From contig NC_080418.1 in assembly GCF_029873635.1 (NCBI RefSeq), positions 13,743,562 to 13,807,561 of the forward strand: a stretch of DNA of 64,000 bases. Direction: 5' to 3'. The notes beneath the pieces were generated by a model. That model was not told where the DNA came from, did not search any database, and was given only the letters and a program-made list of their open reading frames with translations. Below, piece after piece: positions 1 to 64,000 of this stretch. How positions within the stretch are numbered: the first letter of the stretch is position 1; every line of letters starts with the position of its first letter. A program made the translations under genes and the position numbers. This stretch comes from Malania oleifera. Taxonomy: Eukaryota > Streptophyta > Magnoliopsida > Santalales > Ximeniaceae.

Positions 1-999
1 AATGTAAGATATATACCTTAGTTAAGAAAGAGTCTGATATCTTTTGGTACTTTGGATTGTAATGGCTTTAATTAAAAGTCCAAAGGTGGAGTCTTGAGGG
101 TATGGAAAGGCAATCTGACTGTGATAAAAAAGCAAAAACTAGATGGGAATATTTACACGTTACAGGGAACTACCGTTGTAGGTGGAGTTGCAGCTGTGGA
201 TGCTGTGGCATATGCGTCTTGGGCATATGGGAGAACATGGCATGAAAGAACTACACAAGAGAAAATTGTTGAAAGGTTTAAAATCATGTCAATTGGAATT
301 CTGCAGATTTTGTGTTCTTTGAATACAGAACAGGACAAAATTCAGATTAGCTACTCACAAGACGAAATGAATTCTTGACTATGTACATTTAGATATTTGG
401 GACTCAGTTAGAGTTGCATCAAAGGGTGGACATGTGTACTATGTGAGTTTCATTGATGATTACTCACGGAAGGTTTGAGTTTACTTCATGTTACAAATCT
501 AGTACGTTTGCCAAGTTTAAGATTTGGAAGGCTGAAGTGGAAAACCTGACAGGGAAGAGAATCAAATATTTAAGGTCAGATAATGGGACTGAGTACGCTG
601 ATTCTCAGTTTATGGAGTTTTGTGTGGAGCAGGGCATCAAGAGACATTTTACATTTCGTCGAACACCTCAAAAAAATGGTGCAAGAGAACGGATGAACTA
701 GACTCTTTCTGATAGGGCTCGGTGTCTCAAATTGAATGCAGGGCTACTGAAGAACTTCTGGGCTGAGGCAGTTAGTATGACTTGTTTTCTGGTTAACCGA
801 TCACCAAGGGCATCACTAGAGGGTAAAGTGGCAGAAGAGGTTTGGATGGGAAATGCAGTAGACTAATCTAAATTGAAGGTATTCGGGTGTCCAACCTATA
901 TCCACGTGTCTAGTGAGGAGAGGTCTAAGCTTGACTTGAAGTCTTGTCGTTGGATCTTCTTGGGATATCTAGAGGTTGTGAAGGGTTATAAGTTGTGGG
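1..999 (+). pseudogene. Ty1/copia pol relic, pre-integrase and integrase part (element A)
   Basis: The left window edge cuts into a copia polyprotein. From 94 the reading RVWKGNLTVIKK and NIYTLQGTTVVGG is of the GAG-pre-integrase type. Around 540-700 the integrase core shows YLRSDNGTEY with a catalytic Asp and TPQKNGARERMN. Then NFWAEAV, VFGCPTY and FLGYLEVVKGYKLW mark the integrase C-terminal part. Integrase inserts retrotransposon cDNA into the host genome. Stops and frame changes interrupt it throughout (for example a TAG at 699-701), so it is dead. The reading is cut at 999 inside KGYKLW and resumes at 3040, because a gypsy-type LTR sits between. Gag and protease lie outside the window. 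Confidence 0.9.
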
Positions 1000-1029
1000 T
1001 GTAGAGACCAAAACCCGAAATAAGCTGGG

Positions 1030-1201
1030 TTCATCGATGAAGGAGTCATGTTCGTTGACGAAGTCCTTTAGAGCCTCGTCGACGAGCAAATACTAAGCAG
1101 GTTAGAGAAATATCCAGAACTTGGGCTCGGCGATGAGGGGATGGCTTCGTTGACGAGTTGTGTGGCGGATTCATCGATGAAGACGCCGCCTCGTCGACGA
1201 G
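1030..1201 (+). promoter_or_regulatory. Palindrome array in solo LTR U3
   Basis: Seven 12-bp sites of the form YTCRTYGAYGAR start at 1030, 1051, 1075, 1126, 1146, 1170 and 1190. Those at 1030 and 1170 (TTCATCGATGAA) and at 1075 and 1190 (CTCGTCGACGAG) are perfect palindromes. Spacing is 21, 24, 51, 20, 24 and 20 bp. The last site starts 32 bp before the TATA box at 1222. The function is unknown; the position suggests a promoter or silencing target. Confidence 0.75.
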
Positions 1202-1266
1202 TTGGACTTGGTCAAAGGCCCTATAAATATCCATTTTGGTTGCTTAGAAGTTAAGTTTCTTCCCAA

Positions 1267-1269
<3 letters not shown>

Positions 1270-1311
<42 letters not shown>
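1270..1311 (+). repeat. (CT)n microsatellite in the LTR leader
   Basis: An uninterrupted CT dinucleotide run lies about 50 bp downstream of the TATA box of the solo LTR. A CT run occupies the equivalent place in the LTR at 60553. Confidence 0.95.
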
Positions 1312-1313
<2 letters not shown>

Positions 1314-3039
1314 ACCTACAGAATTTCTCTCTCTCTCTAAGAATCTTCGTCGTTCGATGCCCGTTTCTAAAAACAGAAGTTCCCGGGGGGATCAGAGGAG
1401 GAAGTTCTACAACTTTAGCGGATCGGATTGTTATTTTGAGGATTTTTGGGTTTTCCCAAAAATCGGGGTAAGAATCTAATTTCAATTTCGATTGAATATT
1501 TGCATATTAGTCGAAATTATAGTAAGATTATATTCTGTGGTTTTTAGGTTTTGAGGATCCCGGGTTGTCGGTTGGATCGTTTTCGTACGAAGTTTTGTTT
1601 CTAGTTTAAGGTAAGGGGAAATTGATTACATCAACATTTTTTGAAAACTAAACCGCTAAAAAGCTAATTTATACTTATATGTATGATTTAACTGCTTATT
1701 TGCTAAATTCTACTGAGTAGAAATGTCGATTTTACGATTTTTCGATTTTTGGTAAAAACAAGAATTTCAGCCTATGATCTCCAAACTTTACAAAAATCAC
1801 TTATTTACATTTAAACTGTAGTAGGAGACACTTAAATCTTTTACTTTTCCAGTTAAATGGTGGTTATTGAACTTTTTATCATTTAGCGGGTTTTGGATTA
1901 AACTTGTGTGATATATATTGAAGTGGAAATGTATGAACATTCTATACTTCATATATATAAGATATGGGAACAGAGTTCCAATTTGTTATACTAAGAATGT
2001 GGAAAATAGAGGTCGGTGATACACTGAGCTGTATCAGTAAACAAAAAGGGATAAACTGAGTGGATAGGCACCAGTTTGAACCCGATGTGATTATCTGAAT
2101 TTGCGAAAATATTGGAATTGCACAGGTTACTATATTTTGCTATAAATTGTATATATGATACTAGACCCACAACTTTTGACCAAAAGAAGTTGAAAGAAAC
2201 TTCAGTAAAAGGGGTTGAAAGATACTTCAGTGCGGGGGTTGAAATAAACTCCTAGAGCTTGGCATCGATGCTGGCAGTACAGTGTAACCATACATAAGAA
2301 ATCAGTATGGGTACGTTAGATGGTCGACCTGCGAGGAGTTAGTAAGGTGCTAGTAAAAATAAACCAGGGGGCGATCAGACTATAAAAGATGCTCGACTTT
2401 GTCTGCACGAACAGGACACTGAGAGGCAATCAGTGCACAACTCGTGCCACGGGGTAAACAGGCAAATTATCATATCAAGCTGGAGGTGTTCTAATAATCA
2501 TACGCATGATTTAAATTCTTGATGTGCAGATAAATGTTATATGTTACAGTATTATAAACAAATGTTTCAAATGTATGAGTTTGTATGAAAATATGCATAT
2601 ATGCAATCATACTGTGGTAACACTTTCTTCCTTACTGAGAGGTGTCTCACCCTATTATACAATCTTTGTTTTTAGGTCCATCAATATGTCGGTCCTACTA
2701 GCTAAAGGGATTGGGGAGATTGTATTTTGGTTTAGTTTACGTAAGCATTCGAATCATGTATTAAACTTAGATGAAGGTCCTTTCTGGAGGCTTGTAATAA
2801 TAGGATTTATTCTTTGTCTAGATTTATGTACTTGTGGATGTATTAGTAAGTTTTGGTATAATTCTAGTAGAAATTCCAATGAATGTTTATATTTTTCCGC
2901 AACATTTACATTGTAATTATGTATGGTTTACACCAGTAGGTCCCTGTTTAGGGCAGGTTGTCTATGTATCTTGAATAGGTACATGTATTTTGTATTTGGG
3001 TTAATGGTGCTGGTCTATATAAAGGGTTGGGTCATTACA

Positions 3040-4922
3040 GTGGGACCTAGTATCAAACAAGGTGGTGATCATTAAAGATGTAGTCTTTGATAAGAAGGCT
3101 CTGGTGAAGCGTACTCAAGAGTTTGATGAATAGAAATAGAAGCCAGAGAGCTGGGGCAGTGATGAACATGTTGTGCAGGTGGAGTTGGAAGCTCAGGGCA
3201 AGGAAAATGATAATGGTCCCGTGGTTGTAGGGTGCTTTAGCTTGAGAAACTAGCAAGTCGACGATGTTCCTATACAGAGATCCAGACGCACTATCAGACC
3301 TCCATCAAGGTATGGTTTGATGAGTTAGTATCTTATGCTTTCCTTGCTTGTTGCAATGATCCAACTTCTTTTCATAAGGCAGTGCACAGCCAAGAGAAAG
3401 ATAGGTTGATGGGAGCGATGATTGAGGAGATGGAATCATTACATAAGAACCTAACTTGGGATTTGGTGAAGCTTCCATATGGGAAGAGACCGATAGGTTG
3501 CAAATGGGTGTATAGGAAGAATGAGGCAATTTCAGAAAAGGAATGAGAGAAATTCAAGGCACGGTTGGTGGCAAAAGGATACTCACAAAAGAAGGGGATA
3601 GATTATGATGAGATCTTTTGTCCAGTGGTCCGACATACTTCTATCAGAGTTGTGTTGGGGTTGGTAGCTTATTACGATCTTCATTTGGTACAAATGGATG
3701 TGAAGACAGTGTTTCTTCACGGTGACTTGGAGGAACAAATCTACATGGTACAACCGGAGGGATTCATTGAACCAGGAAAAGAAAATTTTGTCTGCAGGTT
3801 GAAGAATCTCTTTATGGGTTGAAACAGTCTCCAAGGCAATGGTATAAATGGTTTGATTCGTACATGATGAAGATTGGCTACAAACGGTGTGAGTATGATT
3901 ACCGCGTTTATGTGAATAAACTTGAGGATGGTTCTCTTGTTTTCTTATTATTGTACGTCGATGACATGTTGATAGCTACAAGAGATTTAACTGAGTTGAA
4001 TCAGTTAAAGGACCTGTTGCATAAGGAATTTGACATGAAGGATCTTGGTTCAGCCAAGAAAATACTTGGGATGGAGATTCGTCGAGATAGGACTATAGGG
4101 AGATTATGGTTATCTTAGGGCGGTTATGTGCAGAAGGTATTGGAGAGGTTTAACATAGCTGATGTAAGACTGGTATGTACACCTCTAATGAATCATTTCA
4201 AGTTGTCTACTATAGATTGTCCAAGTTTGGATAAGGAAATTCGAGACATGTCAAAGGTCCCTTATGCTAGTGTTATGGGGAGTTTAATGTATGTCATGAT
4301 ATGTACGAGGTCAGATTTGGCTCATGCGGTAAGCGTGGTGAGCAAGTTCCTCTCTAATCCAGGAGGGTAGCATTGGGAAGTCGTCAAATGGATACTTAGA
4401 TACTTGCAGGGTACATCAGGATATGATATCATGTTCGACAAGCAACAAGATTGTCCTTTAGTTATGAGGTTTGTTGATGTAGATTATGCTGGAGATATGG
4501 ATGACAGAAGGTCTACAACCAGATATGTGTTTACCCTTGTAGGAGGACCAGTATGTTGGAAATCCATGGTACAGTCTCTGGTTGCATTGTTCACGAATGA
4601 TACAGAGTATATGACAGTTGTCGAAACTACAAAGGAAGCCTTATGACTTACTGGTTTAGTCAGAGAGCTGGGGTTACAACAAGATGGTGTGGTGCTGCAT
4701 TGTAATAGTCAGAGTGTCATTTACTTGGCGAAGAATCAGGTATACCATGCTAGGACCAAGCATATTGATGTGAGGTTCCATAGAGTTCGGGAATTGATTG
4801 TTTCGGGTGAACTTGTGTTGGAGAAAGTTCACACATCTGATAATGCAACATATATTCTGACCAAATCAGTTACTTCAGAGAAGTTCAAGCATTGCTTGGA
4901 CTTACTTCATGTCTCCAAGTGA
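3040..4922 (+). pseudogene. Ty1/copia reverse transcriptase and RNase H relic (element A)
   Basis: This continues the copia reading broken at 999. After the linker (VVIIKDVVFD, RRTIRPPSRYG), the reverse transcriptase shows [48 protein letters not shown], then [12 protein letters not shown] and the catalytic YVDD (3954-3965). RNase H follows with VDVDYAGDMDDRRSTT, NDTEYM, CNSQSVIYLAKN and [11 protein letters not shown]. Together these copy the retroelement RNA into DNA. There is a frameshift near 3812-3819 and stops at about 3544, 4116, 4368 and 4644. The terminal TGA lies at 4920-4922, and a polypurine tract and 3' LTR follow. Confidence 0.93.
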
Positions 4923-5010
4923 TAGAAAGCAGACATAACCAACCAAGCGTTTTTAAGTTCAAAGAGAAACAGTTCATGCTTTTAAGATTCTCCTAAGGGT
5001 CGTATAATTG

Positions 5011-5023
5011 CCAAGGTGGAGAT
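5011..5023 (+). other. Polypurine tract of copia element A
   Basis: CCAAGGTGGAGAT lies directly before the LTR start TGTTATTTA. This is the usual place and composition of a copia plus-strand primer. Confidence 0.8.
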
Positions 5024-6358
5024 TGTTATTTATAGCTCTTATATTTCTATTTTTATAAGCAAAGAAGGAAGGAGATAAAACATAAAGGGCGCAGCATAGC
5101 AGGACTCGTCAACGAGGGGCCCATGCTCATCGACGAGGGAACAACAGAGGTTCATCGATAAAGGTTCTGAAGTTCGTCGACGAACAATTACCGAGAGCAG
5201 GAATTTTTCATATTTATGGCATCGTCAAAGAGAGCCCTGTATTCGTCGACAAAGGGTCTTTTTGGTCTTGTTGACGAGGTCCTGTGTTCGTCGACGAGAG
5301 GCACCTGGGCTGCGGCAGTTTTTCTGAATTTTGAATTTTTGAACGTTGAGTGGTTGGGCAAACGGGAGGAAACCTCCGAGGAACTTCTATATATGTGATC
5401 TGGGCATATTTTGAGAAGAAAGATGATCATTAGATAAGTGTACTGTGTACATTTTGATTTCCTTAGTGAAATTTGTGTGTCATTGCTTCCATGGATGTAT
5501 GCTTTGTCGAACCACATAAATCTTTGTGTTGATCTTGTTCTGGTTGTATGTGTGTTATTTACATTCACTTGTTGTTGTTTATTTCGTTGTGCATCTTCAT
5601 TATACGATCCAAATCACAACAATTATAACAAAATATTAAATGAAATTTTATACTGTGACATTATGTACGATTCAAGTGAGATAAACTCTTCGCCCAAGGG
5701 TTTACTGAGTAAGATGAGTTTCGTGATAGGTATCAGTTGTAACTGCACTCAGGCTAAATGGGTAAAGTTACATAAGGTATCAGAGCAAAGGAGCTTTACA
5801 TGTATGAGCGTGTAAACTCTCCAATCCTCGGGAAACTCTTGTTATAAATAATAGTGTATGTGAATTGAATGCATTATGATTGTGGATATGTTATGGTGTG
5901 ATCTCTGATGGTGAATGTACTATGGTAATACGTGTGATATATGTGTATGCGGATTTCTGTGTTATGGATAATGATGTATGTGTGAGTATAGTCTATAAAT
6001 GTATTAATAGTTGTTGTTGTTGATTAACAAATGGTTATATTTTGTATACATTAAATTCATTGGTCACACACTGATGATAATTTATTATCACTTACTGAAA
6101 GGTGTTTCACCCCATCATTATCAAATATTTTTCAGATGTCCTGTGGAATATGACAGGAATCAGAGTAGCGCAGTGGAAGCGTGGGTAGAATTAGAAATAG
6201 TAGTTTAGATTAATTATTAAATTTTTTATTTATGGTTTATCTTAGAATTTCTAAGGATGTATTAAATTTGTTATTGAAGATATTCTTGTAATAAAAGGTT
6301 TTAGTATTCCGATATATAAATATTGAGGTTTTTGGCTGTGTAATTATTCTAAATAACA
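5024..6358 (+). mobile_element. 3' LTR of copia element A
   Basis: A 1,335-bp LTR starts TGTTATTTA directly after the polypurine tract and ends TAAATAACA, a perfect 9-bp terminal inverted repeat. It contains the palindrome array at 5105-5298 and a TATA-like TATATAT at 5388. Although it closes a copia element, its right half (from CACACACTGATGATAATTTATTATC at about 6067 to TTTTTCAG near 6134) resembles the gypsy-type LTR at 22921-25201 read on the minus strand. It therefore looks like a mosaic. A GGTATCAGAGC string at about 5777 is internal and is not taken as a primer-binding site. Confidence 0.85.
5105..5298 (+). promoter_or_regulatory. Palindrome array in copia A LTR
   Basis: Eight sites related to YTCRTCGAYGAR start at 5105, 5126, 5151, 5173, 5220 (weak), 5242, 5267 and 5287. 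Spacing is 21, 25, 22, 47, 22, 25 and 20 bp. TTCGTCGACGAA at 5173-5184 is a perfect palindrome. The array lies about 100 bp before the TATA-like sequence. Its two-by-four layout matches the gypsy-type LTRs at 1000 and 60553. Confidence 0.75.
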
Positions 6359-6392
6359 CTTCGGACCCCAAAATCGGGTTCACGGCGTTACA
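6359..6392 (+). mobile_element. End of an older gypsy-type LTR hosting copia A
   Basis: The segment from CTTCGGACC to GGCGTTACA resembles the closing bases of the gypsy-type LTRs here (for example AGGCGTTACA at 22911-22920 and CATTACA at 3033-3039). Copia A therefore seems to have inserted close to the end of an older gypsy LTR. The rest of that LTR would lie left of the window. Confidence 0.45.
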
Positions 6393-6879
6393 CAAAAAAT
6401 ATTTTTAGCATCCAAAACATTAATGAATATATGCTTTTAAAAATATGTTAATATTAAAAGAAAGAATGTTAGTATCAACTATCCATTAATTAATAAAAAA
6501 AAAAGAAAATAATTTTACAATATATTATGGAGGAGGAATAGTTATCTCACGTAGGGTTTGAAAATGATTACATAGTGTGAAATTAGTGTTTGAGTCAATA
6601 ATTCAATGTTTGGAGAAGCCTTCAATTTCGAGTTGTATCGATTTGAATAAGATGATGTAAAATAGTTATACTAAAATTTGCCCCAATGCATCCAAAATCT
6701 AAAATCAAGATCTAAAATTAAGGTTTCCAAACACTACTTAAGAATATTTATTTGCAATCGATATACGTGATTTTTATGGTTTTATTCTAGAAATAAATTT
6801 TAAATCTTAAACTTAGATGTTGATACATTCAGAACTAGTACACCCAAATTTGACAAATCTGCCCATGGATGTGGGCAGC
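6393..6879. other. No gene seen
   Basis: AT-rich single-copy-looking DNA. I see no conserved reading frame, repeat boundary or RNA gene. Confidence 0.6.
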
Positions 6880-7290
6880 CACAAGTTCGGCCCTGAGTGA
6901 CATTAAATATCTCGCTAGGGTAGTTATGATGGCTGCAATTGATAGCTTACCTAACTGTCCATGAGTTATTTGCAATCCATGAGTTGTTTGTAACCCTTTC
7001 TGACATAATGGTACGTCATGAATGCCAAATTAGGAAAAGACTTGCCCTCGTTACTATAAAAAAGAGATCTCAGGAGAAGGTAAGCATCTCATTCTTCCTT
7101 ATTCACAATTTCTGTTGCAATTTGAGCCTCCTTTTCTCTAACTTAGGCATTAAAGTGATCCCCGGAGTATATCTCGAGTCCTCCAAACTATTTTATTTAT
7201 TTCTTCTTAGATGGTCATAGTCGAAGGGCAAAGCAGTTGAGATAGTGCGATTCCTAGCACCAACATATGTGTATAAATTTAGATAAAATA
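6880..7290 (+). mobile_element. Probable Tat/Ogre-type gypsy LTR remnant (R-U5 part)
   Basis: The series CCCTCGTTACTATAAAAAAG, GATCTCAGGAGAAGG and CTAACTTAGGCATTAAAGTG followed by CCCCGGAGTATA matches the recognisable TATA-to-U5 segment of Tat/Ogre LTRs. In those elements a phrase like ACTTAGGCATCGGAGTG follows the transcription start. No primer site or gag is attached. Both edges are approximate. The open frame across 6939-7220 runs through this LTR-like sequence and is not taken as a gene. Confidence 0.45.
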
Positions 7291-7592
7291 AAATATAATT
7301 ATATATATATATATATTAACCAAATCAAACAAAACTAAATAAGAAACAAATCTAAACAGACCTATAAAAAAATAAAATAAAATCAACTAACATTAAAAAA
7401 TCTAAATCAATCAAATGGAAATCGAAAAAATGAACTAATGACGAAAGGAAATCAGACTCAATCTATTCATTTAAAAGATGCCAAAAAAACGTCATAAAAA
7501 ATGTTATTTTTTATAAATAACATTATTATTATTATTTTTTTCTAACGAAAAAATGAGTCGAATTAATGCCTTCCCCATTGCCGGTGAAAAAT

Positions 7593-7634
<42 letters not shown>

Positions 7635-8229
7635 CGTGGAGCTGGGAACTGCTTGTTGGATTAGACGTATCATACATGAGCATATGCATGGAGGGCGGTC
7701 AGGTGGTTCTAGACTCTGTACCTGCTCTAGTCTATATCAAGCCTGCTTTTAGTCTGTGTACCTTGTTTGTGTCATCTCACTGTCATGGGAATTTTTTACA
7801 ATTGTAAGTACCCTCTCAAGTCTCAAAGCCAAAAGGTTATTTTTTTTTTAACAAAAAATATTAATTTTTAGGTACCAATAATTGTCCCTTCGAATTTGAG
7901 AATAAAAGACGTATTTTGAAGTTTTTTTTTTCTTATTTGTAAATAATATATAAAATATTTTTTTTTTTACAAAAATTTAAAATATTCACCATTAAAATGT
8001 AAGCAACAATCTTAGTTTAAATTATTAATATGTTATATAATATTACATATAATATATATTTTATATATGTTTACAGTATTTTAGTTCAATTTGGTTAATT
8101 AGTCCTTGAAGATCTAAACTATTTGATGAATGAAAAAAATTAAATAATTCAAATCGAAACTTAATCGAAAAAATGATTACTTGACTTTTAAATTTAATTT
8201 ATATTTTAATTTACGTATATGTGTATGAG
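7291..8229. other. No gene; AG microsatellite
   Basis: AT-rich DNA without a recognisable gene. It includes an (AG)n run at 7594-7632 and several A/T homopolymers. The minus-strand frame at 7504-7689 is read through the microsatellite and is rejected. Confidence 0.6.
7594..7632. repeat. (AG)n microsatellite
   Basis: A pure AG dinucleotide run of about 39 bp. Confidence 0.95.
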
Positions 8230-8239
8230 TGTAATTGTT

Positions 8240-8454
8240 TTTTTTCTTTGATAGCTCGAGGACTCCAGCCAACATTGCCTCACGTTATATACTATGATGC
8301 GACACCAAATTCGGAAAGTGAAAGTTGTTCGTCCATTGACGCACCCCTAATAATTTATTAGGGTAAACTCTCAAGGGGGAATTGAACTCATGACATTAGG
8401 GTCACTAAAGTCACAAGTCGCCCTTATCACTTGAGGCAACCCAACTGCGCTTAT
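8240..8454 (-). mobile_element. tRNA-derived SINE
   Basis: Read on the minus strand, the element opens with GCGCAGTTGGGTTGCCTCAA and a box-A-like AGTGATAAGG. It continues with a box-B-like GAGTTCAATTCC (RNA polymerase III consensus GGTTCGANTCC) and ends in an A-rich tail, AAAGAAAAAAAA. It is flanked by a perfect 10-bp target duplication, TGTAATTGTT, at 8230-8239 and 8455-8464. Size, promoter boxes, tail and duplication all fit a plant SINE moved by LINE machinery. I cannot name the family. Confidence 0.82.
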
Positions 8455-8464
8455 TGTAATTGTT

Positions 8465-10376
8465 AATATGTCATAACAATTTAATTCTCATGATCCTCAA
8501 ATTTACCACAAAAATATACTTACTAATTTTTGTCAGAAATGTTATTTTTCTCATTGACAATAACATATTACAATACACAACAAATAATATATGACTATTT
8601 ATTTGTGATTATATTAGTATTATTAGTTTACATAAATTTCAATATATTTATTGCTAAAAAATAATATGATTATAAATTTTTGTCAATATAATATTCTTAA
8701 CCAAATTAGCAGATTTAACTAATATTTTTCTAATGAACATAATTTAGGTTACTATTTTTCCAAAATAAAAATAATTTATTATAATACGTATTAAAAGTAA
8801 TATGTAGTTATTAATTTGCACTAATATTAGTATTATTATCTATATTAAATTATTTTCTAAATAGTGTAATTCATCATTATTGTCTTGTAGTTAACAATAC
8901 ATATTATAAGCATAATAAAATAATGTATTATTATTAATTTTTGTTAATGGTATTTTTAATTAAATTAAAAGTTTTAATTAGTATTTCCTAGTTAATAAAA
9001 TTCACATTATTTCTTTCTAATTAACAATATATAATATATATCATATAGTGAATTAACATATAATTGTCAATTTTTTTTAATAATATTTCAGTAATTTTAA
9101 TTATTATTTTTATAGTTAATATAATTCATATTGTTATTTTTTAATTAAAAATAATATATTATGATGCATATGTTTTAAATTTGTGTTAATATTGGTACTA
9201 TTATTTATATTAAATCCCAAAACGATTAAAACAATTATTGTCAAAAAATTTCAACATATTTATTGCCAAAAAACAAATTTTCCTTGATTTGGTAAATAGT
9301 TTAATGCACATTAATTCTGAAAAATTTGAGTTACATTTGAATGTTAATTTATTAAAAGAAAATTATTGGTAAATCAACACTTAAAAATAATTAATTAAAA
9401 AAATTATTGTGAAACAATTAATTTATGGTTTGCTATAAAATATGATTTTTTTTAAAAAAAAATTTAGAGTAATATTGTTGATTTAAATATCAACTTTGAT
9501 TAATATTTTCTAATTAATATAATGTCACAACGTCCCGGAAAAGGAATCAGAATGGTGAGAAATAATAATATTGAAATTCGATGGAGTCTCTACTAACCTG
9601 TTATTTACCTTGTTGCGGTTGTATCACTTAATTAGTACTCATTAATTGGTCTTTAAACTGCCAAAGAACCAGTAGTCTAACTCTGCTTTCATGAGAGTTG
9701 GGATCGAGAGTTCAATTACGTGAGGGAAAGGTATCAGCACCCCTTACATACCCGTTCTACGAATGGTACTTAATTAATTATGAATTATTCCTAAATTGAA
9801 TCTAATGGTCTTTAATTAACTTCTTTAAAATAAAAATAAACAAATAAACAAAAATTTAAAAGGAAAATTAAAATCAAAGTGTGATTAGAAATGTCTAACA
9901 AGATCTCCAAACGAGAGAATATTGTTAGATAAATCCCCCTCGGAGTTAATAAAGGTGAGGTCTGAAATACCTCTTTGCCCATTTTAAAATCATTGTGACA
10001 CACACATACAAAAATCAATTAAAGTCTTTAAATTTTAAGCAAAAGATTATTTAAAAACATTCCCATATTTTTTTCAAAATTGTATAGATTTTTTTCTGAA
10101 ATTTTTGAATATTTTTCTAAATTTTTTTGAAAATTTTAAAGACTTTTCCTCATTTTTTTGATATTTTTATTTTTTAATTTTTTAAAATTTGAGCCAAAAT
10201 AGCTCAAATATTTTATCTGACTTTACAAAAACTTGAGTCAATCTTGTGGAGTTATTCAGCCAAACCCCCGCAGGCGAAGGAGATGGCTTTAACCATGGCC
10301 TTACTCTTTAGATGCAACAGTAAGACCTTTTATTATGATCCATCTTAAATTTCTACATCATGCTAGCTTATGGCAA
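8465..10376. other. AT-rich gene-free DNA
   Basis: From 8465 to about 9525 the DNA is extremely AT-rich and lacks extended open frames. From 9527 to 9780 it is more complex (CACAACGTCCCGGAAAAGG, GGGAAAGGTATCAGCACCCC), possibly an unrecognised repeat. From 10020 to 10210 it is again A/T homopolymer-rich. No gene is supported. Confidence 0.6.
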
Positions 10377-10866
10377 CGTTAACAGGGATCTAAGAACAAT
10401 AATCATACATACAAGCAAAATAAACACATAATATAAGAACGCCAAATTTATGTGATTCAATCTAATCTAATCTACGTCCACGGAGCACACTGAATATACT
10501 ATAACCTGAAAGAAAAATAAGAGGAGAAGACACACACTCAACTCAACTCTTCTCACATTTTTCTCTCTCTCACCTTCAGCACTCTCACACTCGCCGCTCA
10601 CTCACTTCACTTCCACACTTCACACATTACAAATGTTTTTATTTATAGATACATAAGATAGATATAGAAAGAAAGGAGTTATTGCATTCTAATGAAATAA
10701 TGAGCGCGTGGTATTTAATGGATTATTTTATCATGTGATAATTGTGTTTTTGATGGAATAAATTTGGTATGCAACTGCAGTTCATCCTCTTTAAGGCGTT
10801 TCCATTTTCTCCGTTTCCATATTTTCTTCGTTTCTATATTTTCTCTGTTTCCATTTCAGTTTAACA
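10377..10866 (-). mobile_element. 3' LTR of copia relic B
   Basis: On the minus strand this follows a polypurine tract (CCAAGTGGGAGAT). The LTR starts TGTTAAACTG at 10866 and ends TTAACG, one base from the expected TTAACA, giving about 490 bp. Inside, CTCCGTGGACGTAGATTAGATT and TGAATCACATAAATTT are the usual copia R-U5 landmarks. No primer-binding site follows, as expected for a 3' LTR. The left edge is inferred from the inverted repeat. Confidence 0.7.
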
Positions 10867-10934
10867 ATCTCCCACTTGGAAACAGAGATACTATCTCAAC
10901 CAGTATATAGATAATGATGTGCCCAAATCTATCT

Positions 10935-12195
10935 TCAAGCATGAAGACCAGCTAAAGTTGAGCACAACTCCAGCTTCTCTGTAGTCATTACCTTTGTCAA
11001 CATATCTACGGAATTCCTACTACCTTGGATTTTTTTCAATGACAACACTTCATTCTCTAATAGAGATCTAACAAAATGATAACGTAATCCAATGTGTTTG
11101 GTTCTAGAATGAAATGCATAGTATTTTGTCAGATGTATCGCACTTTGACTGTCGTTGTGCAGAACATTTATTTCCTGCTTTATTCCAAGCTCTGTTAACA
11201 AATCTTGAAGCCAAATCATCTCTTTACTTGCTTCTGTCACTGCTACATGCTCAGCTTCTGTAGGGGAAAAAATAACAATCTTTTGTATTTGTGACATCCA
11301 ACTAACAGCTATTGTGCTAACAATGAACACATATCCAGTGGTACTTCTGCGATGATCAATTTCACCTGCAAAATCGGCATCAACATATCCTCGAATTTTC
11401 AAATCTCCTTTACCAAAACATAGGCACTTATCAATAGTGCCACGTAGATATCTCAAAATCCACTTCACTGCTTCCCAGTGAGTCTTCCCTGAATTTGACA
11501 TAAACCTGCTGATAGCTCCCACTGCTTGACTAATGTCTAGTCTAATATCAACCATGACGTACATAAGACTTCCAATGGCTATGTCGTGAGGTACCTTAGC
11601 CATGAAGTCCTTCTCTTCAACTACCTGGGGAGTCTGATCCTTGAAGAGACAAAAGTGATCGGCCAATGGCGTATTTACTACCTTGGCACTGCTCATGTTG
11701 AATCTCTGTAAAAACATGGCTAATATACTTCGACTGAGATAACCGCAACGTTCCCTATTGCTTATCTCTGGAGATCCACATCCTAAGTATTTGCTTGGCT
11801 TAACCCAAGTCCTTCATGTCAAACTGCTCTAACATTTGCTGCTTCAATTTCCTAATTTCTCCTACATATGGTCTTGCAGCTAACATGTCATCGACATATA
11901 GCAATAGTATGATATAACAAGAATGATACCTCTTGAAATAGCAGCAGTGGTCGACATTGCACTTCTAAAAATCTTTTCTGCGCATAAAGTTGTCAAATTT
12001 TTTGTACCATTGCCAGGGAGCTTGTTTGAGACCATACAAGCTCTTCTTCATTCTGCACACAAGATCCTCTTTACCTTTTATTAAGAATCCTTCTGGTTGG
12101 TGCATGTAAATTTCCTCATCAAGATCACCATGAAGAAATGTTGTCTTCACATCCAACTGCTCGAGATGTAGACCCTCTGAGGCAACAATGCTCAA
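10935..12195 (-). pseudogene. Ty1/copia reverse transcriptase and RNase H relic (element B)
   Basis: The minus-strand frame at 12195-11965 shows QLDVKTTFLHGDLDEEIYM and [22 protein letters not shown] is encoded at 11898-11887. The frame 11717-10935 carries KVPHDIAIGSLMYVMVDIRL, HWEAVKWILRYLRGT, GYVDADFAGEIDHRRSTTGY, SPTEAEHVAVTEASKEMIW, NDSQSAIHL and RTKHIGLRYHFVR. These are the last part of the polymerase and a nearly uninterrupted RNase H. A frame change around 11720-11960 breaks the protein. The 5' half (gag, protease, integrase) is missing beyond 12195. Confidence 0.9.
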
Positions 12196-12344
12196 GACTG
12201 ATTTATTGTGTTTATGTTTAGTTAATTGAGTTCTTAAATCAAAGTGTCTTGAGTGTATGTGCTTGTGTGAGGGTTGAAACTATAGGACTAGGCCACCCTT
12301 ACCCGTCCTACATGAGCAACCCTCGCACACCCTGGTTGGATAGC

Positions 12345-13278
12345 AACCATGAATGAAGAACTCATTGCCCTCAATCAAAACAAAACCTGGACACTTGTTC
12401 CTTGCACACCTCACATGCATATAATTGGTTCCAAATGGGTGTTTAAGTCATAACTCAAACCCGATGACACCTTAGATTGACTTAAGGCATGCCTGGTTGC
12501 CAATGGGTACCAATTGATGGAGTTGACCACACTGAAACTTTTTCCCCCATCATCAAACCTGGAACCATACACATGATTATAACAATAGCTCTCAATCGAC
12601 AATGGACTATTTGTCAACTAGATGTCAAAAATGCCTTCTTGCATGGTCTCATTAATGAAGATCTATATATGCAGCGGCCATTAGGGATGGTTGATCCACA
12701 TCATCCAACATATGTTTGTAAACTACAATGCACACTTTATGGCTTAAAACAAGCACCCCGTGCTTGTTAAAGGGTCAATTGACACGTGGCTACATTTTTC
12801 TTCACACATTATACTTGATCTAGTTGCTTTTTCATATGCAGATTGGGCAGGTTCTCCTAAACCGAGATGATCAACCACGGGCTATTGTACATTCCTTGGC
12901 GGGAACCTCATCTCTTGGTGTGCAAAGAAACAACACACCATTTCATCTTCAAGCACGGAGGTCGAGTACCATGCCATGGTCAACACAGTAGCTGAACTCA
13001 CTTGGATCACCTTTGTCCTCCATGACCTTTGAATTACATTACCGTCACCTCCCATACTCTATTGCGACAACCTCAGTGTGCTTTACATGATCGTTAATCT
13101 TGTTTTCCATGCTCGTAGCAAACATATTGAGCTGGATTATCATTTTTTGCGCGAATGTGTTGCACGTAGTATGCTCATCGCTCAATATGTCTCAACCACT
13201 CAACAGGTCGCCGATCTCTTTACAAAGCCAATGTCTAAGTCAGCTCTTCATTATTTTCGTACCAAACTTTGCCTCTAA
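12345..13278 (+). pseudogene. Internally deleted Ty1/copia relic (element C)
   Basis: The frame opens as AMNEELIALNQNKTW and IGSKWVFK, start landmarks of copia reverse transcriptase. It continues at 12540-12770 with ETFSPIIKPGTIHMI, CQLDVKNAFLHG and LYGLKQAPRAC. The frame then jumps straight to RNase H: YADWAGSPKPR, TTGYCTFLGGNLISW, AKKQHTISSSSTEVEYHAM, LYCDNLSVLYM, ARSKHIELDYHFLRE and QVADLFTKPMSK, ending at 13278. The stretch that should hold YVDD is missing, so an internal deletion has joined the two domains near 12775. It lies head-on to element B, with about 150 bp between them. Confidence 0.88.
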
Positions 13279-13660
13279 ACCCAACAAGGTTTGTAGAAGG
13301 GTATTAGCAACACACTCTCTTCAATCAATTCCATCCATGAAGACATCATTTCTACCCATGAAGACACTTCAGTGAATCATGAAAAAATTAATTCCACCCA
13401 TGAAGACACTTCAGAAAATCCCTCACTAATTAAAAAAGAATTCAAACCGTTGTTGCACACTTATTGAAAATCTGATTCCAATCTTCAAGGAGCCCCAAGG
13501 TGCCAAATTTTTGAAATTCAAAATACCACAATTGTATCATTTATCCCCTTATAAATACTACCCATTGTATAGCCTAAGTGTTCTCGTTGCCACATTTTGA
13601 AATAAAATTATTTTTTTCTTCCAAATTCTTTGTGTTTCTAATTTTCTTTACTTATCACGT
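13279..13660 (+). mobile_element. Probable 3' LTR of copia relic C
   Basis: Downstream of the RNase H stop, TTTGTAGAAGGGTATTAGC resembles a purine tract plus LTR start. It is followed by CCCTTATAAATACTACCC (a TATA box at about 13549) and a U5-like T-rich end. Two copies of ACCCATGAAGACACTTCAG, plus a diverged third, sit in the left half. No paired LTR or target duplication was found, so the edges are approximate. Confidence 0.5.
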
Positions 13661-14204
13661 AGACTCATGATGATGTCTAACTCGTGCTGCATAGTGTCAC
13701 ACTTTTTAGAATAGTTATGCATTTTATATGAAAAATTACATTTTACGTTGTCTTAAGAATAACTATGTTTTTTATTTAGATTTGCATAGATAGTTATTTC
13801 ATACACACGAATTTAGTTTTTAAAAGTATGTGGTTATGTTTTCCTATCTAGTTTTGGGTTTTTTAGAAACACTTTCGTGGTTATGGTTCTGCTTTCATGC
13901 ACGAATGCGTAATTGCAAAATTATTAAATTATTAGAAATATGTTTTATTTTATGATTGATTATTAAATGTTCTACAAGTTAGTTCAATTATTATGTTACA
14001 AAATAAATTGTTAATTAAATAACACAAATTATTCTTAAAAATGACAAGCTACTTGTCATTTCCGCAAATTATCCAATGAAAACCACCACTTGATTGAGTT
14101 GAATGTGAATTACAATTAATTTGTTTGTCCAATTATTTGTTTAATTCACTAAAAATTATTTGATTCAATGTATTTTGTTAGGTTTAGTTATATTTTTGAA
14201 AATG
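13661..14204. other. No gene seen
   Basis: AT-rich DNA with no conserved frame or repeat edge that I can recognise. Confidence 0.6.
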
Positions 14205-15095
14205 CTAAAGGTATGTTTGGATTAAGGATTTTACTTGAGGAAAGGAAAGAAAAGAAAAATAAGGAGAAAACTCATTTTTCCTTATATTTTCCTCCTCTAT
14301 TAAATACTATCAAAAATAAAAAAAATTATATTTTAATATGATTAAAAATTAAGAAAAATTAAATATAAATGATATATAAAATAAAAATTTTATTCATAAA
14401 TTTAATATTTTTTTCTCATATTTTTTAATACCAAATATAAAAATGTGAATTTCTTTATGTATAAACTGCGATAATCACAATCTACATACAACTAAATTAC
14501 TTAAAAAGAAATGCACACATTACTAGAAACTATTTTGTTTTCTTACATGCCCACTGTTGGGTTCACCCCATGGACTGCACACTTTTTTTTTTTTTTTTTT
14601 CTCTTTACATTTTCCTGGTTCATCAATTGAGTTTGGGATTTGGAAAGGCCCATTACAGTTGGGCTTTATTCATTGAATTCAAGATTTTAAATATTTTGAA
14701 ATAAATGAATTAATATTCAGAGTGAAAATTGAACTAAAATGGAACCCATGCTCTAAATGTTGAGGTCAAAATTTTCAATTTTCCTTGTATGCCGTTTGAA
14801 CTTAAAAAATATTAGGGATAAAAGGAAAAGAAAAATATAAAGAAATTTAATTTCTCATATTTAATTATCAAGGAAATTGAAAAAGAAAATAAAGAAAGTT
14901 TATCAAATCAATTAACAAAAGTTTGATTTTATACACCATTAATATTTAATTTTTATTAATTTTTAATCATTTTAAAATAAATTTTTATTTTTAATAGTAT
15001 TTAATATAGAGAGAAAAATATAATGAAAAATAATTTTTTCTCTCATTTTCTTTCTTTTTCTTCTCTCACCAAAATTCTTGATCCAAACAGATGTC
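14205..15095. repeat. Inverted pair of an AT-rich repeat (foldback)
   Basis: The left arm (14210-14465) begins GTTTGGATTAAGGATTTTAC. The right arm (about 14790-15095) is its approximate reverse complement and ends CAAAATTCTTGATCCAAACAG. The spacer between the arms is about 320 bp. The same 250-bp sequence occurs as a second inverted pair at 51575-52130. A non-autonomous DNA element with long inverted repeats is the simplest reading. Confidence 0.65.
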
Positions 15096-15501
15096 ATCAT
15101 ATTATTGTATTGGTATCATGTTGTATTGGTGTTAATATATTTTAACTTTCCATATTAAAATGTTTAGAATTTCAAAACATAAATATACTTTCTAGTATTC
15201 TATGTGATAAGTAAATTTAATTCAACATCATAAAAATGTTTAATCGAGTTGAAACTTGTTTTGCATTAAATTGATGGACCATTTTTCCATTTGGAGTTTG
15301 TAATATTTTTAGTTAATAGTTTGATTTTGTCTTAGTTTGCTCAACAACTATGATTAATTGAATCAAACTAAACTATTGATAAACAATTTCTTTTTGGTTT
15401 GATTTTGTTCTGAAAAATTTCAATTAACATTTTGATCTTCACTTAACCCTTTCAATAATCATGAAAAACTCAACCGGACCCATATGTTAAAATTATGTAA
15501 A

Positions 15502-15538
<37 letters not shown>

Positions 15539-15749
15539 ATATTTGAAAGTATACGAATTGGGTTTATATTACCTTTAGGCATCCTAATATTTAATTTTCA
15601 TGTATGGATCAATATAAATAAATTGTGATATATATTTTTAAAATAAATATATTGTTATTTTTTGGCATAAAATATATACATTTTGTTATGAATGGATGAG
15701 GGTGGCTATCATTCATCCATATCATGTCCATCTTTTCGTGTCCCCCATG
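15096..15749. other. No gene; TA microsatellite
   Basis: AT-rich DNA with a (TA)n run at 15505-15536. No coding signal. Confidence 0.6.
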
Positions 15750-15906
15750 AACCTGCCTTGTATGTCTGCACTAATTAATGTCCATATCAACCTGTCTCAT
15801 ATGTATGCACTAATTAATATCCTTATGAACCTGTCCCATATGTCTGCACTAATTATATCCTCATGTGAACATGCCCCAAATGTTTGCACTAATAAAGTTA
15901 GCATTA
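15750..15906 (+). repeat. 39-bp tandem repeat, four copies
   Basis: Units begin with AACCTG or AACATG at 15750, 15789, 15828 and 15868 (periods 39, 39 and 40). Each contains a form of ATATGTCTGCACTAATTA. Because 39 is a multiple of three, an open frame (15696-15911) reads through with a 13-residue period. This makes the frame a by-product of the repeat rather than a likely gene. Confidence 0.85.
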
Positions 15907-16473
15907 GCTAGCTTATGATGGCCATAAAAGTCTCCTCCCACATTGCCATTGGAGTAGGAAAAAAAAAAGAAAAAGAAAAAGAAAAAGAAAAAGAATAGAG
16001 AAAGAAAGAAGTGGAACAAAAGAGGAGAGATATAAAAGAAAGGAGGATAAATATTTTGTACAATGCCAGTTCCACATTACTTTATAATTCTTCTTCAAAA
16101 TAGTGAAGTTATGATCTCATCCGCTCGTGAAATATGTATATCCGAACTACGTAAAATTTTTGTAAGTTATTTAATTTTCTATTTATTTTCCTACATATTT
16201 TATAATACGTTATCAGTACGAGACTCTAACCAACTGAGTTATTTCTTTAATTTTTATTTATTTTATTCATTTATTGTAAGTTTTACCCCACAAGAATATA
16301 ATATTCTCCAGAAGAGAATATGATTTTTTTTTTAAGTTTAAAAAGTACCAATCTCTAGAAGAGATGGTAAGATAGACCTCCTGGAAAGGTTATATATATA
16401 TATATATATATTTAAATCTTCCAAAAAGGTAGTCATTTTGAAGAGACAATATATTAAAATCTCTCGTCTATAT
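15907..16473. other. No gene; simple repeats
   Basis: Includes an (AAAAAG)n-like tract at about 15960-15995 and (TA)n at about 16390-16412. The open frames on both strands here show no family features. Confidence 0.6.
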
Positions 16474-18240
16474 TGCTAGATGTCCCAGCCCCAAGAGTCT
16501 ATAGTTTAGAGGGGGGTGAATAGACTCTTTTCGCGTAATGTGTATTTCTCTACAAAATAAAAACTCTTGGCAAAAAACAAAAAATTATATCACAATATAA
16601 GTAAATGTAAACCATGCACAAGACAAATAAAATAAAGAGAAGGGCAGAGAAAATCAACACCACTATTTTTATGTGGTTCGGCACCAAGCCTACGTCCACG
16701 CCTTAGGACCAACCCAAGGATTCCACAATCCACTAAGGAACTCCTTCACCAGCGCAAAAGTCTTACAATTCGGAAACAAATCCCTACCACGCTCACAAAG
16801 AGACTTCACTCGGGAACAAATTCTTCCCCACTCACAAAGATTCTCTTCGGTTCACAAACAACCTTCACCAAACGGTTCACAAAAAGCTTTTACAAGAAGA
16901 TGATGAAAATACAGTATAATGCTCCTCAAATGAGAAAATATTAAATATGAAACAAATCTCACACTATCTCTCAACTAATGAATCAAACACAATTAAAGAG
17001 CAAAAGAAAATGAGCACTTGTGAATGAAGAATAACAATGCAAAGTGGTAGGTGCTTAGGTTTTGGTAAAAAAAGATGTTTTTTACTAAGAATAATCAAAA
17101 GCCTTCAAGACAATGTTAATATAAGTCTAATAGCTTGTATTTATAACCCAAGAGTCAAAGGAGTCGTTAACTAGCCGTTTGGGGGAAGAAAAGATATTTT
17201 ATTTGGTAAACTAGCCGTTTTCAGCCCGTTAGCGTCATTTAGCCCGTTGGATTCGTCGACTAGTCCCCTACACTCATCGACTAATCACACACCGCAACTT
17301 GTCGATGAATCCCCTGTGTTCGTAGAAGAGTACCCTGAATTAGAAAAAGTCATCAACATGAAAGTTGCAGCATTTTGTCTTAGCTTTCTAGGAATACCAA
17401 GATCGTCCTCTTTGAATTTTTCTAGCAAAAGAATGCTCAAAATACCGAAAGGTATTCAAGAATCAAGGCTGCACAATGGTAGCGATGATTGCTTTGTTTT
17501 TCCTTCTCAAAAAGCGTTTTAATGACTCAAAATATTGTTGTACAAAAGTATATAAAATATATTAAGTCTAATAAAGATTAAAACTTGTTCAAATGAGTTT
17601 CCTTTTGAATATAAGATATCTTGATTAATAAAACACGTTTGAAAACTCATTTTGATATCTTATATGCTTAGTATGACATTTTATAAATATACTTGACTTT
17701 ATTTGAACCTTTAAGACTTAAAACTTGTTTTAACACAATCGGGACTAAGTATAAAAATGTTCTTAAAACTAGGATGTTAAAAACTTGTCCCTTTGAAAAT
17801 ATATTTGAGTTTTAGGATTCATTTGAAAAACTATTGTTTTAGCTTAGTGCAATCCTATGAATATTGAGTTTGTGACTTTAGTGCAATCCTATATACTCAC
17901 GTGTCCTAACATGTATGCATTTTCTCAACTCTTACTCAAAAATCATGCAAGAAACACACTCGCAAGAGTTACAAAACATACTACCTCACACAACCCTTAT
18001 TACAAATAATTTTACAATTAAGCTTCCTTTGGTTGTGCTTGGGTCCTTCCGAGTACGTGTCCATTTGATCTTTCCTTCTTGACGTCTACTTGGTCCGATC
18101 TTTGCCTTCAATCCAATAATTCATGTACGAGTACTTATACTAAACATGGTTTGCAAAGATAGGAAAACACTAGGAACAACATATATGTTAATATCATCAA
18201 AACACATTAAGCAATGATGGTATAGCCACTAAGGCTAACA
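16474..18240 (-). mobile_element. Sirevirus-like copia LTR, copy 1
   Basis: On the minus strand the LTR starts TGTTAGCCTTAGTGGC at 18240 and ends near 16474, aligned with the end of copy 2 at 53859. The preceding minus-strand sequence, CATCATAAAAAATGAGGAGAA, corresponds to the CATCATCAAAAAGGGGGAGA type of polypurine tract found in Sirevirus/Maximus elements. U5 carries GGCGTGGACGTAGGCTTGG and GCCGAACCACATAAAAA, copia LTR landmarks. A TATA box (TATAAAT, plus coordinates 17139-17145) lies about 107 bp beyond a four-site palindrome array. The frames at 16673-16903 and 17247-17522 are LTR sequence, not genes. Confidence 0.75.
17252..17330. promoter_or_regulatory. Palindrome quartet in Sirevirus-like LTR copy 1
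   Basis: Four sites related to YTCRTCGAYGAR start at 17252, 17273, 17298 and 17319 (spacing 21, 25, 21). They lie just upstream of the TATA box in the minus-strand transcription sense. The spacing equals that of the first half-array in the copia A LTR (21, 25, 22). Confidence 0.7.
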
Positions 18241-18960
18241 TTCTCCTCATTTTTTATGATGTCTAACCTATTACTAATTTACTTAATTTTTGCATTTGTA
18301 TTTATACTAATCATGACTTGATATGCAAAGATAAACTTACCTAAAACCACTAATAGGTTGTTATTATCAAAACAATGCAATTAAGCTCACATAGTCTCTA
18401 AGGCTAACATTCTCCCCTTTTTGATGATGACAAACCATTAGTGTTCTCCTATAGGGTGAAATTTAAAGCTCCTCCTTAATTTATGCATATTCTAGAATGA
18501 TACTAAAATATGCTCTCCTTTACTTTATGCATATAAGGTGTAAAAATATTTAACTTATTTTTCATATCTATTAGATCTTTAAACATGCATACCATAAAAC
18601 AAAAAGTTTATGTAAGATAAAACAAGTAAGCAATTGAAACTTTCATATTATCTTTGAATTACCACATGCATACCCCACATGCATTTTCCATGCATTTCAC
18701 TTCTCCTTCACATATAACACTACAGAACATTCTCTTAACAAAGAGGACACCAAAATATCTTCTCCCCCTTTGATCATCATCAAAAAGAGAGAGGCACAAT
18801 TCATTTTACCTAAAAATGATTTCTCCCCCTTAATCTAAGATTCCATGGTGGTGAGGTGAGTGTGTGCTAAACACATATACCAAAATTTTGGGTGCTAAAC
18901 TGTTGACTTTGGTGCAATCCTATAAAAATCTAGCCAAGGTTATTTTCCACACCCTTATAA
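18241..18960 (-). mobile_element. Sirevirus-like 3' internal region with two polypurine tracts
   Basis: Directly outside the LTR lies a purine tract (minus strand). After 169 bp a second junction of the same kind ends at 18409 (GCTAACA, then CATCATCAAAAAGGGGAGAA on the minus strand). Beyond it is non-coding sequence that is colinear with 57504-58000. No env-like or pol reading was found before homology fades near 18960. Confidence 0.6.
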
Positions 18961-20076
18961 ATACTCACATCTCGATTGAGAATTGGTTACACCCTTTCTA
19001 AACTCTAATTATTTAGTTTCTATAACAATAATTAAATTCAACGATTTTATTTCAAAATCAAAGATGTCTCCCAAAAAGAGAAAAGTTAGTTCCTCCTAAG
19101 AACATTTTCTCCATGTTTAGAGAGACATTAGATCTAGGTTTGTATTGGATTTAGATAACATGTAATAAAAAAATTATATTGAAATTTGTCCAAATTTCCT
19201 AAAATTCAAATATAAGGTCTGAAATCCATATTCCCAAACATTGCGTATTACCTCTCAAATCTTTTTTTTGTTAATTGCGGGTAATTAACTTGCATGAGAC
19301 TGGATAAATAATTGTATGATAATGTAAATTAATAATTATATATTATCATGATGAGGGTGACATATTACATCAATAATTTTAATAGTTAATTACTCAATGG
19401 TGAAGAGGTGATTCAAACATTTCAAGACCATTGGGAGAGGCAACAAACTAAACCATTCTCTACAAAATTTCAAACATTGCTAGTTAATAAAATAAACAAG
19501 TCTTGCTTAGTTGTTCCATGAAGGTACTAGTTACTATTTTTCCAATTCAAATTATACTTTGATATTTAAGTAAAAATAAATAGATCAATTAACTTGTTGT
19601 CTAGATAAATTAATTAGTCAGTAAAAATCCCCAAAAGGGTCTCGAATACCTCCATAATAAGGGATGCGGATTCTACCTTCATTCATTATGCTCGGGGATA
19701 TCTTGACTATAATATAATGTGCAGTTCAGTTCTGAGCCTTTGGGCAAGAAGAAGAGCTCCTTCTATCACCCAAATAATAATAATATAGTTACTTAATAGT
19801 GGTTATGAGATTTCAAGAATTCCAAGGAGTTTCTCTGAGGTTTGTAAAAAAGACACAAACCTTCCTTGTATTTTGCAAAATGACAAGTCTTTTGAGGGAA
19901 GATTCTTACCTTTTGTCATACTTTAGTGAAGGTCATCATTTTACTTTCTTTCTCACTTCTTTTATAATTAAATATGAAAAAGTAAATTTCTTAACATTTT
20001 TTAATTCCAAATGGAGACTTAATATTATCTACCTAAAATATTTATATTATGAGATCAAGTGTATATATGTTCGTTG
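18961..20076. other. No gene seen
   Basis: AT-rich DNA. The open frame at 19799-20077 has no recognisable domain and abuts the truncated gag at 20077, so it is not called. Confidence 0.55.
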
Positions 20077-20325
20077 AACCCAATCTTCAGCTATGACGAG
20101 GTTTGCTCTTCCTACAAAAACTGGCGGATTCGTCCGAGTAAACTGCTGAAAAGTGCAGCCCTGACTAACTGGTGGCTAATCCTGCTCTCTAGAGTCCCTC
20201 CGGTTCTCCTTCCTAACCTGTCGCACTATACTTCGTAGCACTGCCGAAGCATCGACATCATCCTCATTGGAAGTATCCACGTGATTATCCCCTCCAGCTA
20301 CGATGTCATTTTTCCTAGAATCCAT
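20077..20325 (-). pseudogene. Truncated Ty3/gypsy gag start
   Basis: The minus-strand ATG at 20325-20323 reads MDSRKNDIVAGGDNHVDTSN. Later CTFQQFTRTNPPVFVG and VIAEDWV match the gag N-terminal region of the gypsy element at 62683 (CTIERFTRMHPSKFVG, IIAEDWV). Gag builds the virus-like particle. A TAG at 20177-20175 interrupts it, and homology stops after EDWV near 20077. Upstream on the same strand lie the leader, a primer-binding site and the LTR at 20772-22920, so this is the 5' end of a truncated element. Confidence 0.8.
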
Positions 20326-20757
20326 CCAGAAGATAGGATAAAAACCGATTTAGAAACTCCTCATTTATCATAATTGAAGCAAGTATGAAATGAAGAAACT
20401 ACTAATATGTATAAATTCTCAGTTTAAAGATTCATTCTCCTAGTTCTGTCACAAAACCGATGAAATAACAGTCTCCAACATAACACTGACTCCACACACG
20501 AACTCGACCACCCTAACGTCCCAACCTAAATTTTTAAGCTTTAGTCTCTCAACCTATAAACGAAATCATCGATGGATTTACCATGATTTTCCTAAAATCG
20601 TCATTCTAGGAAAAGTACAGAAAATTGTCAAGGATCTCCGCCTCCAAGCTTCCAGACCAAAACTTGTCCTAACCTACCCATTCCCGTCCTTAACTTATCT
20701 CAACTTATCCTCTAGTAATCATCAATTGTTAAAGTCTATAGAACCTAGCAAACCTAG
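20326..20757 (-). other. Gypsy leader between primer site and gag
   Basis: Untranslated leader of the same element. No coding signal. Confidence 0.6.
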
Positions 20758-20769
20758 GCTCTAATACCA
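20758..20769 (-). other. Primer-binding site, initiator tRNA-Met type
   Basis: On the minus strand TGGTATTAGAGC follows two bases after the LTR end. It differs by one base from TGGTATCAGAGC, the complement of the plant initiator tRNA-Met 3' end that primes reverse transcription. Confidence 0.75.
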
Positions 20770-20771
20770 CT

Positions 20772-22755
20772 TGTAATGCCCCGACCCGCCACGTGGGTCC
20801 AGGGTGCTACTTTAGTTACGTCTGTGTAATTGATACCTTATTCCTCATATATGAAACACATATACGTAGCGGAAATAAAATACAAAATCTTCAAATTATA
20901 TTACCAAAGTTCTAACTATCTTTATACACAAATATCTCCATTTTCACATAATTACATCCCATAAAACTATACAAAAATAAAATCTCTGTCCATACATACC
21001 ACCTACATAAATTTAAACCACTAGCCCGACTCCTCTAGCCTGCTAGACCCGATCCCTAGGATTTTTTGAAAAGATAGTTTGTAAAGTAGGGATGAGGCAC
21101 AACTTAGTAAGAGAAAGACTAAGTTAATGTTAGTGTGTGGCCAGCATGCATTTAGTGTACAGAAAATAACCAGTTCACTAAGTAGATAAACACATTTATG
21201 AAATCATTCTTATTTTACACTCACACACATAATTAGCCAAGGATAGAGAAAATTATCTGCCCATACAAGTAACTTCCCTCTACTCTAATACTATTACTGC
21301 TATTAGGGCACTCACCTTTCTCAACAAGCTCTCGAAATTATCTTATTAATTATTCGTATTCACATAAATTAATAGATATGCATATAAAACAACTCCTTGT
21401 GACAAACACGCCATTTACTTCCCCCATGGCACGAGTTGTGCAGCCCGAAGGCTGGACTAATGTCCTGGGGGATTCACCCAAAGAATAGTCATTTGTACTC
21501 TCTGCTAACATACCCGTAGGTACATGCAGCTCCAGTTGCTAGTCCGATTGCCCTTACCCAAGGGGGTAGATTCACCTCACGTAGGCAAATCAGATAAGGC
21601 CACCCTACACCTTTAGCACAGGTGTGGGCGCACACGGTCACATAACAAATCCCTAACAACGGTACTGTGCTCACAATACACTGGTCCCCAAGGTTCCTAA
21701 AGCATATCATGCAATTTAGATAATAGAAATCACCATTTAAAACATCAATTCACATATATTTCTTATTATTCCAAAAACCCGGCCCCCGGCCACAAATACA
21801 ATCCAATTCACAACCATTTAAACAAAACCTTGGCCCTCAGCCGTCATATCAAATCCCTACATTATTCACAAGCATTTCTAGTATTTTGCAAATAATTTCA
21901 ATATTTCAAAAACAGTTCAATATTTCAAAATCTCGAATCTAGATATACAATAATCCATACCAATTAAATCATCTATTACACGATTTCCACATTTTAACAT
22001 AACCATAAAAACAATCAAGTTTTCCACCGTTCATTTTATTTAAAAATACCATACCATATATTCGAACAGTTGGTTTTCAAAACAACATTTAAATTATTAT
22101 ATAAACATAACAATTAAATTGATTCAATTTCCATAAAATTACTGACTTAACTTAATCCCCTTACCTAATTCCTAAAAAACCTGGTAAAAATTCTAACCCA
22201 TGCCCAGAGTGTTCAAAACTCCAAACCCTGAAATCACATTATTCACAATAAAATCAACTCAACTCCAAAATTATAATTTCTTTAATATTCGTAGGCTCAC
22301 AAAATTTCAAATAACTATTTAACATTTCCTAAACCTATAAACTTCAAATAAATAATTAGATTCCCAAAAACAATCAATTTACTTAATTCCCTAAATCACA
22401 TTCTCGCTTTAGAGCGGGACCTAAGACCCCCAAATTGAAAATTCGCTCTGGCCAAAATGATGACGATCGAGACTAGGATCCCATGGTGGTACCCGATCGT
22501 TGATTTAGCGAAAAATTCAAGGAGAAATTGAGGGAAGAGAGGGAGTATGTCTTTCCCTAGGAGTGGTACCTACGTTGCCCCCATAACAAATCCGTTCCAG
22601 TAAGAATGTCGATGGCGGAGAATGAAGTCCAGTAGTATTTTCTGATTTTCAATCGGGTAAAAATCAGCCTAAAAATTGAAGAGAGTGAGAGAAAGAGACG
22701 GAGGAGACAAGAGAGTGAGCGCACCTCTCTGGATTGAATATCCTGAGGCTTCCTA

Positions 22756-22792
<37 letters not shown>

Positions 22793-22920
22793 TATATTAA
22801 TATATTATATTATTATATTATATTATTTAATTATAAATAATTTAATAAATAAATAAATAAATTATTTTATTTTATTTATTTATTTACATTCTCAAGCATA
22901 TTATTTTCTAAGGCGTTACA
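20772..22920 (-). mobile_element. Gypsy-type LTR B (5' LTR of truncated element)
   Basis: The minus-strand LTR starts TGTAACGCCTTAG at 22920 and ends GGCATTACA at 20772 (2,149 bp). It is followed by a primer site and a gag start. It contains (TA)n at 22759-22787, a donor-like AGGTAAGGGGATTA (plus 22155-22168) and a diverged CTTACTAAGTTGTGCCTCATCCC block (plus about 21085-21110). It inserted into LTR A, whose remaining part begins at 22921. Confidence 0.82.
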
Positions 22921-23130
22921 GTTTAAGTCCGGACCTCCTAGGCTCGACTTTCTGAAGGACCTGAAAAGTTAATATTCTGGATGGGGTGAGACACCTCTCA
23001 ATAAGACGAAATACATTATTATCAGTGTGTGGCAGATGAGTTCTATTGTGACAATTATTTGTATATCTCTCTTATATTACCCCTAAATATACTCAACAAT
23101 AGTATAATCAATATGATGCAGTTAGATAAG

Positions 23131-23298
23131 TCTACTGACGTAAGTTTTACGACATATCACACACAGGATAAAACAATTTATAATAAATCTACTAACGTAA
23201 GGTTTACGACATATCACAAACAATATAATGCAGTTCAATTACTTCTACTAACGTAGGTTTTACAACACATCACAGATAATTAAATTTACATTGTTATA
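23131..23298. repeat. 57-bp tandem repeat, three copies
   Basis: Units start at 23131, 23188 and 23244 with TCTACTRACGTARGTTTTAC (minor variants) and continue to ACATATCACA. They lie inside LTR A. Confidence 0.85.
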
Positions 23299-23592
23299 GC
23301 CACACAGGCCTTCGATATCAGTATAGACTTTATACAGAGTTTCTACATTGAGCATCACTACTTCAATTAATATGCCACACAGGCCTTTAACTTCAATATA
23401 GACTTCACACAGAGTTTCTATACTGAGCATCACCACTTCAATTTATACGCCACACATGCCTTTGGTTTCAGTATAAACTTCACATAGAATTTCTATACTA
23501 AGCGTCACTACTTCAATTTATATGTCACACATGCCTTCAGCATGAGTATAGACTTCACACACAGTTTCTATACTAAGCATCACTACTTCATA
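23299..23592. repeat. 75-bp tandem repeat, four copies
   Basis: Units start at 23299, 23374, 23449 and 23524, an exact 75-bp period. Each opens GCCACACAGGCCTT or a variant and contains TATAGACTTCACACAGAGTT and GAGCATCACTACTTCA. The array is inside LTR A and has no spacers, so it is not CRISPR-like. Confidence 0.92.
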
Positions 23593-23633
23593 TTTCTCAA
23601 TCAAATACAAAATCTAACTTACCATAAAATAGA

Positions 23634-23745
23634 ATTAAAGTGTCACATTCACATATCCACATCAAACCTGTCATTTCATGATTAATGGAATTAAACTGTC
23701 ATATCCTTGTATCCATATCAAACCTGTCATTTTAAAATTTCATAG
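23634..23745. repeat. 56-bp tandem repeat, two copies
   Basis: Units start ATTAAAG/CTGTCA at 23634 and 23690 and share TCCAYATCAAACCTGTCATT. Confidence 0.8.
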
Positions 23746-23943
23746 TAATCCCACTATATACATATATCCATAAACAAGTATTATGCCACTTAATCACAAT
23801 ATCATATCAGAACAATTTCAACAGATTTATATAAAATTATTTGTTAATTAATCTCATGCCACACAATTATACGTTAAAATTTTTATTTAAGTAATCCACC
23901 AGGAAAAAGCGCGTATTTTTAAAATTTGGTCTGATTGTTTTTC

Positions 23944-24222
23944 GAAAATTTTATTTAATTTAAACATGCGTTTTTTTCAAAAATGGAGACACACGAACCA
24001 CCCTCCTGGTTATTCCCAAATATGTAATATACTCAAAAACGACCATTCAATATGTCCAGATCATACAGAAATTCAAATACATTGAAAATTCTATTTAATT
24101 TAAACATGCAATTTTTCCTAAAATAGAGGCACACAAACCACCCTCCTGTTCATTCCCAAATATGTATAACACTTAAAAATGATCATTCCATACACCCAAA
24201 TCATACAAAAATTCAAATACGG
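23944..24222. repeat. 140-bp tandem repeat, two copies
   Basis: Units start GAAAATT at 23944 and 24084. They share TTAATTTAAACATGC, CACCCTCCTG, ATTCCCAAATATGTA and AAATTCAAATAC in the same order. Confidence 0.88.
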
Positions 24223-25041
24223 CGTATACGTATAATATACTTAAATTTAATCGGTTCAAAATATTTAAAAAACTAACATAATGTATTCCCCTTACCTAAT
24301 TACTGAAAATATACCCACAGAGAACCTAGCACGATGCCTGCGGTGTTCGCACAAATCTCTATATTCATATATTTTATCTTAATTAATTAAATCCTGGAAT
24401 AATTACTATCACTTATACGCTCATGTTCATTGGTTAAATTCTAAAAATGCGAGTATGACCTACTTCTCATATTTAAATTTAATTTCCAACATATTTAAAA
24501 ATACCAATATGATCAAATTTTCACAGTTTAATTTAATTTCAAAATATTCCTAGAAACCTAATTTAATCAAATCCTTACAATTTAACTTAATTCCAAAATA
24601 TTTTCAAAAATCTAATTTAATCAAGTACAACAATTTAATAAATAAATCATAATTTTCATACCCATCAAATTATTTAGAAAATCATATGCAATATTTTAGT
24701 AATTATATATCATGATTTAATCGGGTGAATTCCTAAAATAATTGACATAATTTGTACTCCTTATCTTAATCTTAAAGTGGAGTTCAGGATTCTCAAATCA
24801 AAAAACTATTCTGATTAACTTATTAAGGATCGAAATTAGGCCCTCGTGATGGTGTTCATTTTTTAATTCGGCTTGTGGAAGAAAAAAAATATAAAGAGAG
24901 AGAGTGAAAGAGCGTGAGGACGACTGGGAGAAATGTGAGGGGGAATTCGAGAAGAAGAAATTGGAATTGGGATTCCACTTGCAATCTGATGATCAGATAG
25001 CATTTAATGCAATCCACATTTAATCATATTAAATTATTATT

Positions 25042-25079
<38 letters not shown>

Positions 25080-25201
25080 TTTATCGTCTAATTCAATGTA
25101 TGAATTATACTATTTATTTTATTATCTTATTTAATTAATCATCTAATTAATTAATAATTTTATTTATTTATTTTTTATTATTTTTAGGCTGGGTTACTAC
25201 A

Positions 25202-25976
25202 ATTTTGCATCAACATATTTTCATTAAATTTTCATAAATATTTTGATAATCAGTGGTTCCTATGAAATACGATCCTGGACTTATCTTTTTAATTACTTGA
25301 TCCTTATATACTTGAAAACACAATTCAAAATGAGCTAAGTAGGCATATTCAAATCACGTAAAATTTTTATCTCGTCTTATTTAATTTTCTATTTATTTTC
25401 TTATATCTTTAATAACATTTTTAATTAAGTTAATTGATTTGTGTTTGATTAATCAATAAATATTGTCTCGAGATCAATTAATTGGAAATAATTTAATAAC
25501 AAATTTTCTTTAATGATGATTTATGGCATACCTTACCGCACCAACAATTTTGCAAATTTACCCATTTGGGTGTAAATTTTTGAATACAACAAATGCTCAA
25601 TGACATGCAATGGTCGGTTGGTCTGCTACTCTTTGAGCATATATCAATAAATAAATAAAAATATATAATTAAATAATAATATTTAATTATATGTATACAT
25701 TAAATTAATAATTAATATTGATGTTAGCTACCGTCTTGGAAAAGATTCAATCATGAGAACGTATACTTCAAGCAATAAAAAAGATGAAAGTGAGCCGTGG
25801 ATGATACGATTGTGTAAATTAAAAGCAATGTGGGATTGGGTTAATAATGCATGCTGCTTCAATCATTTTACCTGCTGTTTATTTTATTTTGCTTTAAATT
25901 TTTGTCTACAAAAATTAGATAACCCAGATAGTCCATTTTTAATTCAAGCTCTGCGGTACTTTTCGTTTGGTCATTC
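25202..25976. other. No gene seen
   Basis: AT-rich DNA. The frame from 25753 runs into the MITE at 25977 and shows no domain, so it is not called. Confidence 0.55.
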
Positions 25977-26347
25977 TAGGGGTGACAAAATAGATCAAAA
26001 CTCGACGGATGACCCGCTTGTTTATACCTAGTATGAATTTAATATAAGATGACTTATTTATAAATAAGTTAGGTAGGTTTTGGTCGGATCACCTGTTATG
26101 ATCCATTTAAAAATAAAATGAATGAATATATTTTTTTTAAATGTCATTTTATGTAAAATGTTTAAAATTTTTTTAAAATAAATAAATTATATTTTTTAAA
26201 TGGATGATCCGTTTATTAAACGGATGAGTTTGAGTTTATATAATAGTCACCCGTTAATAAACGGGTCAACCCGAATCCAAACTCGTTTAACCTTGACCCG
26301 TTATGACCCATGTAAACCCGACCCGTTAATCCATTTTGCCACCCCTA
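25977..26347. mobile_element. hAT-like MITE
   Basis: A 371-bp element has terminal inverted repeats TAGGGGTGACAAAA (25977-25990) and TTTTGCCACCCCTA (26334-26347), one mismatch apart. The GGGGTG-CAAA ends and the internal ACGGGTCAACCCG type sequence are typical of plant hAT-derived MITEs. No transposase is present. A clean 8-bp target duplication was not seen. Confidence 0.75.
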
Positions 26348-27848
26348 ATCATCCCTTTTTCAAAATTAGAACTCTACACCTTTAATTACGTGTATTTCAT
26401 TATAAACTCAGTCAATTTATATATGAAGCTAAGCAAACTCTATTTACCGTTAAATTTAAATATTTTTAATTTAATAAAATTTAATTTATTGACATGGTAA
26501 GATTTGTATTAAGAAAGAGATCGACACATTAATAAGAGATTAGACCTTTTAAAAATTATATCTCAGGAGTATCTAAGACTTTGTGTGCAAGTGGGGCCAA
26601 TGCCCGAGTGCTCGAGTATGAGGTTTAATACTGTTATCTTTAGTGTATAGAGTACTCGAGAAGCTTATTATTTTCTATAATGAATAGATCCGTTATAGGC
26701 TAAGATTATTCAATATCTAATTGGACATAAGATTGATTTTCATTGGGTGCAAGCTACATTTTTGTTTATATTAGGCAATGACTGACAATCGGTCACTTGG
26801 TATTATAGAAGCAATATTGTTGATGTTTGAAAATAGGTCACTGCTTTGGAAGGTGAATGAACAGAAGGTTGATTAAGATTTTTTTTTTTTTTTGGGTCAT
26901 TTTTCGACATCTATAAAATAGGAATAGACTTGGGAGGGCCTGATGACTTCAGTTGCATTTCTTCGATGCCTAAGTGAATGAGCCTGGAGGAATAAAAAAG
27001 GTAGAGTTCTATTTGAGAGAGTTATGAGTGAGCTTATTAGTTTTTTTTTTTTTTTTTGTTCCTTATAACATCTTTTATTCTCCGGTTTCATGTGGCTTAA
27101 TTGCTCCTTTTGACATGACCTTTTTACATAGAACATAGGTGGTTACGAACCATGGATGTCTATGTTTAGTTGTTTTGAAAGTTTTGATGGGTAGTTTTCA
27201 CTTCCCTCATTTATGAGGTAACCGTTTTGATTAAAAAATGTTATTCTTCTATTGGAATTAGGAGTCAATCTCTTTGCACGCTCTTAGAAGGCAACTCGAA
27301 CACCTTGGTTGAAGTCTGTCACATCACATGTATTGTATGTGCTTAGGACACCTTGATTAAGGTTAGTGCACCGATTGAAGTCGATGCATCACATGCATTG
27401 CACGTGCTTGGAGCACTTGGTTGAGGTTGACTACTCATAAATTCCACATGTGCGGAGGTAAGCTGAGCCGAGCTTGATTGAGGTTGGTGATTGTTGCCTC
27501 AACAAATATTAAACTCTTAACACAACAAAGCCTGGTACTGATAAGATAGTTAACGGAAAAGATATTATTATCCCATATTTGAAAAAAATTGATTTTAAAT
27601 TTATATTAAATTTGAATAAAGTATAACATAAATTTATATTAAAATTTATCTAAATTTACCTAAATTTAAATTCAAAAATTAAAATTCATACATCCAAATA
27701 CAGAATTAAGTTTATCATCCACATTATCCATACTTTAACTTCATCCCTTAATTATGTCAATGTGAACTTAAAATTCTGATAATAATTTTTTAATTTATGA
27801 AAATAAAATTTTTATAATAAATCATTTAAATGTGCACAAATTTAATTC
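26348..27848. other. Intergenic DNA, no gene seen
   Basis: Contains an imperfect 65-bp duplication near 27320-27450 (CACATGTATTGTATGTGCTT at 27325 and CACATGCATTGCACGTGCTT at 27390). From 27560 it is AT-rich. No supported gene. Confidence 0.6.
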
Positions 27849-27875
27849 TCAAACACGAAAATAGGCAATTTTGCG

Positions 27876-27923
<48 letters not shown>

Positions 27924-28311
27924 GGTCATGAAGAATCTCAGCTGGTCAGAGGCATTTATTAGTGGCGACTGACGACCACGTGGCGCCCGCATTCCAAGAA
28001 CACATCCTTCTGAGGATGGTGACGTGGCCGGACTTTTACCAGTAGCACCCTCACAGCCCGTCACTTTGGACGATTGTAGAAAAAGCAGCCGACCACAGAG
28101 AACCAGCACCGTACCTCGTCCGGTGCCTGGGTCCCACCTATCCAAAACCCAATTTACTTTTCTGCCCCCCTACTAAATCAAAAATTCCTCTGCAGCTCTA
28201 ACTAACCTCAAGGGCTCCATGCCCTGGCCCACATTTCCCGTACCCACCTCCCCCCGCACTCTGCACTCCCCCCTGCACTCTGCACTCCCCTCGCGATTTA
28301 TCGCTCTCCCT

Positions 28312-28345
<34 letters not shown>

Positions 28346-28578
28346 AAAGCTTGAAGAAAATGAAAAAAGGTCTTCTTTGCAACACGACAATGGACCACGG
28401 GAAGAAGAAAATCCGTTCTCCTTGTTTTTCTATTTATTTCTCAATTTTTCATTGCGCAATGGTCGCCTTCTTTGTCAACTTTCGCCAGTCTCTCCTTTGA
28501 CTCTCTACATTTGAATATTCATGTCTGAATCTCTGCATTTCTCTGCGTCAATTTTGCTTCAAATCTGCCCTTGAGGAA
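27849..28578 (+). promoter_or_regulatory. Upstream region and leader of kinase gene 1
   Basis: GC content rises towards the gene. It holds a (TC)n run (27877-27920), a G-box CCACGTGG (27976-27983), a short tandem CTGCACTCYGCACTCCCC region (about 28253-28295) and a second CT run (about 28316-28346) close to the coding start. CT-rich tracts are common in plant core promoters and leaders. The transcription start is not determined, and the minus-strand frames here are simple-repeat artefacts. Confidence 0.5.
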
Positions 28579-28983
28579 ATGAAGTGCTTTCATTTCACCA
28601 ATGGGGAGAGGAGGGAGGACGAGGACGGCGCCTTCTCGAGGGTTTCAAAGGTGTCCTGGGCTCGCTCTCTCAGCGTCGCTTCCAGTAGTGTGGACACCAG
28701 GCGCTCCGAGCTCGACTCCAGCTTCAGTGACTACTACTCCGAATCGGGCGCGTTCCGCCAGTTCCTGACCCAGCGGAGGGCTAATGATCTGCGAGTGTTC
28801 TCGTTCTCCGACCTGAAATCGGCGACGAGAGGGTTTAGTCGGGCTTTGATGATCGGAGAGGGAGGGTTTGGGTGCGTGTACAGAGGAGTTGTTAAGAGAG
28901 TCTCTGCTGCCGCCGTTGATGACGAGGATCCCGATTCGATGATGGACGTCGCTATCAAACAGCTTAATCGTAACGGATTCCAG
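28579..28983 (+). CDS. Gene 1 exon 1
   Basis: 135 codons: a serine-rich N-terminal region, the [14 protein letters not shown] entry, the glycine loop and the catalytic lysine, ending at NRNGFQ. The exon must end at CAG (28981-28983) because exon 2 continues with GHKEW, so the donor reads CAG/GCATGT. This is a GC-type donor. Confidence 0.88.
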
Positions 28984-31900
28984 GCATGTTCTTCTTCCCC
29001 ACCTTTTCGCCCCTTACTTTTGAGGTTCATTATTTGACGTTTGTTGGGGGTGGGTTATGAACTGGAAAGCATGTTTCAATCTGTAAAAGATGAGAAGGAA
29101 AAGCAAAAGCAGCAATGGTCTTGTAATGGGTAAAGTTGTTAATTGAGGAGACTAGAACCAAGCCTCTGCTGTTTCATAGAACTTAGTCCCAAGTGAAAAT
29201 GTGGCCTTTTGGAGTCTGATCACTTTCTTTTGGAGATGTGTAGGTATGTTTTTTTGTTATATGCGAATTTGTTTGAGTAAATGAGGTTGTGACTCTGTTC
29301 AGAAGTCCTGCACAAACTGAATAGATTAACCATTATCATAAACCCAACATTTCAAAAGATGGAAAACACCCATTGAAATTTTGAAGGAATTTTATTTCAA
29401 GAAAACCTTGAACTCATCCATCCCACACAATTCTCATAAACAGCCCCATTCTCATAAGGGAATTATGGTCACGTTGCTTTTGCGAGCATGAATTTTGGAT
29501 CTTAGATTTGGATTTAGATAAATTTGAAAAAATTTCAATAAAATTTTATATTTCATCTTACCCAAATCCAAGCCCTCTATAATGATAGGGTCAAACAATT
29601 TATGAAACATGATTTAGCAATTTCATTTTCTGGGTTGTGCAGTCCCACTATTGGTATCTGAACTAACCCTAAAGGAGGGTGTTTGAGATACTGCCGGACA
29701 ACTAACTACGCAGTATTTTGGGCCATAAAATATGGATTAAAGAGATTTTTTGATAATATTGTTGTTTGTGGGAATTTTTTAAATGTTGAAGGGCATTTTT
29801 TGTTTTATTCTCCTGCTTTTTAATTACTGCTACCCAACTAAGATTTATGCCCCCGAGCTTGTCTGATGGGGTTTCACTACTTTGCATTCTAGTATTCAGG
29901 GGCATAAGGAGTGGATTAATGAAGTAAACTTCTTAGGTGTAGTCAAACACCAAAATCTTGTCAAATTAGTAGGATATTGTGCTGATGATGATGAAAGAGG
30001 GATTCAACGGCTTTTGGTCTATGAGCTTATGTGCAATAAAAGCTTGGAGGACCATCTATTGTCTAGAGTACCATCACCTCTCCCGTGGATGTTGAGATTA
30101 AAAATTGCTCAAGATGCAGCGCGTGGTTTGGCATACCTACACGAGGAAATGGATTTTCAGGTACCTTAGTGTCTCTTTTCCTGCATGGATACACTTTGCA
30201 GAAGAAATTTTTTCTCTATCATTTCCTTTTTTCAAAAACTGTTACATCATCTTACAATAATTTTTTTCTAAGTTCTTTTTTAGAGTTTAGGTTTTTTCTT
30301 TTCTTTTTTATTTTTTCTTTTTGGTGCGCAAGGTGCCTGAGTGGGGTGAGGGGATTACAAGACTAGGTGTTGGGCAGTCTAAATGCATGCAACTAATTGT
30401 TTTCTGGGACTGGAATGGGCTCTCTATGATGTAAACTCAATGTGGAGGCATCTTTGGCTTAGTCTTTTCCCCCACAATTCCACTTTACACAAGAGTTTTT
30501 CCCCCTCCATTGTTTTCTTTTTCTGAAAAATTTTACATCATTGTATAATTTTTGTTTTAGTTTTGTTTGGTTGGGGGGATGAAGTGGATTTCAATGGATG
30601 TACTGGATTAAACATTTGGCGCTGGTAAAGGCTTATAACTAGTCATTTTCTCATTTCTGGGACTGGAATGGCCTTCAACTGCTGTTATCTTAATGTGGAA
30701 ATATCTTTGGAATTCTTTTACAACTTTCAAAAGTGATGATAAAAATTTCTTAGGTTTCAGCATTTTAATTTTCTCATTTTTTTCTGTCTTATTTTATTTT
30801 CCAAATGATACCAACTTTTTTTTAGCATTAATGGTATGATGTGATTTGAAATATTATTTACTAAATTCCCCTATGCAAAAGACCTATTGGCTATGAGGTC
30901 TAGGTTATTATTTTCCTCAACAAACACATTTCAATTGCTAGCCTTAAAACTCTAGTATTTGGTTTACTTGTTTTGCTCAGAGAACTTTATGGCAAATTTA
31001 CAGGTAAAAATTTTACAGGACAATTATAATACCAGCTATGATTATGGATCAAAAGTTACGTGACTAAGAAACAACATGTCTAAGTAATAAATAAATGCAG
31101 CTAAAACAAGAATGTTTAGATGGATGGACTGTGTACTTTAATAGATAAAATAAGGAAAGCAAGCTGGGGATAGCACTTTTAGAAGATAAGAGGAGGTGGC
31201 TAAGGTAGTTTGGGAACTCTATAATTTGACAAAAATACTTTAGTGAGAATGAATGATTTAGTTGATATTAGAGGTTGTTAGAGGGGCAAGAGTAGGCCTA
31301 AAAGTAACTTGGATTGAGATAGTGAGAACGTATTTGATGACACCAACTTTCTAGGGATGTTGACATATTGTTTTAAATTGTGAATGCTAGAAAGGATTCA
31401 AGTAGCTAACCTCACATAGCAGGAGTTAAAGCTTGATGGTGGTGGTGATCGTTGTTGTTGTTTTGCTAGGTAACAAAAGAGTTGCTAATATGCCACAAGA
31501 GTTTATATTTTATGGGTTTTTTTCCCCATTTTTTAGTGCCTAAGAGATGGTCATCTATATGCCATTGTTGAGGGAGTCCATTATTTGAATGCATCTTCTT
31601 TATAATTAATAGAATATAAAAAGGAAGCCACCCTAGTGAAGGGCTGATGGTCCTCTCTTTCTCTCTCCCGTACTAGGTAACATGGTATTAGAGCAAGATT
31701 GAACAATCAAAAGTTCCAATTTTTTGAAAGGCTCGATTGAGGCATGCCTCAAGGCAAGGCATGCCTAAAACACCTTGAGGCCTCAATTTAAAATACCAAT
31801 CCTAAAAAGGCTAATGCATTATGCTGAGACTTATGCATTTGTACAATAAACATGCCTTTTGTGCCTTTTTAGTTGAGCTTATGCATTTTGGGTGTGTGAA

Positions 31901-32715
31901 TCTCATTTGGCTAGAAAATTTCAATTCCTTGTTTATATAAAAAGAATATCATAATATGTGTTGATTTCTAGTTTCTACAACTCTTGAACCTCAACCTTTC
32001 CAAAATAATTGAGAGTTGTATCGTAGATCTTGAAAATAATTTGAACTTTGTAATGTTATAGCTATCTCTTGTCATGATTTATGTAATAAATTCAAGTTAG
32101 CAATATTTGAATGGCCAACAAGTAGTTTGCAAACAATATCTTGATTTTTTTGGTACATTATATTTATGAATTTCTTAATTTTTTTTTTTTTTTATTTTTT
32201 TAAAAAATAAACCGTCTCTGGGCGGCTGGGCCACAAGGCTCCTTGGTTCCCTGCTTTGTGAGCGTAGGGGAAGGTTCGTCACAATGTACGCAACCTTACC
32301 CTACCTTTTTTTTTCAGTGAGGTTGCTTCCTTAGACTCAAACTTGTGACTCAACGGGTCACAAAGGAGCAACCTTTCTGTTGATCCATGGTCCTCCTTCC
32401 TTTAATTTATTCTGGAGCTTTGTGCACCAAGCTGCCCTTTTTATGTAATATGAATGTAATTTATTTAAATATTTTTGTCTAAAAATAAAAATCTCAAAAG
32501 GCTCACACCTTGCCTTGAGGGTTAAAATGCCTCATATTATGCTTTTGCCTTTTAAAACATAACAGTGGTTCTTTTCTTGCTCATTTTCTTAAGTTTTCTT
32601 TCTTTCTTTTTTCTTATTCTCTTTTATCTAAATCATCTAAGGGAACACATTTTTGGAAATCTCTCTCTTTCTCTCATATAGTTATCTCTCTCTCTCTCTC
32701 TCTCCTTCTCTCTCT

Positions 32716-32746
<31 letters not shown>

Positions 32747-35700
32747 GTGTTGTATGTGTGTATAGCTTACATTGCCTCTCCTATTGATGTTGAGACTAAA
32801 ATTTGCGCAATATGTATCTCATTGTTTGGCATGCCTTTATGAGGAATGGATTTTCAGTTACTTAAGTATCTTTTTCTGCATAGATCTGTTGTTTTTCCCC
32901 ACTGTTTTCTTTTCTTTCTTTTCTCCCCCCCCCAACCCCCCCCCCCCCCCCCAAAAAAAAGACTTGTGCATCATTGTATAATAATTTTTTAACTATTTTT
33001 TAAAAAATTTAGGTTTCTTTTGGGGGATAGTGTTGGTGGCGATTTCAAGTTACAGGATTGGAAACATTTTATGGAATTGAAATGGACTCTTCATGATGTT
33101 CTCTCAACATGAAAGGATGGGCTTAGTCTCTTCTCCTATGCAAATCCACTTTGCACCAGAGTTGAGGGTTTTTACCCCTTCCATTGTCTTGTCTTCCCAA
33201 AATTTGTACTCCATCGCATAATAGCCTTTTTGGTTTGGAGTGTGTGTGTGTGTGGGTGGGTGGGTGGACACCGGGGGGGGGGGGGGGGGGGGGGGGTTGG
33301 GGTGGGAGGGGAGGGTGGACGGGTGGGGCTTGGATTTCAAATTATTGGATTACACATTTGGCAATCGTGGAGGCACATAAGTAGTAGTTTTTTTGGATAT
33401 GCTGCTGTCTTAACTTGGAAGTACTGTTGACATTCTTATACAACCTTCAAAAATGATGATAAAAATTTCTGAGTTCGAGAAATTTGATTTTTCTTGCATC
33501 TGCATCTTATTTATTTGCCAAACACTACTACTTTCTTTTTAGCATTTATGTTATGCTATGATTGAAAATATTATTTACTAAATTCCTGTGCAAAAAACTA
33601 ATTAGCTTAGATTTCTTCCTTGTTGATGAACGCACTTCAATTTCCTGCCTTACAATTCTAGTATTTGGTTTACTTGCTTTGCTAAAAAATTTTTGTTAAA
33701 AAACAAAAAAATCTAGGCAACAAAATTAAGGAAAAGTTTTAGGGAACCATTGTAATGCTAGCTATGATTATGGATCAAAACATTTGGTGACTAAGAAACA
33801 AAAAATATCCAAAAAAAAATTTAGCTTAAATATTAACATTGCGATGGATGTTTTGCACAATTATGAGAAATAAAATAATTAATAAGCATATTCATAATCA
33901 ACTGGGATAGCCCTTTGAAAGATATGGGAAGGACAACTAAGATGGTTTCTGCACTTTGTAATGCAGTCAAGATTACACCCTAATGACAATTCTAGGAGGA
34001 GGAGTATATTTAGGTGCATTTCTTTGTACTGCATAGGCTCTAAATGCGACTGGTTCACTTCACAGGCTTTAATGTAAGAGACTAAGGGTGTTCAATTGCA
34101 CACCTGAATATCCTTCCCTTGTTAGAGCTGGAGCCAGAAGACAGCCAGGAGACACAGCTGGAGGCGCGTTGCAAGCTAGGAGCTGAGTCAGAAACGCGGT
34201 GTATTTATCCACCATTAAACCTCTCCGTTATAACTTTCATTCATGATTAATTTTATCTTAATTGTGATTTAAATTCCAAGCCCTATAAATAGAGGGCTGT
34301 GGAAGATGTAAAATATAGTGCAGAGAGAGCACAGAGAAGCTTAGAGAGAGCAGAGAGGAAGAAGGGAGGAAGAGAGAGAGAGTGTGTGTGAGAGTTGTAG
34401 TTTTTCCAGCGATAGTGAATATTTGGTGTGTGCTCCTTGGACGTAGGTCGTTATTGATCGAATCACGTTAAAATTTTGGTGTCACTTTGATCTGGATGCT
34501 CACAAGTTCCTAACAAGTGGTATCAGAGCTCGGTTTGAGTAGAAAAGTCAGATCGGAAGTGATCCCGAAATCAGAGCTCTGTCCAGTTGATCAAAACTGC
34601 ATTTTGAGGCCACCATCGCATTCAGCTCGCCGAGACGAAGAGAAGGGTGCAAGCCGGAGCTCCAACGGAGTTCAGACGAAGGCTCACGCGCCATCACGTG
34701 CCCCGCCGGAGCAGGACGCTTCGCCATGCGCCGGTCATGCGCTGCACGCGTCTTCCTTGCCCGATCCACCTCAATCCGACTCGGAAGGAACCCGACTCGA
34801 CTCGAAAGGAACCCGACCCGACCTGGAATCTGACTCATATCGGATCAACCCAAGATCCGGTTCCTAACTCGGGTCTGACCCTCCGGCTCAGCCCTACGTC
34901 TGATGCCACGCCAGCGAGGGCCACGTCAGCAGAGGTGCCACCGCAGTAAGTGGATCCCATCCCTGCCATGTCATCAGGTGGGCCCCACACCTGTCATGCC
35001 AAGAATGCCACGTCAGCGCCATGTCAGCGGTGCTACGTTAGCAGAGTTGACCAAACTTTGACTGAGCTTTTTGGAGTCGTTTTGGGTTCGTTTTTCGAGC
35101 AACTTGAACCATTTTTAGGGTTTTCGATCGTTCCGGATCCAACCGCGCTATCCATTTGAGTTAATTTCATCTCTAGATTAGCGGATCGAGATGTCGAATG
35201 AAAAGAGCTCAAAAAATCGAAATGTTCAACGGAAACAATTTCGATTTTTGGAAGATGCAGATAGAAGATTATTTGTTTGGGAAGGAATTGCACTTACCCT
35301 TGAAGGGTAAGCCAACATCTATGAACGAGGACGAGTGGGAGTTGCTTGATCGAAAAGCCCTCAGAGCCATTAGAATGATGTTGTCGAAATCTGTGACCTT
35401 CAATATCAAGCATATAACATCCACCAAGTCTCTGATGGATGTGCTTTCTAATATGTACGAGCAGCCTTCAGCCGCAAATAAGGTATATTTCATGAAAAGA
35501 CTATTTATGATGAACATGTCTGCAGGTGAAAGTTTCAGCAGACATTTGAATAATTTCAATGAGTTGTCTGATCAACTCGCCTCAGTCAGGATAACGTTTG
35601 ATAATGAGATTCGGGCCCTACTGATTCTCAGTCAGTTGCCTGAAAGTTGGAATGGTGTCGTTACTGCCATCAGTTGCTCCGCAGGAAAATCGAAGCTTAT

Positions 35701-38700
35701 ATACGATGAAGTCGTCAGCATGATTTTGACGGAGGAAATAAGAATGTAGTCGAACCATGACTCCACTTCGAGTTCAGCCTTGAACATGGAGAGTTGAGGC
35801 AAAGGAAACAGGCATGGACGATCAAACAACCGCGGCAGATCTAGGCCCAGACGGTCTAAATCCGCCAGAGGTATTCAAGACACAAGTTCCCAGAGCACAA
35901 AAGTTATTGAGTGCTGGAACTGTGGAAAGACTGGTCATTACAAGAACTAGTGCAGGAGTCAGAAGAAAGAATTCGAAACGAGGGCAAAGACAGAAGCAAA
36001 TATTGCTTCCGAGAATGATGAGATGTTGATCTGCTCTTTAGAAAGCAAGCAGGAGTCTTGGGTCTTGGACTCCGGAGCCTCATTTCATGCCACATGCTGC
36101 AGAGATTGCTTAGAGGAGTACACACCAAGTAATTTTGGTAAGGTGTACCTTGGCAACGATCAACCTTACGATGTAACCGGCAAGGGAGTTGTGAAGATCA
36201 ATATAAACGGGTCAGTATGGAAGTTGAAGGATGTTAGGTATATTCCAGACCTGAGAAAAAATTTGATCTCAGTTGGTTATCGCCCTTTCTTGCGTTATTG
36301 TATCTGCAATCGAAATATCTCCTTGCAGATCAAAATATCGTAGAAATATATATATATATATATATGTATGTATTGTGGCTAGGCAATTTCTTGCGAGACT
36401 GGAAACAGGAGGACAGTCCAGCAGATGCACTCACATGCAGTTGTTGGCGCATGGCGTGTGCCGCCAGCAAGCCCGCCCCCCCACTGGAGATGAAACTCCA
36501 ACTACTGGTAGATCAGGGGTTGGTGAGTCTAGTGGTGGTGTGTTAAGAAAATCACTGTAGGGATTCAAGAGGGCCAACAACTGGAATTATTTTGGCCAAC
36601 ACGTGAGGGTCCTCTGGTGTTTGGAAGGGGAAGAAAATTTAGGAGCTAGGGTTTTGTTGGGGGGGGGGGGGTGTTCTGATTTCAATGGGATGGGTGGTGT
36701 TGCACAATGGTGTCAAGAAAGTGGTGTTTGAACAAATGGGGACACGACTGGAATTTTAGAAAAAAGTTCATAACTGTTTTCTCATTTTCTTTTTTTGTTT
36801 TTACTGAAATTTCAGGGCAGAGAAGGATCAGAGAGAGAATAAAGGAAGAGAAATAGAGAGAGAAGATGACAAGAAGGAAGAAAAAGGGAGAAGAAGAGGA
36901 AGAAGAAGCAGCAGAGAGGGAAGGGAAGTTATAGAACTGTGGGGAGAATGAAGAAGAAAAGAAAAGGAGAAGAAGAAGAGTGAAAGGGAAATATGGAGGG
37001 ATTGAAATGGAAGAATGAGATCATGGTTGGCTCTAATACCAAATGATGCAGAGGCAGACATCATTCTTCTGCAGCCATGGGAGAAATTAGAAGAAATTGA
37101 AGAGAGAAAGTAAGGAGAAGAGAGGAGAGAGGAGATACAAGGGGGAAACTCATGTTCAATTCAAATTCAACATCAACTAGCCTCTAAACACATGAAATTA
37201 CACCCATACCCTGAAAAACTACATTTATTACAAACACACCCCAAAAATACACAAATACTTCAAACAAGCCCCAACATACATAATCCTAACACAGGTAAAC
37301 TGCATGCACGTGCTTAAACAACGAACTAGTTAAGCACATCTTGGTTTCGGTCCCAGTAAACCATTGACCTTATTCTTCGACATAGGCTTCCAAATTGGGT
37401 CAAAATGATCCATCTAGATACCCGCTTCCATCCTACATCACGGGGTCACACTTTTATTTAGGGATATATAGATATAGATTGGGTTGGGTCACTTTTAACA
37501 GATAATCTACAATCGTGTATTGTATTTTTGTTGGCAGTAGCTTTTTTATCCTAGAAGAGTGAGAAATAAACAGTGGTGGCAGGGTCAAGTGTTGAGTCCG
37601 AGTATGGCTCACACTACATGTGAATTTGTTTGGTTAAAGAACATATTGGAAGAACTTGGTTTTCCACATTCTTAGTCTATGGAGTTTATGTGCGATAATC
37701 AAGCTGCTATTTGTATTGCCTCCAACCCAATTTGCCATGACTGCACAAAGCATATTGAAGTTGATTGTCACTTTGTTGAGGAAAAAGTTGTGCAAAAAGG
37801 CGTTCCTGCCACTCATGTGAAACCTAAATTGCAACTTGCAGTTTTAAAGCTTTGGAGGTTCTTGTTGGGAGTGTGGTTGAACAATATCAGTATACGTAAA
37901 CAGTAACAAATTCAACTTTATTTGATACCACTTATTTCATACCCAATTCAAGATTGAATTGATATAGAGAAAGGCAATGAAGAACAAGCCATAAAAATAC
38001 AACGCCAAGAATTTTATGTGAAAAACTCTCCAATTTGGAGAGAAAAACCATGGAGCAGTTAGAAGCAATTCACTAATTCAAATGAGGAGGATACAACAAT
38101 ACAAAAGAACTGTCAAATTCTCTCACCACACTCAAATACAAAATTGGCTAACAAGCCTTCAAAGTACTAGGAATTCTAAATTTTTTTTTTGGGATGATTG
38201 AAATGAGATGGGATGAACCTATTTATAATCAAAATACGAGTATTGTAGTAGTACTGTGCAGTACTATAGTAATAACAACTGCCACCCCAAATTTACACCA
38301 TCTACCACCTTCTTCAATCTTCTCTTCTCTTTTCCTTATTATTCTTTTGTCGTGGGGTCCACAAATTGGTGGTGGACTCTACTTACCTCACAAATCTCCC
38401 CCTCACTACCAATTTGGGGGTGTTTCTAATCTTTAAGATTTCCTTTCAAAAATTCTAACTTTTGTGTTTCTCCCCCTCCAACTCAAGCCACTCACTGCTC
38501 TTCATTCTTTTTCAGACATTTACAATATTGGCTAAGTTCAAACAATGGTTGAACTTAGTTCCATTTACTACCTTGGTCAACATATCGGTGTAATTCTCCT
38601 TTGTGTCTATTTTCCAGAATCGAAACAGTCTATTATTCATTATAACATGAAGAAAGTGATACCTAACATCAATGTGCTTAGTTCTAGCATGAATAGACCC

Positions 38701-41700
38701 GATTCTTTGCTAAATGGATAACACTTTGATTATCACAGTTCACCATCACCTTTACTTGGTGAATTCCCAATTCTGCAATCAAACCATGAATCCAAATGGC
38801 TTCTTTTATAGCATCTCCAGTTGCCATATATTCTGCTTCTATAGTAAATAATGCAATTGTGGGTTGCAAAGTAGACCTCTAGCTGACTGGTCCCTTTCCC
38901 AAAGTAAACAAATATCCTGTAGTAGATCTTCTATTATCCAGATCACCTGCATAATCTGAATCTACATATCCCACAAGAAGGTTATCTAAACTACTACGAT
39001 TTTTGTCAAATTTCAAACCAATATTCATGGCACCTTTAAGATACCTCAAAACCCACTTAGCTGCTTCCCAATGCTTTTTACCTGGATTATGCATATATCT
39101 ACTAATTACACCAACAACTTGAGAAATATCAGGTCTAGTACATACAATCAAATACATGAAACTTCCCACCAAATTAGCATATGGTATTCGTTCCATATCT
39201 CTTCTTTTTTTATCAATGCTTGGAGACAATTTTGCACGGAGTTTAAAATGAAGAGCTCGAGGAGTACTTACTTCTTTTGTATTTTCTTTCATGCCAAATT
39301 GTTGTAGTACCTTCTTCAAATATTGCTTTTGGGTTTAGGCACACAACACCCTTTTCCTTGTCACGAGTGATTTCCATTCCAAGAATTTTCTTGGCTTCAT
39401 CGAGATTTTGCATCTCAAATTTCATCTTCAATTTAGTCTTCAATTCTTTAATCTCATTTGTACTTTTGGCTACAATCAACATGTCATCAACATACAAGAG
39501 CAAATATATGAAAGAACCATCATTCAATTTCCGAAGATAAACACAATGATCATATTGGCTTCTTATGTAGCCAGAGTCTTTCATAAATTGATCAAACTTC
39601 TCGTACCATTGCCTTGGAGATTGTTTCAAACCATATAAAGACTTGTTCAACTTGCACATCCAGTTTTCTTTGCCTTTTGTCTTGAAGCCATCTGGTTGCA
39701 TCATATAAATTTCTTCTTCAAGATCTCCATGTAAAAAAGCCGTCTTCACATCAAATTGAACCAAATTCAAATTGAATCAAGCTACCATGGATAGCAAAAT
39801 TCGAATAGAGGAATGCTTCACTACTGGAGAGAAAACTTCATTATAATCAATTCCCTCCTTTTGAGCATACCCTTTTTCCACCAACTGAGCCTTGAATATG
39901 ACTTTCTCCTTCTTACTTGGATCCTCCTTGGCAAAGACCCATTTGCAACCAATTGCTTTCTTTCCTTTAGGCAACTTTACAAGCTCCTAGGTATCATTCT
40001 TTTGAAGAGATTGCATTTCTTCATTCATGGCTTTATTCCATTCCACATCTTTAGAACATGGAACAACTTCTTTATATGTGGAAGGAATATCATCTTCAAC
40101 TACAGGCAGGGCATACACAATCATGTCTGTATACCGCACTGGCTTCTTAGTCTCTCTTCTAGGTTGCTTGGTTGCAATAGACTCTTCTTGCTGTTGTGGC
40201 TCTTCTATTGGTTCCTCCTCTTCATCGTCTCCTTCGTCATTTTCTCCTGTGACTGGAGGAGTATATTTAGATTGAGGTCTTGTAATGGCCTTTCTGATTT
40301 CTACATCTTGCAAATTACTTTTGTTAGTCTTTTCCCTGTAACCTTTCACACCACCGCTAAAGCCAAGAAAAATGGCGTCTTTTGCTTGGGGATCAAGCTT
40401 ACTATCAGTTACATGGTAATAAGCTGGACAACCCAAAATACGTAAGAAATCATAATTAGTAACAGGTTTTCTAGTCCATACCTCAATGGGTGTTTTTTCT
40501 TCAAGTATTGCGGATGGCAGTCTATTGATGATATAGCTGGCGTATGTAACAGCTTCCACCCAAAATGCCTTACCCAAACCAGCGTTGGATAACATGCATC
40601 TCACCTTTTCCAGAAAAGTGCGATTCATTCTTTCTGCTATGTCGTTCTGTTGTGGAGTTCCCGTCATGGTGAAATGCCTTTGGATTCCTTCATCTTTGCA
40701 AAACTTTTGAAACTGATCAGACTTGTTTTCTCCACCATTGTCTGATCGTAGGCACTTGATCTTTCTTCCTGTCTGGTTTTCAATCATCTTTTTTCAAGCT
40801 AAGAACACGTTCATGACTTCATCTTTATGCTTCATGGTATATACCCAAAGTCTTCTAGAGAAGTCTTTTACAAAAGTGACAAACCAATGTTTGACACCTA
40901 ATGATGGAGTCTTAGTGGGACCCCACACATCAGTATGTTTGTTTTCAAAGTACACAATGTTCACAAAATTCTAATTTACAAGTTTTGGCACCTTTCAACA
41001 AGCCTTGTTTTGTTAGCCCTTGCATAGCTTTTTCACTGACATGTCCAAGTCGCACGTGCCAAAGCCTTGTAGTATCAGAAGTGTCTCCTTCTGATTTTTC
41101 CATGGAAGTGTTGGCTCCACCTACAACTATGTGTCCTTGCAAAAAATATAGGTTATTTTTCCTTGTGCCCTTTAGAACAACAAGAGCACCTTTAATCACC
41201 TTCATAACTCCATTTTCAATGGTGATTTTGAATCCTTTGGAATCTAAATAACCTACTGAAATCAAATCCTTTTTCAAATCAAGTACATACCAGACATTTG
41301 TCAGCTTTAGAGTTGTTCCATTATGCAGCTCCAATTGGACAAATACTACTTTCTTTTGGCATGGACGGTCGTCTTCCATGAGTACTTTTCCACCATATAC
41401 TATTTCAAGACTAGTGAAATAGCTTTTATTGTACGTCATATGGTGGGTGCATTCCAAATCTAGGATCCATTCATCAGGCTGACATTCTGTTGTGGAGATA
41501 AGTGCTACGTCTATATCCTTATCAGATTCATTAGCTACATTAGCACTTGTGCTGGCACTCGCATTCTGCTTCTCCTTGTGCTTCAATTTAGGGTAGTCCT
41601 TCCAATGGCCTTTGTTGTGACAAAATCCGCATTCATCTTTAGCAAGGGATCTTCTTCCATTCGAAGAAACTACTCTCAATTTGGAGCTAGAGTTGTTCCT

Positions 41701-44700
41701 TTTGGATGTTTTGCGGTTTCTGTACCTCCCCCGTAGCTTCCGATGCATTACTTTCAACTTCTTTATCCTTTTTACAGACTTTATGATTCATCAATGCATC
41801 TGAGACATCCTTAAAAGAAAGTGCATCTTTACCATACATTATGGTGGTTACAAAATGCTCATAAGGATTAGGCAAGGAGTTTAGCAAAATAATAGCTTTA
41901 TTTTCATCTTTAATTTCTTCATCTAAATTTAACAAATCAGCCAACAGTTTGTTCATAACATTCAAATGATCGATCATGGACGTACCTTCCTTGTATTTGA
42001 ATTGAAAGAGCTTATTTTTCAAATGCAACTCATTTTGGATGGTCTTCATCATGTATTTGTCTTCCAGCTTCTTCCATAGCGTCTTGGCTGTGTTCTCTCA
42101 TGACAGCATACTTGACATTTTTGCGAGGAACAGTCGGATTGTCCTGCAAGCTGTTCAATTCAGTTGCTTCCAGTCTACCTCCTTCATGTCATCAGGTTTA
42201 TCTTCAAACGTTATGTCTAGTCCTTGTTGATTAAGGACATCCATAACTTCACATTGCCACATTCCAAAGCTATTACTTCCATCAAATTTTTCGACTTCAA
42301 ACTATGTTTGAAACTGCAACGGTTGTAGCTTTGGAACCGCTTGTACTTCTGTCTTCACTTGCCATCCTTCTTTAAATCAAATATATGGCTCTGATACCAA
42401 TTGTTGGGAGCGTGGTTGAATAGTATCTGTATACATGAATAGTAACATATACGTAAACAGTAACAAATTCAACTTTATCTGATACCACTTATTTCATACC
42501 CAATTCAAGATCGAATTGATATAGAGAGGCAATGAAGAACAAGCCATACAAATACAACGCCGAAAATTTTATGTAGAAAACTCTCCAATTTGGAGAGAAA
42601 AGCCACGGAGCAGGTAGAAGCAATTCACTAATTCAAATGAGGAGAATACAACAATACAAAAGAACTCTCAAATTCTCTCTCTACACTCAAATACAAAATT
42701 GGCTAATAAGCCTTCAAAATACAAGGAATTCTAAGTTTTTCTTTGGGATGATTGAAATGAGATGGGATGAACCTATTTATAATCAAAAAACGAGTATTGT
42801 AGTAGTACTGTAGTAATAACAACTGCCACCCCAAATTTACTCCATCAACCATCTTCTTCAATCTTCTCTTTTCTTTTCCTTATTATTCTTTTGTCGTGGG
42901 GCCCACAAATTGGTGGACTCTACTTACCTTATTGTTCTCATGTTAAATTCATTTGTAACCAGCTAGGGGCTTATGATATCGATGCTCCAGCTTGAGGGGA
43001 AGTTTGCTAGTTATTTTGGTTGTTACTGGTTATTTTTGGTCATTTAGCATGTGTTATTGCTTTTGGTAGTAGGCATGAGGAAGTGAGGGTATTGTGGCCA
43101 TTGTTACGTAGTTGAAATAATTATGAATATAGGGTGAGACCTATCATTGCATTTTAGGTCTTTCAATTCATCAAATCTTCAGCCGAAATAATCTCCAAAG
43201 TGCACCAAATCATATATATGGTTTAGCTTGGGGAGTGTTAACTGAGTTAAAAGGGCATATACATCATCTGCATATATCTTCAATAGAATATAAGAAGCCA
43301 GTATTCCTGAGAAGCTTCTCGCTCTGCCCTCTCTCTCCCCCCTTCTCTCTCCTTGTAATAGCAATGAAGGAAGAAAATGAATTCTTGCTTTCATCATGTT
43401 GCATGAAAACATGTAAACACCAGGAAAAAAATCTCCAGCTGCACCATTTCCCGTGCTAATCTTTTGTCTTTTGCTGTTTTCAATTTCAGTAACTGTGAAA
43501 GGATAATATAATTGTATTCTGGTGAGATCTGTAATTTAGAGCTCCAATGAATAAGTTCAATAAACACACATTTCTTGGCCAAGTATAAATGTGGTGACTA
43601 CAAAAAGCTGCATTTGAGGAATAATAGAAAATTACTGATATAAGGATTGATCATGATGAGATTTTCTTATTTTCTGTTGACATGGCACGCCAAGGGTTTC
43701 TATTTCGGAAGGCAGTTGAGCACTATGAGAGGTGTTTCTACACTGTCTGAGCTTTTGAATTGAGGCTCAAGAAAGTGACTCACCTTTCTTTCTATTCCGT
43801 GGTTCATGGATTTGATGTTTCTTGAACTGCTGTTGGAATTTTGTGGTTATTGGGATTGTTTATTCAATTGCATGTTGAGCCAAATGATTTTGATTTGATT
43901 TATCATGTTGCAGCTTATATTCCGAGATTTTAAAACATCAAACGTTTTGCTAGATGAGAACTTTAATGCAAAGCTCTCAGACTTTGGACTGGCTAAGCAA
44001 GGACCAAGCGAAGGGCTCAGTCACGTTTCAACATCTGTAAGTTTGGTTATCTGTGTATGAAATCTGCTTAAATTTTGGGGGATATGACTCCCAAGGCATT
44101 GGGATGTAAATTCAATTGATTCTGCACTTGAAATATGCTGGGCGAAAATCCAAAGGATAATGCAAATAAAACCATGAGAAAGTCTCTGGTTTTATTTGTT
44201 GAAGCTGATTGAATGATCTTGAGCTGACTTTAGAGGTGTATGCTCATGGTTGGACTGATTGCAAAGCATTGGATAACTTCCTGAATAGTGAAAAATAGTA
44301 CCTTTTCTGTTGAATGATGGGTTATGATCCTTTGCTTGTATTTTGCAGATACTGATCCCTGGGTCCTCAATTTGTAATATCTTAATCACTTGCGCTGTTT
44401 TATATTGTTTTTGAATTTAGGTTGTTGGTACAGTAGGTTATGCAGCACCGGAGTACGTTCAGACAGGCAGACTAACTGCAAAGAGTGATGTTTGGAGCTT
44501 TGGTGTGGTTCTGTATGAACTTATAACTGGGAGGCGAGCATTGGAGAGAAACCTACCTCGGAGTGAGCAGAAGCTCTTGGAATGGGTGAGACCTTATGCA
44601 TCGGACTCAAAGAAATTCCACCTCATTGTAGACCCACGACTAGAAGGGCAGTATTGCATAAAAGCAGCTCAGAAGCTTGCATCATTGGCCAACAAGTGTC

Positions 44701-44984
44701 TGATGAAGCAATCGAAATATCGCCCCAAAATGAGTGAGGTTGTTGACACACTGGGCAGCATCATCAGTGAAATGATGTCCCAGGATGAGGACAGTGCTGT
44801 CCAACCTGTGAAAGAAGCCGAGGGTGTGAAAGAAGAAAACATGGAAGAAATTGAGCCAAGCAGACAAGGAAACAATTATCTGAGGCGGGTTTTTGACTTA
44901 AGAGAAATGGTCCGCTTGAGGAACAAATCTATTGGGAAATTAGATTGGAGAAATTGGACACCTGGGTTGGTAAGAACTTGGTAA
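28579..44984 (+). CDS. Receptor-like cytoplasmic kinase, RLCK VII, PCRK1/PBL19-like (gene 1)
   Basis: Four exons join to an uninterrupted 450-aa Ser/Thr kinase: 28579-28983, 29900-30160, 43914-44036 and 44421-44984. The start MKCFHF is the conserved opening of the PCRK1/PCRK2/PBL19 branch; there is no MGxC motif. The kinase shows [12 protein letters not shown] at 92-103, VAIKQL with Lys127, alpha-C Glu143, FRD (225-227) in place of HRD, DFG at 245-247 and APE at 272-274. The tail is acidic. Relatives act at the plasma membrane downstream of pattern-recognition receptors. Intron 1 appears to start with GC instead of GT, and intron 2 is 13,753 bp of nested transposons. Every exon keeps frame, so the gene looks functional. 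It converges with gene 2. Identification to branch level is by remembered similarity, not by a tree. Confidence 0.93.
28984..29899 (+). other. Gene 1 intron 1 (GC-AG type)
   Basis: 916 bp, starting GCATGT and ending TATTCAG. No GT donor keeps the conserved FQ-GHKEW junction. Nothing else is recognised inside. Confidence 0.75.
29900..30160 (+). CDS. Gene 1 exon 2
   Basis: 87 codons from [15 protein letters not shown] to [11 protein letters not shown], covering the alpha-C helix and the N-lobe/C-lobe hinge (LLVYELM). Acceptor TTCAG/GGG, donor CAG/GTACCT. A decayed copy of its 3' half lies at 32768-32877. Confidence 0.93.
30070..31250 (+). repeat. Segmental duplication, left copy
   Basis: It runs from the 3' half of exon 2 through intron DNA to a LINE fragment and matches 32768-33990 in order. 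Shared stretches include ATGATGATAAAAATTTCT-like text, CTAGTATTTGGTTTACTTG and CTATGATTATGGATCAAAA. The two copies are clearly diverged, which indicates an old event. Confidence 0.8.
31085..31465 (+). mobile_element. 3' end of an RTE-type LINE
   Basis: Degenerate coding text (ATGTTTAGATGGATGGACTG, then GGGGATAGCACTTTTAGAAG and GGCAAGAGTAGGCCTAAAAG) resembles the C-terminal end of plant RTE-clade LINE proteins. It is followed by GGATTCAAGTAGCTAACCTC and a TTG-repeat tail (GTTGTTGTTG, about 31450-31463), which is the usual 3' terminus of these LINEs. It is 5'-truncated and full of stops. Confidence 0.65.
31500..31683 (+). mobile_element. Possible copia LTR end with primer site
   Basis: AATTAATAGAATATAAAAAGGAAGCC, then CTCTCTCCCGTACTAGGTAACA, is followed at once by TGGTATTAGAGC, a primer-binding-site-like string (31684-31695). 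Part of it (AATAGAATATAAxxAAGCC) recurs at about 43280-43300. The left edge is unknown. Confidence 0.4.
31725..32565. mobile_element. Inverted-repeat element containing a SINE
   Basis: The left end carries GCATGCCTCAAGGCAAGGC (about 31741-31760). The right end carries CACCTTGCCTTGAGGG (about 32506-32521), whose core CCTCAAGGCAAGG is a perfect inverted match. This suggests a non-autonomous DNA element. The SINE at 32175-32400 sits inside it. No transposase is encoded. Confidence 0.5.
32175..32400 (-). mobile_element. Au-like SINE
   Basis: Read on the minus strand: GGAGGACCATGGATCAACAG, then GAAAGGTTGCTCCTTTGTGA, a box-B-like AAGTTTGAGTCT, GGTAAGGTTGCGTACATTGT-like text, and a terminal A-rich stretch (plus-strand T tract near 32170-32200). 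The phrase AAGGTTGCGTACA is the hallmark of Au-type plant SINEs. The target duplication is not clear. Confidence 0.65.
32768..32877 (+). pseudogene. Ghost copy of gene 1 exon 2 inside intron 2
   Basis: The sequence follows the end of exon 2 (GATGTTGAGACTAAAATTTG, TGTTTGGCATGCCTTTATGA, GGAATGGATTTTCAG). In the other frame it still reads [16 protein letters not shown] and WIFS. It has lost frame relative to the gene, and the donor GT after TTTTCAG has become TT, so it should not be spliced in. Confidence 0.85.
33236..33330 (+). repeat. G-rich tract with quadruplex potential
   Basis: A GT run leads into GGGTGGGTGGGTGG, an uninterrupted run of more than 20 G, and then GGGG, GGGAGGGG, AGGG and GGGG clusters. 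Many G-triplets within 95 bases on the sense strand of intron 2 allow a G-quadruplex in DNA and in the pre-mRNA. The glycine-rich frames here are artefacts of this tract. Confidence 0.8.
34120..34515 (+). mobile_element. Copia element D, 5' LTR
   Basis: A 396-bp LTR runs from TGTTAGAGCTGG to GTTCCTAACA (terminal inverted repeat TGTTAG/CTAACA). It has a TATA box TATAAATA at 34284-34291 and the copia U5 landmarks CTTGGACGTAGG and GATCGAATCACGTTAAAATT. A primer-binding site follows at 34516. Confidence 0.88.
34516..34529 (+). other. Primer-binding site of copia D
   Basis: AGTGGTATCAGAGC follows the LTR directly and contains the initiator tRNA-Met complement TGGTATCAGAGC without a mismatch. Confidence 0.9.
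35198..36277 (+). pseudogene. Copia element D gag and protease start
   Basis: The frame 35198-35749 reads a copia gag ([20 protein letters not shown], then [19 protein letters not shown] and [13 protein letters not shown]). After a stop and frame change, the nucleocapsid knuckle [12 protein letters not shown]-stop-C occurs at 35912-35953, with a TAG just before the last cysteine. The protease follows with [12 protein letters not shown] (Asp-Ser-Gly at 36068-36076) and ends in the phrase KNLISVG. The element is cut there by minus-strand sequence, so integrase, polymerase and 3' LTR are missing at this place. Confidence 0.88.
36278..37043 (-). mobile_element. Leader of minus-strand copia-like element E
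   Basis: Pyrimidine-rich on the minus strand, next to a primer-site-like TTTGGTATTAGAGCC (plus 37026-37040). No gag reading was found before the junction with element D at 36277/36278. It contains (TA)n at about 36343-36365 and a G run near 36660. Confidence 0.5.
37044..37440 (-). mobile_element. LTR of copia-like element E
   Basis: On the minus strand it runs TGATGTAGGATGG to CTGCATCA (397 bp, ends TGATG/CATCA), followed by the primer-like TTGGTATTAGAGC. This fits a 5' LTR. No second LTR was found. Confidence 0.55.
37530..37862 (+). pseudogene. Copia element F RNase H relic, left part
   Basis: Plus-strand reading gives [45 protein letters not shown] and ATHVKP, the RNase H end of a copia protein with frame breaks. 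It stops at the GTTCT target duplication (37858-37862) of element G and resumes at 42934. Confidence 0.82.
37863..38392 (-). mobile_element. Element G, 3' LTR
   Basis: 530 bp. On the minus strand it begins TGTGAGGTAAGTAG next to the polypurine tract GTGAGGGGGAGATT (38393-38406) and ends GCTCCCAACA-type at 37863. Confidence 0.88.
38640..42300 (-). pseudogene. Element G gag-pol coding region
   Basis: Domains in minus-strand order. Gag at about 42290-41690 ([40 protein letters not shown]). Knuckle [14 protein letters not shown], where the last cysteine is Tyr. Protease with DLECTHHM where DSGATHHM is usual. GAG-pre-integrase ([15 protein letters not shown]). Integrase at 40787-39987 ([38 protein letters not shown]). 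Reverse transcriptase ([33 protein letters not shown] at 39494-39483). RNase H ([45 protein letters not shown]). Several stops and frame changes, for example around 40945, 39975 and 38877, break the polyprotein. Confidence 0.92.
42386..42399 (-). other. Primer-binding site of element G
   Basis: On the minus strand TGGTATCAGAGCCA follows the 5' LTR end after two bases. It includes the exact initiator tRNA-Met complement. Confidence 0.9.
42402..42933 (-). mobile_element. Element G, 5' LTR
   Basis: 532 bp, nearly identical to 37863-38392. Its outer end reads CTTATT on the plus strand where the other copy has CTCACA. The edge is fixed by the GTTCT target duplication that follows. Confidence 0.88.
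42934..43010 (+). pseudogene. Copia element F RNase H end, right part
   Basis: Joined to 37862, the reading ends [18 protein letters not shown]-stop, the usual copia C-terminus. CTTGAGGGGAAGT (about 42992-43004), a polypurine tract, follows. This proves element G split an older plus-strand copy. Confidence 0.8.
43011..43913 (+). other. Rest of gene 1 intron 2
   Basis: The first about 350 bp may be the 3' LTR of element F (AATAGAATATAAGAAGCCAG near 43281, then a CT-rich stretch), but no end could be fixed. The remainder is ordinary intron ending GTTGCAG at 43913. Confidence 0.5.
43914..44036 (+). CDS. Gene 1 exon 3
   Basis: 41 codons from [15 protein letters not shown] through [15 protein letters not shown] to HVSTS: catalytic loop and DFG segment. 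Acceptor GTTGCAG, donor TCT/GTAAGT. Confidence 0.94.
44037..44420 (+). other. Gene 1 intron 3
   Basis: 384 bp, GT to AG (GTAAGT ... AATTTAG). Nothing else recognised. Confidence 0.85.
44421..44984 (+). CDS. Gene 1 exon 4
   Basis: 187 codons plus stop. It starts [19 protein letters not shown] (activation segment) and continues with [38 protein letters not shown] and RPKMSEVV. It ends in a charged tail with EEIEPSRQG and a basic C-terminus [14 protein letters not shown] is at 44982-44984. Confidence 0.95.
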   Translation, partial: VVGTVGYAAPEYVQTGRLTAKSDVWSFGVVLYELITGRRALERNLPRSEQKLLEWVRPYASDSKKFHLIVDPRLEGQYCIKAAQKLASLANKCLMKQSKYRPKMSEVVDTLGSIISEMMSQDEDSAVQPVKEAEGVKEENMEEIEPSRQGNNYLRRVFDLREMVRLRNKSIGKLDWRNWTPGLVRTW

Positions 44985-45900
44985 GGCATTTTTGCTTGTT
45001 GGAACATAGAGAGAAATGTGTTTGCCCCCCCTCATTTCTGGCAATGGCAGATGAAATGCATTTTATTTTTTTTCCTTTTTAAGCTGGAAATGAAAAGGGG
45101 GGAAATGAAGGTAGGAATACACGCCAATTGCATTGGGTGGGAATTTATTTTGTTTCTCCCTTCACTTTTGTTTGAATTAAAGCTGTAAATATGCAGTGCA
45201 TGGAAAGCCACATTCATGATACTTCCCACATTTTTCTTTAAATGTACACAACAGTTAAACAGCCTACTCCAAGCTAACATCTCCAAAACCCAATATGGGC
45301 TCATCTTGTTCAAAAGTCCTGGGGGCTTCAATTTGGGTTCATCTTGTTGTTCCAACTGGGACATGGTCCCCACTCACAAGATGCCTGATTCAAACCATTA
45401 GGCCAGAAAGTATAGTCATACATATTACATATATATATATATATATATATCAATAACTAAATTCCATCGTCATTCTTGCTGCAAAGACCGCAGTTGACAT
45501 ATTACAACAAACTACAACGTGTAAGATTGGACAAACTCAGCTTTGAGAGACAAAAAAAATATAAATACAGAACAGGTACACCCATTCCAAAAAGGAAGCG
45601 AAGCTATAACTCTAGCTGTGCAAAACACTTGCATGCCCCATTCTTCAAGCTGAACAACTTGGGGCTGGTTACTGACATTTCAAGCTCACCTGGAAGTTGT
45701 ATGCATAGATGCCAATTATGAACACATTAGCTATAGCTGAAACATGAACTGTACAGTCATTTTGAAGAAATAAAGTAGAATCCAGTGACCCTCGTGTTGC
45801 TGAGATGGATCAATCACCACCAAACCTCCTTCAGTATGTATTTTGCTTTCCAATGCTACGAACAAAAAAAGTAGATCCTTCTAAGTTTTCTGGTTCCCTT
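44985..45900. other. Convergent intergenic spacer
   Basis: Holds the 3' ends of both kinase genes. There is a short (AT)n near 45428-45450. No separate gene is supported; the frames here lack features. Confidence 0.7.
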
Positions 45901-46346
45901 CTAATGGTAAAGGGTGGAAGCAGATGGCCGGGGATAAGCGCCGGCAGCAGCAGCAGTTTTTCCACTGCGAGCATCATCGGCACTTCGTCTACGAGGCCTT
46001 GGACGATTGCCCAAATTGGGGTCAGCGCTTCCAGGTCCCTTGGATTCCTGGAGCTGTTCCAATTCCATCACAACCTCATCCATGTTTGGCCTGAATTTGG
46101 CTTCTGTAGATAGGCATCGGGATGCAAGATTAGCTGCCTTTTGTGATCCATCCATGGAGTACTGACCTACAAGGCGGTTATCCATGATTCGGTAGACCTT
46201 ACGCTTGTTGGCCAGATACGGCTTTGCCCATTCCACCAGGTTGTGTTCTCCAGACGGCCGATTCTTGTCCACTGCCCTGCGCCCAGATAACATTTCTAGA
46301 AGAACAACCCCAAAACTATACACATCACTTTTCGTAGTTAGGCGAC
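45901..46346 (-). CDS. Gene 2 exon 6
   Basis: Starts [19 protein letters not shown] after acceptor TTGTAG. Ends with the basic-rich tail and [11 protein letters not shown], stop at 45903-45901. Confidence 0.95.
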
Positions 46347-49089
46347 CTACAATAACAGAATTGTAAATATCAGAAAATTATTGAGACCAAAGAATTCACG
46401 AGCTAAAAAAATCCATCCGAAGTCTTGCCATTTGCAGGAAAAAAGTCAGAAAGGCATCCATTCTGACCCCAGTGCAACAAAACATGCCGAACACACAGAT
46501 GGAAACTGAAGAAGAAAATATAAAGAATGCGGATGTGAGAGTGAGTGAGAGAGAGAGAGAGCGAGGGGGGGGGGGGGGGGAGAGCTCACCACCCCATCAC
46601 CCGCAAAATAAATAAATAAATGAATAATGGGTGGTGCTTCAACATATACAACTATATAGGGGCTTTCAACCAAGTTCAAAGGGGAAACAAATTAAAAAAT
46701 AAGTGAATAAATAAACTTTTTGCTGTAGGAGCATGTAAGCACAAAATAAGAGACTTTAAAGAATTGAAAGAAGGGGGGCTGGATATAACCCTTGTCAGCT
46801 GTGTGACCTACCCCATAGAGAGGAAAGAACTGCATTAGGTCAACAGCCATTTACTATCCCAATTATTGGGATGAGGCATGATAGCTGCAAAGGAAATATT
46901 CCAGTATATAAAGTAAAACAGCCACTTATGACCTTTGAAATTTTATAATAAAAACAAATTTTCAACGGGAAAAGCAGAGACTAATCTATTTGCTTTTGGT
47001 TCAGGTAGCCAGGTAGGCATGTTGTCCCGAAGTATATGTTTATTCACAGCTAGTATACATCACTGTATTGAGGAATGTTGTTGAGGCAGAAAACAAGACA
47101 TGAATGAAAAATTATACATACAAATTCAAATGTGAAACAAAGTAATTTGCATTGAATAGTACCAGTGGCTAGATATTCAGGAGCTGCATAACCATAGGTC
47201 CCCATGACTCTGGTGGAGACATGGCTTTTATCACCTGTTGGCCCATCCTTGGCCAAACCAAAATCAGAAAGCTTTGCATTGTAGTTCTGCAGAGAATACC
47301 AGAATAGTTTGTTAAAAGGGCCAACGGAAGTGTGAAAAAACCATGTTACAAAAGAGCACGAAGATCCACACCAGAGGGATCACATACCGAATCCAGCAGG
47401 ATATTAGAAGTTTTGAAGTCCCTGTATATTACTTGTGTTTCAGCACTATGAAGAAATGCAAGCCCCTTTGCAGCCCCAAGGGCAACCTTCAAGCGGAGGT
47501 TCCACAAAAGGGGTTGGAAATAAGAGCCTCCTGTTGAACAAGAATTTAAAATTTTCAATCACAAAACAGAATCATTTTTGGTTCGGTAAACAGCATCAAG
47601 GATAGACAGGAAGAACTAACTTCGGAACAAGTGATTCTCCAAGCTGCCCCGAGGCATGAACTCATACACTAGCAGCCGCTGCTCATCCTCCAAGCAATAT
47701 CCAATCAGTTTCACAAGATGAGGATGGTAAAGCTGCCCTAGATAATTCACTTCTGCCTGTGGAGTCACAGATACCAAAAAAAAAATGAATCCAACTCTTA
47801 CAATTTTGAGATACCGGATAACAACAGACATCTTGATCATGATGGGTTCTCCTAGCTAGAAGGCCAAACCAATTTAATTTTAGGGAATGAATTATTGACA
47901 GGATTTGGCGAATTGTTCACTAAAAACATAAACATCAAATATACAATAAGCCAACCCTCCAAATATGAAGAGAATTCGAAGAAAAGTAAAGAAATGAACT
48001 CACCAGCCACTCCTTGTGCCCTTGGAAACCTTCTTGGTTAAGCCTTTTCACAGCAATAACCATACCAGTTCCAGGCCTGGCAGCGGCAAATGAATGTTCA
48101 TCAATCCAACCCTTAAAAACTGAACCAAAACCACCTTCCCCTAATACACTGTCAGGGCGGAAATTCCTTGTGGCCATTTTGACGTCGGCAAAAGTAAAGT
48201 TCTTCAAATTGGAGGACTGCAAGATCTCACCCTCACTCCGAGGAGTTGGAGGTACCGAGGGTGACGAAACCTTGCTTAGATCAATTCCATCTGTGCTGAC
48301 ACATTTCGAATTTGCCCCTGCACAAGCCAATTGTGTGTTGTTTTGGTAAATTAAAGAAAATTTCCATGCTTCCCAGACCCAACTCCATTCCTAATAATCA
48401 ATCTACTGGGAAAATTATATACAAAAACCCAAAATATCATTCTTAAAGGGAAGAAAACTATCTGAATGCCGACATACTATACAAATTTGAATCTTTTAGA
48501 CTAGCAGAAGAACCCACTTCAGATTAGGCATCGGAGGAAAACTTCAAAATAGGGAAGAAAAGGAAGAGTTCACATGCGGGCAGCAACCAAAATATTGCCT
48601 AGCTATAAACTGAGGGCTATGTTTTCAGTAATGCAAACCTATCCTTCAAAGGCAAGAAGAAGTTTGCTCTTTTAGAAAATTAGAAAAAATCATTTCCCAG
48701 AAAAGCAATCTCAGGAATTCGGAATCGAGACCGCAATTTTCCACAAGTCTAGCTAGACCCACTTCAACAAATATATATATTTTTTTTAAAAAAACGAAAG
48801 AAAGAAATTGAACAGGGTATTAAAACTTAAAAGGACTAAAACTTTCAAGATATCCATGGAATGAATATATATATATATATAGTAAATTTAAGGAAAAAAC
48901 ACACGCAGACTAAAGAAAGAAAAGAAATAAACCACAATTTAATCAGCGATATCAGATTAAAAATTAACAGACAAAACAGCTAAAATTAATATATACAAGT
49001 ACATGTGTGAGAATAAGCAGCTCGGAGAGAACAGAACCTGTGTGACACGGGCTCTCAGCTTTGATTCGAGCACTCAAACAAAGCCCCAT
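45901..49089 (-). CDS. Receptor-like cytoplasmic kinase, RLCK VII, APK1/PBL9-10-like (gene 2)
   Basis: Six coding exons (49089-49038, 48317-48004, 47756-47621, 47530-47388, 47286-47163, 46346-45901) give an uninterrupted 404-aa Ser/Thr kinase, the usual length for the APK1/PBL2/PBL9 group. The start [14 protein letters not shown] carries Gly2 for myristoylation and Cys4 for palmitoylation, so plasma-membrane anchoring is expected. Kinase landmarks are [12 protein letters not shown] (76-87), IAVKRL with Lys108, alpha-C Glu124, YRD (203-205), DFG (223-225) and APE (250-252). The activation segment [20 protein letters not shown] is typical. The C-terminal [11 protein letters not shown] resembles APK1. 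In position 174-176 it has PLL where relatives have PLS. All junctions are GT-AG and keep frame. Relatives phosphorylate partners in immune and growth signalling; the exact orthologue is not resolved. Confidence 0.95.
46347..47162 (-). other. Gene 2 intron 5
   Basis: 816 bp, GTACTA to TTGTAG on the minus strand. It contains an AG/G-rich stretch at about 46545-46581. The frames read there are not genes. Confidence 0.8.
47163..47286 (-). CDS. Gene 2 exon 5
   Basis: [20 protein letters not shown] to [10 protein letters not shown] plus one base. Acceptor CTGCAG, donor G/GTACTA. Holds DFG and APE. Confidence 0.94.
47388..47530 (-). CDS. Gene 2 exon 4
   Basis: [15 protein letters not shown] to [15 protein letters not shown]. 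Acceptor CAACAG, donor TCG/GTATGT. Holds the catalytic loop. Confidence 0.94.
47621..47756 (-). CDS. Gene 2 exon 3
   Basis: [20 protein letters not shown] to GSLENHLFR plus one base. Acceptor CCACAG, donor GAA/GTTAGT. Holds the alpha-C glutamate and the hinge. Confidence 0.94.
48004..48317 (-). CDS. Gene 2 exon 2
   Basis: From [15 protein letters not shown] through [20 protein letters not shown], the glycine loop and the catalytic lysine to GHKEWL. Acceptor TGTGCAG, donor CTG/GTGAGT. Confidence 0.95.
48318..49037 (-). other. Gene 2 intron 1
   Basis: 720 bp, GTTCTG to GTGCAG on the minus strand. Includes a short (AT)n near 48865-48880. No gene seen inside. Confidence 0.8.
49038..49089 (-). 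CDS. Gene 2 exon 1
   Basis: 17 codons plus one base: [17 protein letters not shown]. The start is set by the MGxC acylation motif and by the joining phase with exon 2. Donor ACAG/GTTCTG. Confidence 0.92.
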
Positions 49090-50130
49090 AGAAATTACTC
49101 CCAAGAATGCGCAGTTCTCCTTTGGTTCTTCTCTTCCTTCGCTGAAACTCTTCGCCCTGGAACACATCATCAACAACTTCAAGAAAGAAAAGAATATGGA
49201 GCATCAGCTGTGCTGAACTGTAAAGTAAGAATCAGGCTTGATCCGTGACAGATACAGCGGATCGTGGGTGTGATCAAAAGACCTTTTTTTATACACAAAA
49301 GTTAGATTATACTCATGACCAATTGACCATGAAACCTTCACAACTGACCTTCGACTGCAAATCCACTTATTTCATTTTTTTTTTTTTTTAAATCTCAAAG
49401 ATGCATCCAAGCATAAACCATCCACTAAAAAAAACCCAGACCCATAACACAGAACCCAAAAAATTTTAAAAATCGTAACCCACCTCCACCTCTACCTCTG
49501 TGAACCGAAACGAACGCCAAACTACAGATATCCACCGGAGAAGTAAAAGATGAAAGGACAGAAAGGATTGGAGGAAGAAGCAAAGGGGAGAAACAGAGCA
49601 AGAGCAAGGTAGAGCGAGAGAGAGATTTGAGCTGCGGGGGAGGCTCAGCGTTCGCCGCAAGGGAAGGAGAGAGAGAGAGAGATGAAGGAGATCGAGGGAA
49701 GGGGGGAGGATGGTGGCATTAATGGCGGGCTGGCTACTGGTCCCGCTTCAACCTTAGCCTCTTATATTTTGGTCACCCCCTCTCACTCTCTCTCTCTGTA
49801 GCAGAGTCGTAGAGAGAGAAAGAGAGACGATAAGCCTGGCGCGAGGTGGCGAAGATCTCAGCCGTTGGATCAGCACAGGACAGAGCGGTTGATGGGGTCC
49901 ACCAGCTTGGCTTTCCAACTTGCTCCCACCTTCCCCCCCTGTGTGAATTGAAAGAAGGAGAGGCTATGGATTTAATGTATTATAATTATTTTTTGTGAAT
50001 TAAAATTTGGTTTTGGTAAGTGGGGAGGTGGATGGACGTGGGCCCATTCCTCCTTGACTGACATTTAAGCATGTGGTTGCTCCACGTGGCAAGCCTTCCC
50101 AGCGCATACGCCACAGCCGCAGCCCCAGCC
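49090..50130 (-). promoter_or_regulatory. Leader and promoter region of gene 2
   Basis: In minus-strand order from the gene: leader sequence, a CT-rich tract (plus AG at about 49613-49681), a TATA-like AATATAAG (plus 49766-49773) and a second CT run (plus TC at 49786-49799). Further upstream a W-box TTGACT (plus 50054-50059) and a G-box CACGTG (50083-50088) occur. W-boxes are WRKY sites common at defence genes. The start site is inferred, and the leader may contain an intron. Confidence 0.5.
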
Positions 50131-51021
50131 CCAGCCCCAGCCCCCACCCCAAGGGATTCAAACCTATTTCTGGTTATTCCCTTTTTCAACAAAATCTGCC
50201 CCTCTATTTTCTGTCCCAATTGGACACTACAAACTACAAAGCCACTGCTCAATATTTTTTTTTAAAACTTTATAATTTTTCTTTTTGTTAAGCTTAGGAA
50301 ATTTGTGTGAGACTTTACGATCTATTGTAATTTGTTAATTGTGAAAAAAGCCCCGACTAGTTATTTTTGAGAACAAAAATATTCGCTCTCATAAATAGTA
50401 CATTTAGGAATTTTTTGAAGTTTAAAATTTGTGTCGGCTTCTTTTTGTCACGCACATGTTTTATTTTTATAATTTAATTTGATATTTTTTTTTTAAGAAA
50501 ATAATTATTTTATATACGTAATACAAAGAAAGGTGTCTGTGTTTTAATGTTTCATCGATGTCATATTTATTAGAGTTTAGATTGTAATAGAAAGTAGATG
50601 CAAAAGGGTTTTTGATAAAATTGAAATAGGATTTATACTTTTATTCAGTATTTTTTATCGTATATGCTAAAATAAGAATTTGGGAATAAAAATAGGACCA
50701 AATGGTTATAATGCAATCGTATATAATTATATATATTTACTTTGCTCTTGACAGACACTTAGCACATGTACATGGGTAATTAATTAGCAACTCATAGTCA
50801 AGATTATTATTATTTTTTTGAATTTGATGACAAAATTTAGACAAGATAGTTGTTGGAAATTAAAACAACTCTTAGAAATAACTACCACCTTAAAATTTAA
50901 TTTGAGATTTAAATATATTCAGTCATGTCTATTTGAAGAGACATAAATTTTTTAGAATAGTGAATGTTATTTGTAAATTCTCATCCATAAATTTGAGGTC
51001 ATGGTGGTAGAATTAAGCATA

Positions 51022-51069
<48 letters not shown>

Positions 51070-51574
51070 TATTTTTTTTTATGATCAAATACTTTGTTTT
51101 CAGAGAAGTTTTGCCAAAAAAAAACCTTCAAATTTGTTGTCCAAAGATTTCTAATTGATTTTTTTTGTTATCTTTCAAGTGATTTGTGTTTTTTTTTTTT
51201 CTTAAAGCAACTTATTCAAGTGGATGCAAATATCACCTTAAAGATAGTGATTGTTCACATCTTACAACCACGAGAATTATTTTCAATTTTTTTCTCCTCA
51301 TGCTTTGAATACTTATAGCATTTGCTCGTGAAAAAATTATCAAAAAGAAAATTTATATAATGCCAAAGCTTATAAAGTCATATTACGCCTACTCATTTTT
51401 GCCTTCAACATATCTTTTAAACTCCTAACAAATATTATCTTGAATAATCTAATATTCGGTCAAAATTTATTGCCAATGAAATGAAAACATATAAACTAAA
51501 ATTAAAATAAAGTAATATGCATTTAAATGCATGGGTATATCTTAATAATTTTAGAAGTCTAGTTGCTTTCGCCT
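50131..51574. other. No gene seen
   Basis: AT-rich intergenic DNA. A CAGCCC hexamer repeat precedes it at about 50118-50147. A (TC)n run lies at 51024-51063. Confidence 0.6.
51024..51063. repeat. (TC)n microsatellite
   Basis: About 40 bp of uninterrupted TC. Confidence 0.95.
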
Positions 51575-52121
51575 AGTTTGGAACTCAGAAAATATTAAAG
51601 AAAGAAAAGGTAAATATTAAGGAATCCACATTTTCATGTTTGGTTATCGAAAAAATTGAGAGAGAAAATCAAAAATATATCAATTCCATGAATAAAATTT
51701 TAATTTTACAAATCATTAATATTTGAATTTTCTTAATTTTTAATCGTATTAAAACAAACTTTTATTTTTAATCATATTTCGTATAGAAGGAAAATATAAT
51801 AGAAAATGAGTTTTCTCCTTATTCGTTTCCTTTTATTTTCCCAAATTAAATCCTTGATCCAAAGAGATTCTCATGGTACATTTGGAACAAAGATTTTACT
51901 TGAAAAAAGGAAAGTGAGAGGAGAAAGAAGAAGGAACTCATTTTTCATTATATTTTCTTTCTATATTAAATATTATAAAAAATAAAATTTTACTTTATTG
52001 TAATTAAAAATATAAAAAATTAAATACTAATAATGAATTAAATCAATTTTTTTTCATAAAATTAATTTATTTCTAATCCTCCTCATTTTTCTTAATAATC
52101 ATAACTGAAAATACAAATTTC

Positions 52122-52130
<9 letters not shown>
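51575..52130. repeat. Head-to-head inverted repeat (foldback)
   Basis: The arm at about 51625-51870 ends AAATCCTTGATCCAAAGAG. The arm at about 51890-52130 starts TTTGGAACAAAGATTTTACT and is its approximate reverse complement, with only about 20 bp between. Both arms match the repeats at 14210-14465 and 14790-15095. A transcript could fold into a long imperfect hairpin. Confidence 0.7.
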
Positions 52131-52156
<26 letters not shown>

Positions 52157-53381
52157 TTATTTATTTATTTATTTTTTTCCTTTTTTGATATTTTACAAGC
52201 CCCAAACATAGTCTTAATCAATAACCTCACTTCACTTCACACCTACAAGCCTCTTTAGTATCATCTAAACATCACATCATGGTTAATTATCTGCCGCCCC
52301 AAAATGGGAAAATGAAAAAGGAGAAGAAGAATTTCATGTCTTGCACGAAAGATATTCCTAAAAATTGAAGAGATGTTCAGAACCCAAAATCCTAATCGTA
52401 ATCGGACTTTATTTTCCCGGATTCTGAAAATCCGGAAACCAAACACCCCGTCCAACCCACCTAACCTTGACGTTTGCGGCTAATAATCCAAACAACTACT
52501 TTTTAGCTGCTGACGTGTGCTCCCAGTATGGCTTACGTTACCTGCGCCCGCATCGTGACTCATGCGCCCCCACCGCCCGCCGTCGATCTCTCCTCTCCTT
52601 CCCTTCCCAAATCAAATCACCACTGTTCATTTCGAAGACTTTTCCCATCCCCCTTTTAAAATCACGTCCATGCACCTTTCTGAAAACCGTACACCTCATG
52701 GTCCACTCGCTTGGACCCATTTTTTTGGAAGCTGCTGAGTTCACTTGAGCCAGCTGTTTGTTTTTTTTTATAAAAAATAAATAAATAAAAAAAGGCTAAT
52801 AAATTGATAAAAATTGCAATTGCTTGCTTGGAACGGTGTCGTCGCGGCTCCGCTGTGGACGGCTTCCGAAAGTTGCGTCTTCGTAAAGTAGTTTTAATTA
52901 GAAAAGGATTTGGCGTATATAATTAATAAATAAGAATTAAGGCAGCGTTTGGAGGTGATCATTAATAAACAAATAATAATCAGTTAACAATTGATAGTTT
53001 TATTTTAATTGCAGAAATGGGGGCATTGGTCAAAGGGGGGAATGGCAATTTGTCGGCACGTGAACGAGATTGACGGGTCGGTCGTCCCCCTGTCCATATC
53101 CTTACTTTTACTTTCATGGATCCCTTTGAACTTGTCTATTAAATTTAAATATATTTGTTTTTGTTTGCTTATTAAGAATTAATTTTACTTCATTAAGGGC
53201 TGAGACGTAATCTAGTTTAAGTGTTTGGTAATCAATTAAAATAGGCTAAATTTGTTCAAAACTTTATGTAATTTTTTACTTCATTTTCTCTAAATCCATT
53301 TAAATTTAAATTTAAAGTCCAAGCTCCATGCATCCAAACACTAGCTAAGTGTTTGATAAATGTCTAACTTTTAGAATTTAT

Positions 53382-53428
<47 letters not shown>

Positions 53429-53750
53429 TGATACTTTGGAAACAAAATAACTATAAAAAACTACTGAAAAAGTAAGGCACCAAACACAGGATAACAATAG
53501 TTGCAAACTACAATAAGAATCGCGAATGACATACTCAAAAATTTTCTTCTTTTAGACTCAAAACTCTTCTTCAATGGTAGCAAATTTATAAAAATATATA
53601 TAATAAACTAAAATATACATAATTTATTCGTAATTTTCAAACTAATTAATTAAAATGTACATACATTTGCATTTAACATTAGTAATAGTTATTTTAAGTA
53701 ACATTCATTTATGAAAGAAAAATAAATTAAACAAAAGATACACTTTCTAG
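52131..53750. other. No supported gene; GC-richer island at 52460-52750
   Basis: Contains (TA)n and (TTTA)n near 52125-52175 and (TA)n at 53384-53427. The 93-codon frame 52467-52748 sits in a GC-richer stretch (CGCCCGCATCG, CCACCGCCCGCCGTCGATC), but no domain is recognised. It could equally be a promoter or leader relic. Confidence 0.5.
53384..53427. repeat. (TA)n microsatellite
   Basis: About 44 bp of TA. Confidence 0.95.
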
Positions 53751-53858
53751 TAGGGGTGAGCATAATTTGGGTTTGACTGAATTAACTGACCGAGTTCGGT
53801 TGGTTCGGTTCAGTTAATATAGAGGTTCGATTTGGTTCGGTTACAGATTTGGATAATT
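53751..53858 (+). mobile_element. Truncated end of a hAT-like element
   Basis: TAGGGGTGAGCATAATTTGG followed by GGTTCGGTT-rich text is a familiar plant hAT-type end. It is cut by the LTR beginning at 53859. Confidence 0.45.
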
Positions 53859-55538
53859 GTTAGTCGTCATAGCCCGGAGTGTATAGTCTACAGGGGGGGT
53901 GAATAAACTCTTTTCGTGGAATGCGTATTTCTCTACAAAATAAAAACTCTTGGCAAGATACAAGAAATTATATCACAATATAAGTAAATCTAAATCATGT
54001 ATAAGACAAATAAAATGAAGAGAAGGGTAGAGAAAATCAACAATGATATTTTTATGTGGTTCGACACCAAACCTACGTCCACGCCGTGGGACTAACCCAA
54101 GGATTCCAAAATCCACTAAGGAGCTCCTTTACTGGCGAAGAAGCCTTATAACTCGGGAACAAATCCCTACCCACTCACAAAGAACCTTCACCAAACGGTT
54201 CACAAAGAACATTTATAAGAAGATGATGAAAATACAATATGATGCTCCTCAAATGAGCAAATATTAAATACAAAGAAAACCTCACACTATCTCTCAAGTA
54301 ATGAATCAAACACTATTAAAGGGTAAGAGAGAATGAGCACTTGTGAATGAAGAATAACAATGCAAAGTTCTAGGTGATTAGGTTTTGGTATAAGAAGATG
54401 TTTTTCACTAAGAATGATCAAAAGTCTTCAAAACCATGTTAATACAAGTCTAATAGCTTGTATTTATAGCCCAAGAGCCAAATGAGCCGTTGGGGGAGGG
54501 GGGAGGAAGAAAAGATATTTTATTTGGTACACTAGTTGTTTTCCGCCCGTTGGAGCAGTTCTGCCCGTTGGACTCATCGACTAGTCACACACTGCCACTC
54601 GTCGATGAATCCCCTGTGTTCGTCAATAAGTGCTCTAAATCAAAAAAAGTCATCAACATGAAAGTTGTGGCATTTTATCTTAACTTTCTAGGGACACCAA
54701 GATCGTCCTTTTGGACTTTTCTAACAAAAGTTATGCCCCAAATTTCAAAAGGTGTTTAGGAAATTTGATAGGTGCATAACATAGGTTTTGAACCAAACCA
54801 AAAGGCCTTTTAATCACTTGAAAAGTTCTTGGACATAAGTATATGAAAAATATTAAGTCTAATAAAGTTTAATACTTGTCTAAATGAGTTTCCCTTTGAA
54901 TATAAGATATCTTGTTAATAAAAACACATTTAAAAAATCATTTTGATATCTTATATATTTGTATGTCCTTTATAGAAAAATATACTTGACTTCTTTGAAG
55001 CTTTAGGACACAAGACTTGTTTTGATAAAATCGGGACTAAGTATGATGATGTTCAAAATATCAAGATGTTTGAAAACTTGTCCCTTTAGAAAACATATTT
55101 GAGTTTAGGATTCATTTAACAAACTCTTAAGTTTAACTTTGAAAACATGAAGGTTGAGTTTGTGATTTTAGTGCAATCCTATAAACTCATGTGTCCTAGT
55201 ATGCATATGCAATTTGCTCAACTCTTGCTAAAAAATTATGTATGAAACAAAACTGCAAAAGTTACAAGATATAATACCTCAAACAAACACCCATTACATA
55301 AAATCCAACATTAAGCTCCCTTTGGTTGTGCTTGGGTTCTTCCGAGTACGTGTCCATTTTATCTTTCTATGCGAACATCAACTCGGCCCGATCTTTGCCT
55401 TTTGACCAATACTTTATGTATTCGACACTTGTACCTGTACTAAGCACGATATGCAAAGATGGAAAACATTAGAAATTACATATAGGTTAATATCATCAAA
55501 ACACATAAACCATGACAGTGTAGCCACCAAAGCTAACA
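53859..55538 (-). mobile_element. Sirevirus-like copia LTR, copy 2 (complete)
   Basis: 1,680 bp with ends TGTTAG...CTAACA. U5 landmarks (GTGGACGTAGGTTTGG, GTCGAACCACATAAAAA on the minus strand) are as in copy 1. A TATA box lies at plus 54461-54468 and a three-site palindrome array at 54573-54630. A purine tract (minus ACATCATCAAAAGGGGGAAG) follows at the right edge. Confidence 0.82.
54573..54630. promoter_or_regulatory. Palindrome array in Sirevirus-like LTR copy 2
   Basis: Sites start at 54573 (CTCATCGACTAG), 54598 (CTCGTCGATGAA) and 54619 (TTCGTCAATAAG), spacing 25 and 21. They correspond to sites two to four of copy 1. The first site is absent. Confidence 0.65.
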
Positions 55539-55664
55539 TTCTTCCCCCTTTTGATGATGTCTAACATATTAAGAATTTCCTTAATCTTTGCATTTGTGAT
55601 TAAACTAACCATAGCTTAATATGCAAAGATAACTCCATCATTGATGCACTTAATGTCTTAATTT
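55539..55664 (-). mobile_element. Polypurine tract and short internal stub of copy 2
   Basis: Matches 57335-57430 and 18241-18330, then ends where the LINE sequence starts. Confidence 0.65.
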
Positions 55665-56091
55665 TTTCACACATAGTCGGTCCCAAGCCCAGGTTAAGGA
55701 AGAGGGTTGCGTTAGGTAGCTGACAGCCAGCGTAAAATTTGTCAGATCACTATGATATGAATCCTTACCAAATATTTGCTGGGGCGTCCCCTATGAGCAA
55801 CACGTTGCACTTGAACCACCCAGGTGTAGTGAAAGTGGGTGAGGGTGGGCTAGGTCGTCGCCCCAAAGCGATGCGCTGTGTCGGCGCCTGGGTACGGTGT
55901 CAAATATGCGAGAGTTCCTGCATCATTCTGGACGTGGGCAGGTAAAGAAATTAGTTTAGGAAACTAGGATTAGATTAGCAACTTGGAATATAGGGACACT
56001 TACGGGTAAAAGCATGGAAATTTTGGATACAATGATTAGAAGAAGAATTAATATAATTTGCCTTCAAGAAACTAAATGGGCGGGGGAGAAA
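55665..56091 (+). mobile_element. 5' end of an RTE-type LINE with endonuclease start
   Basis: The leader (GTCGGTCCCAAGCCCAGG, GGGTTGCGTTAGGTAGCTGA, GTCGGCGCCTGGGTACGGTG) leads into a 41-codon frame at 55969-56091. It reads IRLATWNIGTLTGKS and NIICLQETKWAG, the opening of the apurinic-type endonuclease of RTE LINEs. The Glu of QETK is a catalytic metal ligand. Coding text stops abruptly at GEK where copia LTR sequence begins. LINEs usually lose their 5' end on insertion, so a 5' fragment points to a later deletion or recombination. Confidence 0.82.
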
Positions 56092-57334
56092 TTAATGAAT
56101 CAAACACTATTAAAGTGCAAGAGCGAATGAACACTTGTGAATGAGGAACAACAATGCAAAGTGCTAGGTGCTTAGGTTTTGGTATAAAAAGATATTTTTC
56201 ACTAAGAATGATCAAAAGCCTTCAAAACCATGTTAATACAAGTCTAATAGCTTTTATTTATAGCCTAAGAGCCAAAGGAGCTATTAACTAGCCTTTGGGA
56301 GGAAGAAAAAATATTTTATTTGGTAAACAAGCCGTTTTCCGCCCGTTGGAGCAGTTCTGCCCGTTGGACTCATCGACTAGTCACACACTGCCACTCGTCG
56401 ACGAATCCCCTATGTTCATCAATGAGTGCCCTGAATCAGAAAAGGTCATCAATACGAAAGTTGTGGCATTTTGTCTTAACTTTATAGGGACACCAAGATC
56501 GTCCTTTTTGGACTTTTTTAACAAAAGTTATGCTCCAAATTCTAAAAAGTGTTCAGGAAATTTGATAGGTGCATGACATAGGTTTTGAACCAAACCAAAA
56601 AGCCTTTTAATCACTTGAAAAGTTCTTGGACAAAAGTATATGAAAAATATTAAGTCTAATAAAGTTTAATACTTGTCCAAATGAGTTTTCCTTTGAATAT
56701 AAGATATCTTATTAATAAAAACACATTTAAAAAACCATTTTGATATCTTATATATTTGTATGTCCTTTATTGAAAATATACTTGACTTCTTTGAAGCTTT
56801 AGGACACAAGACTCGTTTTGATAAAACCGGGACTAAGTATGAAGATGTTCAAAATACCAAGATGTTTGAAAACTTGTCCCTTTAGAAAACGTATTTGAGT
56901 TTAGGATTCATTTAACAAACTCTTAAGTTTAACTTTGAAAACCATGAAGGTTGAGTTTGTGATTTTAGAGCAATCCTATAAACTCATGTGTCCTAGTATG
57001 CATATGCAATTTGCTCAACTCTTACTCCGAAATTATGTATGAAACAAAATCGTAAGAGTTACAAGATATAATACCTCAAACAAACACCTATTACATAAAT
57101 TCAACATTAAGCTCCCTTTGGTTGTGCTTGGGTTCTTCTGAATACGTGTCCATTTGATCTTTCTATTCGAACATTGACTCGGCCCAATCTTTGCCTTTTG
57201 ACAAATACTTTATGTATTCGACACTTGTACCTGTACTAAGCACGATCTGCAAAGATGGAAAACATTAGAAACCAAATATAGGTTAATATCATCAAAACAC
57301 ATAAACCATGATAGTGTAGCCATGAAGGCTAACA
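56092..57334 (-). mobile_element. Sirevirus-like copia LTR, copy 3 (lacks U5 end)
   Basis: Closely similar to 54298-55538 of copy 2, offset about 1.8 kb, and ends CTAACA at 57334. The about 430 bp that should complete the LTR on the left are replaced by the LINE. TATA box at plus 56255-56262. Confidence 0.8.
56369..56426. promoter_or_regulatory. Palindrome array in Sirevirus-like LTR copy 3
   Basis: Sites start at 56369, 56394 (CTCGTCGACGAA) and 56415, spacing 25 and 21, the same as copy 2. Confidence 0.65.
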
Positions 57335-58738
57335 TTCTTCCCCTTTTTGATAATGTCTAACCTATTAAGAATTTCCTTAATCTTTGCATTTGTGATTATA
57401 CTAACCATAACTTAATATGCAAAGATAAGCTTACCTAAAACCACTAATGAATTGTTATAATCAAAACAAGACAATTAAACTTACGTAACCTCTAAGACTA
57501 ACAATCTCTCCCTTTTTGATGATGAAAAACCATTGATGTTCTATATAGGGTATGATTTAAAGCTCTCCCTCACATTATGCATATTCTTAAATAAGACTAA
57601 AATATGCTCCCCTTTACTATATGCATGTCTAAAGTTCACTCTCCCTTACTTTATGCATATAAGACATAATAAAACATTTAACTAGATATTACATATCCAT
57701 TGGAGCTTCACAATGCAATTCATAAAGTAGAAAGTTCATGCAAGATAAAACAAGTAATAAGTAAGATGAACTTTCATACTACCATATGCATTCTACCCCT
57801 CATGCATTTCACTTCTCCTCCACACATAACAACAAACATCTTATTCCTAACATATAGGACACCAAGTTTCAAAAAAGTTTCTCCCCCTTTGATCATCATA
57901 AAAAAGAGACGTGCTATTTAAAAAAAAAAAAAAAACTCCCCTTTAAGATTTGTTTCATGAAGGTGAGGTGAGTATGTGCTAGACACATACACCAAAATTT
58001 TGGGTGTTAAACCATAATATTAGAAAAGCCTAGATTGGCTTCCTTCCAAACTCATGAATTGATTTAGAATTTAAACCATTTTTTGTAGATCAATCATTCA
58101 ATGATCATTCAAGAATGGACATTTTCAAAATAAGCACAAAATATTCATACTTGTAATATAAGCATGGTAAATGTGTCCAAACAACTTGGTAAAGAGCATG
58201 TGTATAATTTAGAACATTCTAGAAAAATTCAAAGGATTATTGAAAATTTTGCATGTTTTCCAATATAGCATACGGTGTTTAGGATTCAACATGCACCGCT
58301 ACCTATTCAATTATTCAACATGCATTATAAAAATATTCATAAAGTTCAACCTGCATCGAATGGATTTCAAGTCATGATCATTTAACATGCAAAGACTTAT
58401 AATTACCAAAGAATCGTCATGCAAATAATCTTTTTATCATGCATCATTTTTAAATATTCATTAATGACAATGTGCATGAACTAGTCTAAGTGACCACTTA
58501 AGGTTAAAACACTAAGTTCAACTTGGTCACCATACTGATACTACATAAGACTTTCAAAAGTATTTAGAATTTAAAAATAAGTCTTATGAAGTCATAATTT
58601 CAGTCGACTAGCTAGCATGTATGTCTAAAATAGATCAATGAATTCAACATGCAAGACTTTAGTTAACTACCAGCATGCAATGAACAAATCTGCATCGGCC
58701 AAGCATATGACGTTCAAATCAGGCATGCAGATCAGTAT
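57335..58738 (-). mobile_element. Sirevirus-like 3' internal region with two polypurine tracts
   Basis: A purine tract lies at the LTR edge. A second junction of the same kind ends at 57503, 169 bp away, exactly as at 18240/18409. Beyond lies non-coding DNA colinear with 18430-18900 to about 58020, then unassigned sequence rich in CATGCA words up to the gypsy LTR at 58739. Confidence 0.6.
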
Positions 58739-59472
58739 TGTAATAACCTGAACCTGAAAATTAAAAGAAAATAAATATAAAATAAATAAATAAAGGGAAA
58801 TAAAAAGAAAAATTGGATTGTGGCTGGTTCAAGAGAAAACCGGCGATGGTTTCTGGAGAGGAGAGAAAAACGGCGACGATTTTTTGGAGAGGAGAGAAAA
58901 CTAGCGATAGCTTTCGGAATTTATCGCGGGGCGGTAATTGGGTAAACGATAAATCCGGGATGGTTAAAGATAAAACTGGCGATGGTTTTCTAGAGGCCTG
59001 GGGAAACAGACGACATTTTTTTGCGTAGAGGTGGCTATAAAGAAAGTCATGCGAGCATTTCTCAAGGAAATCAAAATTTCATTTTCTTTTTCTCTGAAAC
59101 CTAAGGTTCTTCCCTTTATTTTCTTCGATTCCTGCCCCCATTAGAGCTTATTTTGATGATCCAGAACCACCACAAGGTTCGTGGGATCATTCTCTGCAAA
59201 GCTACCAGAGCAGATCGTTGATTTGGGATTTTGGAGTATAATCCCAAAATCAGGGTAAGTGAGATATTTTAAAGTTTTATTATTAAAATGAAGTATATGG
59301 AACATATGAAGTATTAAATGAGTATTGTTTTGAGATTTGAGTAAGTTGAGATTTTTGGAATATAGGGTCTCATTTCCTATTCGATTTTAGGCAGAATCTC
59401 GAGGAGCAGGTAAGGGGAAAATATTATAGCAGCTTTTCAATTAATTTTCAAACCGGTTAAATTCAAGTATAT

Positions 59473-59515
<43 letters not shown>

Positions 59516-60552
59516 TATGTTTATTTGAATGGGTAGACTTTTGGATAAAAAATGATTAGAATTAAATATGTGGTATTTGGGAAAAATCATGTGGTATGGA
59601 AATAACTTTCATAATTAAATGGTTGCGAGTACTGCTTGATAATGTTTTACTGTTCGCTTGTGGCTACTGTTTGGATTGTAATTCTACTTGGTTGTGATTA
59701 TTGTTCAATTGTGAGTATTGTGTGATTGTGAATACTGTGGTAAATGTGAGGATGTGCTTGGATGATTGATTATGCATAGGATGTGTAATGTAGTTGATAT
59801 AAATTGCGATATAGTGTTGGCAGTGGTATGAGGAGGTCGTTATATCGTACCTGATATAAATTGCCATATAACATTGGTAATGGTATGGGAGGTCGTTCTA
59901 TGAGAATTTATATTAAGGGGGTAAAACATTGGCAGTGAAATGAGGAGTTTGTTTAACCGATTTACTATGAACGGGGCTGTGTGTGTGGATTTGTAACCTG
60001 TGTGGTTGCGGTGCCTATGTGGGCCACAATATATTACTATGTGGTGTTAGTCCTGTGTGGACCATGTACTCTGTGAAGGTGTTAGTCTTGTGTGGACTAG
60101 TCTTGTGTGGACCGTGTGTTTTGTCTGGATGAGAGTCTTGTGGGACATTATATTTTGTATGGATATGAACCCTATGTGGGTATGAATGAAGACTGTGTGT
60201 ATATCCCTATGTGGATGTGAGTCTTGTGTGGACTGTATCACTTGTGTTGTTATAGACCCTTTGTGGGTGTGCATGGAATATGTGTGTATCCTGTATGAAT
60301 TGGTTGTGGTATGTGTATATACGTGGATCTCTATGAAATGATGACATTGGATACGTATAACTATAATTACATAAGTATTTATGGTAAAGTAGAATTCTCC
60401 ACCCGAGTGCTTGTTGAGGAAGGCGAGTGCCTTGGTAATTTTCTATTGGTACTAGAGCAGAGGGAAGCTACTTGTATGGGTAGGTAAGCTTCCCTATTCT
60501 CGGAGATTTTGCCTAGATACATAACTCGATGGCTTACTGAGTAAGGTGAGTG
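58739..60552 (+). mobile_element. Gypsy-type LTR D, interrupted by element C
   Basis: Starts TGTAATAACCTGAACC. It contains three 30-bp repeats (units at 58832, 58862 and 58893), a TATA box (TATAAAG near 59034), donor-like GTAAGT (59255) and GTAAGG (59410), (TA)n at 59478-59513, a 57-bp duplication (GATATAAATTGC at 59796 and 59853) and a degenerate CTTGTGTGGAC repeat field at about 59990-60290. It stops at CTTACTGAGTAAGGTGAGTG, where element C starts. The open frames on the minus strand are repeat artefacts. Confidence 0.7.
59990..60290. repeat. Degenerate short tandem field in LTR D
   Basis: Many variants of TCTTGTGTGGACT and CCTATGTGGGT follow one another with irregular spacing. Confidence 0.7.
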
Positions 60553-62357
60553 TGTAAGAACCCGAATCGTGATGAGTGAGTTTAAATAATAAAGAGAAGG
60601 GTAAAATTGGGATTTGAGCAAGCTTCATCGATGAAGTCATAGTTCGTTGACAAGGTCCATGTTTTTCTCATCGATGAAATTCAAAAGCTCGTCGAAGAGG
60701 AGAAGCCAAGAGATTTCAGGAAACCGGGGATCTCAGGCTCATCAACGAGCTGACTATATGGCCTCGTCGACGAGGATGCCATTCGTCGACGAGGGCGGCC
60801 GGGTCAAGGGACTATAAATATTAGTTTCATTGCTTAACCATTAAGAAATCTCAAAATCCTCTCTCTCTCTCTCTCTCTCTAGATTTCTTCGACGTTTGTC
60901 GCTGGAATCGTAGATATGATGTTACTACGAGGATCACGGAAGGATTCTCTACAAAACCTATGGATCGGAATCCCGTTTCGGAGATTTTCAGGTTTCGGCT
61001 TAAAATCGAGGTGATGCTCGATTTTCTTTTCTGATCTTGTAGTTTGGTAGAGGACGGAGTTGTGAGTATATTCTGTACTGTGTTTTGTAGATTTTGAGAA
61101 CTCGGTTCATTGTTTAGGAGTTGTAGAGTTCGGGATTGGTCTTTTGGGGGAAAGGTAAGGGAATACAGTTTATATTGGTTAATTTTGAAATCAGACTCGG
61201 TAGAACTTTGGTTCACGGTCCTGTGTGTGTTTTGGCTACTCATTTAGGGGAATCTGACAGGTAAAATTATAGGTTTTTCATGTTACAATTTTGAGAAAAG
61301 GGGGTATTGGTTTGTATCCCTGGTTTTGTTGAAAATCGTTGGTATATTGTGATTTATACTATGTATTAGGGATGGCCATGCCTTGACTTTGTTTTAAAAT
61401 GTATGTGATTAGAAAATATGATTTTCGGAATACCAAATGGGTGTGATATGTTTGGTTATATGAGCATGCATGAATGTGTTATGTTGAAATGCAATAGGAA
61501 CTAGGTTCCGAATTGTTCCAGGTACTGAAAGAGTGTCTGACTCTATATCCGAGGGCGTGTGTTTATTGCCTGCCATGTTGGCAAGAGTGTCCGGCTCTAT
61601 ATCCGAGGGCATGAGCCTATATCGATTGATCACCGAAGGGTGTGGATCCACCAGATAGCGTCAGTATGATGCCATGGGAATCTGGGACTAGCCATGTGCC
61701 GGTGGCGTTGTGTGTCACAGGTTGGCAAAGGGCGAACGCCGGATATCATGGACTGGCTATGGGCCGAGGGGTGTGATGACACCCTGTAGATCATGGGTGC
61801 ACGTATGCGTGTGTGTGCGTGTATGCACTGTACTGGAACTGTATTGTGAGAATACTAGAATTACATTAATTGTGTTTATTTGCTGTCATGAAAACAGTCG
61901 AATGCCACACACTAATATAACCTGTGTTCGCCTTATTGAGATGTGTCTCACCCTTACTGTACGTACATTTTTATAGGTCCTTCGAGTAACCAGAACTAGC
62001 GTCCTAGAGTTGGGAGCGTAGTGGCCGGTGTACTGCGAGTAGCGCTTGGGTAAGTGCTAGGACTTTTGTTTCGCGGGTAGCTGTTTTGGGGTATATTGGC
62101 ACCCGAATGTACGTTTTGTATGCATAGAGCTAGGACTCCGTTTTGTTTTGTATAGACTTTGGTATGGTACAATACTTGTATAGAATGACCTTTTTCGTTA
62201 TGTATATAATTACGTATGGATGCGTATAGGGTGCCTGGTAACCCCACGGGGTTGGACCCTCATTCATTATGCTGTATCGTTGTTATTTGTATGATATAGG
62301 GACATGTTAGGTTACTAATTCACCCTTGGGTCCCATTTCCTGGTTTAAGGTGTGACA
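60553..62357 (+). mobile_element. 5' LTR of Ty3/gypsy element C
   Basis: 1,805 bp, TGTAAGAACCCG to GGTGTGACA, followed after three bases by a primer site and 0.3 kb later by gag. In order it holds the palindrome array (60624-60793), TATA box (60813-60820), CT run (about 60859-60880), donor-like AGGTAAGGGAATAC (61153-61166), CTTATTGAGATGTGTCTCACCC (61932-61953) and acceptor-like TTTTTATAGGTCC (61968-61980). It is inserted in LTR D. Confidence 0.88.
60624..60793 (+). promoter_or_regulatory. Palindrome array in gypsy element C LTR
   Basis: Sites start at 60624 (TTCATCGATGAA), 60643, 60667, 60688, 60738, 60763 (CTCGTCGACGAG) and 60782, spacing 19, 24, 21, 50, 25 and 19. The last starts 31 bp before TATAAATA, compared with 32 bp in the solo LTR at 1000. 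Confidence 0.75.
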
Positions 62358-62360
62358 ACT

Positions 62361-62377
62361 TGGTATCAGAGCTAAGC
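62361..62377 (+). other. Primer-binding site of gypsy element C
   Basis: TGGTATCAGAGCTAAGC lies three bases after the LTR and exactly includes the initiator tRNA-Met complement. Confidence 0.9.
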
Positions 62378-62682
62378 AGGTTTCTAGGTCTTGTAAACTT
62401 GGTTAGGAGTAGCTATATGTACATGCCGGAGTTTAGGATGTTGAAATGGGTAGAGTAGGTCGATGGTTGTTTTGTTGCTAGATAGGGATTCGTTGGCGGT
62501 GTTCCGTGTTTTTCCTGGAATGATGATTCTAGTAAAATCAGGGCAAACCATTGATGACTTCTGTGTCGGTGTGATAGGACAGACCTAGGCCTATGAGATA
62601 GTAGTTAACATGATTGTGTGTCAATTATTGTGTTAACTGTATTTGATCTAGGTGTCCTAACCGATTCCTATTCTATTTTAGA

Positions 62683-63483
62683 ATGGAGCCCAAAGATAAT
62701 AACTTGGGGAGTGGCTCCGAGGAGACTGCCAGTGATGAGTCTCCGTTAGTGCCTCGAGGTTTGACAAGGCAGGTTATGTGGGAAATCAGGTGGAGTGTCA
62801 GGAGACGCGAACGCTCACCTACTGCTGCGGGGTGTACCATCGAAAGGTTCACACGCATGCACCCGTCAAAGTTTGTAGGGGGACCCGACCCGATTATAGC
62901 GGAGGACTGGGTCGAGAAGACCGAGAGGATTCTGGAAGTTCTCCACCGTACAGATGAGCAGAGAGCCCTATATGCTACCTTCTAGCTGTCTGGGGATGCG
63001 GGGCGTTGATGGACTACCATGAATCTGCTGGAAAAGCAAAGGGCTGGTGTTTCGGAAATGTCTTGGAGCCATTTCAAGGAGGTGTTCTTCAAGTGATACT
63101 TCCCGGCCTCCACTCGTGATGCGAAGGCAGATGAGTTTTCTGCTCTGTCACAGAGAGATATGACTATGCAGGGGTACGCTGCTCGGTATATAGAGTTATC
63201 CCGTTTCGCATTGTGTTTGATCTCGAATGAGTATGAGAAGACTTGGAGGTTCGCGAAGGGTTTGAGGAAGGATATTCACAGGTTGGTGGGTATGCTTCAG
63301 ATCCGCGAATTCTTAGTTTTGGTGGATAAGGCCACGGTGATCGAGACTGACATCCGAGAGGATGAGGTGGATAAAGAACCAAAGAAGAGGACAGTACCTT
63401 CTAGTTCTCAGTCGGGATCTCGTCAGGGATCATGGAAGAAAAGGAACAAGGGCTCGGATTACTGTCAGAATACTAAGTGCTAG
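62683..63483 (+). pseudogene. Ty3/gypsy gag of element C
   Basis: Starts MEPKDNNLGSGSEETASDES. The capsid region shows CTIERFTRMHPSKFVGGPDP, AEDWVEKTERILEVL, WSHFKEVFF, FSALSQRDMTMQGYAARYIE and EYEKTWRFAKGLRKDIHR, then a basic serine-rich linker. Gag assembles the particle. In-frame stops at 62983-62985 (TAG), about 63007 (TGA) and about 63094 (TGA) each replace a plausible CAG or CGA codon. This fits C-to-T decay of a methylated copy. Confidence 0.9.
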
Positions 63484-63954
63484 AGTACTCAAGCGAGTTA
63501 GACGTAAGTTCGTTGTACCAGGTGCCTCAGGTGGCACGAGGGCGAGTGCCGGTCATTTGAGGGTAATTGCTACAACTGTCGCAAGTCAGGCCACATGGCT
63601 CATGATTGTCGTGTACCGAAGAGAGATATGCCTGCATCTAGTGTGAACCGAGGGAGCAACTAGATACCTCGGGGAACTATTTAGGCGAATACAGCTTCGG
63701 CCAGAGTATACTCTCTTACTCCAGCGGATGCTGAACATGCAGGGAACGTAGTGATAAGTACCTTATTATTGCTTTCAAATAAAGCTTTTGTTTTGTTTGA
63801 TTCTAGTGTGACCCATTCTTTTGTATCTGTGAGTTTTGTTAAATTGTGCAGGGTTGAGACCCAAGTCATGAACGAGGTATTATCTGTTGCTACACCATCT
63901 GGGAGTATATCATTCTGTAGCAGGATGTTAGCAAACTGCCCAGTAATAATTTAG
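63484..63954 (+). pseudogene. Element C zinc knuckle and start of protease
   Basis: After a stop cluster (63481-63501) the reading continues with a CTRC...HEGEC stretch and a CCHC knuckle CYNCRKSGHMAHDC (63567-63608). The aspartic protease begins around 63760 with FVLFDSSVTHSFVS. The catalytic triplet is Asp-Ser-Ser where Asp-Ser-Gly is usual. Reverse transcriptase and later domains lie beyond the window. Confidence 0.85.
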
Positions 63955-64000
63955 GGAAGGCTACTACTGGCGAATTTTTTTGTATACGATATGTCGAGGT

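Follow-up and report, generated by a model that had tools for sequence, protein, structure and literature searches.

A palindrome array of fixed layout in the LTR promoters of some copia and gypsy retrotransposons of Malania oleifera

The usual view is that LTR promoters evolve inside element families. In a window of 64,000 nucleotides of the Malania oleifera genome (contig NC_080418.1, positions 13,743,562 to 13,807,561 of the forward strand), the original prediction placed spaced arrays of one near-palindrome upstream of the TATA box in six LTRs of copia and gypsy type, and this raises the question of how two superfamilies came to have the same promoter element. Three causes had been put forward: exchange of a promoter module, convergence on one dimeric host factor, or a CpG-rich methylation target.

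The palindrome has the consensus YTCGTCGACGAR, with the core TCGTCGACGA. The window held 28 matches with up to one mismatch (1.08 expected; maximum among 100 shuffles, 4), and 27 of the 28 lay inside the six named arrays, which are thus real. As a proxy for the published CpG-island criterion, the CpG observed/expected ratio was calculated and amounted to 1.22-1.55 in the six arrays vs 0.57 in the window. A genome-wide scan for the motif-pair pattern gave 64,862 occurrences in M. oleifera and 0 with the reversed control. Among the first 100 of these pairs, all within the first 2.1 Mb of C1, the spacings were 19 bp (9 pairs), 20 (31), 21 (26), 22 (3), 23 (0), 24 (19), 25 (11) and 26 (1), with none at 17, 18 or 27 bp, so that in these pairs the spacing is not flat. 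Matches of the pattern in viral contigs were treated as chance and left unused, since nearly all of those listed have spacings divisible by three (18, 21 or 24), which is the pattern expected of coding repeats.

The layout was studied in 41 array rows, namely the six of the window (Table 1) and 35 from 200 kb of tiles in a region picked for the many motif pairs among the matches listed there. The full array covers about 190 bp upstream of TATA and contains eight palindromes with a spacing of approximately 20-25-20-[47]-20-25-20 bp. Layout scores of 80-94 out of 96 were obtained for 28 of the 41 rows, and shuffled segments (n = 40) reached at most 61. The groups of four sites spaced near 21-25-21 that had been described were confirmed in their spacings, but a complete array comprises eight sites, which makes arrays 3-5 half arrays. 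With up to 2 mismatches, array 2 reads 21, 25, 22, 69, 25, 20. The distances to TATA of 31-32 bp (gypsy type) and about 100-107 bp (copia type) given earlier are correct if counting begins where the last site starts; with the array end as reference they are 20, 89, 106, 104, 106 and 19 bp in arrays 1 to 6. Taking all rows together, the distances fall into classes of 8, 10, 18-20, about 89 or about 105 bp that track the family, and in 26 of the 35 tile rows TATA was found 8, 10 or 18-20 bp past the array.

Table 1. Positions of the arrays and of the associated LTR features in the window.
Feature	Position	Strand	Description
Solo LTR	1000..3039	+	Gypsy-type by layout only; TSD GTGGG on both sides; within copia integrase region, copia domains on both flanks
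Array 1	1030..1201	+	7 palindromes, spacings 21-24-51-20-24-20 (up to 2 mismatches)
TATA box of array 1	1222..1228	+	20 bp past array end
Copia reverse transcriptase and RNase H remnants	3547..4919	+	Upstream of array 2
Copia PPT (5013) and 3' LTR (from 5024)	5013..6392	+	Partly by reading
Array 2	5105..5298	+	Eight sites, spacings 21-25-22-48-21-25-20; TACCGAGAG 4 bp past site 4
TATA box of array 2	5388..5394	+	89 bp past array end
Sirevirus-type LTR	16472..18409	-	LTR start = 18409
Array 3	17252..17330	-	Half array, 4 sites, spacings 21, 25, 21
TATA of array 3	17140-17145	-	Array 106 bp upstream
Array 4	54573..54630	-	Half array, 3 sites seen, spacings 25, 21; TATA at 104 bp
Array 5	56369..56426	-	Half array, 3 sites seen, spacings 25, 21; TATA at 106 bp
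Gypsy 5' LTR	60553..~62357	+	Followed by PBS TGGTATCAGAGC, gag 62818-63282, protease 63736-63999
Array 6	60624..60793	+	7 palindromes, spacings 19-24-21-50-25-19
TATA box of array 6	60813..60819	+	19 bp past array end

The six arrays do lie in LTRs, but they represent three host groups and not six. The host of array 2 is a Ty1/copia element with an RVT_2-type pol and the integrase ahead of the reverse transcriptase; a second copy is present in L127. Positions 3414-4776 have 65% DNA identity to the copia element at 38661-40032, whose frame matches RVT_2, and an integrase match at 537-992 belongs to the same copia context. Judged by eye, this family showed no Sirevirus-type junction. The array was found in 19 of 20 sampled copies of this non-Sirevirus copia family, on 13 contigs (20 of 150 rows, which are the best-scoring of 33,600 candidates); 14 copies scored 80-92 (full) and 5 scored 68-79. 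Nested insertions were common in the window, as with the solo LTR of array 1 inside a copia element, and single-linkage clustering with flanks was dropped because they fused 38 of the 41 arrays.

By their sequence features, arrays 3-5 belong to Sirevirus-type elements, and all three are half arrays of one LTR family on the minus strand. The PPT copies AGGGGGAG were 2 exact and 2 with one mismatch in 18405-19100 for the element of array 3, and 1 exact and 7 with one mismatch in 57300-58700 for that of array 5, with zero in the LTR parts tested of both. The element of array 3 also has an inverted repeat at the PPT/3' LTR junction, with 25-bp arms (21/25 identical), of which the right one lies 37 bp into the LTR. 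The LTR of array 4 was placed with this type solely by its 93% DNA identity to that of array 5. Adjoining these LTR copies no coding region was detected in the window.

The gypsy hosts were recognized by the Pfam domains RVT_1, gag and SH3_Tf2-1. Ty3/gypsy domains (RVT_1, gag, protease and an integrase after the reverse transcriptase) were present in L141, L130 and L132; for array 6, gag and protease are the gypsy domains inside the window. At the integrase end, a chromodomain-like tail was seen by eye, and these hosts may be chromoviruses of the Del/Tekay type. In a sample of 20 gypsy pieces (of 150 rows, the best-scoring of 30,875 candidates), 9 had a full array and 1 a partial one. The other 10, with 901 bp read in each, had no array and include all three pieces with open frames of at least 895 aa, so the array is not indispensable to gypsy elements. 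With domain-assigned hosts in gypsy as well as copia, the sharing and the common spacing rule that had been predicted hold, and a restriction of the array to a single superfamily is not borne out.

A further feature of the array is a directional 9-bp box, TACCGAGAG, which often lies in the central spacer, 4 bp past site 4. Allowing up to 2 mismatches at this place, the box was found in array 2 of the window and in 14 of 17 other copia rows, and in 16 of 28 gypsy or unassigned rows; by reading, it is also in 9/9 full arrays of the later gypsy sample. The 12 rows of the 28 in which it was missing at the expected place include four gypsy-type rows that belong to a single subfamily (L126:3944, L129:1217, L132:1905 and L133:443), both gypsy-type arrays of the window and some others, and two of the 12 carry it on the opposite strand. 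Box and TATA had the same direction in 21 rows and opposite directions in 0, 20 of the 41 rows being not callable. Considering that palindromes alone do not require a central box, its presence at the same offset in copia and many gypsy arrays counts towards exchange, which is the best supported of the three proposed causes.

The linkers gave a more mixed picture. Most of them differ from family to family, and apart from the central one those of copia and gypsy were mostly not clearly alike. The first Sirevirus linker towards TATA, CACAGGGGA, present in 2 of 3 copies, was identical to the first linker of 3 of the 9 full gypsy arrays (L170, L171 and L184). The common spacing and the central box, together with the identical linker in the case of the Sirevirus type, suggest at the level of sequence that the superfamilies exchanged one module; its tree, being unrooted, does not tell in which direction. 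The main competing possibility is that copia and gypsy each evolved the array for one abundant host factor, which would require its motif, spacing and central box, with zero exchange of sequence. The scarce likeness of the linkers agrees with it, as do published Sireviruses with different palindromes in the same place, which indicate that arrays can arise repeatedly, and the description of transposon cis-regions as often made of repeat arrays, sometimes palindromic (PMC10760457, in the part available). We consider such convergence rather unlikely, because eight sites with the same order of spacings and a 9-bp box of the same offset and orientation are too complex to evolve easily twice, and it must also face the first linker common to the Sirevirus type and some gypsy arrays. 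The frequent nested insertions, exemplified by array 1, could on the other hand have produced recent chimeric LTRs or misclassified elements that account for the sharing. This is scarcely credible: many copies were assigned by protein domains adjoining the array, most linkers differ between families and the TATA distance goes with the family.

The third cause, methylation, bears on the motif itself, which had been written with R and Y as part of it. This does not stand, as R and Y are due to the decay of CpGs in YTCGTCGACGAR. In 318 sites, which entered only if matching 9 of 12 bases, the motif bases outside CpG were 95-100% constant and the CpG bases changed by 10-24%. Dyad covariation within sites was looked for and not found, which argues for decay and not for compensatory change. 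In three clean LTR pairs, 34 of 158 CpG bases had changed in the array vs 63 of 271 in the next 1.1 kb; L132/L133 and the L145 pair, the latter not proven to be one element, were left out as they had no alignment outside the array. Over all five pairs, 50 of 250 CpG bases in the array had changed, as had 44 of its 701 other bases. Array CpGs thus decay after insertion about as fast as flanking ones while the rest of the motif stays constant, and both facts weaken the reading of the array as purely a methylation target. Strong CpG decay, together with the short linkers that recur inside some arrays, would also be expected of a functionless by-product in which a 20-25-bp unit grew in tandem and was then methylated and decayed. 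We judge this very improbable, given that non-CpG motif bases are near-constant across families despite differing linkers and that the eight-site layout and TATA distances are preserved.

Taking into account that the sites are self-complementary and lie in transcribed U3, they could form hairpins that serve RNA dimerisation or give rise to small RNAs, with selection acting on the RNA. Folding z-scores of -2.2 to -5.9 in 8 arrays agree with this, although good folding is expected of any array of self-complementary sites, and in maize Sirevirus palindromes are described as attracting small RNAs (PMC10760457, in the part available). Covariation was also seen between the outer bases of partner sites 20-21 bp apart. 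Before families were collapsed the odds ratio was 6.1 for partners, but it also reached 2.0 (p=0.016) for non-neighbours, which shows a contribution of relatedness; with nine collapsed families it was 9.75 (p=0.007) for partners, about 1 for non-partners and, in another set of non-partners, 0.3 (p=0.23). The collapsed signal comes from pairs 1-2 and 3-4 only and is absent at 5-6 and 7-8. Past the outer bases, partner complementarity was 44% vs 25% at offset 1, and offsets 2-6 were without clear trend. No covariation was found within sites or at loop-closing bases, and RNA structure leaves the family-specific TATA distances and the directional box unexplained; as the main explanation it seems to us improbable.

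We therefore favour, with moderate confidence, the array as one promoter-proximal LTR control module that was probably swapped between superfamilies and would be bound by a predicted dimeric host factor. The module consists of two blocks of four palindromes around a central spacer, in which the TACCGAGAG box, where present, often points at TATA. Having parts beyond the palindromes in common, the superfamilies probably exchanged it within the Malania lineage, and selection may have retained it in the lineages that carry it. Its most likely role would be that of a promoter-proximal platform, with the dimeric host DNA-binding factor sitting on the palindromes and helping to start transcription of the element; methylation of its many CpGs after insertion would turn it off. 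A pair of sites separated by about two turns of the helix may form one unit, an idea that is weak because covariation is seen at site pairs 1-2 and 3-4 and is absent at 5-6 and 7-8. A fuller version, about which our doubts slightly outweigh our belief, is that the cassette of eight palindromes and box moved between Ty1/copia and Ty3/gypsy and that one host factor controls at least three lineages by reading palindrome pairs on one helix face, which would give rival superfamilies a common on/off switch.

By comparison with known systems, the closest is the palindromic repeat of Sireviruses (RM boxes), which is CpG-rich, located in U3 upstream of TATA and present in at least 8 copies per element (PMC2829016, as are the following statements, all from the available part of that paper). 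The Malania arrays resemble it in having multiple CpG-rich palindromes clustered at the same place; the RM-box repeats lie in a CpG island and the arrays are likewise CpG-rich by the proxy above. In Malania, a full gypsy or copia array has eight sites per LTR, and the Sirevirus LTRs of the window have 3-4. The TCGA centre of the Malania motif also occurs in the repeats of Vitis (CGGTCGACCG) and Tnd-1 (ACAATCGATTGT). Of the 13 published repeats, 12 contain CGG-CCG, Tnd-1 being the exception; the Malania palindrome is without it. That text gives no fixed spacing rule or central box for the RM box, whereas the Malania array has both. It calls the repeat Sirevirus-specific and missing from classic copia, whereas the Malania array is also in gypsy elements and a non-Sirevirus copia family; this host range is unusual, as had been stated for the gypsy occurrence. 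In maize, the palindrome CACCGGACNNNGTCCGGTG is common to Copia and Helitron elements (PMC10760457), a similar case of one palindrome in two transposon classes of one genome, but with another motif and other classes and, in the available part, no fixed array layout. For maize Sireviruses, Bousios et al. 2016 reported clustered palindromes in the cis-region of the LTR to which many small RNAs map (as cited in the parts available of PMC10760457 and PMC5311732); they resemble those of Malania in being clustered, but as cited concern Sireviruses only, with RNA structure and small RNAs proposed. Among the literature entries listed for the motif letters or for promoter motifs common to copia and gypsy, none described such an array by title and abstract opening.

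If true, the presence of one precisely laid out module in copia and gypsy, at an extrapolated array copy number of about 10^5 in one genome, would show that control regions can pass between retrotransposons of different superfamilies. Such a common module would explain joint activation or silencing of the elements. Its strict layout lends itself directly to an assay for finding the host factor, and to the study of how unrelated elements are recognised simultaneously by a plant.

The six palindrome arrays named in the original prediction are real: with one mismatch allowed, the window held 28 motif matches where 1.08 were expected, and 27 of the 28 lay inside those arrays. A pattern scan of the 1.494-Gb Malania oleifera genome for two motifs 17-27 bp apart gave 64,862 occurrences, and the backwards-read control pattern gave 0 in the same genome. 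In a contiguous 200-kb stretch, 35 array rows (placements) were obtained and counted as 32 separate arrays; three of the 32 are interrupted (gap, tile end or insertion) and fill two rows each. From these 32 arrays and the 23 listed pairs of the stretch, about 90,000 arrays are extrapolated genome-wide, a rough estimate because the stretch was picked for its pairs.

In its complete form the unit comprises two four-palindrome blocks, eight sites in all. Placements were scored out of 96, with at most 61 reached in 40 shuffles. A score of at least 80 was found in 28 of the 41 rows of window and tiles; in these 28, spacings were mostly 19-22, 24-25 and 19-22 bp within blocks and 44-51 bp between them, and where a site was lost the placement was forced and the spacings there deviate. 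The remaining 13 rows (58-78) include three Sirevirus half arrays and several cut arrays. Among the matches listed of the 64,862, the spacing was 19-21 or 24-25 bp in 96 of 100 pairs and 23 bp in none. The TATA box started 8, 10 or 18-20 bp past the array in 26 of the 35 tile rows. Of the 19 copia pieces with an array, 11 had it at 87-91 bp (the rest at 44-132 bp, or TATA not found), and in the Sirevirus LTRs of the window it lay at 104-106 bp.

Positions of elements and side features; plain coordinates refer to the window, and L numbers are other genome pieces with the position in the piece
Feature	Position	Strand	Observation
Copia element, ~0.5-kb LTRs	37878-42929	minus	No palindrome site
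Fragment between two Sirevirus LTR copies	55633-56089		Resembles LINE endonuclease start (by eye)
Tandem repeat	23294-23595		75-bp unit, 4 copies, 83% match; no palindrome motif match
Gypsy element between two arrays	L141:530 and L141:7615		gag, RVT_1, RNase H, integrase with SH3_Tf2-1
Gypsy 3' LTR array	L141:7615 to L142:111		Apparently split between its four-site blocks by a ~2.3-kb insertion beginning in the central spacer
Two similar arrays ~3.9 kb apart	L126:9152 to L127:3245		Bracket a gypsy gag remnant; no pol match found between them

Array 2 was located in a 3' LTR downstream of copia integrase, RT and RNase H remnants. Twenty RNase H copies of its family, from the best 150 of 33,600 and on 13 contigs, were sampled with 630 bp downstream: 14 scored as full arrays (80-92) and 5 as partial (68-79), and L165 had no array in those 630 bp (score 55). 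In this and the gypsy sample, absence means absence from the stretch read only. Arrays 3-5 belong to a single LTR family, assigned to the Sirevirus type on the strength of multiple PPT octamers and a junction inverted repeat, which the accessible text of PMC2829016 gives as Sirevirus markers. The copia element with short LTRs in the table is a useful negative control.

On the gypsy side, pieces L130 and L132 were similar in domain content to the L141 element, and gag and protease of that kind lie downstream of array 6, which is in a 5' LTR. Twenty SH3_Tf2-1 matches, from the best 150 of 30,875, were sampled with 901 bp downstream; nine had full arrays (79-93), one (L174) a partial array, and ten no array in the 901 bp (53-59). 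The array-less copies were L173, L178, L179, L183 and six others. The three sampled copies whose open frames reach 895-1,505 aa are all among them; frames of the array-bearing copies were 99-313 aa. The youngest-looking gypsy copies of this 20-piece sample lack the module in the stretch read. Considering the gag remnant without pol match between two arrays, the module also occurs in elements that appear to be non-autonomous.

Exchange and repeated invention had both been proposed for this sharing. A TACCGAGAG box (at most two mismatches) was found in the central spacer, 4 bp past site 4, in array 2, in 14/17 other copia rows and in 16/28 gypsy or unassigned rows, the chance level for a random 9-mer at a fixed offset being ~0.13%; it was also read off the sequences of all nine full gypsy arrays of the later sample. 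The box was absent at that offset from 12 of the 28 rows, including both window gypsy-type arrays and a four-row gypsy subfamily, and two of the 12 had it on the opposite strand. Box and TATA were co-oriented in 21 rows and opposite in none, 20 of the 41 being uncallable. Most other linkers compared between copia and gypsy were without clear likeness. Read in the direction of the TATA box, the Sirevirus half arrays have CACAGGGGA as their first linker in two of three copies, and these nine bases recurred in three of the nine full gypsy arrays (L170, L171, L184). In an unrooted tree of 40 modules, copia formed one group beside gypsy groups. On these sequence comparisons, a module of single origin that was exchanged is judged more probable than one invented repeatedly.

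Across 318 sites of 42 arrays (entry threshold at least 9/12 matching bases), the non-CpG motif bases were 95-100% constant, and each of the six CpG bases was changed in 10-24% of sites. Joint change of both central-CpG bases was almost absent (odds ratio 0.06). The inner R/Y positions of the motif as originally written are therefore explained as CpG decay of YTCGTCGACGAR; the outer Y and R alone are genuinely two-fold. In three clean LTR pairs, the two LTRs of each being identical at start, transitions affected 34/158 CpG bases of the array versus 18/416 other bases; in the 1.1 kb downstream the figures were 63/271 CpG bases versus 193/2,922 others. The array of inserted copies is thus probably methylated as elsewhere, judging by mutation. 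That the motif has stayed so constant suggests selection in the source elements.

The promoter-side position in the LTR, the fixed layout and the family-linked TATA distance are observed features. In the proposed mechanism, a dimeric host factor would occupy each palindrome; at a distance of 20-21 bp, two sites share a face of the helix and may be bound as a single unit. After collapse to nine families, the outer bases of 20-21-bp partners covaried, C with G and T with A (odds ratio 9.75, p=0.007); this is a lead, drawn from several tests and corrected for relatedness only in part. The same comparison gave no covariation within sites, at the loop side or between non-partners. The signal arises from site pairs 1-2 and 3-4 only, not 5-6 or 7-8, as though the first block were built of pairs rather than of single sites. 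RNA folding was strong in eight arrays (z -2.2 to -5.9), as would be expected of any self-complementary repeat.

Palindromic repeats upstream of the TATA box, at least eight copies per element, are described for Sirevirus LTRs; 12 of 13 have a CGG-CCG core, and the repeats are called Sirevirus-specific in the accessible text (PMC2829016). The Malania motif has the TCGA centre of the Vitis and Tnd-1 repeats presented there. In maize, one palindrome is common to Copia and Helitron elements, and transposon cis-regions are said to be often repeat arrays (PMC10760457, accessible text). The terms 'palindrom' and 'motif' do not occur in the main text of the 2019 Malania genome paper, nor 'palindrom' in the accessible text of the 2023 one (PMC10199050). 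Among the matches listed, in literature that covers few subscription journals, no report placed such an array in gypsy LTRs. Thus, the kind of feature is already known from Sireviruses, and its variant, layout and host range in Malania oleifera look new.
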